Source: Chiridota heheva (taxonomy: Eukaryota > Echinodermata > Holothuroidea > Apodida > Chiridotidae). Taken from it: a stretch of DNA of 64,000 nt. Positions within the stretch are counted from its first letter, which is position 1; every line of letters starts with the position of its first letter. The stretch lies in the NCBI GenBank assembly GCA_020152595.1, contig JAIGNY010000725.1:803501-867500 (forward strand). Direction: 5' to 3'. Positions 1 to 64,000 of this stretch are shown in pieces. Made by a program: the position numbers and the translations under genes. The notes beneath the pieces were generated by a model. The model saw nothing but the letters and a program-made list of their open reading frames with translations, was not told where the DNA came from and searched no databases.

Positions 1-540
1 ATACCTCACCCAGGGGTTGCATTACTTGTCACAGCATGCGTTGTTTCCATAGAAACCGGGGTAGTGGGGTACATGTCACATCTAGGGATATCACTGGATG
101 GTATATCCATGATCAACATTATCCTATGCATTGGTTTCAGCATTGATTTCTCTGCCCATATTTCATATTCATACGTTATCCAACATTCATCTCTCTCCCC
201 AAAGGAGAAGGCTGCGAGGGCACTTCAGATGCTAGGGTACCCTGTCATGCAGGGTGCCTTGTCCACAATGGTTGGCATTTTCTGTCTCCTCTTCACTAAG
301 AGTTACATCTTCCATGTCTTTGCCAAGATTATGCTGTTGGTGATGGGTTTTGGGATGTTCCATGGTCTCGTGATTCTTCCCGTGGTTCTGACCTTGTTGG
401 AGTACTGTTGCAGTGGATACAGGAAAAAGAATGGTCCCCCGGCCCCCGCATCTACTTCTGCTCGCACAGCTCCCACTTCTGAAGGTAATGTTGCATCATA
501 TACCACACCTGAATTTATCACCAGAGAAACTGTAATATGA
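1..540 (+). CDS. Patched-related RND/sterol-sensing membrane protein, C-terminal part
   Basis: The frame is open from the first base of the window to a TGA at 538-540, so this is the 3' end of a larger gene whose upstream exons lie outside; the ATG at 64 is internal. The ~179 residues hold about four hydrophobic segments and the motif GISMINIILCIGFSIDFSAH, the GxxxD-type transmembrane signature of the second RND half in Patched, Patched-domain-containing and PTR proteins. An amphipathic loop (PKEKAARALQMLGYPV) follows, then two more membrane segments (GALSTMVGIFCLLFTKSY and the region ending GLVILPVVLTLLEYCC), and a polar Pro/Ser/Thr-rich cytoplasmic tail. Known of the family: proton- or cation-coupled transport or sensing of sterols and lipids, including Hedgehog-pathway and PTCHD3-like proteins. 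I cannot tell which member this is. A host gene with no visible damage. Confidence 0.85.
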   Translation: MPHPGVALLVTACVVSIETGVVGYMSHLGISLDGISMINIILCIGFSIDFSAHISYSYVIQHSSLSPKEKAARALQMLGYPVMQGALSTMVGIFCLLFTKSYIFHVFAKIMLLVMGFGMFHGLVILPVVLTLLEYCCSGYRKKNGPPAPASTSARTAPTSEGNVASYTTPEFITRETVI

Positions 541-780
541 TCCCTAGGTCCTGGTCTTTATGAACAGGTGTATAATTACTGCAGTTATTAGTTACCGACA
601 TTTTCTCCAAGCCATGCTGGAGGTGAGTTTCGGTATGCTAGTGTATGATCTTGTGGAAGATGGGCGTTTCTTCTGAGAAGTATGTGGTTTTCCATAAGCA
701 CCTGATATTATCTTAACTTGCACATTATTCCAGTATAAGAACTGTGAGAGGTAATAAGCTTTTTCTCTTATTAATAAAAA
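541..780 (+). terminator. 3' UTR and poly(A) signal of the Patched-related gene
   Basis: An AATAAA lies at 773-778, about 235 nt after the stop codon, and is the first strong polyadenylation signal downstream. The minisatellite starts immediately afterwards. Whether it is used is inferred. Confidence 0.5.
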
Positions 781-785
781 AAACC

Positions 786-1132
786 TTAAGGTGGGTGAAG
801 GGAAAATAAGGTGAGTGAAAGAGAAATAAGGTAGGTGAAGGTGAAATAAAGTGGGTGATGGGGAAATAAGGTAGGTGATGGGGAAATAAGGTGGGTGAAG
901 GGGAAAGTTGGTGGGTGAAGGGAAAAATAGGTGGGTGAAGGGGAAATAAAGTAGGTGAAGGGGAAATAAAGTGGGTGAAGGTTAAATGAGGTGGGCGAAG
1001 GGGAAATGAGGTGGGTGAAGGGGAAATGAGGTGGGTGAAGGGGAAATGAGGTGGGTGAAGGGGAAATGAGGTGGGTGAAGGGGAAATGAGGTGGGTGAAG
1101 GGGAAATGAGGTGGGTGAAGGGGGAAACAAAG
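786..1132. repeat. Minisatellite, ~20 bp unit
   Basis: About 17 tandem copies of a 20 bp unit with core GGTGGGTGAAGGGGAAATGA. Copies from about 1000 to 1120 are nearly identical, while those at 790-990 are more diverged (AAATAAG variants). This is consistent with recent expansion on the right side. The open reverse frame across it (repeating FPLHPPH) is a by-product of the repeat. Confidence 0.95.
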
Positions 1133-2759
1133 TGGTATTTAAAGAAGTTTTTTTAGAATATTGGTTATACTCACATTTAGAATTAGCCAGGGTGAAAGAG
1201 CACAGGTAGTGTTGGAAGTAGATCACTTGCCTCGTTGTTTATATATAAAATATAATCTTATATAGTGTAGAAAAATTGTATTAAGATGACTGGTTGTAAC
1301 ATTATGCCCATGGCTATTCTGGGCTAGGATGGGGGTTTCCCTCTGTTGGAGGGATATATAATGAATGTGTATGTTGCTCCCAATAAGTTCATGTAAAACA
1401 AAAATTCATTTATAAGCTAAAAAATGGTTGTCAATAATATTCTCTTGGTCATTTGAACAGATAAAATAGCTAAAATATTGAAATTGAAAAGAAGATGCAA
1501 AAGTTTACTTACATGTCCCCCAGTCTGGAACCAAAAAAATCACACTTATTCTAATCTCCAAACATGGGAATGGCTAAACCTGGGTTATTCTTTGAAATGA
1601 CACTGTTTTACAGCATATTAAGCCATGTTGCAAGCATTAATGATTAAATGGCAAATTTCTTTTCTTTTACATTTTTGAAGTATTACACATTCAAATTTTG
1701 AAAGCAAAGTAACTTCAGAGCTGAATTATACTCTGTTTTTATTTTACTTACATGTATTTCTTTAGGAATTAGGAATCCTTCCAACCAACATCAACCATCA
1801 AAATGGTATTGTAAAAGATGTTACCACTAGGGATTTCTCTTTATTCTCATTATTTTCATACTACTTTTTAGTCATGATTCATTTTTTAAAGGATTGCATA
1901 ATTTTCTTCATTCTGCAATTAAACCCCTCTTTTAAGAAACCCCTTTTTCAAGAAACCCCTCTTTTAACCTCTTACCTGGTAACTACCTCACACTTATGCT
2001 CCTTTTTCTTTGCATGCAATTCGATATTTCAGCTTGCAGTCTTGAAAGAATAAAGGAAATTTTCTGCATACATTGTTGAGATAATGTCTTAGAAACCAGT
2101 GACCGCAATGTTTGAAAATATGAAAGAATAGAGAACAGAGTCGTAGGAGTTGCTAGTACAAATTTAAGTGCCAAGCTTGTAAATACTGTACTGTTTAAAT
2201 TGTATGTATTAGCCGTAGCCAAAGAAAGCCTTTACCAATGTGTATTTGCTGTGTTTAAGCATCTAAACATCTTGATTTTTTTGTCAGTTTCTTGTTTGGC
2301 TTTGCAAAAATATAACTGTATTGCTTGAATATTTATGTTGCATGAATTATTCTTACAAAAATAATGTAAAATTGATAATACTTGTGTGTAAAATTAAGTC
2401 TTTTTGAATTAAGTATAAACCAATATTAAAGTTAAGCATAATTTAGAAGTGAAATGGTATTATGAAAGTTGTATTTTCATTGTACTTCATTTTATGTGTG
2501 CTTTGTTTTTGGATTGTATGAAGCTATACATGTATGTGCAGTATCTCTTGAGTGTCTCAAACTGGAAAGCTTGGGTGTCTCAAAAAGAGAATTTTTATTT
2601 TAGAATTTTTGCATGCCATCTACAATCAGTCTTAACAAATCTGAGTTATTTGTTACCTGTATTCACACATATCAGTTACTGCAGTACTGTAGTTCTTTTA
2701 TCATGGTCTTTCAATGTCATTATTGAGTGTGGGAATAGTTATGTGCAGTGAATTCGCCA
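1133..2759. other. AT-rich intergenic sequence, nothing recognised
   Basis: No supported gene, RNA or mobile element. A short direct repeat of AAGAAACCCCT-type units lies near 1935-1965. The short ORFs here lack family similarity. Confidence 0.6.
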
Positions 2760-3259
2760 GAGAATTTAGTTGGGGGTAGTTAGGGGACACAACAGTCAAA
2801 AGGATAAAATGGGGGGGGCATTAAAAATGTGCTGCCAGAAATCCAGCATAATGGTGTTAGATCCAGGAGTAAAGCCTTGGTAGGGGTCCAGGAGGTCAAC
2901 TCCCCAACCTCAGCAGGTTTGTTGTTTTTGATGCTCCTAAATGGCTTAAAACTAAAGACAGAAGTTTAATGGCTTAAAAACAAAACACAGAAGTTTACAA
3001 ATTAAATTGTTGAAAAAAGAACATGTTAGATTCCAATGTTAAAATCAACTCAGACTGTCAGATAAGCATTTGGGTTAACATTTCTAAACAGGCAGAAAAG
3101 AATTTTCCTCTAAAAATTGAGCCAAATAAGAAAAGAAAAAAACGAGAGTGATTCCCTGGAAGCTCTGAAGATTTTTTGTTTTTGATGCACTAAAATGACA
3201 TGAAAGCTGAAGACACAGAACAAATTTGAATGTTAAAATCAACCCAGATAAGTTGGTAT

Positions 3260-4168
3260 GGAAGAAATTTCCTGTGACAATTTGGGTGAAGAACGATTGG
3301 ATATTTGAGTCAAATACAGTAGCTCTGTAAAGGGCAAAAACATGGAAATAAATGAAAAATGTCACATGCAGGTTTTGTATAGTTTGCTATCAATTTTCTT
3401 GCCAACATTGAATGAAAATCAATACAATTTTGCAAGAAAAAGAAGACTTTTTTTCAGTCAAAACACACTTTCCCTATTTAAAATGTTGGCCCTGTCTACC
3501 TGTGTAAGCCTATAGATGCATCAGATCTTCTGCGCAATTATTACTTTCAAACTGAAATCTGGCACAAAACCATAGTGCATTAAATTTCCAGATTGTTTTG
3601 CAGTAAAACGGTGAAATCTGAAGTAAAATTTCAAATAAAACTTTATGAAAGACATGCACACTGACCAAAATTTGAGTTTTTGTTGTTAATTAGGACATGA
3701 ATTAGCTAATTATTAGGACCTATGAATTTGAAGACAGTTGGAAAAAAGAATAGAAAATCTTTGAAATCGAAGTAATGTGTGAACATTTTTAATATAGGTT
3801 TTTCATTGTGGGGGGAGGAGGGGGCACACCAACAATTTGGGGGCATGTGCTCCCCCCTCCCTTCTCAGGGACGCCACTGGTTATGTGCAAAGAAAATATA
3901 AAGCAAAATTACCTCACTGTATAGTAGTGAAATAATATTGTTTTAGATTATTTTATTGTTAGATTTATATTTATAGTTTTATTTGATTCCTAGAATTTTT
4001 CTGTAAAGATTTCTTTGAAGCATCATTTGACAAGTCAAAAACTATCCTTCAGTAAACATCTTTGGAGGCTATTGTTTGTGAAAATATTGCTTTTGAGTTT
4101 TATAATTAATTTGTCTTAATTCTTGTGCAATACGGTCTTCAACAATGAAATAGTACAATAGTAAATTG
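3260..4168 (+). repeat. Diverged duplication, copy A
   Basis: Matches 4515-5432 in the same orientation over almost its whole length. Shared landmarks are ACGATTGGATATTTGAGTCA near 3293, the G-run/GCTCCCCC segment near 3840, ATATAAAGCAAAATTA near 3895, and CATCTTTGGAGGCTATTGTT near 4059. Copies differ by many substitutions and small indels, so it is an old tandem duplication or two copies of one dispersed repeat. No coding capacity is seen. Confidence 0.85.
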
Positions 4169-4182
4169 TAATTATCTTATTT

Positions 4183-4222
4183 AGCGCCCTTTCTATACAA
4201 GTATATTCAAGAGCGCTTTACA
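4183..4222. repeat. GCGCCCTTTC/GAGCGCTTTACA imperfect palindrome, SINE-tail-like
   Basis: AGCGCCC and GAGCGCT flank a short spacer and are followed by TTTACAA. This resembles a repeat core common in marine invertebrate genomes. It lies between the two duplicated blocks. The assignment is by resemblance only. Confidence 0.35.
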
Positions 4223-4514
4223 AACATCGGATCTTTTTAGTGTAGGGGAGAGCTGCCCAAACAGCGCATCATCCATCCATTAGCTCAGGGAGGTAAATAA
4301 ACACAGCGTTACCATGCTTCTCTTCTCGCATAGTGTCCAGAAAAGCAGGTAGGGTGTGACTGTTATACCATCGGGACGTCCCCTCTGAAGGACATTCGCC
4401 AAAATGGGAATTTATAATGCATGAAGGGCAATTTGAGGGCAGGTTTGAGGGCACTTCAAATGTAAATAAGTGAGAAATCAATACAACTAGTAGTTACATT
4501 CTTTTATACTGGAG

Positions 4515-5432
4515 AACTGATATTTCCTCTGAAAATGAGGAAAATTCGGGTGAGGAACGATTGGATATTTGAGTCAAATAGCCTTGAAAAGTCAAAAATG
4601 TGGAAAGTAAAGGAAAATGTCACCTGCATGTCTTGCTTGTATATTTTGCCACCAATTTTCTTGTAAACATTTAATGAAAATATTTTTCAACTTTTTGCAA
4701 GAAAAAGAACATTTTTTTCAGTCCAAACACTCTTTTTCCTCTTGAAATCTTGGGTTTGTCTGCCCGTATATGCCTATGGATACATCAGATCTTCCGTGCA
4801 ACTTTCAAACTGTGGAGTCTGGAACAAAACCACGGTGCATCCTAAATGTTTCCGGTATGTTTTTTGCAATAAAATGATAAAATCTGAAGTAAAATTTTAA
4901 TTGAAACTTTATCAAATACATGCACAGTGACCAAAATTTGAGTTTTTTTGTATTAATGTAAAAATTGGAACAAAATAAATAATTATTAGGACCTACTGTA
5001 CTGTAAAATTTTGAAGATGGTTGAAAAAAAAGAGAATATGTTCGAAATCAAATGTAATCTGTGAACAATTTTAATGCTGTTTTTAGATTTTAATTCATTT
5101 GGGGGGACGCGCTCCCCCTCCAGCAATGCTACTGTTTCTGTGCAAAGAATATATAAAGCAAAATTATTTCAGGGTATAATGGTGGAATTGCTTAAGATTA
5201 TTTCAATATTAGTTTTCATATTTCATACTTTTTTTGGTTTTCTAGGCTTTCTTCTGTAAACTTATTTCTTTAAACATCATTTGACAAGCCATTGTGTTTC
5301 AAAACTATCCTTCAATAAACATCTTTGGAGGCTATTGTTTGTGAAAATATTGCTTTTGATTTTTATAATTAATTTTCCTTATTTCTTGTGCAATACAGTC
5401 TTTAACATTAAAATAGTACAATACTAAGTTTG
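4515..5432 (+). repeat. Diverged duplication, copy B
   Basis: The direct-orientation partner of 3260-4168, with the same order of landmarks: ACGATTGGATATTTGAGTCA near 4558, a GGGGGG/GCTCCCCC motif near 5100, ATATAAAGCAAAATTA near 5150, and CATCTTTGGAGGCTATTGTT near 5320. The 22 bp minisatellite starts about 60 bp beyond its end. Confidence 0.85.
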
Positions 5433-5493
5433 CTTCATTTACAAGCAGCAGATTTCTCCTTCAATAATAGGCGGCTGTGATATATTTTAGTTG

Positions 5494-6049
5494 GAGGCGC
5501 AAAACATGAATGGGAGGAGGCCAAAACATGAATGGGAGGCCAAAACATGAATGGGGGCCAAAACATGAATGGGAGGAGGCCAAAACATGAATGGGAGGGG
5601 GCCAAAACATGAATGGGAGGAGGCCAAAACATGAATGGGAGGAGGCCAAAACATGAATGGGAGGAGGCCAAAACATGAATGGGAGGGGGCCAAAACATGA
5701 ATGGGAGGGGGCCAAAACATGAATGGGAGGGGGCCAAAACATGAATGGGAAGGGGCCAAAACATGAATGGGAGGAGGCCAAAACATGAATGGGAGGGGGC
5801 CAAAACATGAATGGGAGGAGGCCAAAACATGAATGGGAGGAGGCCAAAACATGAATGGGAGGGGGCCAAAACATGAATGGGAGGGGCCAAAACATGAATG
5901 GGAGGAGGCCAAAACATGAATGGGAGGAGGCCAAAACATGAATGGGAGGGGGCCAAAACATGAATGGGAGGAGGCCAAAACATGAATGGGAGGAGGCCAA
6001 AACATGAATGGGAGGAGGCCAAAACATGAATGGGAGGAGGCCAAAACAT
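5494..6049. repeat. Minisatellite, 22 bp unit
   Basis: About 25 tandem copies of a 22 bp unit with core CCAAAACATGAATGGGAGG, with only a few variants (GAGGAGG versus GAGGGGG) and occasional short units. Because 22 is not a multiple of 3 and no reverse-frame stop occurs in the unit, all three minus frames stay open (about 185-204 codons), each giving the same 22-residue repeat. These are not treated as genes. Confidence 0.97.
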
Positions 6050-7430
6050 TTAACTTACTTGAAATATTTTTGCACCCCCTTGCCCCTATGGCAAGCTGCT
6101 ATTGCCTTTCAACTACTGTACTTGTTTTTTGGAAATGACTGAACATTGCCTGTCATATTTACAACATAGGCAAGAATGCACTTATCAGTGCTTTCTAATG
6201 AAGTGGAAGGGGTCAAAGTAAGTGGCGGCCACTTGCTTAGTCTACATGTAGGGTTATCGGACCACATGTGCTAAAAGCACCAAACTTGACTTGAACTAGG
6301 GTTCATTGGACTATACATACCAAACTACTGTAAGTAAGTCAAAAGGAAATTTTGACAGATTATTTTGCTGTCTTTCAGTTTAAGGTTTACTAAAAAACAA
6401 TAGGGGTAATCAGAGATAATTTTACCAGTATGCCATTCAGTTTCTTTAAGAATTAAGCTTTTGTTATTCTTTCATTGTGAATATTTCTAATTTTCTTATA
6501 AATAAAGCAATTATTAATTTTTAAAAAAAACAGCGGGTCTTAATGATTGTGAATTATATTTTGTATAAGGAGAAGTGCAACAATTTTTGCCCATATCTTG
6601 TAGTATTTAATTAGATACACTGAAAATTGCCATCCCTAAAACACAATATACAAAAGTCACTGATTGCCTTGGATAGACTTCTCACTGTGTAAATTGTAGT
6701 TTCCCTGGTGATACATTTACCCATGGTTTTGTTTCTGGTTAGAAATTTCAAATTAGGTCCTCACACAGGAAAAAAAAATCCCCCCTTTAAAGCTATTGTA
6801 TTAAGTATTTGATACATATATATTGACTACTTTTTAAGGGGCGGCACACCAGGAATTGCAAGTGGTACGTTTAAGCATAAATAGTTAACATACTGTAGTC
6901 AGTGTGCTAAGCTAGCATTTGTTGTGTATTAAAAAGAGGCAATAATGTGAAGCACTGCAGTGATATTGCACTGTCAGTCACCAGGTGTAATGTTGGCTTT
7001 TGTTTGAGAAAATGAAAGAAGTGCTTTCTGATCCACTGTTACGTCAGTACATGCTCCCATTAACATAATCCTTGCATCTATGTTTCCTTGTTATCAGTTC
7101 CTATAGGATGTGAATAGCTTCTGCTATTGAAATGGTACAGGAAATATGCTCCATATACTACAGTATTTAGCTTACCTTCAAAAAATGTTAAGAGGGTTGA
7201 AAAGCAAGGTATTGACTGTATGAAGTGTCATTGAGAAGTTCATCATATACCAGCTTTTTGCACAAGCAGGAAATCTTGTATTTCAATCTCATCTTTAATC
7301 TATTAGAATACTGGCAACATGGAGAGTTCTTGGCTAAAAAAAAAGCAGGCAAAAGGAATTATATACAATCAAAGTATATAATTGGTCTGTATTCAGTATA
7401 ATGCCTGCATCAATACATTTACTTCCTAGA
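6050..7430. other. Intergenic sequence, nothing recognised
   Basis: AT-rich, with no supported gene or RNA. Short poly-A and poly-C runs only. Confidence 0.6.
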
Positions 7431-7431
7431 G

Positions 7432-7735
7432 AAGGCAGGTAGCTTCAGTCGGTTGAGCGTACGGCTGAGTTGCTGGAGGTCCCAGGCTTGTGTCCAACAG
7501 CGATTTAACCAGCGATCTTTCCACAAATATGCAAAATGATATATGCCTACATTAATTGCAGAGGTTTGTCTTACCTTCTACCTCACCCATCCTTTAGGCA
7601 AAATGGCCAATTGTTGGGTAGCGGTCACCGTCCTTCAGAGGACGTAAAGCCATAGATCCCAAAGGCAGGGCTCCTCACTCCCTGCCTGGTTCTCTGATCA
7701 CTTTTCGAAAAGAGTAGGGTGAAAGCCTGGTGTTC
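7432..7735 (+). mobile_element. tRNA-derived SINE
   Basis: A pol III A-box-like TAGCTTCAGTCGG lies at 7440-7452 and a degenerate B-box GGCTTGTGTCC at 7485-7495, a spacing typical of a tRNA head. The body contains CCGTCCTTCAGAGGACGTAA near 7630, which resembles the conserved central region of SINEs from marine invertebrates. No clear poly-A tail or target-site duplication was resolved, so the 3' limit is approximate. The B-box is mutated, so the copy is probably inactive. Confidence 0.65.
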
Positions 7736-10700
7736 ATGCACTTTCATCCTGGTCATAATCCATGTTCATCTATGGGTGTTCAGTCACACTGTACCATCCG
7801 AGGTGGTTATTTGAGCACTTCATGTCAAAGTGAAAGTAGAAAGAAATGTGCAGAGAGCATATCCACAGTTCTTCTTTTATCAGTGTGTACTATTATATAT
7901 TGTGTGGGTGTTTGTATGTAGGTTTAGCTATCACTAACATAATCCTTTATACCTTAATATAATGCAAGATTTTTAAATATTTTTTTTTTTCTTCTTTGAT
8001 GAATCAATTTATTTCATGCATGCATGCATATTTATTGAGCATTTTTGTAAATAAGCTAAATATTTAATGTAGTACTTTTATCAGCAGTTGTGGTGTAAAG
8101 ATTAAAATGAAAGAATGTTAAGGTTCTCTGGTATTCCTTTTTAATTGTTATTACTTCTTTGGTGTGCACTTTAATTCTTTAATGGAGCACTTTCACCTGA
8201 ATAGATTTTTAAGATGTTAACACTGGTCAATGCAGCAAAGTCAGAAGTACATGCATGTGCTTTTAAAAGGACATCCTGTAAAGGAGTACTGTACCTGACT
8301 GAGACCCTAGTATTATCGTAGGGTCTCTAGAAAAAGCAAATGGTACTCTTACACCAATGATAAATGAATATCAACAATACTGTTAGATCCCGACCAGTTT
8401 ACTCAAAATGTGTTTTTCCAGTGGCTTGTGTTGGCAAGTATAATAGGGGACTCCATTCCGTCCACACCCAAATTTTATAATCAAGTTATACTTTTGTTGA
8501 TTTAAATCCATTTTCATGAATTACAGTAGGTGCTTCATACTTTGATAATTTTGCAGTTTTTAAATAATTATTTATTGAAGTGTATCTTTATTAGTAAGAA
8601 CATTTGCCAGTTGGACATTGTACTCTTTACTGGTACATCTGCTGGGTAATTGGGCATACTGTATTTATCATATTGTGGGCGATGTAAGAGTCAGTTAGAG
8701 AGTTCCCAAATCCAATGGAACTCATCACTCTTTTAAACAATGGTTCGGTAATGAAACAACAGTGAATTTAAATAAATTCATTATTGTAAAAAAGAATTTC
8801 TATAACTCTTATTAGGGTTTTTTGAAAAAAAATGTTTTTTCAATCTTCATGAAAATAATTTAGATTAAATTGTGAAGGAAAGAAATCGGACCAACATGCT
8901 ACTGCATGGGTGCTTTTGAAAAAAAGTTACAAACAGTGTGCAAGTTGAATTGTCTGATTGTTAAAACGCAGATGAATCTGAAAGAAAACAATCTGAATTT
9001 TATGTTGAGTGCTCTGGTATGTTAGTTTTACTTACGTTATCTTCTTAATCCACAAGCTTGTGCAGGTTATGTACAGTATTTGTTTTGCTTGGTGAATTAT
9101 TTGAAGCAAACAATTACCTAGTCTTTGAAATGACACTTTGTTTGTTCTTTTATGAACAATGGAATTTGCAGATAGGCTCAGTAACTGACATAAAGAGTTT
9201 CAGAATTTTGACATCCTACATTTTTTTTTTTACTTATAAAATGATTGATAAATATATGAGTAGATGTGGAAATAATTGAAATGATGTATTATGAACTTAC
9301 AAACTCTAAAATTGATTAATGTGTAAATGCACAGTACTTTAAATCTTATTGCTGAAAATGCTTGAGAGAAATTATAACCAAAGTACCAAAGAATGTGATG
9401 TTTGGTACTTGAACAATTCTGTGCCAGAAACATGCTAGTTATGCCATTAATACATTATGCATATATATTACCTTTACTATCTCTGTTTCCTTTCTCTGCG
9501 GTTGTTCATATCAAAGGTTAACATGGTCTATCCAGGGAAGTGGTCTATCCAGGAAGTGGTCTAAAGTGTCACTTCTCTGGTCTATACCATTCCATAATTT
9601 TTACCATAACCTTTCCTACCTTTCTCGTAACCCATCTGTCATTGTACTTCACCACCATTCCGCCAGCCTTTATCTTTATCTCTTACTAAGAACAGAGGTT
9701 TGTTGAATAAATATCTGCTGAGAAGGTATGCAGAGATATGTATCACTGGAATACTGGTAGAGGCAGGATATTGGTTTCATCATGGAGTGAACAATCCAAG
9801 TGTAGGTGTATAAATATTCAGTAATTTTATTAGTGCTTTTATTGTCACTTTTCAAAGATAAATGGACTTGTAGAGACAAAATGCTTCAAAATCTATTAAA
9901 AACTATACAAAAAGATTATGCAAATTTGTGATGTAATTTCATTGCAACCTTGATATTTTTGCTATATGAGAACCTGGTTCATAACAATTCTTAGAAGTGG
10001 AGTCTTTGCAATAGCCCCAATCAAATTCCAGCATGAATAGAGAAACACTCCCATCATTTTAGTGACTTAAGCTTTAGGAAAGAAATTAAACTAATTACAT
10101 GAAGATTTTGAGCCATTCATCCAGTTGTACATTACAACTTTTGAAGAAAAAAAAAAGAAAAGGGGAAAGGCAAGGAAAGAAATAATGAAACAAGCAGTGG
10201 AAGTAAAATGAAGAAATTTTGGCTTAATTTCTTGAAAAGGAAAAGAATTTCTTCAAAATGAAGGAAATTTCTTCAAATTGAAGGAAATTTCCCGAAAATT
10301 GTGCATAATTTCTCGAAAATTGAAGATGTTCAGATTAAATAGAGCAGCAACTTGCTGGAAATGTAATTGATCAGTGCAAATTTGTGGGGTGTAACAAATT
10401 TGCATTGGCCCCACTTATCTATATAAAACAGCAACAGGGATGTATCCAGGGGAGCAGTCGCTCCCCTCTTTGGGCGACTTAATGAATAATGTAGCAGTTT
10501 AATTATTGCATGTACTGATGTATGGGTTTCTGAGCTTTTCTTATTGCCAATTATCTGAAAAATTTGGTTAATGATCTGAAAAATTCGGAACATTTCTAAA
10601 AATATTTTCACTTGTTATGTGAAATTGCCTTGTATTTGAAAAACTATTGTTTGTTTTTCGTGAAACAAACTTTGGTTTTCATTTATAAGAAATGCACAAA

Positions 10701-11370
10701 ATCAGCACCACCAAAAAGTGTTCAAAACAGTGGGGCGCCGTCTCATTTTGTACGCTTCTATGAACACCTGGAGGGCTGTATCATTCAGGAAGTTTATACG
10801 AGTGTGTTTGTGTGGGAGGGGGGGGGGGGTCATTGCAGATTGGGGTTTGGGTGGATCACTATGCACTCTCCACACACAAAGGTTAACAAAATATAATAAA
10901 GATATACATCCTAATCAAAGAGTTTCAAGGCAAAAAATATTTTCCCACAAATTATGTACTTTTATTTTTATTGTCCTGCCTTGAAAAAAATGAGGTGAGC
11001 AATGGCAGCGCTTCGGGACAGTGGGTGGGGGGAGGGAGGGTGGATGTATTCCCCATACATTTTTGTGAAGTGACATTTTGTCAGATTTTAGGTTTTTAGT
11101 GCCCTCCCCCCCTCCCCTTCCCCCTGACCAAAGTACTGATGCCTCCAGCCTCTAGGAATTATAGTACGATTGACCCCCATCTTAGAATTACTGGGGCGGG
11201 GGCTGCGTTACTATTTTGGTTGCTAGAGTATGTTTGGGAAACCTCTGTTGTAAGTTGCGACTGAATGAAAAACAAATGCAATAAATAATTCAGTCTGTGC
11301 AAATTCACAACCATTGTTTCAATCGGAATTAAGATTTGAATTTGTTTTTATTTTCCTGTTCTGTCTTTAG
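7736..11370. other. Intergenic or intronic AT-rich sequence
   Basis: No gene supported. Small features: three direct repeats of TGGTCTATCCAGG-type sequence at about 9523-9565; short tandem blocks of AAATTTCTTCAAA-type at 10,214-10,325; a perfect hairpin at 10,448-10,467 (AGGGGAGC, loop AGTC, GCTCCCCT); G-rich and C-rich runs near 10,817, 11,020 and 11,105, probably tails of old repeats. Confidence 0.5.
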
Positions 11371-11531
11371 GTGGGATCTTTGTATTATATGGTAAAACAC
11401 ACGTCAATGCGGCGGACCGACTGCAGCTGAAGAACTTATCGACAAACGACAACGTAAATGAGAATCTGCATACTGCCGCCGTTAATGAAGGCTTTGATTC
11501 TACGTTCGATTCATTTACTGACATTTATTGA
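11371..11531 (+). CDS. Probable terminal coding exon, unassigned gene
   Basis: A pyrimidine-rich tract ends in CTGTCTTTAG at 11,361-11,370, a good splice acceptor. Reading from 11,373 (two bases belong to a split codon) gives 52 codons beginning GIFVLYGKTHVN and ending FDSTFDSFTDIY before TGA at 11,529-11,531. Base composition is richer in GC and codon choice looks more protein-like than the surroundings. The tail is polar with no domain. It could be an alternative or downstream last exon of the membrane-protein gene at the window start, or belong to a gene with exons elsewhere. No upstream partner exon was identified. Confidence 0.45.
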
Positions 11532-13009
11532 TGGAAACACATTACCCCTGTGACATGGCCAGAAGGGGACCAGGGCAGTGTTCGGCAGTCGATTAGTTGA
11601 AAGTTGTTCCCAATATCTCAAAGTTGTTCCTAATATCTCAACTGCATACATGTTTTAAAGTGGTTTATAACGAACTTCTATTGAGGTATGTACACGAGTC
11701 TTTTAAGATTGTGACGTCACAGCATAAGTCCTAACCCACCAGGAATTGCCAGATTGTTTTGAGTGACGGTGAAAAAGGCTTAGTCGAGAGATTTGAAAGG
11801 ATTAGTTTAATGGTCAAGCAATGAGTGCTTCGAAAGAAACAATAGTGAAGAAAGCATTCACGAATATTTTTTCGTTAATGGAGATAATTTAAGTTCAAAG
11901 TTTCATACCATTTGTGTAGAAACAGACTGAAATCAGCCTAGTGACATCACATCCTCAGATTCCACAAAGTCTTTATTTAGGCCTACTCAATCATGTTTTT
12001 CTTCTTGTGGCTGAAAAACAATTGGATATGTCGAGAAAGTAGTAAAACAGAACCTAATTAGGGTAATCATAGATTAGGCTACCACCTGAAGAAAGTTTGA
12101 TGGAAAATGATAAAAATAGTTAAAAGTTGAATAAAGTTTCTGTAAATCACATTAACAATTGTTAAGAATGTGAGGATGGGTCGCCAACTTTCCATAGTAG
12201 ACTTCCTACACCAGTCATTTCTACACAGATCGGTCTGAACTCTAATATCTCCTAAAGGAATATGATATTGAGGTAGTTGCTTCACCATTTATGTCTTCTT
12301 TCATATAAGATACATTTGACTGACCACTGAACTAATCCTTTATGAAAAGAAGGACTCTGAATTAAATTCACAGATCGTAGAGTTGTAACACCACATTCAT
12401 AATTTGAAAACACAGTTTTAGACACTTGTTCGTTGGTGGCGGCGATTCCGGGGAACGGGGAGACATGTCCCCCCAATAAATTTGTTGAGGAGGGGGAACG
12501 AAAATCATTAGGTCCTCCCTAAAAAATGAAGCCTTATATAAAACCTACATAGCTGGCTATACCACTGTTTGGGTTTGCTCCCCCCCCTCTCCCTTCTTCC
12601 TATGTTAAAAATAAATCGCTGCCACTGTAGTCGTTTATACACCTAGAATATAACCATGGGTTTTGAATCTCAATCAAACCTCTATTAAAATTTAGCAGCA
12701 GAAAACAGCCTGATGATTTTCTGGGAAAGATATTTAGAAGAGAAATTGCAATACTTACAAATATTTTAAGGTATCGTCTCTTTCAGACATATAGTACATG
12801 GGGGCCTACGACCACTGAACGGATAATGGAACTTTCTTCAAGCTTTGATTAAACACAACTCAGAAACTACAGGCAGACATGTGATTTTGTCTTCGTAAGA
12901 CTATCTGTATTCTTCAGCATGTAAACCTCAAGGCTTTCTGTTGAATATGAAATCTCTACATGCCCTTGGTGCCTGTATAAGTTTCAAATGATTACTGCGC
13001 CCTACATCT
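11532..13009. other. Intergenic sequence, nothing recognised
   Basis: No supported gene. A short direct repeat (GTTGTTCC.AATATCTCAA) is at 11,601-11,640. C-rich and G-rich runs near 12,470-12,590 resemble tails of old repeats. Confidence 0.5.
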
Positions 13010-13324
13010 CGTCCCTCTTTTCGCAGTTTCGCGTGGTCTGGTAGTGACGAATGTCATTTTTTAAATTTTATTTATTTTGTATATAATTCCGCATACTGGC
13101 TATTATCTTTGGTACTAATTACACATTAAAAATGTGATACATTTTTGTAATAGTTTTTAAAACTTTTATTTTTGTCCTTTTTCAGCAAGGTATAAATGTA
13201 CTATTTTACTCTTCAGAATCACAATAAAAGTAAATTTGAAAATTTAAAATCTTTGGCATCGATTTTCTCAAAACTATATTTTCTTACATTCGTCACTATA
13301 CCATGTATGCGGAAAGAGGAATTA
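13010..13324. mobile_element. MITE-like inverted-repeat element
   Basis: The left end (CTCTTTTCGCAG...TAGTGACGAATGT, about 13,015-13,052) is repeated inverted at the right (ACATTCGTCACTATACCATG...CGGAAAGAGG, about 13,286-13,320). Arms are ~35-40 bp and imperfect around an AT-rich centre with no ORF. The same arm sequences flank 24,622-24,969, so this is a non-autonomous DNA transposon family. Confidence 0.7.
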
Positions 13325-13728
13325 TGGTAGATCCAAAAAGTACTTCATGCCTTTAGCTTAAACGATGTAGCTTTTAACATTCATTGTTTTGGGGGCTGGG
13401 AGATGCCTCAAATTCCTCAATGATTCGCGTAACCGATTCGCGAATGGAACCTCGTCTCATAAATTTACTTTAAACGTCGCCGATAATTCAGTTGCATATA
13501 CTAGTACCGTCACGTCCGCAGCGGCTATTGATTTGGTTTGCTTGTCACAGTATGTGTGTGGATATGTAGACCAATCAGAAACGTTGAGCTGTCTTGTATA
13601 TTTCTCTTCACGTTAGGACGATAATTGGTCGTTAACAATTTACGTTGAAAATACAAAAAAGAATACTTTTTTGATATATCGTACCTAAAAAGAAACAAAG
13701 TAGCAAAAGAAAAGAAAAATGCATAAAA

Positions 13729-13850
13729 ATACCAAAAGTGGTAAAAAATACTAAATATAGTCACATTATCACCAGGACCCGACGTTTGGACATGTTAATT
13801 TAATTTGGAATCTTTTATTGAAAACTCCGTAATGATATTTATAGCCCACA
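13729..13850 (-). repeat. Dispersed repeat R1, copy 1
   Basis: Contains AATACTAAATATAGTCACA, then a GACGTTTGGACATGTT block, then CGTAATGATATTTATAG. The same order recurs near 20.4, 21.0, 21.4 and 25.5 kb. The orientation convention is arbitrary and no ORF is seen. Confidence 0.65.
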
Positions 13851-13999
13851 AGAAAAAGCGAAACACGTAAAGTTACTACTGTTAAAAAAGGTGATGTAGT
13901 CCAGCAGATTTCAACAAAATTGTGCACTTTTCCTGAAAAGCATGAAATTTGGCTCACGTGTACAGTTTGACGTGCTGAAAATTTCTGGATATATAGGGC

Positions 14000-14345
14000 C
14001 AACTCGATTTTTCCCAAGGTGGCCGCCAAAATTTAAAATGGTCGCCAGGTGGACTAAAAATAACTGAATAATTTTTGATATGATATTCATTTTCATGGGA
14101 TTTAAAATCCATGGTGAAAGATTTGATGTAATCCTAAACATAAGCTACAAGTTCTAATGATTATTTTCCAATATGGCTGCCATTTTTAAAAATATTCGTT
14201 ATATAGATATGTATATCAACTGTTACATATGTGTATGGTACTAAATTGTGTTATATTTTATCATGTTTCAAAACACAATTTGTGGTACTTCATTGGTTCT
14301 TATCCAATATGGCTACCAAATTCAAGATGGCTGCCATATAATGTA
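14000..14345. repeat. GGCGGCCAT/ATGGCTGCCAT-rich repeat
   Basis: Several near-palindromic versions of NATGGCNGCCATNTT occur, the same motif that is clustered at 19.81-20.40, 25.77-26.13 and 54.97 kb. It behaves as part of a common dispersed repeat of this genome. Confidence 0.5.
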
Positions 14346-14849
14346 CCGCATGATTTCAGTGCAATTTTTATTTGCGTCTTATTTTGTCTGAAGCTAATAA
14401 GACATTAAAATAAACGAACTTTTGGCGCAACATGAGAATAGAAGAAAGTCCACAATTCTACTACTGATTCACAAGATATCTGGTGATCTGTTGGTTCTTG
14501 ATGTTGCAGGACTGAAATAATCTGCACAACCAGAACAATAAAGCAGATTGGAAAATAACATTACTCTCCTTTTGTACATGAATGTTAAGTCAAAAGAAAA
14601 GTCATTGTTCAGGGGCTGAAAGGAAATAAATTTATGTTGTTTAGTTGACCAAAAAACAACAAGAATCACATTTTTATAGTTTATGAAAAATTCTACGATT
14701 TTCTCTTAATTGTATACGGTTCCTGTCAAGTACGGGATGGAAACTGATGAATTATTTCGTCATGAGAATCAAATTGTTTTCCCCTTCGTTGTAAAACTTT
14801 GGTGGATGTTATTCTGAAATTAAACCCGACATAGTCAGATAGTAGGATG

Positions 14850-15935
14850 TCTTTAACAGCATTCTACTCCAAAACAATGATGTTATCATGACTCATGAGG
14901 TTGATGTTATTATCCTTGATGGTGCTGCCATTGTAAACATGTTTAAGCCATGTCTACAGATACCGGGGTTGGCTGGTTCTGCCTCTGATTTCCATGTTCC
15001 TCATGTGTTGGAACCACTTGATATTGAGAATTCGGCGAAGGCCCAGGGAGTCAAATGCATTTAGTCATGTTCCTAATTCATGTAGCCCAAATTTCTTCTC
15101 CATAGAAGAGGGTGGAGATGACAAAAGATTCGTAATTTGGTCTTAAGGTTCATTTTACTACTCCAGACCTTTGAACAGTCTGTCACAGATTCACAGTATG
15201 GTATGCAATCCTTACCTTGAGCTTAAAATGCTCGTTGACTAGTCTCCCATTCGACATAACAGTGGACCCCATTGCCAAAAAGTGGACCTTTGTCTGCAGT
15301 GGCACATCTGGTAGGTGGGATGTTCGTGCAGTATTTCCAATACTCATTCCAATAGATTTGGGTGCTGTCTGCTATCTAGAGGGCTGAGGGCACTGCACTC
15401 TTATACCAAATCGATGAGTATTCCAAACAGCAGTGAAGACCACACACAACCTTGCGGTACCCCTGTATCAATTCTGAACAAGTTATTCAGTTCGCTCATT
15501 GTCAACAATTACTGCCTTTTCACAATCTTGATGGACAGCAAATATTACGCGAAGATATTTCTTAAGAATACCATAGTAATAAAGAATGTACCACATAGGG
15601 GGACGATGGATACTGCCAAAGGTTGCATTGAAATCTATAAATAGTAACGCATAATACAAGTGGGTTGCTGGTATTCTATGCACTTTTCCATCATAATTCG
15701 AAGACAGAAAATCTGATTGGTACATCCCGCTCGTCCTTGTCTGAAACCTTGGTCTTCACAGAGCTTACTTTCTATTCAGTATCGTGCATTCTGTGAAGAG
15801 AATATGCCCAAAAACGTTACCTGGTACAGACATGAGTGATATGCCATGGTAGTTATTGCATAGAGACCTGTTACCCTTCTTGTAGACAGTACATAATACA
15901 CTCTTGGTCCAGTCCTCAGGTACCGGCCATACTTC
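14850..15935 (-). mobile_element. Non-LTR retrotransposon relic A (reverse transcriptase)
   Basis: Reading the minus strand in several frames gives reverse-transcriptase-like segments: a NNYHGISLMSVPGNVF stretch (about 15,850) and YYALLFIDFNATFGSIHR (within 15,483-15,725), the RT motif containing FIDF.AAF. These match the LINE-type 'GISLLSVPGK' and 'FIDF' motifs. Later pieces toward 14,850 resemble the post-RT region. Frameshifts and stops interrupt it throughout; no intact ORF, endonuclease domain or tail was found. Clade not assigned. Confidence 0.7.
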
Positions 15936-16023
15936 ATCAGTGTCACGACATTTCCATCAAGATTAGAAGCCCTAATGTTTCTCAGCTTTGCTTTTTCTTA
16001 TTATCGAGTCAACATTGCAACAG

Positions 16024-18150
16024 CTATATTTGGTTTAGCCATTGCTGGACACATTGCTGTGCATTAAAATTGTAATCTACAAGGTCAGCCAGCATCAGTG
16101 CATTTTTCACCAACAGGGGACATTTTAGCAAGAGGTACTCCATTGTGCGTGGCTCTGTACAATAGTCACAGTCAACTGATTTAGATGTATATCCCCATTT
16201 ATTCATGGTGACATTGGCACGCCCAACTCTTGTCATTCGGCAGTTAAAGAGGGAGGCTCGTCTTATTAAAATACGGTAAATTTGGGGATGCAATATTTTG
16301 ACGTCTTTTTCCGGTTGTGGGCGCAAGATCCGATCCACTGTCTCTTTGTACCACAGTACTGCCAGACACTAGCATGTACGTTGTGTGTGCCGAGTAACAT
16401 ACACAGCGCATTACGTTACTGTGACGAGAAACTTGTTTTTTTTTTTCAATGCGTTTTTGTCAGAAAGCGAAAGTGAAATATTAGTATTATAATACTACAA
16501 TAATATTCACCAAATGAAAATTACTGAGAAAAAAGAAGAAAAAAGATGAAAGCAAAAGTCGCAATAAACGAATTTACCGGGGCTCGAAGTCACGACTGTT
16601 GATTTGAAGAAAAAAACTACTTCCGATTGCCATAACCAACTGGGCTAACTCGTGCAACGGCCTTCAGAGCGTTTTAGATAACTATATACCTTGCAATACG
16701 AGACAACGAATCGCACAGCAAAATTTCAACCAATTAAAAGATTTGAAAGGAATTCTAAATATTGTGTACATATGACGATTTCGCCTCTTTAAGACATTTC
16801 CACTCTGCCCAGGTTGAGCTTACACCGACTGGAAGCTCTTCTTTTGCCATCAGCCCCATTGCTACATGTGGTGGAAGGTGGTGGAATTTTAAGAAGGTTC
16901 TCCTTGACTTAAGACGACTCCGATCGGGCATGTGTCTATTCATCTGTTATTTGCCGCTGACGCTCTTTCTTGCTAGTTGCTGATCATCTGATGTCAGGAG
17001 GAATTACAACAGCTAGAATGTACAAACTGTTGATAATTGTGGGTTTAAGGCAGTCTGTAATTAGTCGGCAGCTCGTTTTAAGATTCGGGTTTATCTTCTT
17101 AGCATGAGTGGATCTTTCCTATACTGGGCTGGCATTCCCAGCAGCTGAGTAGCAGAGAGCTAGAGCAGTGGAACGCAGGGTCACCGGGCTTGCACTCCAG
17201 CATGCTTACAATAGTGTTATGTGTGCTCACTTTTGCTTTGGTTTTCAATACGAGTCTTGAAGGTGAGAAAACAATGAAGGGTGACTCCAAGGGTGCTCGC
17301 AGTAGTCCAGAGGTTTTCCAGACCAGCTTATCTGTAGATGACATTTGGCTTCACGGTTTCTTATGTAGAAAGCACACACCTGTGTCGTTGATGGTTAAGC
17401 ACGAAGGTACCTCTCTTCATAATACGGCGTTAGTTCATCCAGGGCGCTGGGCAGCCTATCGTTCACAACAGTAAAGTCAGTATCTTGTGCAACGACACCA
17501 AGATCATCAGCAATAAAGAGGCGATATCATCACTTCCTGGTTGGTAATTCGTGTAAATATTAAAGAGCGGTGCAAGTACACTCCACTGGGGAAGACCTTT
17601 CTTTAAACTACGCCATCTGTTTCGCTTCTCCTCTAACTCGACAAAGAATAGCCCGTTCTCCAGCTTGCTTTCTATCAGCTCTGTTATCTGAATGTGCTGT
17701 ATCATCTCTAGAAACTTGATGAGAAGACACATGTGGTTCACGGTGTCATAGCTTTGCTATTGCGTTGAATTATTCTCTTGTGGGTGATTCCACACATAGA
17801 TCAAGCTTATTATCAATATGTCCATTCATATGCAGTCTGCAGTTTGGTGATGGGCGATTCAGAAGCTCTTTAAAGTACTGACCCATTGTTCTTCAACATC
17901 ATTGCGGTCTTTGTGGATCACTTCCATAATCTCAATTTTAAGTGCTAGCGCAGTTCTTACCAGTGACCAGTCACGGTCTTCACCAGTTGACAAACAATCT
18001 TCTGGTGGCTTGTCTGTGATGCAACCTCCATTCTGTTTTCAATCATATCCAGTCACTGCTGCTTGTCCTTCCTGATACTTGTCGTGACCTGCTTGCCCAG
18101 TTCGCAGTTCCGATGACAGTGTTGGCCAAGGACATCACGGTCAGCTGTAG
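16024..18150 (-). mobile_element. Non-LTR retrotransposon relic B (reverse transcriptase, C-terminal Cys/His region)
   Basis: 17,463-17,741 (minus) encodes RT-like sequence including KNR-type fingers and KKGLPQWSVLAPLFNIYTN, matching the LINE motif LPQGSVLSPLLFNIYTN with G changed to W. Downstream frames give LGVTLHCFLTFKTRIENQS (about 17,240) and, at 16,024-16,338, the C-terminal region with a CDYC...TMEYLLLKCPL Cys/His-type motif. Stops and frameshifts are frequent. About 400 bp at 16,340-16,750 interrupts the homology and holds a tRNA-like sequence, suggesting nested insertion. Confidence 0.75.
16570..16665 (-). mobile_element. tRNA-like sequence, probably SINE head
   Basis: On the minus strand a strong A-box GTTAGCCCAGTTGG (about 16,640) and a B-box-like ACTTCGAGCCCC (about 16,580) lie ~60 nt apart. 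Acceptor and anticodon stems do not fold convincingly, so a functional tRNA is unlikely. It sits within a ~400 bp interruption of the LINE relic. Confidence 0.45.
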
Positions 18151-18209
18151 CTCACTTTTTGTTATATACCAATATCTCTTGTTCCTGCAGAGATCTAAAC
18201 ATAGAGTTT

Positions 18210-19150
18210 CTTTTTACGAGGGCCTAAAGTTAAATTAGCAGCTGTTGTCACCTTCTTTTCCATTCCTACAATATGCAAATTGGTAATATAGAGTTCTTCA
18301 AGGGAATATACAAGCTTCTTATCTCCATGTGCACAAGAAGCCGACACTATATATTACTTTTTCATGCAAGCTGCGGATGCTGCTGTGGATATCGCAGAGT
18401 ACTGCTGCACATAGTAAATACGGATGTGGTTGTCTTGTCCATATTTTCGTTTGCTCAGACAAATTTCCATGAACTATGGTTAGCGTTCAACACAGAAAAG
18501 TATTTTAGATTCATACCAGCTCACTATATAGCCCAGTCATTAGGTGCTGACAAAACAGTGTCTTTACATCTTTCATGCTTTCAAACTTCATTCTTCTTCG
18601 TTAGAAGGAAGAAGACGGCGTGGGAGACGTTAAACGTCTGTCTAGAGGTGCCAGTACAAGCCGTTTCTCACATTGGAAGAAGCCGTCTTACAGAACAGAC
18701 CCTGGCCCATTGCATGCCTACAAGAGAGCGCTCGCTATGTTGTCTTAATGCATGATCGAACAAGGCCTTGCACAGGTGTAGACAACACTAGGAAAGAATT
18801 GTTCACACAGAAGGGGAGGTTCAGAGAGTTGACCCCCCTTCCTCCCTTCCTGCAGCAGTTGCCTTGTACCAGCATGTACAACGAGCAGCATATCAAGCTG
18901 GACATTGCTGGGGACAAAGGATACTACACACTCCAGAATTACCTGATCCGTGCCACTGGGGCGGATTCGAGACATTCACATCTGTGGCAACCTCTTTGGT
19001 CAACGTAAGCTGAGGCATCAAAGTCTTGTCAAGAACTTCTCAAGTGTGGCTGCAATAATGTAAAAGGATGTTTAAGAGCATGTAAATGTTCCAAAGCTGA
19101 AATGGTATGTTCATCATATTGTAAATGCAAAGAAGATTGTGAACGTTCTT
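18210..19150 (+). pseudogene. C-terminal relic of a multicopy unnamed gene family (DTDVVVL/Cys-rich tail)
   Basis: Plus-strand frames give YRRVLLHIVNTDVVVL and ELWLAFNTEKYFRFIPAHYI (18,273-18,755), then a DNTRKELFTQKGR segment (18,673-19,008), then a cysteine-rich tail CGCNNVKGCLRACKC (about 19,045-19,145). This order is what I recall of the C-terminal part of a large multicopy invertebrate family whose middle part appears at 51.7-54.9 kb and N-terminus at 28.5-29.3 kb. The NTDVVVL stretch suggests a PIN/FEN-like nuclease fold (inference). Frameshifts separate the pieces. Confidence 0.6.
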
Positions 19151-19369
19151 AGGAAACCTATTTTTGTTGCGAAGGGTTTTTGTCTTGAATTTCTTCAACA
19201 ACACATTTTGTACGACTGTTTCAGAGTTGGACTGTAGTGTGTATGAAACTCATGCCATGCTTGGTAGACAAGCAATAATTCATAGTCTGCAATAAGCTTT
19301 TCCATGCAGTTTAATAAAGAATTGACAACCAAGGTTACATTATGCTGCCAGTCATTATAGCCTATTAAA

Positions 19370-19480
19370 GGTGACCACAAAAAGAGCAAGAGGATGTTGA
19401 AGAGCATATAGATGTGTCCAGACTGTGATGAGCATCATATAAGAAATGCAAAGGAGTTTGTGAATGTATTTATCTTTAAT
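19370..19480 (+). pseudogene. Second decayed copy of the Cys-rich tail
   Basis: GAGGATGTTGAAGAGCATAT...GAAATGCAAAGGAGTTTGTG parallels GGATGTTTAAGAGCATGT...AAATGCAAAGAAGATTGTG at 19,058-19,140. It is a further-diverged duplicate of the preceding tail, with cysteines mostly lost. Confidence 0.45.
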
Positions 19481-19809
19481 CTATTTTTTTAAATTGTTTG
19501 CTAGAACTATGTGTCAGACTTGCTATTGCCAATTCAATTTCTTCAAAATATCAGTGTGACATTCACAAGCATAACTTACGTACTTACGTTGATTTTTGCA
19601 AATTAACATTTATAGAAAAAATAGGCCGAAAACAACCGACTTTTACATAAAGCAACTGTGCCAGCTATTTTGGACACTGAACTCAGCATCTGTTCACTAA
19701 ATTAATAGGCTAAATATAGACATGTAGACTGAACTTAAATTAGTACAGAAATTCAGGATTAATTGTAATATGACTATTGGATGATCAACCTGAAATCGTT
19801 TTTGCTTAA

Positions 19810-20400
19810 ATGACAGCCATATTTGATGAAATGGCGGCCATTTTGCTCAAATGGCGGCCATATTGGCCAAAATGGTAGCCATTTTGAATTTCGCGGCCAT
19901 GGTAAATTTTAAGGATTGAGGTAGAATACATGTAAAAATGAACCAGAGGGCTGATTGTAAACAGTTGTTTATTTGTGTTAACTACACTTAACAATGTCAA
20001 AATATCACCCGAAAAATGTTTGCCATAAATTAAGTAAGAGCCATTTTGAATTTGCAGCCATATTGGATACTAAATTCATAATTATCTGTCCACTAATAAT
20101 CTGCTTACAAGGATTAAACTGATATTTAGCACAGAAATTTACTTGTAACATAACTTCCTTGCATGATAATTTGTAATTTAAATCGGTTTTTTGCTAAAAT
20201 GACGGTCATTTTTGTTAATAGCGGCCATTTTTAATTTGGCAGCCATTTTGAAATGTTCAAACTTAAGCTTTGAGGTAGAATATAGGGAAAATGTTAATCA
20301 GACTGCAATATTGATTGCATGCAGTTCTTTATTTTTGTTTTCTATAGTTCACACTGTCAAAACATCATCATTTCACTTAGTCGGTGGCCATTTTACAGGA
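19810..20400. repeat. Cluster of ATGGCGGCCAT motifs and R1-related repeat
   Basis: At least seven variants of AAATGGCGGCCATNTT between 19,812 and 20,400. Sequence around 19,905-19,990 (TTGAGGTAGAATA, AATCAGACTG-like) recurs at 20,265-20,370, indicating two tandem diverged units of about 350 bp. Confidence 0.6.
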
Positions 20401-20560
20401 CTATTAGGAAATAAACCGATTGGACCTACTTGTTTATTAAAGCTAAAATGTTTTTCCTGTAATACTATTTATAGTCCTTTTGTATTTTTGTTTAATGTTA
20501 TTTTACCATGCTATCCAGTACTATGTAGCCTACTTCTTTTATGAAAATAAAACATTAATC
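20340..20560 (+). repeat. Dispersed repeat R1, copy 2
   Basis: Shares CCTGTAATACTATTTATAGTCC and the preceding 'gaccTACTTGTTTATTAAAGCT' order with copies at 21.0, 21.4 and 25.5 kb. Diverged. Confidence 0.5.
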
Positions 20561-20799
20561 AGCTGTTTTATATCAGATAACCAAATGTAAAACCTTTCAA
20601 CGCGTAGATTGTATAGCATACGACACTCCAAACGTATATTTATATTTGTGTATATGAAAATAACGTCGTAACGATTTATGCCTTTGTCTGTTTGTTCCCC
20701 TTCCAATTAGTGGTATCTGACACCACCACTGCGTTACGGCCCTATGCCACTGATAGGTCCAGAAAGTTAGTTATGACTGAGTTTAAATTGTCATTGTTT

Positions 20800-21190
20800 G
20801 CAGGAGGGGGGGGTGGAGGGGGTGGAGGAGAGATGTCTTGATGGAAAAAAAAAATCTATTCACAAAGTACGTGAGGTTTAACGCTGACAGGTTGAAAATA
20901 GGGGCCTCCAAGAAAAAACGAAATCAATCAGAAAACCGAAAAAACAAGATACGAAATGTTCGACAATTTTTTCTCAAAAAGTACCCAAAGTGTTAAATAT
21001 ACTAAACATGGTCACACTATCAGTAAGATCCCAACGTTTGGACATGTTATCTATTTTCAAATGTTTTATTTTATCTATATCAAATATTCTGTTGCAGCTG
21101 AAACGATTTCTCTTTCTCGTAATGATATTTATAGTCGCTATATGTCTCATTTTGTTTTACCATGCATTCCAGTATCAGGGACTTCTTTTA
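20800..21190 (+). repeat. Dispersed repeat R1, copy 3
   Basis: Begins after a G-rich run, with the order AAAAACGAAATC, TACTAAACATGGTCACACT, CAACGTTTGGACATGTTATC, CGTAATGATATTTATAG. Best match is 25,330-25,600. Confidence 0.65.
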
Positions 21191-21289
21191 TTATAATAAA
21201 ACAAGAGACAGTGATATTATTTGGAAATTTTGTAGCAAATAGATTTGTAATGCAATATTTGTGTAAAAAGTAAAATTTATCAGAATATT

Positions 21290-21560
21290 AACAAAAAAAG
21301 GATACCAATTTTTCGACAATTTTAAAAAAATACCCAGAGTGCTAAAAATACTCAATATGATCACACTCCAATTAGAACCCCAATGTTTGGCCATGTTTGT
21401 CTCGTTTTGAATATATCTTTTATTGAAGCTGAAATGTATTCCGTACTCTGTAATACCACTTATATTTCTTTTTTAATTGTTTCATTTTATTTAACCGTGA
21501 TATTTTACTAAGTTGCTAATACTTCTTTTATGAAAAAAATATATATATATTAAACAGTGA
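21290..21560 (+). repeat. Dispersed repeat R1, copy 4
   Basis: TACTCAATATGATCACACT, CAATGTTTGGCCATGTTTGT and CTCTGTAATACCACTTATA occur in the same order and spacing as the other copies. With copy 3 it forms a direct tandem of ~350 bp period. Confidence 0.65.
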
Positions 21561-23126
21561 TATCATTTGGAATTATTTATTAGAAATTAGATAATGTAAG
21601 TTTTTGTAATAGGCCTATGTGAAATGTCCTAATGTATTATATTTCTGGTTTGTTGACATGTTTCCGTATTAGCAGTTTTGTATATAACTGTATAAGATAG
21701 ACAAATAATATTGCCGTAGGTTTGATTTGTTCAGTTTAATTAATTTGTAAATTGAAAAACTTTTACGAGTAGATTTTATAGCATACAAAAACTCGAAACG
21801 GTTCTTTTACTTGTGTAACTATATGTAAAAACTGTTTCGTAACGAGTTATGTCTTTGCCTCCCCCCCCCCCTCCTTCTTTCCGGAGGTGAGAGGGGCGGT
21901 GCCCGAGCCAAAAATTACATTACATTAATAACTGAAACTTAGCCGAATGTTGGGTTAGTAACACAGTCAGTTTCCAGCCTCGTGAAAAGTCGTGAAAAAA
22001 TCCCACTCGGATTTATGAATATATAATAACCTGAAACATGGTGTTTTTCCGAAGGTGATTACAGCTTCGTTACGGTAGAAAGCTGTATCAATTTATGAAA
22101 TTTAGGCAATTAAAGGGTTGAAAATACTATCCATTAACATTTTAAGAATATTTCGAGCAAAAACTAATACAAATCGGAGGGATTTATAATAATTAAAAAT
22201 TCGGAAAAAGCGGTTGTCGAAAAACGTGGTCACAAAACAAATTTCCAGTCTTGGGCCCACACGATCTTTACATATGTGATAGAAAATTTCGTTTTCTATC
22301 TAAATCTATGAGAATAAGTATGGAAATCAGAGAAAGCCGGTCAGGAACTCGCAAACTTTGTACCGATTTCCAGAGGAACCATGTTGATTTCGCTAATATC
22401 GTACGATCCATATTATGGTTGGACAATGTGCAGTCACGTGGTGTCAGTTGTTTACTTCGGTATCGTCATCTCGCATATACTCTTGAAATGCTCATGAAAT
22501 GGCGTTCGCACGAAATAGCCACAAACTTATCCTTCGTAATCCCCCGATAACTTGGTAGTTTCTTTCAAAAAACAAATATACTTCAGATTACATGGGGAAT
22601 CTTAATTGTATATCAAATTCAGATTAAAATGAAAGAGATTTAGTGACGACGAGAGCTTCTTGAGGCAACTGAATACACGTAGTGTATGCAAGGTTTTGAT
22701 AATTAAAACACTGGTGTATGTAATGTGGTGTCAAGCTCTCAATACTGATTTTCTCAAATTCAGCCTATGCTGTAGTATTTTCACTATACGCTTGCTATAA
22801 TTCCTAGGATTAAATACATTTATATTTGCTTATACTGCTAAAATACCATTTCACCAGGGATTTGTTATCCCAACTAACAAATCCCTTATTTCATGTACTT
22901 TCTTCTAACTTGTAAAACACATTGTTGCTTTGTAGGCCTTTTGTGAATTTTCATGAGTGAACTATGGATTGGACTCTTGCCTTCTCTGACAAAATGTTAA
23001 TCGGCTTGACGATCCGCTAAGGTGAAACCACTGGTTGCAGCTCAGATCCTGCTTGTTGATAAATATATATAATAGCTCTGCTACTGCATCGAGTACTTTT
23101 TACCAATGTTGAGAAACATCATATTT
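21561..23126. other. Intergenic sequence, nothing firmly recognised
   Basis: A 99-codon plus-strand frame at 22,251-22,550 is open but resembles no family known to me. A C-run lies at 21,860-21,871. No RNA gene seen. Confidence 0.45.
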
Positions 23127-23127
23127 C

Positions 23128-23460
<333 letters not shown>

Positions 23461-24012
23461 TGAGGAAAAAGTGTCTTCCTCCTTGGAATAGCATTGCCAA
23501 TTTGTATTGGTACAAGTTAATGCTATCGTGCAAGCATGGATATATAGAACACCAGTGAAAGTACACATGTGGTCCTTTTGTAGTATAACTTGCTATTCCA
23601 TACAACTTGCCAATATTCTATATAGGCTTATTCATACAATGCGTATGTGATTATTATTCGCTGTTATGTATTAGGCTATTTTGTGAATTACATGATTTTC
23701 AAAGGTAATTTTAATTTTCAGTGAACAGTTCAAATAATTTTACGTAGAACCAGGGCTGGATAGGGTCTGAAGGCACCATATGTCTGTATGTGCGTGGGCG
23801 TCTTTAATACATTTTGTCGTCATGATTGCATTACATTTAGTTTTCATGGCAACGTGGGCGGCAGTGATGTATCCGGCTTTCGACTCCAGAGGGGGTGCCG
23901 AAAAATATGACTTCATTATCGGACTTCTGCCTAAAAACTGTCCAATACTACTATAGTGACTAAGCTGTCAAACAAACTGACAAAAGTGAATGACTAAAGC
24001 TAATTTGGCTAA

Positions 24013-24420
24013 ATGAACGTTTTTAACCAATTTTTGACGACTCAAACTAATACATATTTGCGAGTTCTAACAAACTTTAGGCCATGCAAGCACTATCATG
24101 CGATCTTTAACTGCGATTTCTATATTTTTTTAAATGTAGTGGTATATCTTTTAACCCAAATTAGCCAAAATTTAAACAAATCAGGGCATTTTATCCACAT
24201 TCGGGCTATTTCTAACAAACGTTGGGCATTTTAAGGCAAATTTGAGCGTTTAAAGGCAAATTTGAGCGTTTTAAAGCAAGTTTGGGCGATTTCTAACCAC
24301 ATTTTGGCCATTTTTAGCCGAATTTAATTGACGCAAAGTTTAAACAAATCCAGCCATTTATCAATTTAATTAACAATTTTGGGGCATTTTTAACCGAATT
24401 TACTTTATTGTAATTTCTTA
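24013..24420. repeat. Degenerate short repeats (GGGCATTTTNANNCAAATT)
   Basis: Many degenerate units of the type GGGCATTTTAAGGCAAATT or GCCATTTTTAGCCGAATT, spaced about 20-40 bp, run from about 24,150 to 24,400. Low-complexity decay of a simple satellite; no gene. Confidence 0.45.
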
Positions 24421-24621
24421 CTTAAACATGTATAGAAATGTATCCTACTTGAATATTTCAGCATGCAACTTGAAGCTTATTTACCTACGGAATTCCGCCA
24501 TGGAGAGGGATCCACAGAGGTGTAGCTAGAGGGTTTGGTATTAGACAGCTCTTTAGACACATGGTAAACAAGTACCAGATGTTGAGAAAGGTCCAGAAAG
24601 AAAGGGTTCTAAGTTTTTTAA

Positions 24622-24969
24622 TACCGTCCTTCTTTCCGCATACTGACGAATATCTTATGTAAGTGAAATGAAAATTGGCGCGAAATACTGAATTATTATT
24701 TTCGCATACTGACGAATGTCTTTGAAGCTTCGTGAAATAAGATTTTGCTTAAATTATTTTTATTGTAAGTACAATTGTCAAAAGACTAACATTTTCTCTT
24801 TCTAATGATATATGAAACTACACTGCTATACAAGACGTTTATCAACCTTTTTTTCACCAAGCTTTAAAATTTTCCCAACATTCGTTAGTATGCGGAATTA
24901 ATAATTTCAATTTTGACATTCGTCACTACACAAATGACATTCGTTAGTACGCGAAAATAGGGACGATAT
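24622..24969. mobile_element. MITE-like inverted-repeat element, related to the one at 13.0 kb
   Basis: The left end TACCGTCCTTCTTTCCGCAT and right end (reverse complement TATCGTCCCTATTTTCGCGT) form terminal inverted repeats. Inner blocks GCATACTGACGAATNTC also recur inverted. The flanking TA/ATA is compatible with a TA target duplication of Tc1/mariner type (inference). No transposase ORF. Confidence 0.75.
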
Positions 24970-25329
24970 AAAGGTGCGTGGTAAAGGTTGCAAGGAATTA
25001 TTGATTTTTTGAACTTCACAACATAATTTTTTTTTTGCTTTTCATAATTGCTCATGTAGGTTGGTGAACTATTCTTGTCTGACAAAAGTTGTCGAAATCC
25101 TAGCTGTACAACTGGGAAAAGTTTCCCCCATTGAATAACTGCTGTTTAGTGGACATTTCCACGTTTACACGAACAATACAAATGGAGTGTAACGAAAAGA
25201 ATGGTGTATAACCACATATACTCATGTCACATTTCAAAGCAGATAGTTGATCGTTTCACTAACTTGATTTTTCAATGTTTGGGAGGGCAGGGGAGAAGTT
25301 TATAAATGAAATCGATCCACAGAGTACTT

Positions 25330-25600
25330 TACGTTAAGTAATTTAGTTTGAAAATGGCGGTCTCAGAGAAAAAGCGAAATCCATCCGTCAGAATAAAAAA
25401 AAAACAAAACACAAGATACCAAGAATTTGAAAATGTTTTAAAATTACCCAGTGTTAAGAATACTAAATATGGTCACACTTCCATCCGCACCCTTAATGTT
25501 TGGACATGTTTATCTACTTTGGGATGTATCTTTTATTGAAGTAGAAGTACTTTATAAACTCCGTAATACTATTTTAAGTCCCTTTTTAGTTCCGATGAGA
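25330..25600 (+). repeat. Dispersed repeat R1, copy 5
   Basis: Contains AAAAAGCGAAATCCATC, TACTAAATATGGTCACACT, AATGTTTGGACATGTTTATC, TCTTTTATTGAAG and CTCCGTAATACTATTTTAAG in the same order as the other copies. Confidence 0.65.
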
Positions 25601-25770
25601 TAGCATCAGGAACTTATGCGGTCATGTAAAGGTGTATGATTGGGTGGGTATGTTTGTGGATGTATGTATGTTTGTGACACCCAGATCGTAAACGCGATAT
25701 CTCAAGATCAGAACGCACTGGATTCATGTCATTATGTGGTACACAGATAGCCCATGTTCTGTAGAATTAA
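25590..25770 (+). repeat. Dispersed repeat R2, copy 1
   Basis: GATAGCATCAGGAACTTATG, GTCATGTAAAGGTGTATG and GATATCTCAAGATCAGAACG resemble segments at 55,330-55,550. Non-coding. Confidence 0.45.
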
Positions 25771-27460
25771 AAATGGCTGCCTAAATACACCTATTATGTA
25801 AAATATCCCGGTTTGTGTTAGATGCATGACTATTGTGGGTGGCTAAGCTTTTCTTTTCTATGCCAGATAACTTCACAAAAGCAATTCTAGTTCTTCATCA
25901 TTAATTTAAAAATGGCTGCCATTATGAACTTCAAAATGGCCATCAAAATGTTTAAATGACTGCGACATAAAGCTTTTAAAAGTGGGGTAGATACAAAACA
26001 CTTTGACACATGCCCATTTGTGACTGCAGTATAGGTTTTCTATGCGCAATTTGCTTGATTCATTTCACCCTCACTTGCTCATCATCATAGATTTGTAAAA
26101 TGATTGCCATCCATAATTCGAATGGCTGACATTTAAGCACTTCAGCAGCACTGTGGCTCCATGATACATATACTTTCAAGGACATTGTAAAATAGAGGTA
26201 AATAGGCCTAACCTTATTTTAATTTGTATAAGCTACATATATATTGCTGATGTTAATAATGAATAAAGAGAATATGCTTTATGTATGTCCAGGTCATAAT
26301 AAATTTAATAACATGGTAAACTATTATATTCACGTAGCTCTTATACCTCATGTATACTAGTTCCACGAGAAATGTCAAATATTGAATAATAATAATGTTA
26401 ATATAGAAAGAGTTGCAGATCATCATTATTTATCAGTGCATATTTAAGAATGAATGTGTTTATGGTTATACTTGAGACAAATTGTTTCATTTTAATCCAG
26501 AGATATATAACTGCAAGCAAATCAAACATGTGTTTATTGTCGTATTGCGGTTCTCCAGGCATCAAAGAAAACACGAAAATACTCAACCGAGCAGTAATTT
26601 TTGTCCTTTTGAGAAATTATAAAAACTCTATAGTTCGCGCAAACGGTATGTTAAAAATCAACATTGACGGTCGATACAAAACAAAACTCTAAAACGTTTG
26701 AAAAAGCAGTTCTCTCGTATATTCTCGCAACTTCCAATTTCTTCTAATTATTTATACAGCAATAAACAGATAATTTGAAAAGTATTAGGACAAACAATCC
26801 GGTATGTTGATGAAAAATCGACTAAGTTGGAAAAAACGTTCAGTTTTCTAGGTCACCATTTCCAGGACCTAGTTTTCTAACCTCCTTGAGCAAAGTGATC
26901 ATGTGCGCGGGATACACTTTGCAAGTCTCATCTGCAGACCAATGGTGGGGTATGGAACGCCGGGACCCAGCCAATTAGAATTTGACACACCCACTAATGA
27001 ACATAAAAGTACTCTACGGAATATGCGCAAATAAATCTTCAGGGTCAATAAGAGAAAACCTTAGACCAATAAGAGATCTAGTTAGAATAAGATCAAACAG
27101 GTGGGATGTTTTTTTTCTTCTTCTTCTGAGAACGATTCCAAAAATAAACTCCTTTTGCTCAATAACCCAGTTCGGCTTGAGTCTTAAACAAGACTTTAGT
27201 TAACATTTACCGTGAGAATTCAATCTCTTCGTGACTCTCGGCTAGACTTATGGCGCTCGATAGCGGACAGTCTTACATACCGCATTAAAGGGATAGACTA
27301 TGAAACAATGAAATTTTGATGTTTAAAGGCGAATATGCTTTGTTTTATACGACACAATCAAATTGAATTATTTGGAGGGGATCCAGGCAAAGGAGTAAAA
27401 TGAAATCTATATATATAAACCAGAACGAAAAAATGTGTTAAGGTTTCTTTGCTCAAAAAT
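25771..27460. other. Intergenic sequence, nothing recognised
   Basis: Scattered ATGGCTGCCAT motifs (25.77-26.13 kb); no supported gene. Short ORFs at 26.4-27.2 kb have no recognisable features. Confidence 0.5.
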
Positions 27461-27469
27461 ACATTATTG

Positions 27470-27665
27470 AAGTAGGAAATGGGAGTGGTAAAACTAAGAA
27501 TCCTAGGGAGAGCGTGTGTGTATTGGGGGTTAATGGTAAGGCATGAGGGCAGGTGAGGGATGGGGTTGTGTGAATAAGGCATGAGGAGGCGTGGTGGGGT
27601 AAGGGAGGTTTGTTAAGGCATGAGGGGTGGCGGAAGGGTTTATATGAAGGTGGGTGGAGTTGAAT
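27470..27665. repeat. G-rich degenerate tandem repeat
   Basis: AAGGCATGAGG recurs at roughly 40 bp intervals (about 27,537, 27,576 and 27,616) in strongly strand-asymmetric G-rich sequence. Minus-strand Pro/His-rich ORFs here are by-products. Confidence 0.55.
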
Positions 27666-28540
27666 CAAGTAAGAGCCCCTCCCACATGCGGGTCTTTTTC
27701 CATTTCATGTTCTTAAAATAATGCAGTTATTTCTTTTTCTTCAGGTCAAATTAATGTAATTCTACGCATCTCGTTAACAATTATACAAATTGGTATTTTC
27801 TTAAATATAACTTTCCCCACACCCAAATGTTTAAAATCACAAATCAAACAGTTCATTCTAGCAAATAGGAACACAACACATATTTTCTATCTACAGCACC
27901 AACAAACATGGTTGAAAGGAGATAACAATTGTTTCTTAATTACAAAGTCTTTCAGGCGTGAAATTCATTATCCAGTTTACCCGTAATGGCTAAAAGGGAA
28001 AGAACAATTGGACCTTAATCACAAATTCTTTTCAGGTGTGAAACCCATTGTCCAGCTCATATACTTGATATTCCAGCTGACGAAAAATTTAAACATAAGC
28101 TTTTCTTTGCCCAAAAATTCAACATTTAGCCCTGCCAATTCATTATTATTCACGATAGCACCACCGAAAACAAGAGGGGGAATTTACAGATCATAAAGCA
28201 TCCACCTCCGAAAACTGACTCAATTTTACTGAAGGGCTCTTGAAATATTGTGTTAACATTCTTCCGTCACACAAATATACGTGACCCCCCCCCCTCCTTT
28301 CTCCCCACCCTCCACACACACAGTCGGGTGACTTATAGGTGTCATTTCTCTTTCGGCAATGACACTAAAAAAATCACAGATGCTCGTTGACTTAAAGAGC
28401 TCTTAAAGTCGTGAAGTGACTTTAACCCATGCTTATTGCTAAATCTTACAATTGCACAGCCCCTATTGAACGTGGTATATAAGCACGATTTCTTATAGGG
28501 AGTATGATATATTATATCTTTTATCCAGAATTATATCAAG

Positions 28541-29270
28541 ATGGAGTCTGTAACTGTACATGACTTGTCCTTCTCCTTAGCTAGTTTGATACTCAACACC
28601 AACCCAGGACCAACAGGAGAAGAAGTACAATGGAGCCATCGATAAGGGACATTTGATCCTAATTGCTTGTGTTTTTCAAAATAAAGAGGAAAAGTCTGAC
28701 CCGATCTGCTTATATATCAGGTCGGGACTGACTTCAAAATTTTAAGGAGAATAACAACTAATGAATCAGAAGAAGAGTAACAGAGTCTAAAGTTGAGTGG
28801 GAAAATTGTATCTTGTGTCAAGAGATTAAGCTCCCCAAGAAAGATCATCCCATGTCAATGGCTACCTCAGAAGGTATTGATTGTGTGATTAAAAGTGCCC
28901 TTAAAATAAAGAAATATAATGACACTAAGTTCATACACATACTAGATCGTTTGAAAATAGTCAGCCTCAAAGAAACTGACAAAAATGTACTTTGACATAG
29001 ATTTTGTTACAGCTTATTTACAAACCAAACTTACAGAAATCGTCTCAAGAACAGATGTCGACAAAATATTCAGTATATATTTAAAAAGTCAAGTACTTTG
29101 GAACATGAAACAACAAAACTGGGAGATTAAAAAAGATCAAGAAGATCTTCATTGCAGTCTATCGACTGGAGCAAGTGTATGTACTCTCAGGGATAAATTA
29201 ATTAAAAAAATTAAAAAAATACAATTAATCATAATAAATTTAAAAATAAATTTTTTTTTTTTTTTAAAGT
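28541..29270 (+). pseudogene. N-terminal relic of the multicopy family seen at 51.7-54.9 kb
   Basis: Plus-strand frames contain CQEIKLPKKDHPMSMATSEG and KFIHILDRLKIV (28,813-28,995), followed in another frame by YFDIDFVTAYLQTKLTEIV (28,985-29,272). The pattern of a Cys pair, a short 'A.SEGID.VIK.A' block and '..FI..RL' is what I associate with the N-terminus of this family. A TATAAGCACG-like box lies near 28,480. It abuts the left end of the Polinton, and the central part of a related gene abuts the right end, so the element may have inserted into one copy. Family assignment is by memory and moderate. Confidence 0.4.
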
Positions 29271-29322
29271 AATTAAATAAAAATAATAATATTAAAAATA
29301 AATAAATTAAACAAAATCAATT

Positions 29323-29400
29323 GATAAAACATGGACGTTACAAACGATAAATATTACAAACGATAAAACATGGACGTTACAAACGATAAATATTACAAAC
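29323..29400. repeat. 39 bp perfect tandem duplication
   Basis: The unit beginning GATAAAACATGGACGTTACA occurs twice in a row at the outer edge of the left arm. The right arm has only one related unit. Confidence 0.9.
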
Positions 29401-29435
29401 ATTTGTAAACGTTACAAAGAATGTATGGAATCATT

Positions 29436-29474
29436 TTTTCTCTTTCTTATATCGTGGTGGCTCTCAAAAGAGCC
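29436..29474 (-). terminator. Histone-type 3' stem-loop and purine-rich element, left arm
   Basis: On the minus strand: CCCAAA, then GGCTCTTTTGAGAGCC (29,474-29,459; 6 bp stem, 4 nt loop), then ACCAC, then ATAAGAAAGAGA (29,450-29,439). This matches the layout of metazoan replication-dependent histone mRNA 3' ends: stem-loop with ACCA cleavage region, then a U7-binding element (sea urchin CAAGAAAGA). It starts ~30 nt after the stop codon of the intact acidic ORF, a histone-like 3' UTR length. No poly(A) signal is evident between the stop and the stem-loop. Function is inferred from sequence only. Confidence 0.8.
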
Positions 29475-29504
29475 TTTGGGTTTTGTTTCTTGTGTCTCAC
29501 ATCA

Positions 29505-29888
29505 TCACGGGGCAGATCTGTTCGTCTCCTCAACCTCTTCCGTTTCCTCTTCCGTTGTTTCTTGTTCTTTGCTCTTTTCTTCCTCCATTTCTATTTCTGC
29601 CGGCGGCCACTCGTCGGCCATGAGGAAGTCCTCGTTGGCAGCAGCAATGACTCGAGCCCACTCTCCGTAGGTGAGAACCAGTTCCTCGTCCTCGTGTTCT
29701 CGTTTGACCGTGACGACGCTGAACGGTGGCTTGTCGTCCTCGTCCCAGTCGCGTGTTGCTGAGCTCGGCGAGCTAGGTGTGTAACCTGCCATCGCCGCGT
29801 CAAAATCCCACTCTTTCTCGTAGGGTAGGCACATCTCTTTGTCCTCCATAAACACTTGGACGGGAAAATACTCGTATAAGGTAGCCAT
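29505..29888 (-). CDS. Acidic Polinton arm protein, left copy (intact)
   Basis: An intact 127-codon ORF starting MATLYEYFPVQVF. The N-terminal half contains SATRDWDEDDKPPFSVVTVK and a conserved segment LVLTYGEWARVI...NEDFLMA; the last ~35 residues are very rich in Glu and Thr. A homologue lies in the right arm at 49,612, inverted. No known domain. Its promoter has a CCAAT box (reverse of ATTGG at about 29,985) and a TATA-like CAGAATAAAA. Transcription ends at a histone-type stem-loop. It could be an early regulatory or DNA-mimic protein, but that is speculation. Its intactness, amid broken neighbours, is notable. Confidence 0.7.
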   Translation of the reverse strand: MATLYEYFPVQVFMEDKEMCLPYEKEWDFDAAMAGYTPSSPSSATRDWDEDDKPPFSVVTVKREHEDEELVLTYGEWARVIAAANEDFLMADEWPPAEIEMEEEKSKEQETTEEETEEVEETNRSAP

Positions 29889-30085
29889 GGTGTTGATAAT
29901 TGTAAATCTAACAGATCGAATGATTAAAAATTATCAAAGTCGGTTCTTTTATTCTGTCTGTAAGTAATACTCACCATGCCATGATTGGTTAGACAGGCAC
30001 GTGGGTGTATACTTACCTCCGTTTGGTTCGTATCACGCCTGCCTGTTGACACTTGTCTGGCTCGCGCCCAAGTTATCACGCCTGG
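29889..30085 (-). promoter_or_regulatory. Promoter region of the left arm gene
   Basis: Conserved with the right arm: CAGGCAGGCGTGATACGAACC, CCACGTGCCTGTCTAACCAAT-type block (E-box CACGTG plus CCAAT), and CAGAATAAAA about 60 nt before the ATG, all read on the minus strand. Conservation between arms supports a functional promoter or replication-end function. Confidence 0.6.
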
Positions 30086-30408
30086 TGATTTTTTTTTCTT
30101 CAAACTTTATTTTCTCTCGATGCCAGAAAATAAGACGCAGCTTATATGGCATAATGATAACAATAACAAACATGTTCATGCAGAGGGCTCTTCTTCTTCT
30201 TCTTTGGGTTTCTCGATGATGATGGGTGGTATGTCCAGTTTTCAATTTACTTTGCGTCTTTTTGACAAGGTGGGAGGTGGCGACGACGACGGTAAACGGG
30301 GTCTTTTTTTTGCTTTTGAATGTTCTGTTTCCATCTGTTCGCACAATTCGTCCATGTTGCTGGGATTTTTCTCCATGATGGGTACTTTGACCAGTGCTTT
30401 CAAATGTT
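30086..30408. other. Inter-ORF stretch of the Polinton
   Basis: Minus-strand frames are basic (RRRRR, KKK) and probably represent the decayed tail of the adjacent PC4-like gene. No frame can be assigned with confidence. Confidence 0.3.
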
Positions 30409-30711
30409 TTATTGCAAATAGCCCTTTTTACTCGCTAGTTTACGCCATTGGTCCAGGTTGAGAGAAATCCCTTTTTCTTTGGGTATTTCGGTCCATTGAC
30501 GGGTGGTGTGTCTGTTCAGGTCGCTGATGGTTTGCATTGCGTAGTCGTAATGGCGTATGTCCACGAGAATGCTTACACCTTCTGCGGTCAGACCGATGTA
30601 AATCTGTTTTCCTAGAAGCAAACGTAACTTTTCGGGGTGTGACGGACCGCTCATGTGACAAGCTCCGTTGACGTCAGACGTATGGTAATGCAAGGCCATT
30701 TCGGATACCAT
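30409..30711 (-). CDS. PC4-like ssDNA-binding protein, copy a
   Basis: A 100-residue frame. The region VSILVDIRHYDYAM...KEKGISLNLDQWRKL corresponds to the PC4/SUB1 C-terminal domain pattern 'V.IR.Y......P..KGISL...QW..L' (residues ~45-95). PC4 domains bind melted or single-stranded DNA and act in transcription and replication. The domain is at the C-terminus, as usual. It is the last of four adjacent minus-strand ORFs sharing the pattern. A start further upstream is possible, and the end is probably truncated. Confidence 0.55.
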   Translation of the reverse strand: MVSEMALHYHTSDVNGACHMSGPSHPEKLRLLLGKQIYIGLTAEGVSILVDIRHYDYAMQTISDLNRHTTRQWTEIPKEKGISLNLDQWRKLASKKGYLQ

Positions 30712-30729
30712 GTTTTTGTTCTTGCAGAG

Positions 30730-31020
30730 TTAATCCCAAACGCCTTCTTCCATGGCGATACCTTGAGCTGTGACTCTTGGTATTGTACAGGGGTTGATTT
30801 TGGCATACTTGCCAAGATGTACATATTTGATGCTTTCAAACTGCGATGTAGACACGTGCACGTTATCTCCTACGGGATAAGCTCGGGTCATCAATCCGCG
30901 ACTGTCTCTTACTTTGTCGAAACTCTGCATTTTTAAAGCTCTCTTCAACGGTATGTTGTCGGAATCCGAAGGCGGTGGTGAGAGTCGCACATCTCTCGTG
31001 TGCTTGTTATGGTAGTACAC
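30730..31020 (-). CDS. PC4-like ssDNA-binding protein, copy b
   Basis: 96 residues. The C-terminal part has YPVGDNVHVSTSQFESIKYV, then HLGKYAKINP and AQGIAMEEGVWD, a diverged PC4 pattern in which the usual KKGI is AQGI and QW is GVW. The N-terminal part is Ser/Pro-rich with a basic patch. Truncated right after the motif compared with copies a and c. Possibly a frameshifted remnant. Confidence 0.5.
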   Translation of the reverse strand: MYYHNKHTRDVRLSPPPSDSDNIPLKRALKMQSFDKVRDSRGLMTRAYPVGDNVHVSTSQFESIKYVHLGKYAKINPCTIPRVTAQGIAMEEGVWD

Positions 31021-31169
31021 GTTACTGTTCCTCTCGCTTACTTTATTTCAAGCGATTTGAGCCATGATGATAATGATGGTGTGTCTTTCTCGAAGAGTTG
31101 TGAAGGAATGGTGGGTGTTTTTTAATTCGGGCACTTTTATAACGTTTTTCAGTAGAAGGCGCTAGTCAA

Positions 31170-31475
31170 TTATCGTCGGATGACATCCTGCTTCTTCCAA
31201 GATTTGTTTTTTGAGGTGTTACACATATCCTCGAAGGACACGTGTTTCGTCGTTTTTCTGGTCTTTGCGTCTTCTTCTTCTTCGTCTTTCAAAATACATA
31301 CTTGACGAAAGCTCTCGGGACGTGCCAAAATCATCCATTGTTCGGGTTTGAGAGCGATACCTTTCGTGGTAGGTACTTCATCGATAGAAGGAACGTTGCT
31401 ATACTTTCTGATATGCACGTAGAGATTGTCTTTGAACGAAGAGATCGTGACATAGGTATGCTGTCCGAGCACCAT
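31170..31475 (-). CDS. PC4-like ssDNA-binding protein, copy c
   Basis: 101 residues starting MVLGQHTYVTISSFKDN. The PC4 core is clear: LYVHIRKYSNV...PTTKGIALKPEQWMIL at residues ~17-50, followed by a Glu/Lys tail. It is the best-conserved of the four. The start is just upstream of the YVTISSF strand, and the stop codon of copy d lies only ~15 nt upstream of this ATG, arguing for a tandem array from duplication. Confidence 0.65.
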   Translation of the reverse strand: MVLGQHTYVTISSFKDNLYVHIRKYSNVPSIDEVPTTKGIALKPEQWMILARPESFRQVCILKDEEEEDAKTRKTTKHVSFEDMCNTSKNKSWKKQDVIRR

Positions 31476-31489
31476 TTTGAGCTTTTCTT

Positions 31490-31779
31490 TAAAATGGATG
31501 CGATGGGTACTGTCCTTTAATTTCTTGAAATGTGTCCGTTACCAGACGAGCTCGACGAGTTATCACGGCCCATTGCTCGAGTGTGATGGCGATACCTTTC
31601 TTGGTCGCCACGGGTGTCGTTCCGACATAAGGGTGTATAAGATACTGCCGTACGTGAACGTCAAACTTTCCGATGAAGCCAGAGACGGTGAAGTAGCGTT
31701 CGCCTCCTAAAGCAACATATTTCTTGTCTTGTGTGCCGGCACGGACATCGGTTAATCATCGGGCAGTGATTGCTTCCAT
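31490..31779 (-). pseudogene. PC4-like ssDNA-binding protein, copy d (in-frame stop)
   Basis: The minus frame from ATG at 31,779 meets a TGA after six codons, then continues open through GGERYFTVSGFIGKFDVHVR and ATKKGIAITLEQWAVI to TAA at 31,490. The PC4 core is well preserved. A CCAAT box (31,791-31,801, reverse) lies just upstream. Either the start is downstream of the stop or the gene is inactivated. Confidence 0.55.
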
Positions 31780-32027
31780 GTCTGAGTTTTGATTGGATGT
31801 TACACACCGTCGTCGTCGCCTTTTCATAACTTTTTAAAACAATATATGTAAAACAAGCGCCCTCTAGTTAAAAAAAAAACCCGATTTACTATTTTGGTCA
31901 AAGTCTGTCGTTTCGACGAGGAGACAGTGTTCCGTTCCGGTTTTTGTAAATTTGGATGACTTATCGATGTTGTTTGTATAGAGGGCGTTAATAAAAGAAC
32001 ATCTTCTGAATTAATTAAGCGAACGTC
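31780..32027. other. Inter-gene region of the Polinton
   Basis: No ORF. Includes the CCAAT box of PC4 copy d and an AATAAA on the plus strand near 31,991 with no matching gene. Confidence 0.4.
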
Positions 32028-32484
32028 TTAACCATAATGTTGTAGTACAAACGTAAACACATCCTCATCGTTGCGTTCCTTGTCTTTCCAAAAACGAGCC
32101 GTGATGCCGTTCATGTCCGAGCCTCGTGCCCTATGAACCAGATAATAAATACAATAATGACCGCATACGCTAGAAGAAGGACTCTGAAGCGGATTGTGAT
32201 TGTAAACAAGCGGTTTATTTTTCAAGAAACGTCGAATGAAAGAAACGTCGGGGGGTTCGCCGTAGGAGTCAAAATATCAACAAGGACCGAAATCGGGCAC
32301 GTAAATAGCGACCCATATGCCGGCCCGGTTTCCAAATTGGATCCGTGTTGACCACTATGACACTCGGACGTTCCAAAGGTGAATGTAACTGATATGCGGC
32401 ATGAACGCCGTCGAACACGTCGCACACTAGCCATCGCGTGTAAGCGTCTTTGCTGAACACTCGTACAATATCGGACGTCTCCAT
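32028..32484 (-). pseudogene. Adenain-like cysteine protease (frameshifted)
   Basis: From ATG at 32,484 the first frame gives METSDIVRVFSKDAYTR and, later, VVNTDPIWKPGRHMGRY, whose His in the GRHM/W context fits the catalytic histidine of Ulp1/adenain-family proteases. After a break near 32,230-32,270 another frame carries SSSVCGHYCIYYL (catalytic Cys in VCGHYC) to a stop at 32,028. Known role of the family: maturation of capsid proteins. About 150 codons in total, slightly short. The upstream frame runs continuously from the capsid ORF end, so the capsid stop may be lost. Confidence 0.75.
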
Positions 32485-32489
32485 GATTT

Positions 32490-33790
32490 CAATCGGTAAA
32501 GTCGTAGATGATGTTGCGGTTTTATCTATTTCGATGATGTTGTCAAATTCGGCGTAGATGAGAAGGTTGGTGGTGGATTCCAATACCTCTGCAGATTTAA
32601 GATCCACACGAAGATTTCCTCGTTTGTTGACCGTGTAGTATTGTCCGTGGGATCCGTTAAGTGTCAGGTCGAGAGCGAACAGTGTGTAACCGTCCAGAAA
32701 ATCCGTCGGAGTGATGTCTATATCCCATCGCCGTACAATCGACCCGTGGCAGAATACAGTTGAAGGTAAGTGCAGAGAGCTAGATGTGATTCGAAGTTGA
32801 GGGTAAGCGGCGTGGAAGGATACTGTTTCTAAGATAATTCAGTTTGATTTACGAAACGGATTCTTCTTGTAAGAGCCGTTGAAAGAGGCCGTGTCCACCA
32901 GAAAAACCACGATCCTCTTTGGTAACTTGCCCAGAAATACATTGTCCCGTTGAAAATGTTGGGTTCCGGTCGGTATGGTGATATTTTGGATGATGGTACG
33001 TCTGATCTTGTACTTGGCTGGTTCTCTGTTAAGGGTGACGAGGTCGCTGAGCACATGGGTGTCGCTGCACGTCAGTTTACACACGTAGAGAATGGCGTCC
33101 AAAAAATCACGCGAAACTCGGCATCTGCAGTTTTCGACGTCAAACAAAAAGAGTCCTTACTTCAGTGCAGTTTGAGTCGTACTTCCACACCCGGTAGAAG
33201 CACGTTGTTTTGAGCAAATATGTCGGAGTGTAGCGTCCCATCATCTCGAACACTTTGCTGCCTTTTGTTTTAGCAAAACGTGTTTTAAGTCCCCAGTCGG
33301 GGATGTTAGCCTCAGTCAAATCGTTGAAGTCCATATGTGATGCACTGTCTTTGAAGTAGAACTGAGACTGCAGATGTGTTTCTTTGGCTTCTCTGTCGTA
33401 GTTGAGCAAAGTCTCGATCATCGCTCTGTAAGGGTACGTTGGCGTCGAGTCGTTGATGAGTTTGCCGCTGGGGACCACGTCTAGTTGCGAAAACATCGAC
33501 TGCAACATCAGATTGACAGGAGCCACTTTTTCTTCGTCGTCGGCGGCGTCGCAATCGCTTCCGTCTGCTTTGGTGATTTTCACTTTGACGTAAAGTTGGG
33601 TGTTGTGATATCGCGATATTTGCTTCCTGTTCCGGGAATAAGAAATTCGATCGGTCCCTTGAATTTTCTCCTCCAGACGGACGGTATTCGACGTGTTCGC
33701 TGTCTTCGATCATTTTTTGTGTCGGAGGAAGGCTAAACACTCCATTTCTGATTTGGAGCACGGTATGAAGTGATTGTCAACAAGAGCCAT
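32490..33790 (-). pseudogene. Polinton major capsid protein (double jelly-roll), broken
   Basis: From ATG at 33,790 the recognisable pieces occur in order but in changing frames: LQIRNGVFSLPPTQ (about 33,730), EKVAPVNLMLQSMFSQLDV and HLQSQFYFKDSASHMD (33,140-33,583), DNVFLGKLPKRIVVFLVDTASF and YKKNPF (32,839-33,147), and the C-terminal STTNLLIYAEFDNIIEID (about 32,530). These are the characteristic segments of the Polinton/adintovirus major capsid protein. At ~1.3 kb it is clearly shorter than the usual 1.8-2 kb, so internal deletion accompanies at least three frame breaks. Confidence 0.8.
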
Positions 33791-34034
33791 GTTGACGGTG
33801 TGATAACCGAGCTGCTAATGAGGATAGAATCGGACTATTGTTCTTCTTATAAGAGTTCCACGTAGTGTAAACGATTGGATTTCTTTTCAAGGCCGACTTT
33901 CGGGCACGGATACTCGGACTGTATCGAGGTGTGCTTGATCGTGGTCGTGTCGGTGGGTGTTCTCGTGCGTATCGTGTCAATGTTCCAAATACATATCTCC
34001 TTTTTCTGTTCAACGGTTTTTTTGTTGTTGCCAC
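33777..34034 (-). CDS. Small basic ORF upstream of the capsid gene
   Basis: 85 residues, strongly basic (PLNRKRRYVFGTLTRYAR and many Arg/Ser). It overlaps the capsid start in another frame. It may be a genuine core-like DNA-binding protein or a fragment of the neighbouring basic ORF. No family recognised. Confidence 0.3.
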   Translation of the reverse strand: MATTKKPLNRKRRYVFGTLTRYAREHPPTRPRSSTPRYSPSIRARKSALKRNPIVYTTWNSYKKNNSPILSSLAARLSHRQHGSC

Positions 34035-34080
34035 GATTGGCTTTTTGTTTTGCCGGTCCGCGTCCGGTCGCGATCGTTTC

Positions 34081-34491
34081 TTACTGCGGAGAGGCGAAAA
34101 TCCACGAATAATAGGCGAGACTGCGTAATAGGTAAGATTGCGCTTCCCGAAGTATCGAAAGGTCGATGTGGGGATGTGCGGGAGTGTACGCCGAAACAGG
34201 AAAGAATGCGAGTTGTCGACGCACGAGGGAGTTCAGACGCGAATCACTTAACCTAGAAGAATTGCTCCGGCGACTGCTGCTACGGTTACTACTTGTAGAT
34301 GTCGATGGGGTTCTTCTTCTAAACGGTAACTTCAGCCCTTTTCGGCCGCGAGTCGGACAAGATGGTTTCTTCTCCGTATCTTTCGTGGTAATGACGGTTC
34401 GTGTTCGTGCAGTAACGGGTTTATAACCCTTTTCCCACGTCCTCTTGGTCCTCCTCCTCCTCCTATATGTCGGGACAATGCCTTTTGGCAC
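34081..34491 (-). CDS. Arg/Ser-rich basic ORF
   Basis: 136 residues with clusters of Arg and Lys (YRRRRRTKRTWEKGY) and a Ser/Arg stretch in the middle. It starts overlapping the end of the amphipathic-protein ORF (34,463-34,756) in another frame, so it could be a shifted extension of that gene or a separate core-like nucleic-acid-binding protein. No catalytic motif. Confidence 0.35.
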   Translation of the reverse strand: MPKGIVPTYRRRRRTKRTWEKGYKPVTARTRTVITTKDTEKKPSCPTRGRKGLKLPFRRRTPSTSTSSNRSSSRRSNSSRLSDSRLNSLVRRQLAFFPVSAYTPAHPHIDLSILREAQSYLLRSLAYYSWIFASPQ

Positions 34492-34756
34492 GAGTCATGG
34501 CTTTTCGTTTGATATGTTGACCTGCTTCTCTCGCTTTGCAAGCGGCTGATCGTTTGATGTTTTCTCCAGCCGTAACGTCTCCTAGAATACCGGCTCCCGT
34601 GGTCAAAGCCTGTTTTCCAACTTCTTTACCTAAACTCACGGCTCCTTTCTTGAGGAACGGTATAACCAACCTAAACAATCCCGAAAGCATTCCGCCGAGA
34701 CCGTAGCCTCGTTGATTTCCCGGCCCGATAAATACGGGTAGACGTCCGTCGGCCAT
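34463..34756 (-). CDS. Conserved Polinton amphipathic small protein (membrane-active type)
   Basis: 97 residues containing YGLGGMLSGLFRLVIPFLKK and a following amphipathic stretch VGKQALTTGAGILGDVTAGE, then a Lys/Arg-rich tail. The GLGG...FF.P.L.KG pattern is shared by many Polintons and adintoviruses and has been compared to adenovirus pVI/pX-type membrane-active virion proteins (established comparison, recalled). The ORF looks intact apart from a possible C-terminal frame change into the basic ORF. Confidence 0.7.
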   Translation of the reverse strand: MADGRLPVFIGPGNQRGYGLGGMLSGLFRLVIPFLKKGAVSLGKEVGKQALTTGAGILGDVTAGENIKRSAACKAREAGQHIKRKAMTRAKRHCPDI

Positions 34757-34789
34757 GATGTTTGATCTTCTTCGTCTCGAGCGATAATG

Positions 34790-35550
34790 AATAGTACGAA
34801 GTTTGCAACAATATTATATATCTACAAGGAACGTTGTTGACGAAAATGCAGCCTGACGATCGATCTCCCTGTTGTGAATGGTATTTTGTGCCCCGTTCTG
34901 TCGCAAATAATGATTTCGATCGAAACGATGGGATTTCGGTTAACGGGATAGTAGGCGATGATCGGTGGTGCCACGTCGACAGCTTGACCCTAAAATTTTG
35001 ATAACGGCATTTCAAAATGTTGTAACAATAGCACTTCTTGATCACCTACGATTTGAGGAGTGATGATGTCGGTGTACAGAAACAGGTGTTTGATATTCTC
35101 CGTCTTCCAGGGATAATGGGTGCTTATCGTATTCTGGGTAAAAACACAAGGATCCTCACATCCGAAACTCTGACATATTTTTCCACGGAGTGTCACAACG
35201 TGTCCACTGTTTGCTCACATTCTCACACGTCCGTTATAAGTGGAGGTCTGCCCGATATTAAACATATTTTGTGTGAAACAGGCAAGTAATTTTTTTGCAA
35301 AAAGCAATGTATAAGTCACTTCTCTCAAGAGCTGTAAGTTAACCTTCCTCTCATTTGTTGTGCTTGCCGCCCGATAAGAACATTGACTCGTCTCGTTACA
35401 GATTTGGTATCACGAGTAAGGGTAACTGAAACTTGCTAATCCGACTTCCCATGCGCCATCGAGATGTAGAGGTCTCGAAAGAATGTTTCGAAATCTCGTC
35501 ACTGTGTTTTCTGGATACACGTTCATGGAGCCATTGCTCGACAGCGTCGC
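34790..35550 (-). pseudogene. Putative penton-like Polinton structural protein, second copy
   Basis: The N-terminal segment (about 35,420-35,550) reads SNGSMNVYPENTVTRF and LHLDGAWEVGLASFSYPYS before a stop; then fragments at 34,990-35,196 (KICQSFGCEDPCVF, HLFLYTDIITPQIVGDQEVL) and 34,671-35,045. It parallels 35,626-36,380 at nucleotide level, including the CGTCTCGAGCGATAATGAA downstream block (34,774 and 35,576). A direct gene duplication with ~0.8 kb period; this copy is more decayed. Confidence 0.7.
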
Positions 35551-35625
35551 GTTAAACGATTTAGCAATGGTAACGTCTCGAGCGATAATGAAAAGTACGA
35601 CGTCTACGGTAGCAATATATCTACC

Positions 35626-36380
35626 CTACAAGGAACTTTGTTGACGAAAATGCAGTCTGACGATCAATCCCCTTGTTGTGAATGGTATTTTTTGCCCTGT
35701 TCTGTCGCGGATAACGATTTGAATCGAATTGATAGGGGTTCGGTTAACGGGATAGTAAGCGATGATCGACGGTGTATTCTTTACGGCTTGACCTCGAACG
35801 TCTAATACCGAAAATCCGAATTGTTCCAGCAAAGGTACTTCTTGATCACCTACGGTTTGAGGAGCAACTATATCGGTGTAGACAAACAGGTGTTCGATGT
35901 TCTCTAATTTCCACGGTTGTTCGCCGTACCGCCATTCCTTGGTGACCACGCACATATCGTCACATCCGAAACTCTGACATATTTTTCTTTTGAGTATTAC
36001 GACTCGTCCAGTCGTCGCACGCATCTTTAAACGTCCGTTATAATCGTCCCCAGCAAAGTTCAGCAACCCTCGATCGTTTTCAGGTAAATACATTCTCTGT
36101 CCGATGGTAGTGCTACTCACTTTTTTCAACGGTTCCAACTCGATCTTATGCAATTCCATTTTATTAGCATGTCTCCAAAAACTTCACTCGTTTCAACACA
36201 AATCTTGTACCACGATTTAGGGTAGCTGAAACTCGCTAAACCGACTTCCCATACGCCATCGAGATGTAGAGGTCTCGAAAGAATGTTTCGAAATTCCGTA
36301 ACTGTGTTTTCGGGACGCACATTCATTGAGCCATTGCAAGGCAGTGTCACGTAAACGTACAACTATTTAGCCATTGTAAC
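35626..36380 (-). pseudogene. Putative penton-like Polinton structural protein, first copy
   Basis: N-terminal frame 36,126-36,362: NGSMNVRPENTVTEF and LHLDGVWEVGLASFSYPKSW. Main frame 35,626-36,159 (177 codons): FVYTDIVAPQTVGDQEVPLL, then SIQIVIRDRTGQKIPF and LIVRLHF at the C-terminus. This is a family found next to the capsid gene in most Polintons; I associate it with the single-jelly-roll minor capsid (penton) at moderate confidence. The two frames overlap by ~35 nt, indicating one frameshift. The ATG context MAK is followed by a stop, so the original start is damaged. Confidence 0.7.
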
Positions 36381-36500
36381 GTCTCACAGTCGAATGAAGG
36401 TATTGTCAAACGACTTTATAATTTAACAACATTGGTGACCCAACTGTTGAATTTGGAAGGGTAACCGTACCATTTTACCAGATATTCTTTCGTTCCGTCT

Positions 36501-37586
36501 TTATGTTTTCGTGATTTTATAAACTGCGTCTGTTTCCTTTTTACTGATCTTTTGTAATTCCTCTCGATAAAAGGTACCGGCCACTACTTCTCCTTCGAGA
36601 TCTTTAACCGCATACACGACGGCTTGACGGCGGATCACTTTGTCGATTACAAATACTTCTTCGGTCCATTGTGGCAGATAGCCTTTGCGAAATGGTCGTG
36701 TGACCATGCTCAAACGAATGACGTCTCCTGTTTGTAAGGTTACACATTTCTTCTTCTTCTTTGACGTTTTACCGTATAAAGCTTCCCATGCAGACCTCTA
36801 ATTCGTTGCGCTCGTGGACATCTTCCGGAGCCCGTCTGATATTGCGATGACGAGCACCGTTGTAGGCGACAAGAATTTTGGGTAGTACGTCGACGTATTT
36901 GTTAGTGCTGTTTGCGGTGAAGTAGCGCCACATTCGAGTTTTGAGCGTACACTTGAATCTTTCCACCACGCTGGCTTTGGTTTCGTTTTCCATCGAGAAG
37001 AGTTTTACACCTTGTTCTTTTAAATAAGTCTGTACTTGACGATTATAGAATTCGGTTCCTTTGTCTGTCTGCAGCTTCCGCGGTAAACGCCTTGAATCTT
37101 TGAACAACTTTTTGAATGCAGTCAAAAGCGATGCTCCTGATTTGTTTTTGGGAGGTAATGCCTATGCGAATTTCAAAAAATACGTCTATACATGTCAACA
37201 ACCATTTTGTCCCTTTGTTAAACCGTGCGTAAGCTTTGAGATCGACGAGATCGGCTTGCCATTGATCGTCGATACCATTTACGATGACTCTGTTTCTATT
37301 GTATTTATGTCTCGAAGTTTTGTGTAAAGTGTAGGTGTCTTGTTTTTCAAGCCATGTTCGTACCGCCATTCGTTTCAGAGTCAGAAACCATTTCTTGGCC
37401 GCGGCGTACACATTGCCAACTTCTGCGAAACCAGCGGGATGCGACGGATCGTAGTAGATTTCTCAAAGTATATTTTCCACCGTCGGTAACATCTTCGTTC
37501 GAATCACACAGTTGATGGGTTTTTAATAAATCGCGTAAGTCTACCCAAGATGATGCTGTACCTGCAATGTCGGTTTTATTTTGCAC
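36501..37586 (-). pseudogene. Retroviral-type (DDE) integrase of the Polinton, frameshifted
   Basis: Pieces in order on the minus strand: YTLRNLLRSVASRWFRR region (37,347-37,586); DTYTLHKTSRHKYNRNR and DDQWQADLVDLKAY with the first catalytic Asp at about 37,250 (37,043-37,411); KLQTDKGTEFYNRQ with the second Asp at about 37,063 and ETKASVVERFK with the catalytic Glu 34 codons later (36,769-37,125); and the SH3/chromo-like C-terminal domain KGYLPQWTEEVFVIDKV...GTFYREELQKI (36,501-36,713). The D, D, E triad is preserved, but at least two frame breaks (near 37,100 and 36,720-36,770) separate the domains. It would catalyse integration. Confidence 0.88.
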
Positions 37587-37652
37587 GTGTCAAACTCAAA
37601 CGATGTCTTTTTATGTATAATGTAACCAACGTGCTGCTATTTTGTATCGGTC

Positions 37653-39961
37653 TCTTCTTCTTCTTCTTCTTCTTCTTCTTCTTCTTCTTCTTCTTCTTCT
37701 TCTTCTTCTTCTTCTTCTTCTTCTTCTTCTTCTTCTTCTTCTTCTTCTTCTTCTTCTTCTTCTTCTTCTTCTTCTTCTTCTTCTTCTTCTTCTTCTTCTT
37801 CTTCTTCTTCTTCTTCTTCTTCTTCTTCTTCTTCTTCTTCTTCTTCTTCTTCTTCTTCTTCTTCTTCTTCTTCTTCTTCTTCTTCTTCTTCTTCTTCTTC
37901 TTCTTCTTCTTCTTCTTCTTCTTCTTCTTCTTCTTCTTCTTCTTCTTCTTCTTCTTCTTCTTCTTCTTCTTCTTCTTCTTCTTCTTCTTCTTCTTCTTCT
38001 TCTTCTTCTTCTTCTTCTTCTTCTTCTTCTTCTTCTTCTTCTTCTTCTTCTTCTTCTTCTTCTTCTTCTTCTTCTTCTTCTTCTTCTTCTTCTTCTTCTT
38101 CTTCTTCTTCTTCTTCTTCTTCTTCTTCTTCTTCCTATTTAAAATCTTCTTCTTCTTCTTCTTCTTCTTCTTCTTCTTCTTCTTCTTCTTCTTCTTCTTC
38201 TTCTTCTTCTTCTTCTTCTTCTTCTTCTTCTTCTTCTTCTTCTTCTTCTTCTTCTTCTTCTTCTTCTTCTTCTTCTTCTTCTTCTTCTTCTTCTTCTTCT
38301 TCTTCTTCTTCTTCTTCTTCTTCTTCTTCTTCTTCTTCTTCTTCTTCTTCTTCTTCTTCTTCTTCTTCTTCTTCTTCTTCTTCTTCTTCTTCTTCTTCTT
38401 CTTCTTCTTCTTCTTCTTCTTCTTCTTCTTCTTCTTCTTCTTCTTCTTCTTCTTCTTCTTCTTCTTCTTCTTCTTCTTCTTCTTCTTCTTCTTCTTCTTC
38501 TTCTTCTTCTTCTTCTTCTTCTTCTTCTTCTTCTTCTTCTTCTTCTTCTTCTTCTTCTTCTTCTTCTTCTTCTTCTTCTTCTTCTTCTTCTTCTTCTTCT
38601 TCTTCTTCTTCTTCTTCTTCTTCTTCTTCTTCTTCTTCTTCTTCTTCTTCTTCTTCTTCTTCTTCTTCTTCTTCTTCTTCTTCTTCTTCTTCTTCTTCTT
38701 CTTCTTCTTCTTCTTCTTCTTCTTCTTCTTCTTCTTCTTCTTCTTCTTCTTCTTCTAAATCTTCTTCTTCTTCTTCTTCTTCTTCTTCTTCTTCTTCTTC
38801 TTCTTCTTCTTCTTCTTCTTCTTCTTCTTCTTCTTCTTCTTCTTCTTCTTCTTCTTCTTCTTCTTCTTCTTCTTCTTCTTCTTCTTCTTCTTCTTCTTCT
38901 TCTTCTTCTTCTTCTTCTTCTTCTTCTTCTTCTTTCTTCTTCTTCTTCTTCTTCTTCTTCTTCTTCTTCTTCTTCTTCTTCTTCTTCTTCTTCTTCTTCT
39001 TCTTCTTTATTTCTTCTTCTTCTTCTTCTTCTTCTTCTTTTATTTCTTCTTCTTCTTCTTCTTCAAATTTCTTCTTCTTCTTCTTCTTCTTCTTCTTCTT
39101 CTTCTTCTTCTTCTTCTTCTTCTTCTTCTTCTTCTTCTTCTTCTTCTTCTTCTTCTTCTTCTTCTTCTTCTTCTTCTTCTTCTTCTTCTTCTTCTTCTTC
39201 TTCTTCTTCTTCTTCTTCTTCTTCTTCTTCTTCTTCTTCTTCTTCTTCTTCTTCTTCTTCTTCTTCTTCTTCTTCTTCTTCTTCTTCTTCTAAATCTTCT
39301 TCTTCTTCTTCTTCTTCTAAATCTTCTTCTTCTTCTAAATCTTCTTCTTCTTCTAAATCTTCTTCTTCTTCTAAATCTTCTTCTTCTTCTAAATCTTCTT
39401 CTTCTTCTAAATCTTCTTCTTCTTCAAAATCTTCTTCTTCTTCTTCAAAATCTTCTTCTTCTTCTTCTTCTTCTTCTTCTTCTTCTTCTTCTTCTTCTTC
39501 TTCTTCTTCTTCTTCTTCTTCTTCTTCTTCTTCTTCTTCTTCTTCTTCTTCTTCTTCTTCTTCTTCTTCTTCTTCTTCTTCTTCTTCTTCTTCTTCTTCT
39601 TCTTCTTCTTCTTCTTCTTCTTCTTCTTCTTCTTCTTCTTCTTCTTCTTCTTCTTCTTCTTCTTCTTCTTCTTCTTCTTCTTCTTCTTCTTCTTCTTCTT
39701 CTTCTTCTTCTTCTTCTTCTTCTTCTTCTTCTTCTTCTTCTTCTTCTTCTTCTTCTTCTTCTTCTTCTTCTTCTTCTTCTTCTTCTTCTTCTTCTTCTTC
39801 TAAATCTTCTTCTTCTTCTTCTTCTAAATCTTCTTCTTCTTCTTCTTCTTCTTCTTCTTCTTCTTCTTCTTCTTCTTCTTCTTCTTCTTCTTCTTCTAAA
39901 TCTTCTTCTTCTTCTTCTTCTTCTTCTTCTAAATCTTCTTCTTCTTCTTCTTCTTCTTCTT

Positions 39962-40023
<62 letters not shown>

Positions 40024-42071
40024 CTTCTTCTTCTTCTTCTTCTTCTTCTTCTTCTTCTTCTTCTTCTTCTTCAAAATCTTCTTCTTCTTCTTCTTCTTCT
40101 TCTTCTTCTTCTTCTTCTTCTTCTTCTTCTTCTTCTTCTTCTTCTTCTTCTTCTAAATCTTCTTCTTCTTCTTCTTCTTCTTCTTCTTCTTCTTCTTCTT
40201 CTTCTTCTTCTTCTTCTTCTTCTTCTTCTTCTTCTTCTTCTTCTTCTTCTTCTTCTTCTTCTTCTTCTTCTTCTTCTTCTTCTTCTTCTTCTTCTTCTTC
40301 TTCTTCTTCTTCTTCTTCTTCTTCTTCTTCTTCTTCTTCTTCTTCTTCTTCTTCTTCTTCTTCTTCTTCTTCTTCTTCTTCTTCTTCTTCTTCTTCTTCT
40401 TCTTCTTCTTCTTCTTCTTCTTCTTCTTCTTCTTCTTCTTCTTCTTCTTCTTCTTCTTCTTCTTCTTCTTCTTCTTCTTCTTCTTCTTCTTCTTCTTCTT
40501 CTTCTTCTTCTTCTTCTAAATCTTCTTCTTCTTCTTCTTCTTCTTTCTTCTTCTTCTTCTTCTTCTTCTTCTTCTTCTTCTTCTTCTTCTTCTTCTTCTT
40601 CTTCTTCTTCTTCTTCTTCTTCTTCTTCTTCTTCTTCTTCTTCTTCTTCTTCTTCTTCTTCTTCTTCTTCTAAATCTTCTTCTTCTTCTTCTTCTTCTTC
40701 TTCTTCTTCTTCTTCTTCTTCTTCTTCTTCTTCTTCTTCTTCTTCTTCTTCTTCTTCTTCTTCTTCTTCTTCTTCTTCTTCTTCTTCTTCTTCTTCTTCT
40801 TCTTCTTCTTCTTCTTCTTCTTCTTCTTCTTCTTCTTCTTCTTCTTCTTCTTCTTCTTCTTCTTCTTCTTCTTCTTCTTCTTCTTCTTCTTCTTCTTCTT
40901 CTTCTTCTTCTTTTCTTCTTCTTCTTTCTTCTTCTTCTTCTTCTTCTTTCTTCTTCTTCTTCTTCTTCTTCTTCTTCTTCTTCTTCTTCTTCTTCTTCTT
41001 CTTCTTCTTCTTCTTCTTCTTCTTCTTCTTCTTCTTCTTCTTCTTCTTCTTCTTCTTCTTCTTCTTCTTCTTCTTCTTCTTCTTCTTCTTCTTCTTCTTC
41101 TTCTTCTTCTTCTTCTTCTTCTTCTTCTTCTTCTTCTTCTTCTTCTTCTTCTTCTTCTTCTTCTTCTTCTTCTTCTTCTTCTTCTTCTTCTTCTTCTTCT
41201 TCTTCTTCTTCTTCTTCTTCTTCTTCTTCTTCTTCTTCTTCTTCTTCTTCTAAATCTTCTTCTTCTTCTTCTTCTTCTTCTTCTTCTTCTTCTTCTTTCT
41301 TCTTCTTCTTCTTCTTCTTCTTCTTCTTCTTCTTCTTCTTCTTCTTTCTTCTTCTTCTTCTTCTTCTTCTTCTTCTTCTTCTCTTCTTCTTCTTCTTCTT
41401 CTTCTTCTTCTTCTTCTTCTTCTTCTTCTTCTTCTTCTTCTTCTTCTTCTTCTTCTTCTTCTTCTAAATCTTCTTCTTCTTCTTCTTCTTCTTCTTCTTC
41501 TTCTTCTTCTTCTTCTTCTTCTTCTTCTTCTTCTTCTTCTTCTTCTTTCTTCTTCTTCTTCTTCTTCTTCTTCTTCTTCTTCTTCTTCTTCTTCTTCTTC
41601 TTCTTCTTCTTCTTCTTCTTCTTCTTCTTCTTCTTCTTCTTCTTCTTCTTCTTCTTCTTCTTCTTCTTCTTCTTCTTCTTCTTCTTCTTCTTCTTCTTCT
41701 TCTTCTTCTTCTTCTTCTAAATCTTCTTCTTCTAAATCTTCTTCTTCTTCTAAATCTTCTTCTTCTAAATCTTCTTCTTCTTCTTCTTCTTCTTCTTCTT
41801 CTTCTTCTTCTTCTTCTTCTTCTTCTTCTTCTTCTTCTTCTAAATCTTCTTCTTCTTCTTCTTCTTCTTCTTCTTCTTCTTCTTCTTCTTCTTCTTCTTT
41901 CTTCTTCTTCTTCTTCTTCTTCTTCTTCTTCTTCTTCTTCTTCTTCTTCTTCTTCTTCTTCTTCTAAATCTTCTTCTTCTTCTTCTAAATCTCCTAAATC
42001 TTCTTCTAAATCTTCTTCTTCTTCTAAATCTTGCTCTTCTTATTCTTCTTCTTCTAAATTTTCTTCTTCTT
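37653..42071. repeat. (TTC/GAA)n expansion, ~4.4 kb
   Basis: Almost pure TTC on the plus strand, GAA on the minus. Interruptions are mainly TAAAT (minus GATTTA) near the right end and in the middle. At the 42.07 kb edge the minus strand reads as alternating Asp-Leu and Glu runs (DLEEEE), preceded by an ATG at 42,081 and MTRKEEENLEEEE. The tract may therefore have grown from a short Glu-rich reading frame. All long ORFs (poly-Phe, poly-Leu, poly-Lys/Arg) are artefacts. Copy number may be an assembly estimate. Confidence 0.97.
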
Positions 42072-42177
42072 TACGAGTCATTGGGATTTCTTTTTCTTCC
42101 ACAGAGATTTCTTCTTTCTCAACGTCTCCCGTCTAATTAAATCGTTGAAGTCGTTCCTACATCTCTCTATTAACGGA

Positions 42178-42655
42178 TTAACTCTTGTGGAACGTTGAGT
42201 CGTGATAATCCTTCGATAAACGCTTTACGCCCGATCGGACTGAAAGTTTTTCGAAACGGACCGCATCGTTTACCAAATCTACCACGTGACTACCGGGTAC
42301 GGTTTGACCTTCGACGATTAACTCCCCGCGAGGCGACCATTTCATCTCGCGTAACACCGTCCTGGGTAATTGCTCTGTTTTACCGCGTAATGCTTTTGGT
42401 GCGCTGGCGATCACATCGTCGACGTGGTGTGTGGCAGGGACGGATGGTGGTGGTGGTACGGAAGATCCGATTGCTTTACGACGGTAAACAGTGTATAAAT
42501 TTATTGCGTCTTCGTAAAGTTTGACTTTTCTTCATCCGTGATATCGCGTTGATCCAAAATCTTTCTCATTTTTTCGTCCAGGAACAAAGTTTTGATTTTC
42601 TCCGGAATTTCAAACACCTGTGCCTGCCGTGTCAGAGCGTCAGGAATCACGACTA
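42178..42655 (-). pseudogene. Conserved Polinton protein (xWDxxG...DLVNDxxR type), frameshifted
   Basis: The N-terminal part (minus, from ATG at about 42,654) reads VIPDALTRQAQVFEIPEK and KILDQRDITDEEK. Then a break near 42,530, after which 42,178-42,414 gives KWSPRGELIVEGQTVPGSHV and DLVNDAVRF. This pairing is a recurrent uncharacterised Polinton protein; the C-terminal segment 'W...G....G..VPGS...DLVND..R' is its most conserved part. A second frame change precedes the natural C-terminus near 42,150. Function unknown. Confidence 0.6.
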
Positions 42656-43144
42656 GCATTTTTTCATGGTTCTTACAACAGTAGTGGAATAACGGCAGGT
42701 AGTATAGTCGGCAGTTGTTTCAGTATAGGTACTATAATGTTTTGAATTTTTTCCCGAGCCACGTTGGCGTAGTACTTGACGTTTGTACATGGTCGGGACG
42801 TTAAAACAAGCCAAAATCACCAACTTGCGTCGATGTTTGGTAAGGACTCTCTTCTGCGAGGGAGTCAATTTCACCGTTCCTTTGGAGATGTTCAATGCAC
42901 ATTCGCAAAGACAATGCAGCAGTTGATTACTGGCATGTTCCAATACGTGACGACGTTGTTTCGAAGTGCCTTCGGCGATTGCTCTGAGATAGGGTTGTTG
43001 CTGTCTCCACTTTTCCATGACGAATGAACGCACCTCACTTGGGTATACGTATTTATTTCCTTCGCACATCCACACATGCAAAAACGGTTTAAAGATCCAA
43101 AAGATTGCAACGAACCATTTCATTATTTTGCCAAAAGGTTCCAT
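42653..43144 (-). CDS. Conserved Polinton small protein (LLHCLxECALN type)
   Basis: 163 residues. The centre, NQLLHCLCECALNISKGTVK and LTPSQKRVLTKHRRKLVIL, is the hallmark of a widespread small Polinton protein, usually ending in a QRGG followed by a hydrophobic tail. Here QRGSG is followed by an A-run near 42,744; the continuing frame is polar, while the next frame over is hydrophobic (ILPAVIPLLL), suggesting a frameshift. The N-terminal 30 residues, including a hydrophobic stretch, may be spurious. Role unknown, probably virion-associated. Confidence 0.6.
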   Translation of the reverse strand: MEPFGKIMKWFVAIFWIFKPFLHVWMCEGNKYVYPSEVRSFVMEKWRQQQPYLRAIAEGTSKQRRHVLEHASNQLLHCLCECALNISKGTVKLTPSQKRVLTKHRRKLVILACFNVPTMYKRQVLRQRGSGKNSKHYSTYTETTADYTTCRYSTTVVRTMKKC

Positions 43145-43174
43145 AATGTCAAGTGAAGAGAAAAGTCAACGACA

Positions 43175-43860
43175 CTAATTTTGATCAAGGCAAATACATT
43201 TATCGGCGGCCGAAGAGCCTGGTTTGTAAACGAAATTGATCGGGCGTTTTAGGGGTGAAATCGATGAAAAGGTAGCCGTATGGCTTCGCGTGGCGTCGGC
43301 ATAGGTTTCTCGGACATACCGCAAGCAGCCAGGCAACATCTGGCGAGCCAAATGATCGATAGAAGAAGCATCTCGAGGGTTTTTGAAAAATACGAGATAA
43401 TGAGTATTGAGACTAAGGGTACGCCCGCCTCTAAAAAAAAGTTTTGTACGAGAAGTACTGCGGATAGGTTACGGTGATAACTGCCTTCTGTGAACAATGC
43501 AGTCATGACGTGATTCAGCTCGCTCATCAAATCGTTGATGACAATCAGCTTCCTACGATCTGCATCCAGCCGTTTCAGTTCTTCTTCTTCAGGTAATCCT
43601 TCAATAAACTCGACATGAGGTAAAGCTTGTTTTAATGCTCCGTAATCGGGTTGGTATTTGGCATAAAACCAATATACGCGTTCGGGAGGTGGATCGATTA
43701 ATTGCTCACGACGTTCCAACAGCGTTCTCACCCACCGGGTCTTTCCGCACCTTGTCGGTCCTGCAACGATACAGGTGAAAGGATGATGTAATGTTCCATC
43801 CAACGTGTCCATCTTATGAATGTTACGATTAAACTTATGTTGTTCTTTAAATTTTCTCAA
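43175..43860 (-). pseudogene. FtsK/HerA-type DNA packaging ATPase (frameshifted)
   Basis: The ORF 43,249-43,860 begins [13 protein letters not shown]. Walker A GPTRCGKT is at residues 34-41 and a Walker B-like LIVINDLM at 105-112. RNLSAVLLVQNFF precedes an A8 run (43,433-43,440), where the frame shifts; the next frame carries SLNTHYLVFFKNPRDASS and LARQMLPG, typical of the sensor region of Polinton/adintovirus ATPases. A second shift near 43,290 precedes the C-terminus, which ends near 43,200. Known role: genome packaging into the capsid. First gene of the minus-strand block. Confidence 0.85.
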
Positions 43861-43945
43861 ACAAATTTACCTATCTTTTTTGTCTTCAGAAAACGATAAT
43901 AAAAAAAACTTATAATATCCCTATCTTTAAAAACTACAATGAACT
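43861..43945. other. Leader of the ATPase gene
   Basis: A short AT-rich gap between the ATPase ATG and the TA tract. Minus-strand transcription presumably starts here (inference). Confidence 0.3.
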
Positions 43946-44440
<495 letters not shown>

Positions 44441-44490
44441 GATTCTAGTAGTTCAATCAATACACCTTTACATTATTCGCCCTTAAGATT

Positions 44491-44600
44491 GTCACCTTAG
44501 ATTGTGAAAGTCACCTTGAAAGTCACCTTGAAAGTCAACTTTTACGCTGGCATCGTTCCAAGTCACCTTTAAACAGTATGTGCGGGTATTGCGTCACCTT
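44491..44600. promoter_or_regulatory. Cluster of GTCACCTT repeats in the divergent intergenic region
   Basis: GTCACCTT occurs exactly at 44,491, 44,510, 44,522, 44,562 and 44,593, and as GTCAACTT at 44,534, all in the same orientation. Five exact 8-mers in 110 bp is unlikely by chance. It sits between the TA tract and the polymerase gene, so a regulator-binding or replication site is plausible but unproven. Confidence 0.5.
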
Positions 44601-44766
44601 CAGACAGAAATTTGGGCATCATGCCAAACAAAATAAATTGGCGTGAATTCTTTTGAATTGCATCATTCTATCTTTCGATCTTGAGAAATAAACATAACCC
44701 AACGGTGGATTTGTTCGATTAAGGCTGGACGATAGAAACAAGCAACACTTATGGACAAAGTTAATT

Positions 44767-47700
44767 TTTTAATCATTGGACGGGTGAAAAACTTTGGGAA
44801 TTGCCAGACGAGTTTGAAGACTCAATGGATTGGGAAGCATAAATCGATACGGAGGAATGGGATATCGAGGATTGGGATGCACAAATTGACACAGAGGAAT
44901 TGGATATCGACTCCCAGGATTGTGAACTGGGGGAGATGATCAAGAGAGGAGGGAGTAATTTAACCGAAGAACTCAATACGTTTGTTAATCAATTTATTGC
45001 CGAAAACTTACCAATTCCCGATGAACAATTATTGCAATTACCTATGGTTTGTGACTTTTTTACCGCTCGTTGATGAAATAGAAAGACCCGATCAAGTCTG
45101 GGGAGCAGACAAGGCTGTGGATGTCGATCAGAACGATGAAAAAGTTACCGTCGAGAGTTGCTATCGTATCGTATAAACCCGAAGACGCCATATTCCTAGA
45201 TATAACTCGGAGGCAAATGAACACGTTGTGCGGTTCGACGGGGAAAGAATTGGTCGGCTTGCCAACCAAGAGGAGGACGTCGTCAACGTATTACATGCTG
45301 TTTTTGAAAGTCTCATCGAACGACTGGTAGAAGGTTTTGCTGCTCCTAACCACCATTTTTTGAGTTTTGCAATCAGAGACTGCTTTCGTGCTCGACGGAG
45401 ACGTTGAAATCAGAATGATTCACATCGAGATGCCTCAAGGAATTGGACGTACCAACATAAAAGACTGAACCCTGAAAAAACGCTCTATCATACGTATCGC
45501 AAACTAAGATCACCTCTGTCTATCCCGCGCTCTGGTGACCGCCAAAGCCCGCATCGACAAAGGGAACGATAACGCCGTCAACTGGAAAAACATTCGTCAC
45601 GGTTTGGTGGGCAAACGAGACTTGCAAGAGAGATTACATGAACAAGCCGGCGTTGTCTTGGGTCCTTGTGGATTGGAAGAAGTAGAGCGTTTTTAAGCCG
45701 TGTTACCCGATTACCAAGTAAATGTCGTTACATCAAACCCACGCGACTTGTTTCTATTCAGGGGACGTCCGCGTGCAAGAAACTTCATCTTTTCTACCAT
45801 GATAATCATTTTGATGTTGTCACCTCACTTTCTGGACTACTGGATACCCATTACTTCTGTGACAGATGTTTACGTTTCCGAAAAAAGTGTATTGAAACTA
45901 CAGGGGAAGGTTCTTTCGCTTGAAAGTGTATCATTATTTCCATGGCCTGTGCGCATGTTTCGACGAAAGTTCCTGCGTATTGATACGATTGCCCTGGCTC
46001 CTCATTCAGGATACGACAACGACATCCAATCCATTAGAGTCCTTCAATCGTTGAAATGTATTGAGCATCGAGAGGGTCGACAACTGCAACACGCTCGATC
46101 TTTCGAGGAGAAAAACACATTGGTCCTTACAAAGTAGACGGGTGGGATGAGGCGTCAAAGACAGCCTACGAGTTCTACGGTTGCTTGTGGCACGGTTTCC
46201 CTAACTGCTACCCAAACAGAAAACACAAGCTGCCAAGGGTCGAAACAACCGTCAAAGATGTTCACAAGAAGCTTACCCGTAAACGAGACTGGCTGAACAA
46301 TGAAGGGCTCCAAGAGGGCTTGAAACTGGTAGAAATCTGGGAATGCGAGTTCCGAGACGAACTGGAGAGAAACCCGCAGATGAAAGATTTCGTCGATAAC
46401 CTGAAACTGAGCGAACCTCTCCAACCCTAAGATGCGTTCTTCGGTGGACGGACCAATGCCATCAAGCTTCATGAAGTCGTCAAAGAAGACGAACAGATCA
46501 AGTACATTGATGTCTGCTCGCTCTATCCATACGTCAACAAGTATTGTAAATACCCTATCAAGCATCCGGATATCATCAAAACCCCGGACACCACCGGCGT
46601 ACGTGACTACGGAGGACTGATTAAATGCATCGTCTTGCCTCCTCGTGGTCTGTACCATCCCGTGCTCCCGGTCTGATGTCGAGGAAAACTCATGTTTTCG
46701 TTGTGTATCACCTGCGCAGAGACTCTGGCCAAAGGACGATGTAAACACTTCGATGAACAACGAGCGCTTCACGGGACGTGGGTGAGCTGCGAGTTACTAA
46801 ATGCCGTTACGATGGGATACGAGGTGCTACATATCGACGAGGTGTGGCATTTCAAGGAGACGGTGCGGTACGATCCCGAAACGGGAGAGGCCGGTTTGTT
46901 CACGGCTTACATCAATACGTTTCTGAAAATAAAACAGGAAGCCAACGGGTAGCCAGAAGGCTGCAAAACCAAAGAACAGCGTCGTCGGTACATTGACGAG
47001 TTTGAGGCCCGCAAAAAGATAAGACTGAATTACGCCAACATCGCCAAGAACGAGGGAAAGCAAGCGTTGGCTAAACTAATGCTCAATTCCTTTTGGGGAA
47101 AGTTCGGACAACGAAGTGCACTTACCAAGACGAAATTTATCAATACTCTTGAACAATTCTACAAGCTGTTGACTGACAAATCGAAACAAGTGAAATGCGT
47201 GCAGTTTCACGACGAGTTCACCGCCTGAATATAATGGGTCGACACGAACGAATACGTCGAAGTATTGCCCAACACGAACATTTTCAACGCGGCTTATACC
47301 ACGGCTCACGCCCGTCTCAAACTCTACACTTACATCAAGCGACTGGGGGAGCGCGTCCTCTACTTTGACACGGATTCCGTGATTTACGTCAGCCGATCGG
47401 CAACCTACGATCCACCATTCGGCAACTTTCTTGCTGACATGACAGACGAGCTGGAGACGCCTTACGGTGCCGGGAGCTACATCACCGAGTTTGTTTCTGG
47501 AGCACCAAAGAACTACGCTTACAAAGTACGTTCGACCACAGCAGGTGCCGTCGTCGTGGTGGAGTGCAAAGTCAGAGGCATCACATTGTACCATAACACC
47601 ATTCTATCGGTCAAATTCGAGGCGATGATCAACATGGCAAATCACGTAGATCTTGGAACAGGCCGAGCCTGGGATGACGACGAAGAACTCATCGTTCCTG

Positions 47701-47831
47701 TCCATTATCCTCACAGCATCAGGAGAGACGGTCCAGAAAGTGTCCTCATTAGATCCATTACCAAGGATTACAGACTGTTCTACGACAAACGCGTCATCCA
47801 AGCAGATCATTCGACCCTCCCGTACGGTTAG
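44767..47831 (+). pseudogene. Protein-primed family B DNA polymerase of the Polinton, broken
   Basis: The N-terminal part is acidic (WDIEDWDAQIDTEELDI at about 44,850). Next come the conserved segments KNIRHGLVGKRDLQERLHEQ and LGPCGLEEVERF (45,580-45,690) and a Cys motif YFCDRCLRFRKKC (about 45,855). After a gap comes YKVDGWDEASKTAYEFYGC (46,125-46,180). Palm motifs are present: YIDVCSLYPYVNKY (motif A, about 46,500), KLMLNSFWGKFGQR (motif B, 47,074-47,115) and YFDTDSVIYV (motif C, 47,362-47,391). In-frame stops lie at about 46,429, 46,675, 46,951 and 47,227, with several frameshifts before 46,120. The 3'-5' exonuclease region expected between the Cys motif and YKVDGW is not visible. Copies the element using a terminal-protein primer in functional relatives. 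Confidence 0.92.
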
Positions 47832-47835
47832 TGAA

Positions 47836-47940
47836 AGAGCGCCACCATTTGACACTCATATAAAAAAGAACATAAAAAAGGTGAATGTGAGTTGAATTGA
47901 TTAATTTAATCATGGGTATTCTAAACGAGTAAGATACATT
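47836..47940 (+). promoter_or_regulatory. Promoter-like region with AGAGCGCCACCA box
   Basis: AGAGCGCCACCA at 47,836-47,847 is followed by a TATAAAAAA box at about 47,860. The same 12-mer heads the upstream regions of three other plus-strand genes. Confidence 0.5.
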
Positions 47941-47943
47941 TGT

Positions 47944-48330
47944 GTGGGAACGCTTGTGGTGGCCTATGCTTGCAAAAAAAGTCTACGTAAGAATATCGCA
48001 GAGTACGGAAATGTTACTATCCGAGTGCTGAAACTGAATTTACAGAAAAGTACATGGATCCCGTGTATTTCGCCTGTGTTTCATTTCAAGGAAGGGTCGG
48101 AGGGATTGCTAAAGTTTTTACAAAACTTTAGTTGTAGATTGTTCGGAGACGATGAAGTACACGACTTTATGCCAAAACCTCTTTATGTCTGTATGGAAAG
48201 AAACGACGTAACAATCCGTATTGAATATACGGTCAACGAAAACAGATCTTCAAGCCGTATACGATCCCGCACCAAACTCATGTGTAGACACAGAAAGAGC
48301 GCCACCATTAGCATTGTTATTTTGCTCTGA
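47944..48330 (+). CDS. Uncharacterised Polinton ORF
   Basis: 128 residues from MGTLVVAYACKKSLRKN; basic, with KPLYVCMERNDVTIRIEYTV near the C-terminus. No family recognised. An earlier ATG at about 47,911 in another frame stops after five codons, so the true start may be damaged or the gene may begin upstream by a frame change. It lies between polymerase and the intact 261-codon ORF. Confidence 0.4.
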   Translation: MGTLVVAYACKKSLRKNIAEYGNVTIRVLKLNLQKSTWIPCISPVFHFKEGSEGLLKFLQNFSCRLFGDDEVHDFMPKPLYVCMERNDVTIRIEYTVNENRSSSRIRSRTKLMCRHRKSATISIVILL

Positions 48331-48398
48331 TTGGTCAGAAAATACATAAAAACGCAAGCCTCGTTGATGTTCGATTCATTATTTCATTAGACACCAAC
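48296..48398 (+). promoter_or_regulatory. Promoter of the 261-residue ORF
   Basis: AGAGCGCCACCA (48,296-48,307), CCAAT box as GATTGGTCAG (about 48,329), and a TACATAAAAAC TATA-like box (about 48,342) precede the ATG at 48,399. The order is the same as at 50.2 and 51.0 kb. Confidence 0.6.
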
Positions 48399-49184
48399 AT
48401 GGATACCACACCTAACAGTACGAGTTTAGGGAAGAAACGTAAAGCAGCGTCGGAGCATACACAGGCATCAAAGAAACCACGCAACGAGACCTTCATCTTA
48501 GTAAAAATGGCCCCTTCGCAAATCATTATGGCAGAGATCAGGCGTGTGGTGCGCGACGACTCTTGCGATCCTGACATGTACGGAGAACATACCGGCGAAG
48601 GAGACTTCACATTACCGTTCTACAACGCTTTAGGTTGTCTCGCCGCGTTTATGGCCCCAATAGAATGTGGCATGGATGAAGAAGGAGAAGTACTTGAACA
48701 TTTGTTGAAAGAGGCAAAGAAACACATGGGTATGGAGAAGGATCATACAAACATTCTGCAAACCGAAACGGCATCAACTGTCAAGCCGACAGAAGAAGAC
48801 TCTCTCTTGTTTAAAGAGAAAAAGAACTGGCCAAAATTCCTGAAAGCGATGACAGAGATAGCACACGACTTGCTAAAATCCCAATTGACACAAGCCGCAT
48901 TAGTCAACGACCTGATCGAGAAGGTCGAACAAAAGAAAGGCAAATTAAAAGAGATTCAACGCCCGCTGATTACAGATCCACTCACGAAAGACATTTTTAT
49001 AGAGCTAGAAATAGGAATGAAGGAAGAGGTTAGCAAAGACTACGGAAAACAGAAGGTACTCTGTTTGCTGAGAGACGTCATTTATGCAACGATGGGAAGC
49101 TACGTTGATCGATTGAGCAATCTCGGTGTCAAATGCAGAGTGATAGACTGGCTGTGGGACTTGATTATTAAGGAAGAATGTTAA
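48399..49184 (+). CDS. Intact uncharacterised Polinton ORF with nuclear-localisation-like N-terminus
   Basis: 261 codons, no interruption: the longest intact non-repeat frame in the element. The N-terminus LGKKRKAASEHTQASKKPR fits a bipartite nuclear localisation signal. The remainder is Glu/Lys-rich and probably helical, with a small Gly/Cys segment (ALGCLAAFMAPIECGMDEEG) and a C-terminal hydrophobic/aromatic block ending VIDWLWDLIIKEEC. No recognised domain. Unlike the arm genes it is followed by a conventional AATAAA at 49,204-49,209. Could be a regulatory or replication accessory protein; function unknown. Confidence 0.75.
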   Translation: MDTTPNSTSLGKKRKAASEHTQASKKPRNETFILVKMAPSQIIMAEIRRVVRDDSCDPDMYGEHTGEGDFTLPFYNALGCLAAFMAPIECGMDEEGEVLEHLLKEAKKHMGMEKDHTNILQTETASTVKPTEEDSLLFKEKKNWPKFLKAMTEIAHDLLKSQLTQAALVNDLIEKVEQKKGKLKEIQRPLITDPLTKDIFIELEIGMKEEVSKDYGKQKVLCLLRDVIYATMGSYVDRLSNLGVKCRVIDWLWDLIIKEEC

Positions 49185-49415
49185 AACATTGTATGTGTTT
49201 GAAAATAAAATTGCAAAGAAAAAAGAAAAAAATGAGGGCGGAAGGAGTACAAAATCGTGGCATGACTTCTACGGTACCACTGCGTTAGTTGGACAGGTAC
49301 TTTACCCTCGCATGTAAATATTCAAAAAAGAGAAAAATGAATTTAAAGACATTCGAAAAGAATTCGAGGCTACTGTAGAGGCTACCGTAGAAGTTCAACG
49401 ACTACCGCACGACAG
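49185..49415 (+). terminator. Poly(A) signal and spacer before the right arm
   Basis: AATAAA at 49,204-49,209, ~20 nt after the stop codon. The rest is A-rich and unremarkable. Confidence 0.55.
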
Positions 49416-49611
49416 CCAGGCGTGATATCTAGGTCAAGTGTCTGTTTGTAACAGGCAGGCGTGGTACGAACCAATTGGGGGTAAGTAATCAGCCACGTGT
49501 CTGTCTATCCAATAATTGCATGGCGTGTATTTTTTGTAGACAGAATAAAACTACCAACTTAAATAGATTTTCAATCATTCGATCATCCAGATTAACCAAC
49601 CTACAAACAAA
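49416..49611 (+). promoter_or_regulatory. Promoter region of the right arm gene
   Basis: CAGGCAGGCGTGGTACGAACC, CCACGTG (E-box), CTATCCAATAATTGCATGG (CCAAT box) and CAGAATAAAAC (TATA-like) match the left arm block by block. Confidence 0.6.
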
Positions 49612-49931
49612 ATGACGACACTTTATGCCGCTTACGCACAGAACAACAGTGATTGGGAAGAAGACGACGAGCCGCCTATCAGCAGATCAGCGTCGTCACA
49701 GTGTAGAGAAAGGTGGAAGAGGAAGGGAACGAGGAGCTCGTACTTTCCAACGGCGAGTGGGTGCGGGTGCTCTTACCCGACAATGAGGACTTTCTCATGG
49801 CCGCCAAGTAGCCAAGCAAAGAAAAGATCAAACAAGAAGAAAAGAAAAAGAAAGAATTGTATCTGGAGGCTGAAAAATGGTTTGCCGGCGCCACCAGAGA
49901 TGTGGAGAAAGTGAAATCAATGATGAGGTAG
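49612..49931 (+). pseudogene. Acidic Polinton arm protein, right copy (frameshifted)
   Basis: Starts MTTLYAAYAQNNSDWEEDDE, clearly homologous to the left-arm protein (MATLYEYF...DWDEDDKPP). The frame then changes: the open 100-codon frame becomes Arg/Ser-rich, while another frame carries the conserved NEELVLSNGEWVRVL and DNEDFLMAA segments, followed by a Lys/Glu tail. At least one frameshift near 49,690-49,710. Stem-loop ~85 nt after the homologous stop. Confidence 0.75.
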
Positions 49932-50015
49932 GTTAAGACAGACCGAAGTGTGGGGAGTCAGACCGACGCACCGCTGTACTGATGTCGTTTCTAAGAAGAA
50001 ACCCAAGAACCCAAA

Positions 50016-50052
50016 GGCTCTTTTGAGAGCCACCACAGGTATAAGAAAGAGA
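50016..50052 (+). terminator. Histone-type 3' stem-loop and purine-rich element, right arm
   Basis: GGCTCTTTTGAGAGCC at 50,016-50,031, flanked by CCCAAA and ACCAC, then ATAAGAAAGAGA from 50,041. Stem is 6 bp and perfect, identical to the left-arm copy. Confidence 0.85.
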
Positions 50053-50222
50053 AAAACGATTCAAGACATTCTGTGTAACGTATATTCATCTTTTGTATCG
50101 TCCATGTTTTATCGTTTGTTGTGTCAATTGAATTTTGTTCATATTATATGACATTGTATATTTGTTCTTGTTGTCCATGTTTATTCTGTTGTATTATTTT
50201 TTGTTTTCATTTATTTTTCAAA
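50053..50222. other. AT-rich tail of the right arm
   Basis: Partly conserved with the left arm (GTCCATGTTTTATC near 50,100). The arms lose similarity near 50,165; the remainder links to the next cassette. Confidence 0.5.
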
Positions 50223-50340
50223 AAAGCGCCACCAACTCAATTGGCATCATACCTTTCTGGCTTCTGATTGGTCGAAGAGATCTAAGCAAAAAGCATTGAT
50301 AGAGCAAACTTGATCAATTCGTTTCATTCTGAGTTTCAGA
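50223..50340 (+). promoter_or_regulatory. Promoter of right-end cassette 1
   Basis: AAAAGCGCCACCA (50,222-50,234), CTTCTGATTGGTC (CCAAT box, about 50,262-50,273) and a TTCATTCTGAGTTTCAGAGC initiator-region block near 50,324. ~85% identical to 50,991-51,118. Confidence 0.6.
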
Positions 50341-50850
50341 GCGAACATATCTTGCCTCGATACTTGCCAGTATTGTTAATATCCACGGCTGCTTTCCCTA
50401 ACGGGTTTACAAGGAGAATGTTAACACAGGAGGGAGCTCCCATCAGAGCTTACTACCGCTTCGGTTTGGCACGCAAATTCTTAAACAGAGTACAACAAAC
50501 ATCTGCCGTAGAACACCGCCAAGATACCAGAATTAAAGACCAGACCACCCTCAGAACTTTGCAATCAGAGAGAGCAACTGGGGGAAAGCACGCAACTCCG
50601 ACGCTCGTATGCGTTTTTACACTACTGGAGCTCAAGTATATTGTCAGTTTCTCGACCACTACAAGGTAAAAGCCCAGAAGAGGAAAAGATTAATGTCCAA
50701 GCCACCTTGCAAAAGAGGAGCGTACCGAGCCAACGTGATGAAGCATCGAGAAACGCATCAAAATATGCTGAGGAGCAAAGCAGCCGACGGGCATCGGTAG
50801 ACTACGGGAGGAGGACAGTAGCAGTTCAATCGGCCGATCGACAAAGAACC
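50310..50850 (+). pseudogene. Right-end cassette 1, decayed gene
   Basis: A frame at 50,310-50,669 (from about residue 15: LPRYLPVLLISTAAFPNGF, later GAPIRAYYRFGLARKFLN) is followed by other frames to 50,850. The last ~90 nt share GAGGAGGACAGTAGCAG with cassette 2 (an EEDSS-type C-terminus in the best frame). No clear initiator ATG just after the conserved promoter. I recognise no family; specifically, no histone fold could be recognised. Ends at a histone-type stem-loop. Confidence 0.45.
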
Positions 50851-50854
50851 CAAA

Positions 50855-50892
50855 GGCTCTTATAAGAGCCACCACCTATATAAGAAAGAGAT
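50855..50892 (+). terminator. Histone-type 3' stem-loop, cassette 1
   Basis: GGCTCTTATAAGAGCC (50,855-50,870), a perfect 6 bp stem with loop TATA, flanked by CCCAAA and ACCACC, then TAAGAAAGAGA (50,881). The loop is less canonical than that in the arms. Confidence 0.75.
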
Positions 50893-50990
50893 AATTGAAT
50901 TATGACATTGTGTTTCTGTTTATTATTGTATGCTTATGCCCCCTTCCAAAAGATTCGAAGTCATCGTACCTTTCTGGCTTTGTTTTCAAA

Positions 50991-51118
50991 AGAGCGCCAC
51001 CAACTCAAATGGCATCATACCTTTCTGGCTTCTGATTGGTCAAAGAGATCCAACCAAAAAGCCTAAATAGAGCAAACTTAATCCGTTCTTTTCATTCTGA
51101 GTTTCAGAGCGAACACAC
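50991..51118 (+). promoter_or_regulatory. Promoter of right-end cassette 2
   Basis: AGAGCGCCACCA (50,991-51,002), CTTCTGATTGGTC (CCAAT box, about 51,030), and the TTCATTCTGAGTTTCAGAGC block near 51,092. Parallels cassette 1. Confidence 0.6.
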
Positions 51119-51122
51119 CATC

Positions 51123-51498
51123 ATGAAGTCTTAGTCAAAGTAATGTTTGCACTCTTGAGAAAATGGAGCCCTGGACCTATCGACTACGATAAAGTTATAG
51201 AGCACCTCGAAAACAGATGCAACTGTTCACCACCATTCAAAGACGGGTTTCATTCTGCAGAAGGTGATGTAATTACGGCAGCCATCGTCTATGCTCACCA
51301 ACAAGTGTCATACTGCTGGGGCGGCATATGGGAGTTTCACGTTGCTGCTTTCACCCATGCTGTTTCCAACATGGCAAAAAAGGCAACGAGACCCCTGCAG
51401 AATTAAAGAACGCTACCGAATACTGGAGGAGCCGTCGGGGAAGAGTAGCAGAGAGCCACCGGAGGAGGACAGTAGCAGATCGATCGGGCAATCATAAC
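51123..51498 (+). pseudogene. Right-end cassette 2, decayed gene
   Basis: ATG at 51,123 follows the conserved leader but stops after three codons. A frame at 51,143-51,406 (87 codons) reads RKWSPGPIDYDKVIEHLENR and later VYAHQQVSYCWGGIWEFHV. The C-terminal region changes frame into Arg/Ser- or Glu/Ser-rich sequence (PEEDSSRSIG) shared with cassette 1. No family recognised. Confidence 0.45.
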
Positions 51499-51503
51499 CC
51501 AAA

Positions 51504-51542
51504 GGCTCCTATAAGCGCCACCACAAAAATAAGAAAGAGAAA
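51504..51542 (+). terminator. Histone-type 3' stem-loop, cassette 2 (degenerate)
   Basis: GGCTCCTATAAGCGCC (51,504-51,519) has two mismatched stem positions, but the flanks (CCCAAA, ACCAC) and AATAAGAAAGAGA are retained. Decayed relative to the other three. Confidence 0.6.
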
Positions 51543-51621
51543 ATTGAATTAAAACATTGTGTTTGTGTTTGTTGTTTTCCATTTAAAAGATTCGACGACC
51601 TTCGGTCGTGTGGCAAATCAC

Positions 51622-51741
51622 GAGGAGCCTATACAGGTAGTGACCAATCAGGAGCCAGTATTCCACCTAATTTGCATAAACTATGCATATTCGTAATACA
51701 TTTGCATAATCTTTGAATATTCATGAGAAATTAGGCTCCTC
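51622..51741. mobile_element. 120 bp MITE-like element at the Polinton's right edge
   Basis: GAGGAGCCTA at the left and its perfect inverse TAGGCTCCTC at the right bound an AT-rich interior containing three TTTGCATA/TATGCAT motifs. Target duplication not identified. Confidence 0.6.
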
Positions 51742-54700
51742 TTATTACTATCACTTGAATTGTTATGCAATGTTTTGGAAGAAGCATGGTAAACTTAGAG
51801 CAGACCATGATAACATTCCAGAAACAATTTCCTTTGAAAATGTTATGGCTGATCTTCAAAGAGGTATTGCGCAAGGTCACATCTATACTTTAACAACTAA
51901 CTACCTGCGAGCAATACTGTGATATGCTTTGCGACGATTTTGCAATAAATCCAGGTGTTTACAGAAGTAACGGGATCAAGGAGAAAATACAAACTGTGAT
52001 AAGGTGACATTTCTTAAACCTTTGTTCCCGACAGACCCGCAGCTAGTATGCCCAACCGTGGTTCAAGATCTTGCAATGGGGACTTTTGTTAAGGATATGA
52101 TAGAGGGCCATGGAATTTGGGGCAGTGAAATTTTATGGGTAACGAAGCAGAAGATTATAACGGTGAAATGTTAAACTGGCTTTTAAAAGTGGCTGTAAAA
52201 CTACATTGGAACATTCGAAGCTACAGCTGGTCATGACTTCATTGGTGGAATTGATGAAGAACATGCCCAAATGGTGGTAATAGATAGTCAATATTTACTT
52301 ATTCGTCTTCTGTGCAATGGAGATGTAATTGATGATGAAAATGATTGTCAAAATGAGAAAGCTCTAAGGAGCAAAATTCTCAGTATTTGTCAAGACATTA
52401 TTTTTCTTGTTTCAGAAGGGCGCAAACTTACACCCAAGCATATCGGTCTTGGTGTGACTATTCACCAGGCTACTAGGTCAAAAGGGCTCATAAAACTGTT
52501 GCATGCAGCAGGTCACACTGTTCTCTATAAAGGTGTACTTTGGATTGACAACGCCATCATGTCAATGATGTTCTTAAGCGTTACAATGACCAGGGAAAAG
52601 TAATGATCCCACGTAATTATGTCACTCAGACAAATTATGGATATGTCCGTTACGCAGACAACAAAATCGACATCAATGAAGAAACAGTCCATGGTACGGA
52701 CACTTTTCATGCAGCACAATATGTTGCTCTGCGAAGAAACAAAAGCACAAGATGAGCCAATAGACAATAATAAACCTTTAAAATAAACCTTCCTTCAGAA
52801 CTGAGTAAACTGCAAAATTCAAACATGTCTGCAGCCAAACCAAAGCCAGTGATGCAGAAATATATGAAGCTCACTTGGCACGACTTAGACAAGGAGATGA
52901 TAGCCAAAGGATTCTGCATGGATATGGCATGGATTTTTATGCGCCAAGAAAAACCGGAAAACTAACAAATATCTGCCTAAAGTGGATTTAACCAGAAAAG
53001 TGTGACGGAATGATTTGCCACAAACTGACGTTGGGTCTTTTCCAATAAGCAATGCTCCTGCTCATGATTATGACACTATTTGGACATTGATGAACAAATT
53101 TGAAGCAATGACAAAAAGCTAAATGAAAAATATACAATCATTACATTTGATGAAGCATTCTACAGCAAAGCTAGATTACTTCAATGGGAGAAGCCAAAAT
53201 AGTGCAAAGATTTTGTTATCATGTTGGGAGGTTTCCATACACAGATTAATCTCTCAAAAGTGATTGGGAAGTTCATGCAAGCATCTGTTCTTAGCGATAT
53301 CTGGGTAGAAAGCGGGGTCTTTGGAGAAAATAGCAGAGAATAATTTTATCGGAAAGGTGTGATACAAAGTTGTACGTGCACGTAAACCTAAATGTGAAGC
53401 ACATTGGATAGTTCTTTGACCAAAGTTCATCGTATGGGCACAGGCGAATGAAAAACAGCTAGGGAACAAGTTGAGAGAAACAGCTGGGAATTAAGATTGT
53501 TGATGGGTTTTCCAAAGTTAATGATTAGCAGATAGAATCGTCATTGGCGTTGTTCTTTAAAAAAACTGACCCCATATCAACACTTCTTGATGCTGACCTC
53601 ACAATTCAAACAACATTCCAATACTGGAGGAAGTAGCCTCTATGCATCTTGTCACTATTCTTCTTTGAGATTCACCCGTGCTCTTCTGGATGGAGATTGG
53701 GTCCTGTACCTTTCATCATTCTCTGATATGTTACACTGGTTTGCTCTCTTTGATCATGTTCATTATACCAGTTGGGGTATAGTTTTTCTAGCGGATATGA
53801 AGATGCTTCAGGAGACAGCGCCCGAAGTCTATCAAGGCTTTGTAGACGGTGACCTTGGTACTAAATTAACTTCACCAAATTTTAATCAAATCTCTGATGA
53901 GCAAGCACTTGTGCAGGATAATAAAAGGGGCAAAGTTGCTTGCGGCTTTGTTGGCATCACCCATACAGATGCAGCACGAGAACGTTGGTGTCTTACATAC
54001 AACGAACGGGCTGAGCTTGCGGAAGTGTAACTTGTGAGGCAGATGGTGGAGAGTCAAAGTCGCAACATAAAGATTTACCACCAAAGCGATTGGAAAGAGA
54101 TCAGAAAGATGTCACCAAACTTGCTCAAGAATTTGAGCGCTTTGATGTATTTTCCCATGATTAATCAGAACTGATATCAATTACCACGGTAGATGCTGCC
54201 AGTACTGTTGTTAAAATGACTTCGTGAAAGCAGAAGAAACAGGAAAGAATTTAATATATGACTTAGTGAATGACAGACTTTATCACAAAAGCTACAAGGA
54301 TTCATGATAAAATAAAAACACAGAATCTAAATGCTTTGAAACGACTGTAGATGTGGGCAAAAATGACAGCAGTCTCTTACAATGCATGTATAAATATTTT
54401 CCGTCAAGTGATTGCTGCCCTCGAAGGTGGATGTGAAGTTGATGTAGATGAGTTGCTGGAACGTGAACTCTCATCTGTGCCTATATCATTAGCAACTGTT
54501 GATGACAAATTGAGATATTCATCTCAAGTGAATCAGATCTAAGCAAAATTCTAGAGCAAGGTAAAGCTCAGAATCAACCACCAGTCAACAATTGTCTTAC
54601 ATGCACCAGTATGGATGGTGTGGCAATTATTCAGTCTCTTAGCTATCGTTCTGGAGCAAAAACATTTGGTCGATGGTGTGACAACTTTTAAAAGTCAGTT

Positions 54701-54960
54701 AATACACATTTTTTTGAGACATGCATTAGGTTGAATATTGTTTTTGATCGGTATCTGGACAACTCCATTAAAGATGGTACACGTAACAAGCGTGTCTAAG
54801 AAAGAAACAAGAGGATAGAAAGAAGAGTAAGCAGTAGAGACCAGAAAATAGGGACCTGGGAAAGATTAATTACACTTCAGAAAAACCTAGCAAGGTCTAG
54901 CAAACTTCCTTTGTATGCCAACTTTCAAATAGCCATCCTGATAACCCCAAGACGGATTTT
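51742..54960 (+). pseudogene. Multicopy unnamed gene family (HQATRSK type), central part, decayed
   Basis: Ordered plus-strand fragments: YHLNCYAMFWKKHGKL (about 51,750); LTPKHIGLGVTIHQATRSKG and LLHAAGHTVLY (52,271-52,603); ADNKIDINEETVHGTDTFHA (about 52,660); WVESGVFGENS (about 53,300); a block around WFALFDHVHYTSWGIVFLAD, APEVYQGF, ISDEQA and CGFVGITHTDAARERWCLTY (53,587-54,030); VDVDELLERELSSVPISLAT (54,351-54,542); and FDRYLDNSIKDGTRNKR-like sequence (about 54,745). I recognise this as a family present in many copies in invertebrate genomes, with no established function known to me. Numerous stops and frameshifts. Related fragments at 18.2 and 28.5 kb. Confidence 0.6.
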
Positions 54961-55762
54961 TTAAATTAAAAATGGCGGCCATATTAGTAACATGATTATT
55001 GTAAACAGGTTTTTGGACTCTTATACACCTAAACTAGCTATTAAAATCATCTCCCAGCTGGTAATAAAAATGTTTAGCACATCGCATTTGTTGGCCATCT
55101 GCCTCTTGACTATATTGTTTTTGATGGTGATATCATCAATATTAATGCGTAGGCGGGTCTTAAAGTAATAAATCTTGGAATGTTCATATTTTAACAATCA
55201 CATGTCTGTTTTGTTTCATATTTGGTATAATTATGATGTTAAGCTAGTGTGAACGTGTTCATGTTATAAAAACGTTGACTTTCATTAATATGCATAGAAG
55301 TCGGGGCTTAATATGATTTTGCTGAAATGAGCTTGTGAACACGGTATCTCAAGAACAATAACTGGATGTCATATTTGGTACATACTACAAAAATATCCCT
55401 TAGTCTGTATGTGCCTAATGCATATTAACTAGTAGGCGGGACTAAAAGTAAAAATCTTTAAATGATCATATTGTAGTAATCACATGTCTGTTGTATGTGT
55501 GCGATAGCATCAAAAACCTATGTGGTCATGAGGGCATGTGTATGTGCATATGTACGGGTGTGTGTGAGTTTACCAGAGGTACATTGTGGGCTGAATCCAT
55601 ATTTAATTCTGAAGAGTTGGATGATTTTTTTCCAGAGATGAGTGGCGTTCCTTTGGCCCTTACGTCAACAATAGCTTGTGTTTCCTTTGTCATTACAAGA
55701 AAGTTGTTTACAGAGAATCCAAGCTGCGATAACAATATCCTTGTAGTGGGGGATATCCTTCT
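54961..55762. repeat. Dispersed repeat R2, tandem copies
   Basis: TAGGCGGG(T/A)CT.AAAGTAA.AATCTT, then ATCACATGTCTGTTTTG-type blocks, occur twice (about 55,150-55,220 and 55,430-55,495). GATAGCATCAAAAACCTATG near 55,503 and GGTATCTCAAGAACAATAAC near 55,340 match the repeat at 25.6 kb. A 112-codon frame at 55,491-55,829 is open but overlaps the repeat and is unsupported. Confidence 0.5.
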
Positions 55763-56202
55763 GGGAGCATGCCTATTAATGAAAACACAAATGTTCCTAA
55801 AAATAGGAACATTTTTCTATACTACATAAAAGCCACCATTTTGTGATATTTCCCACAGTCCTTTGCTATCCTTACGCTAAAGCATAATGCAATGTTACAT
55901 ATTTCAAATTTGAAATCGTCTGGGAAAAATATCTTTGCTACGGGAAACTTAAAATTCACGAAAATGCCTTAATTACTGTCATGGCTAAATATTTTCCACT
56001 CCCCTTTGAAATCTTCACCACGCCGTTTTCAAAATATTAGAAATAATAGACAATACAGCTAGGCTTTTAGTCGCAAAACAGCCATTTTGAAAATTCAAAT
56101 GTTTTTAACATAATATTTCTAATTAAAAACCATAAACAATTCGGCTGCATGACGCCAATGGTCTTGTGTGTTATACATGTTCTTATTAATAGGCATGCTC
56201 CC
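55763..56202. mobile_element. 440 bp inverted-repeat (MITE-like) element
   Basis: GGGAGCATGCCTATTAAT at 55,763-55,780 is perfectly inverted at 56,185-56,202. The interior is AT-rich and non-coding. Inside the left end is a perfect 11 bp hairpin (55,789-55,814, AAATGTTCCTA with loop AAAA). No obvious target duplication. Confidence 0.7.
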
Positions 56203-58009
56203 GGACTGCTTAGAAACCGGAGTTACCATTCTTGTTATATTCATGCTTAATTTATTTACTATTCCAAAGACTACTGCAGATTTGTGTATTTAAATAACAG
56301 GAATGTTACCAATCTTTAGACAGATGTTGTTGTTTTTTCGTTTTTTTCAACTCAGCACTTCGTCTTGAAAGTGTAGTAAACGGTTTCTGTGATTTGCAGC
56401 GTGACGGTACCTTTAGAATATCCATTCCAGATCCTGCTGTTTCAGGAGCCTACCTCCATCATCTCTTTGGCATCAGCCTTTATGGCGGTCGATGCTACAT
56501 GTCTGCTGTGTGAAAAGAGTCATATACAACTGATAATTATAACATAGATGCCCGGTAAAATGTTAAAGGATACGTTACGCCTGATCAAGGACGTCCCAAA
56601 CAGGTCCTTGGACTGATCAACATGTCTATCCTAAGTCACTGAGGACAAAAGAGAAGTGCTTTGCAGCTATTTTGATAGTTTTTCCTCAGGAAACACCAAA
56701 TTTCCAATTTTAAGTTTGAAATGAGAGCACATGTGGCAGACGTCTTATGCAGAAAATATAATTCACCCCTCACACCTGCTTAAAACTGTTAATTAGTTTG
56801 GATAAAAATTATTTTAGTTTTTACCTCAACATCTCTCTAAGGGATTTTGAGCTTAAGCAATGGTAGCGCAATATCCAAATTTTCGCTCGGGCACGAGTGC
56901 TATTTTTGCAGCGTTTATCATATCTTGACCTTTTCTTCAATATTTTACTGTGTTGTCATATTTGCCTTAAATAGATCGATTCGTCGATTCAATAACAGTT
57001 TGTATTAGTGCGTAGTTTTAACATATTTTGCATTTGAAATCTCACCAAAAATGGCTTAAAAAAACAATCGGTTTTCGCTCGGCGCGATCCGAATAAATTT
57101 AGCGTATATAATAACATTGACTTGGTATTTGCTACCAATGGAAAGAAAAGTCTGCTTTCATTGGCTCGAGCCTTAAAATACAGTCTGACACATGCGCTAA
57201 TTAGGCTGATATACCATTTCGGATCTGTCCCACAGTATAGTCAAATTAATATAGCCTTGTAGGTGATAGCTTATTTGGCTTATAACTTGGGTTTAAAAAC
57301 TATTAAAAGCTTAAGAGTGGCTAAAATACTCTGAATAGGTTATCCTATCCATATAGCGCAATTGAATAAATCAGGCTATAAAATCACCAAAGTGTAAATA
57401 GCTTACTGATGAAAACATCCTTTCAAAATCCAAATGAGTTCTCTGTCACAGATTACACACATGGACTAGCTCTGCAGTAGCCATATCCACATAACTTGGC
57501 TCTTAACAAAATGTTCTTTTGTTTGCGTACAGATAATAAAAGACTGTAATAACCGATGAATAAAATCACTAGTTTATCTGTGACGGGTATCTCAACGGAT
57601 TAGTTCAGGGGTCAAGTAAGTCCATCTCATATGAAAGAGGAGTTCAAAAGAAATATATGAAATCTTTTTAGTTATATTTTGTTATATTGATTGCCACTTG
57701 AAAGTGTATTTGTGGGATGCTATTATTAAATAATTGTGATTCATTAATTACGATGATAAATCATTTGCTCAGAATGGCTAATATATGAGGAAAATATGTC
57801 ATAGTTAGAATCATCTCTTGTTGCAAGGATGTAAAATCCATCTTGATTTTATACAATAGTTTTTTGCTGTTATGTATGTCTCTGTTTAGGATTTCAATTT
57901 CCCTCAAAACTGCAAAAGCAATTATTGTTAATAAAATTTGCATTATATAACTGTTGAGGCTTGAATTTTAGGATTATTTGAAAAACAGTTTTCACATATT
58001 CGAACGATG
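56203..58009. other. AT-rich sequence, nothing recognised
   Basis: No gene, RNA or repeat family that I can support. Confidence 0.5.
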
Positions 58010-58260
58010 TTAAAGTTCCAATACCTAATGGGGTAGCCTGGGATCCCGTGGAGATGTTGGCCTCCACAGCGATGTCGGAACCATGGCGGCAAGGAGAGGA
58101 GGGGGAAACCTGCATGCCCCTGGATCTAGAGTACAGGGGCAGAAGGTGCCCTTTAAAATTGTGCGGACGGGAGCAGGAGGTACCCTATTGAAAGTTGAGG
58201 GCGGACTGGTCTGGACGCGCATTACAGAACTCGCCCCTTGAACAAACACCATCCTGATTT
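58010..58260. other. GC-rich island of unknown nature
   Basis: A ~250 bp block of markedly higher GC in AT-rich surroundings. Plus strand has a ~55-codon open stretch (NGVAWDPVEMLASTAMSEPW...) and minus strand a 98-codon ORF rich in Pro. No family recognised and no clear splice sites. It may be a fragment of an old retroelement or an exon. Confidence 0.3.
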
Positions 58261-61200
58261 TCTGTGCCTGTGGTATTTCAGTAACCGCATGTGGCGGTTT
58301 GCAATTCCAGTTTATTTTCAAATAATTCCACTTCGCGTTTTAACAAAATTTGCTCTCTAAAGGTGCGAAATATGTAAAATTTGTTTTATTTGGACAAATT
58401 GTTAAAAGATTCAACCTTTGAAGATCGAAATTGACGCTATATTTCGTATTTCCAAGTAAATTCATTTTAAAGTTAAGAAATATCAAAAACAGCATTCCAA
58501 CAATAAAACTTCTCTCCCGTATAACGGCAAAACGAGGGGAGTTTTTATTTGAATAATTTAAATGTGTTATGTCTGTGGAGTTTTAGGCATAAAGAAACTT
58601 GTGAAGTGTGTTTCTTGTATAGTCACAAGTAATCAATATATATTTTCATTAAGTCATATTCAAAGAAGCATGAGTTTATGTGTATGATTATGTCGTTATT
58701 GCTATTGCCTACAATTATCTTTGGAAAATACTTTTCGCACTGCACGTGTTTGCTTTACGTAAGTATGCTGATGGTGCATAACTTCTGACCTGTAGACACA
58801 AAGAGTCCTTACGCGTATATTGCACTGATGAATGGAAATGACGTTAAGACCGCAGGAATGTTTATCGAAAAGGTGTCAAGAGGTTACGGTAATGAGGTCA
58901 GAAAGATTTTGAAAGTCACTCAGAACTACGCTGCTGAAAATAGTGCTATTTTTTCTGCACCAAATGAGAAATATTTAAACCAGTTTTTAGGGTATAAATG
59001 ATCCAAGTAAGAACTCGTTGATGTTCAAATATTCAGTTTTTTTATAAAATTACAGCATTTTTTGTTGAGTTGTCTCTACTACCTGTGTGGCCGAATAATT
59101 GCGTAATACCTTTTAAACTCGTTAAGACAGTGTCCTTCGAATGGGACGAAAACGACACTGGCAGTGTCATTCCGTCCATGTTTCAAGGGGCGCTTTCTTT
59201 AAATGGCCCTTTTCAAACTTATATAAGATTATTCTAGGTCATTCTTGAAGCTTGAAAACAAATAGATTTCCACTCACTCACAAATACTCCATACTATACT
59301 GTACATAGAGGATTTATTTGATACAATTAAAGCATGTCATTTTACCGGGGCATCGACACTGAGGGCCGTGGTGGGATTGCGCATGCTCCCCAATAATTTT
59401 CTAAGCGGTTATTTTGTAGAAGAGACCTTACACCTATTCGCCTGATGGGTAATTGTCAACATTGGTCCTGGCTATCCAATCTCACACCCATGGGCGGAAT
59501 TTGCTTTCCATCGAAAGTGATGGAGAGTCAATAATGTGTGTAGATGTGTGTTAAAGGAGAAGGGAGGGGGGGGGGGGGAGGTCACAAAATCACACTAAGA
59601 AACATCACATTACCATACAAGAGTACCCATTGGACACAAATTTAGGGTGGGGAAGTTTCCTTTGATCCCCTCACCAAATCCCGCTTATGCTCACACCATA
59701 TGTGTAGAAACTATGGGGGCAGGGGAACGTTTCCTTCACAATTTTAAAAACTGACAAGAGTGCCGCTTTAAAAAAATAACTAAAAGTGTTCCTCAATTAC
59801 TGCCTAAAAAGCTTGATTGTATGCTCCCTACCTCTTACCCCGAGTTCCTTCTGACACCCCTGGCGCTTTGGGCCTCGTAACAAAGATATTGTAGTGTCAT
59901 TCTTCAAGGGGTTAGACCCAATTCGATTTTGCTTAGGGCCTGTAAGGTTTACCCACTCTTCTGGGCATTCCCAGCCTTTTGTTGCGCCACTGCTAATCAA
60001 ACTTGTATTCCTTTCTTAACAACCCCAGCCTACCCAATGCAACTCCTAACACGAATCTTCATGCCCACGTCACGTAGTCACCTAATCTTCGGGATTAGGG
60101 CATGAAAGCATGCACATTGAATATCGTGTCACACACAATAAAGTATATTTTATAAAAAATGTTTTATATAAAATATATTTTCGATATCAAAACTTCGCTT
60201 ATTTAATCTAAAAAATCGATAAAGTAGTAGTCGAACTTGCCTACTGGGTGTTCCACAAAGAATAATCAAAAGTCTTTTGTAAAACCATGAAATTTTCCCC
60301 AAAAAGACAGAAAATGAATCACAAATGAGGCGCGTCAATAAAACAAATTCAACCTAATAACGCATCAAAATACAAGCGTACAACGTGATGACCTGTGTCC
60401 TTCTAAGGGCATTTGTTCGTGATTTACTAGGTGGCACTTTACTGGGTGATTTCATATCAAATCACACATTTTATTCTCAGATTAAGACACCTATGTCTCA
60501 GATTTTGATAAAGCTTGGTGTGCATGATCTTTGTATTGAAAAACGGAAGAATCTCAAATTTAAGCGTCATCGGATCTCGATCCCGAAGACACAGCCCTTC
60601 AAACATGGCTCAAGGTCGCAAAAAAGTCAAAATTTGATGAGAGGGGCGTCATTTTTAAGGTTCACAGCTGGTTCCTATAATTTAATGACCTTTTGACGTA
60701 TGCTTTGAACTTTAGAATAACTATTAGGAACGTCTTTTTTGTGTGCAAAATATCCTTTTTTAGATTCATTCAAGTCTCTTCTCGAAATGGACTCGATTGC
60801 TAAGATGTATTTCTCCTCTAATTCTTTTGATATTCCCTAAAAGGAGAGAATATACACCACTTTGGTACTTTTTGAGTAATTCTTCCTTATTTATATGGGG
60901 GAATTTTTTATAATTTTTTTTTCAAATCTAAAACAATTATAAACCGTAGATTTTACCTGACAGTCTTTTAAAATATCATAACAAAATATTTTTAGATATT
61001 TTGTTATGAAATCCATGGTCATATCACATGCAGACAAATTGAAGTAAATTTTTCATCAGCTTGACTTATCTATCATCATCTTGTTTTGAGATTTGTGTGA
61101 CTTTTTGACGATGATGATGTCAACAACGGGGCTTTAATAATGCTTAAAATTTGCTCTTCAGGAATTAAACTTTTGTCCTGGCTGCTTGGCCAATTAAATT

Positions 61201-61344
61201 CTTCGGCTGGTCCATTGGGGTGCATAAAGCTAACAAGATAGTCTGCAAATTAACGTGACACATCATCAACTATTTTCACCCAGCACATGCCATCATACAC
61301 ACACGACACACTTATTTTCACAAATGTCAAACTTGTCATTTTGC
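58261..61344. other. Intergenic sequence, nothing recognised
   Basis: No supported gene. Noted: a G-run at about 59,563-59,581 and a 12 bp-arm inverted repeat ATAACAAAATAT/ATATTTTGTTAT at 60,978-61,007. The ORF at 60,385-60,696 has no recognisable features. Confidence 0.5.
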
Positions 61345-61354
61345 TCTTCATGCT

Positions 61355-62820
61355 CCTGGTGATGCATAGTAGTTCGTGTTGGTTTGTCAGTTTGTCCACT
61401 TGTCTTGTATACAAGCACGGAGCTCTTTGTGATGCATAGTAATTTGTGTTGGTTTGTCAGTTTGCCCACTTGTCTTGTATACAAGCATGGAGCTCTTTGT
61501 GATGCATAGTAATTTGTGTCGGTTTGTCAGTTTGCCCACTTGTCTTGTATACAAGCACGGAGCTCTTTGTGATGCATAGTAATTTGTGTTGGTTTGTCAG
61601 TTTGTCCACTTGTCTTGTATACAAGCATGGTGCTCCTGGTGGTGCATAGTAATTTGTGTCGGTTTGTCAGTTTGTCCACTTGTCTTGTATACAAGCATGG
61701 TGCTCCTGGTGGTGCATAGTAATTTGTGTTGGTTTGTCAGTTTGTCCACTTGTCTTGTATACAAGCACGGAGCTCTTTGTGATGCATAGTAATTTGTGTT
61801 GGTTTGTCAGTTTGCCCACTTGTCTTGTATACAAGCATGGAGCTCTTTGTGATGCATAGTAATTTGTGTCGGTTTGTCAGTTTGCCCACTTGTCTTGTAT
61901 ACAAGCACGGAGCTCTTTGTGATGCATAGTAATTTGTGTTGGTTTGTCAGTTTGCCCACTTGTCTTGTATACAAGCATGGAGCTCCTGGTGATGCATAGT
62001 AATTTGTGTCGGTTTGTCAGTTTGCCAACTTGTCTTGTATACAAGCATGGAGCTCCTGGTGATACATAGTACTTTGTGTCGGTTTGTCAGTTTGCCCACT
62101 TGTCTTGTATACAAGCATGGTGCTCCTGGTGGTGCATAGTAATTTGTGTCGGTTTGTCAGTTTGCCCACTTGTCTTGTATACAAGCATGGAGCTCCTGGT
62201 GATGCATAGTACTTTGTGTCGGTTTGTCAGTTTGCCCACTTGTCTTGTATACAAGCATGGTGCTCCTGGTGGTGTGTAGAAGCTCCTTGGTGGTGCATAG
62301 TAATTTGTGTCGGTTTATCAGTTTGTCCACTTGTCTTGTATACAAGCATGGAGCTCCTGGTGATGCATAATAGTACTTTGTGTCGGTTTGTCAGTTTGCC
62401 CACTTGTCTTGTATACAAGCATGGTGCTCCTGGTGGTGCATAGTAATTTGTGTTGGTTTGTCAGTTTGCCCACTTGTCTTGTATACAAGCATGGTGCTCC
62501 TGGTGGTGTGTAGAAGCTCCTTGGTGATGCATAGTAATTTGTGTTGGTTTATCACCTTGCCCACTTGTCTTGTATACAAGCATGGAGCTCCTGGTGGTGT
62601 GTAGAAGCTCCTTGGTGGTGCATAGTAATTTGTGTCGGTTTATCAGTTTGTCCACTTGTCTTGTATACAAGCATGGAGCTCCTGGTGATGCATAATAGTA
62701 CTTTGTGTTGGTTTGTCAGTTTGCCCACTTGTCTTGTATACAAGCATGGAGCTCCTGGTGATGCATTGTAATTTGTGACGGTTTGTCAGTTAGTGCACTT
62801 GTCTTGTATACAAGCATGGA
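61355..62820. repeat. Minisatellite, ~70 bp unit, ~20 copies
   Basis: Each unit carries GGTTTGTCAGTTTG, then CTTGTCTTGTATACAAGCA with the perfect palindrome CTTGTATACAAG, then GGAGCTC(C/T)T and GTGATGCATAGTA. The first ~13 units have an exact 70 bp period; later units (from 62,270) gain a ~25 bp insertion (GTAGAAGCTCCTTGGTG) in alternating units, a higher-order pattern. Frames are open on both strands by periodicity only. Confidence 0.97.
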
Positions 62821-63636
62821 GCCATCTGGCTTAGGAAGAAACCGATCAAAACTGACGTATTCCTTCAAATGTTGAAGCATGAAGGAAGCGTTCTTCTAGT
62901 TGGCTCTCTGCTTGCTTAATTTCATCAGCATCAATGTATATGAAATTAAAAACAGGGATTTCTCTACTCATTATTCATGATGCTATTATTCATCCTTACC
63001 TATCATATTATTCCTCAAAAACGGGCTTTTCGCTTTATAATTAATGCGCACTCCTGCACTCTTTGTTTCTCTAAACGCACTGAATATCTTTAACCCTAAC
63101 AATTGTTGATTACTTTTGATAAGAATTAATTTAGCTTTTGTTTTCCTACTTGGAAACAGAGCCTATGCTTTCAAGACGCAAAAGCTCAGAAAATAAATTA
63201 GCAAAGACTGTTTCAAGGATGTAAGAATGTACTGGATCTGATATTTCAATTTCACTGCTTAGTTTCTACACAAATCTCTTGGTGCTTTCAAGTGGAATAT
63301 TTTTTTGACGGAATTAGATTTTTGAGTGTTTTGTTCACCATTTTGTTCCTTTTATTGTCCTTATCTCTTTTTCAAATAGGGTGAAAATAGCTGTTTTTCA
63401 GTAGTTCCATTTTGAAATGATTTAGATCAAATCTTGCAATTCAATCAATTTACCAACTTACATTTATCGTCAATGCTTTCAACATTGGCTAAAATTTATG
63501 TCATTAATAAGCAATGACAAACGCAAACAAATTAGTTAAAAAATAGCTGTTAATACGTTTATACTGCGGGGCACAACTAAAGAATCCAACTATACTTTTA
63601 AAGTCTTATTACAACTCCAAAGTTAAATTCTCTAAA
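62821..63636. other. AT-rich sequence, nothing recognised
   Basis: No gene or repeat supported. Confidence 0.5.

Positions 63637-64000
<364 letters not shown>

Follow-up and report, generated by a model that had tools for sequence, protein, structure and literature searches.

To our knowledge, replication-dependent histone mRNA is regarded as the only kind that carries the stem-loop 3' end, and we know of no description of histone-type gene ends in Polinton/Maverick elements or adintoviruses. The original prediction likewise knew of no description of such ends in Polintons, and in the literature searched none was found, nor any paper joining the histone stem-loop with a Polinton. With Polintons/Mavericks and adintoviruses the element studied here shares a DNA polymerase B, an Adeno_IVa2-type ATPase, terminal inverted repeats and a putative rve-like integrase. 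It can also be set beside the adomaviruses as a virus touching the host histone system (PMC11071296). The adomavirus Histoid, however, is a histone-like protein, whereas the element carries a histone-like RNA signal and its protein is unlike a histone; the term 'stem-loop' is absent from the main text of that article.

The window (the whole stretch of 64,000 nucleotides of Chiridota heheva that was analysed, contig JAIGNY010000725.1) contains an element that belongs to a large Polinton family and has decayed (Table 1). The Polinton identity, already proposed in the original prediction, was borne out by matches to DNA polymerase B (two pieces) and the packaging ATPase over the Pfam cut-offs and by inverted arms, and a retroviral-type integrase was matched weakly. 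The ATPase has 149 relatives at E<=1e-3 (the best seven 67-82% identical) and none in two IMG/VR scans. In Pfam, three pieces from 33-36 kb gave no match to capsid proteins (major and minor) or to any other family. Five window proteins had no match in PHROGs, and one window piece matched no solved structure. The copy at C492 has a terminal inverted repeat of about 400 nt at 91%, and inspection by eye of the flanks of this one copy revealed no clear 6-bp target site duplication. The likeness between its two ends stops at GGCTCCTCTTACTACT, and since a sequence one letter different occurs in the window, the latter likely marks the right terminus.

Table 1. Features of the element in the window (positions within the window; RF00032 matches by cmscan).
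Feature	Position	Strand	Evidence
Purine-rich element AAGAAAGAGAAAA, histone downstream element type	29436..29448	-	sequence; 10 nt past stem
Histone-type stem-loop after gene A, left arm, loop UUUG	29459..29474	-	RF00032 34.5 bits, E 3e-6 (29435-29479 -); exact stem
Gene A, acidic 127-aa open frame	29505..29888	-	ORF; no Pfam family; stop 31 nt before stem-loop
TCATTC, cap-box-like initiator of gene A	29918..29923	-	in 18/20 aligned copies
Inverted repeat, left part, gene A promoter side	29926..30047	-	pairs with 49450-49571; 122 nt, 80% complementary; blastn
AATAAAAG, TATA-like, 30 nt upstream of TCATTC	29946..29953	-	exact in 15/20 aligned copies
PC4/p15-like protein	31173..31538	-	PF02229 E 3.1e-11, over cut-off
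Retroviral-type integrase pieces, overlapping frames	36772..37369	-	PF00665 E 1.5e-4 (22.4 bits, curated cut-off 32.6) and 0.027, both under cut-off
Packaging ATPase, 187-aa open frame	43249..43812	-	PF02456 Adeno_IVa2 E 2.9e-5, 23.5 bits, over cut-off (21)
DNA polymerase B pieces	46431..47225	+	PF03175 DNA_pol_B_2 E 2.1e-8 and 6.5e-8, over cut-off
Gene D, 261 aa	48399..49184	+	no Pfam family; tblastn relatives adjoin other stem-loop copies (L009, L010, L025, L026)
Decayed gene A copy, right arm, frame changed	49612..49914	+	blastn to left arm; translations
Histone-type stem-loop after right-arm gene A copy, loop UUUG	50016..50031	+	RF00032 34.6 bits, E 2.8e-6 (50011-50056 +)
Decayed gene B copy, two overlapping open pieces	50418..50800	+	ORFs; tblastn to L009, L011, L025, others
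Histone-type stem-loop after gene B, loop UAUA	50855..50870	+	RF00032 36.4 bits, E 5.9e-7 (50850-50896 +)
Gene C copy, open piece of 87 aa	51143..51406	+	79% identical to L054 C copy
Decayed stem-loop after gene C, purine element kept	51504..51519	+	two stem mismatches, GGCTCC/AGCGCC
Likely right terminus of element, GGCTCCTCTTATTACT	51734..51749	+	one letter different from GGCTCCTCTTACTACT

Four motifs of the histone 3' type had been predicted in the window, and their sequences, flanks and spacing are as described. In the covariance search the scores were not weak: three of the four exceed the Rfam gathering threshold for RF00032 (34 bits). The fourth, after gene C, retains CCCAAA, ACCAC and AAGAAAGAGA and was not reported by RF00032 even at E<=1; no other Rfam family was found in the window at E<=1. 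A scan for the stem with at most two mismatches returned exactly these four places, and 12 more places on the plus strand appeared at three mismatches, compared with 5-14 places at three or fewer mismatches in five mononucleotide shuffles. The distance from the stem to the start of AAGAAAGA is 11 nt in three of the copies and 10 nt in the left one. The predicted correspondence with the 3' ends of replication-dependent histone genes extends to the host's own genes: the element agrees with host H4, H3 and H1 and with RF00032 in the stem, U at loop positions 1 and 3, the CCCAAA and ACCA flanks, the spacing and the purine element, and AAGAAAGA usually lies 11 nt past the stem in element copies, as in host H4 and H1. 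The host also has an SLBP domain; the Rfam U7 model gave no match in the host genome, but as it gave none in the controls either, this negative is uninformative.

The histone 3' end system terminates histone genes, whereas here the stem-loops terminate three non-histone families near the ends of a mobile element, A (acidic), B (basic) and C, with net charges of -30, +26 and -4 (one copy each). These terminal genes face outward, each being a single short frame in open copies, and have 155, 150 and 152 matches in the genome, fragments included. As predicted, none of them has a histone fold; by Pfam, A, B and C match no Histone family and encode neither a core nor a linker histone. Median dN/dS of gene A is 0.19 (21 copies), and the values for B (0.74) and C (0.65) indicate weak constraint on the protein. 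Outside this genome, A and C had no match at the thresholds applied among about 5.8 billion proteins, in a search that reaches only relatives sharing short exact words, nor was A found in IMG/VR. AlphaFold2 models of B and C are weak (mean pLDDT 51.5 and 59.1), and the gene C profile matched no solved structure (best E 0.44).

With one mismatch allowed, the 1.1 Gb host genome has 707 matches to the stem pattern and a single one to the reversed pattern; the histone fold has 47 matches. Given these counts and the window scan against shuffles, a chance origin of the motifs was dropped. Among 100 exact sites listed (of the 707), 51 lie directly after A, B or C and 13 more within 25 kb, 9 belong to histone genes or clusters, and 27 were assigned to neither; 10 of these 27 were examined, of which 7 are A-D genes and 3 are without assignment. 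When copies were chosen by protein match (20 A, 6 B and 14 C, mostly open-frame, of the 155, 150 and 152), the stem with at most two mismatches was present in 37/40 (exact in 27), against 2/800 shuffles; copies of the element share descent, so that counts across them are non-independent. The first loop position is U in 36/37 stems and the third in 33/37, positions 2 and 4 being variable; AAGAAAGA is exact in 27/36 copies (26 of them at 11 nt past the stem), and all 36 are purine-rich at the histone spacing. RF00032 scored over the cut-off in 16/20 gene A loci and 8/20 B/C loci, the other 12 B/C loci falling under it. Recurrence after three families with at least 150 matches each shows that the motif is no mere accident in a single decayed copy. 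Absence from intact relatives, which would have spoken against the prediction, did not occur: the motif is present in relatives whose A, B and C frames are open. Another set of 20 ten-kb loci was taken in order from 74 listed RF00032 matches, omitting known places and array repeats, and is biased to strong stem-loops because only 75 of 217,804 candidates were scored. Two arrays (C1229, C3175), whose translation reads like H1 (linker histone), were excluded from element counts; in the remaining 18 loci, an A, B or C match precedes 23 of the 26 stem-loops by no more than 600 nt. In IMG/VR the exact stem occurs in two stretches, neither with an Rfam match over the cut-off, and a longer stem pattern was not found.

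Gene A also begins like a replication-dependent histone gene, with CCAAT, TATA-like and TCATTC motifs upstream; two or more CCAAT were present in 16/20 aligned copies. TCATTC we take to be a counterpart of the cap box, after which it is named here. B and C copies mostly lack TCATTC: in the ten-kb loci, only 2 of the 16 stem-loops that follow B or C have it in the 900 nt upstream.

The near identity of the 3' element to that of host H4, H3 and H1 makes an origin from a host histone gene likely, and the stem-loops might therefore be relics of histone genes captured or neighboured by the element, with no role for its own genes. We consider this very unlikely, because A, B and C lack a histone fold, the spacing is common to three families that nevertheless differ in net charge, and stem-loops are found at either end of the copies at C42 and C492. 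The position of the stem-loops near the ends, the outer one of the C492 copy even sitting inside the terminal repeat, could instead mean that the palindromes serve the DNA, as hairpins in replication, integration or packaging, rather than RNA processing. Such a role is the least probable of the alternatives: the stem-loops are oriented with the transcript and follow stop codons at a nearly fixed distance (13-38 nt in 16/21 gene A copies), in the case of gene A even away from the terminus. Moreover, ACCA and the purine element are kept on the 3' side of the transcript, and the loop pattern is of the histone mRNA type.

SLBP might also bind the mRNA for stability or translation, the end itself arising from ordinary cleavage and polyadenylation. 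The U7 result given above would fit this, and a poly(A) hexamer (AATAAA or ATTAAA) lies within 100 nt past the stem in 9/36 copies, so that A, B and C ends could be polyadenylated. Good conservation of the purine element at a fixed distance argues against it, since that element would be idle without U7, and we regard this explanation as improbable.

We therefore favour, with a probability of roughly 0.8, the interpretation that A, B and C have the 3' ends of replication-dependent histone genes and would be processed by host SLBP and U7, yielding S-phase mRNA that lacks a poly(A) tail. In this scheme, host SLBP would recognise the stem-loop of the A, B or C mRNA, the U7 snRNP would base-pair with the purine element, and cleavage after ACCA would leave a message with no poly(A) tail, produced and translated for the most part in S phase. 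A likely advantage is that A, B and C would be expressed while the host replicates its DNA. This suggests that the element borrowed from its host a cell-cycle-linked route to messages without poly(A) tails.

A wider reading, for which we would give slightly less than even odds, is that the whole Polinton lineage made its terminal genes imitation histone genes, A from promoter to 3' end and B and C at the 3' end only, which would be made into messages without poly(A) tails by the host's histone machinery in S phase; they may compete for SLBP and U7, and the acidic A and basic B proteins could act on chromatin or help to package the element's DNA. Element signals outnumber host histone signals 51 to 9 among the 100 sites listed, and as they make up more than half of these sites, they matter for histone gene counts based on the stem-loop and for studies of SLBP targets. 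If A, B and C use the stem-loop end, its exclusivity to histone mRNA would be broken, the SLBP/U7 pathway would be one that a selfish element can capture, and the idea of a virus-like element tying its expression to host DNA replication would become testable.

A decayed Polinton occupies approximately 29.3 to 51.75 kb of the window, bears inverted repeat arms and contains the features listed in the table. It is interrupted by a long TCT-type array (37653-42071, about 4.4 kb), the plus strand of which has almost no G (GC skew -1.0 at 38-42 kb). The right end of the element is similar to the terminus of another copy; in its left arm, gene A (encoding an acidic protein) was seen and neither gene B (basic) nor gene C. 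Frames at 30409-31047, adjoining the PC4/p15 domain, match other copies (e.g., loci L012 and L028 of the host genome), and outside the element a tandem array with unit sizes of 70 and 91 nt extends over 61352-62822.

Features of the Polinton and its decayed 3' end motif
Feature	Position in the window	Strand	Remark
Type B DNA polymerase, two pieces	46,431-47,225	+	over Pfam cut-off
Adenovirus-like ATPase	43,249-43,812	-	
Integrase	36,772-37,369	-	weak matches
PC4/p15 domain (transcriptional coactivator family)	31,173-31,538	-	E 3.1e-11
Fourth stem-loop motif	51,504-51,519		two stem mismatches; unmatched by Rfam even at E<=1

Four histone-type 3' ends had been proposed for this Polinton. Three exceed the gathering score of the Rfam model of this stem-loop (histone 3' end) and the fourth is decayed, the described flanks and purine element being still present even there; the rest of the window holds zero further places with up to two stem mismatches. 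The genes themselves are not recognisable as histones, as originally stated, since A, B and C match no Pfam family over the cut-off. Their net charges (one copy each) are -30, +26 and -4, respectively, and in many copies the A protein has a cysteine-rich C-terminal stretch, CELCRLCPFCP.

The host genome (1.1 Gb, 3744 contigs) was searched for the same signals. It contains H3-H4 repeats and 47 histone-fold matches; the 3' end of H4 is CCCAAAAGGCTCTTTTCAGAGCCACCACATATATAAGAAAGAGAAAAATG, and H1-like arrays, read as such from the sequence, carry the same elements, AAGAAAGA beginning 11 nt past the stem in both, while the downstream element of H3 is GAGAAAGA. The distance from coding match to stem-loop is 38 nt in H4 and 41 nt in H3. 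The H1-like linker histone gene forms tandem arrays in L023 (contig C1229) and L024 (C3175), with a unit of about 1.43 kb and with stem-loops, and L003 (C102:1366243-1369289), possibly a lone histone 3' end, has an H4-type stem-loop and downstream element with no histone frame upstream. The RNA-binding domain of SLBP was found on C2543 in two pieces, both over the cut-off, one of them interrupted by two stop codons, as when a match spans exon borders.

If up to one mismatch is allowed, the genome has 707 sites with the pattern GGCTCTTNTNAGAGCCACC vs. one for the pattern read backwards. Among the 100 listed sites, all exact, on which the assignment rests, the gene directly upstream of the stem is A in 20, B in 14 and C in 17, and 13 more have an A, B or C gene within 25 kb; seven follow a histone gene and two lie in a histone cluster. 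The lists gave no assignment for the other 27, ten of which were inspected, with genes A to D (D being a further 261-aa gene) in seven and none in three. The loop is UUUC or UUUG at 19/20 of the listed exact A sites, and UAUA at 17/17 C and 12/14 B sites. A further group has the loop UCUG (L056-L060), and B or C type genes adjoin in L056-L058, the stem-loops of L059 and L060 having no gene assigned to them. Conversely, an exact stem follows within 450 nt of 20/39 A, 14/28 B and 17/34 C matches listed on the same contigs. Genome-wide there are at least 155 matches to A, 150 to B and 152 to C (150 of 293, 450 and 425 candidates scored, respectively), lower bounds that include fragments and allow for two A genes per element. 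Two copies were read at their ends. The one on C492, which judging from its repeats extends from about 21.55 to 40.09 kb, has A and C at one end and B at the opposite end; all three face outward and are followed by a stem-loop, the outer stem-loop being inside the terminal repeat. The one on C42 has A and B at one end, and A and C at the other.

The association was also tested without selecting for the motif. Of 40 copies chosen by protein match only, most of them with open frames, 37 had a stem with two or fewer mismatches (none in 27, one in nine, two in one), vs. 2/800 mononucleotide shuffles of the same stretches; the other three have worn remnants at the same position. Loop position 1 is U in 36/37 and position 3 in 33/37, positions 2 and 4 being variable. 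With the three stemless copies and L046 (cut by a contig end) dropped, a purine tract is present in 36/36; 27 have exact AAGAAAGA, which begins 11 nt past the stem in 26 of these. In the covariance check on related copies, 16/20 A loci and 8/20 B or C loci exceed the Rfam cut-off.

The stem lies 13-38 nt past the stop of gene A in 16 of 21 copies; in the other five, the frame reads across the stem-loop or ends at a shifted stop, or else the stem does not fit the search pattern. For gene C it begins 36 nt past the protein match at 11/17 sites, and 33 nt past the stop in L054. Upstream of gene A (20 aligned regions), TCATTC, which we take to fit the histone cap-box motif, is present in 18, AATAAAAG in 15 and two or more CCAAT in 16; the window copy has AATAAAAG 30 nt upstream of TCATTC. 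TCATTC is also found upstream of B and C in the window (50,324 and 51,092), but in the ten-kb loci it occurs within 900 nt upstream at only 2/16 B or C stem-loops, and a histone-like promoter is therefore evident for gene A only.

The median dN/dS of gene A is 0.19 (193 of 210 pairs with dS>0.1, 21 copies). In the 13 computable comparisons with the window copy dS exceeds 1, which puts silent sites close to saturation, whereas the 3' element is almost unchanged. The values for C (0.65; 101 of 105 pairs, 15 copies) and B (0.74; 26 of 28 pairs, eight copies) indicate either weak protein constraint or decayed copies in the set.

Counted against histone-type processing are a poly(A) hexamer no more than 100 nt past the stem in 9/36 copies and U7, the Rfam model of which gave no match in the genome, but was silent in controls too. 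Histone-like proteins are known from adomaviruses (PMC11071296), the main text of which does not use the term "stem-loop"; in the open-licence literature, as far as searched, Polintons with histone-type ends are not described.

At their 3' ends, genes A, B and C carry the cis-elements typical of replication-dependent histone genes, and A also has the 5' ones. Motifs, spacing, conservation and the host SLBP domain are the observed basis on which histone-type mRNA processing would be the simplest account. Judging from sequence, the element may use SLBP and U7 and benefit from doing so, and the A, B and C mRNAs, processed like histone mRNAs, would be tail-less and present mainly in S phase.
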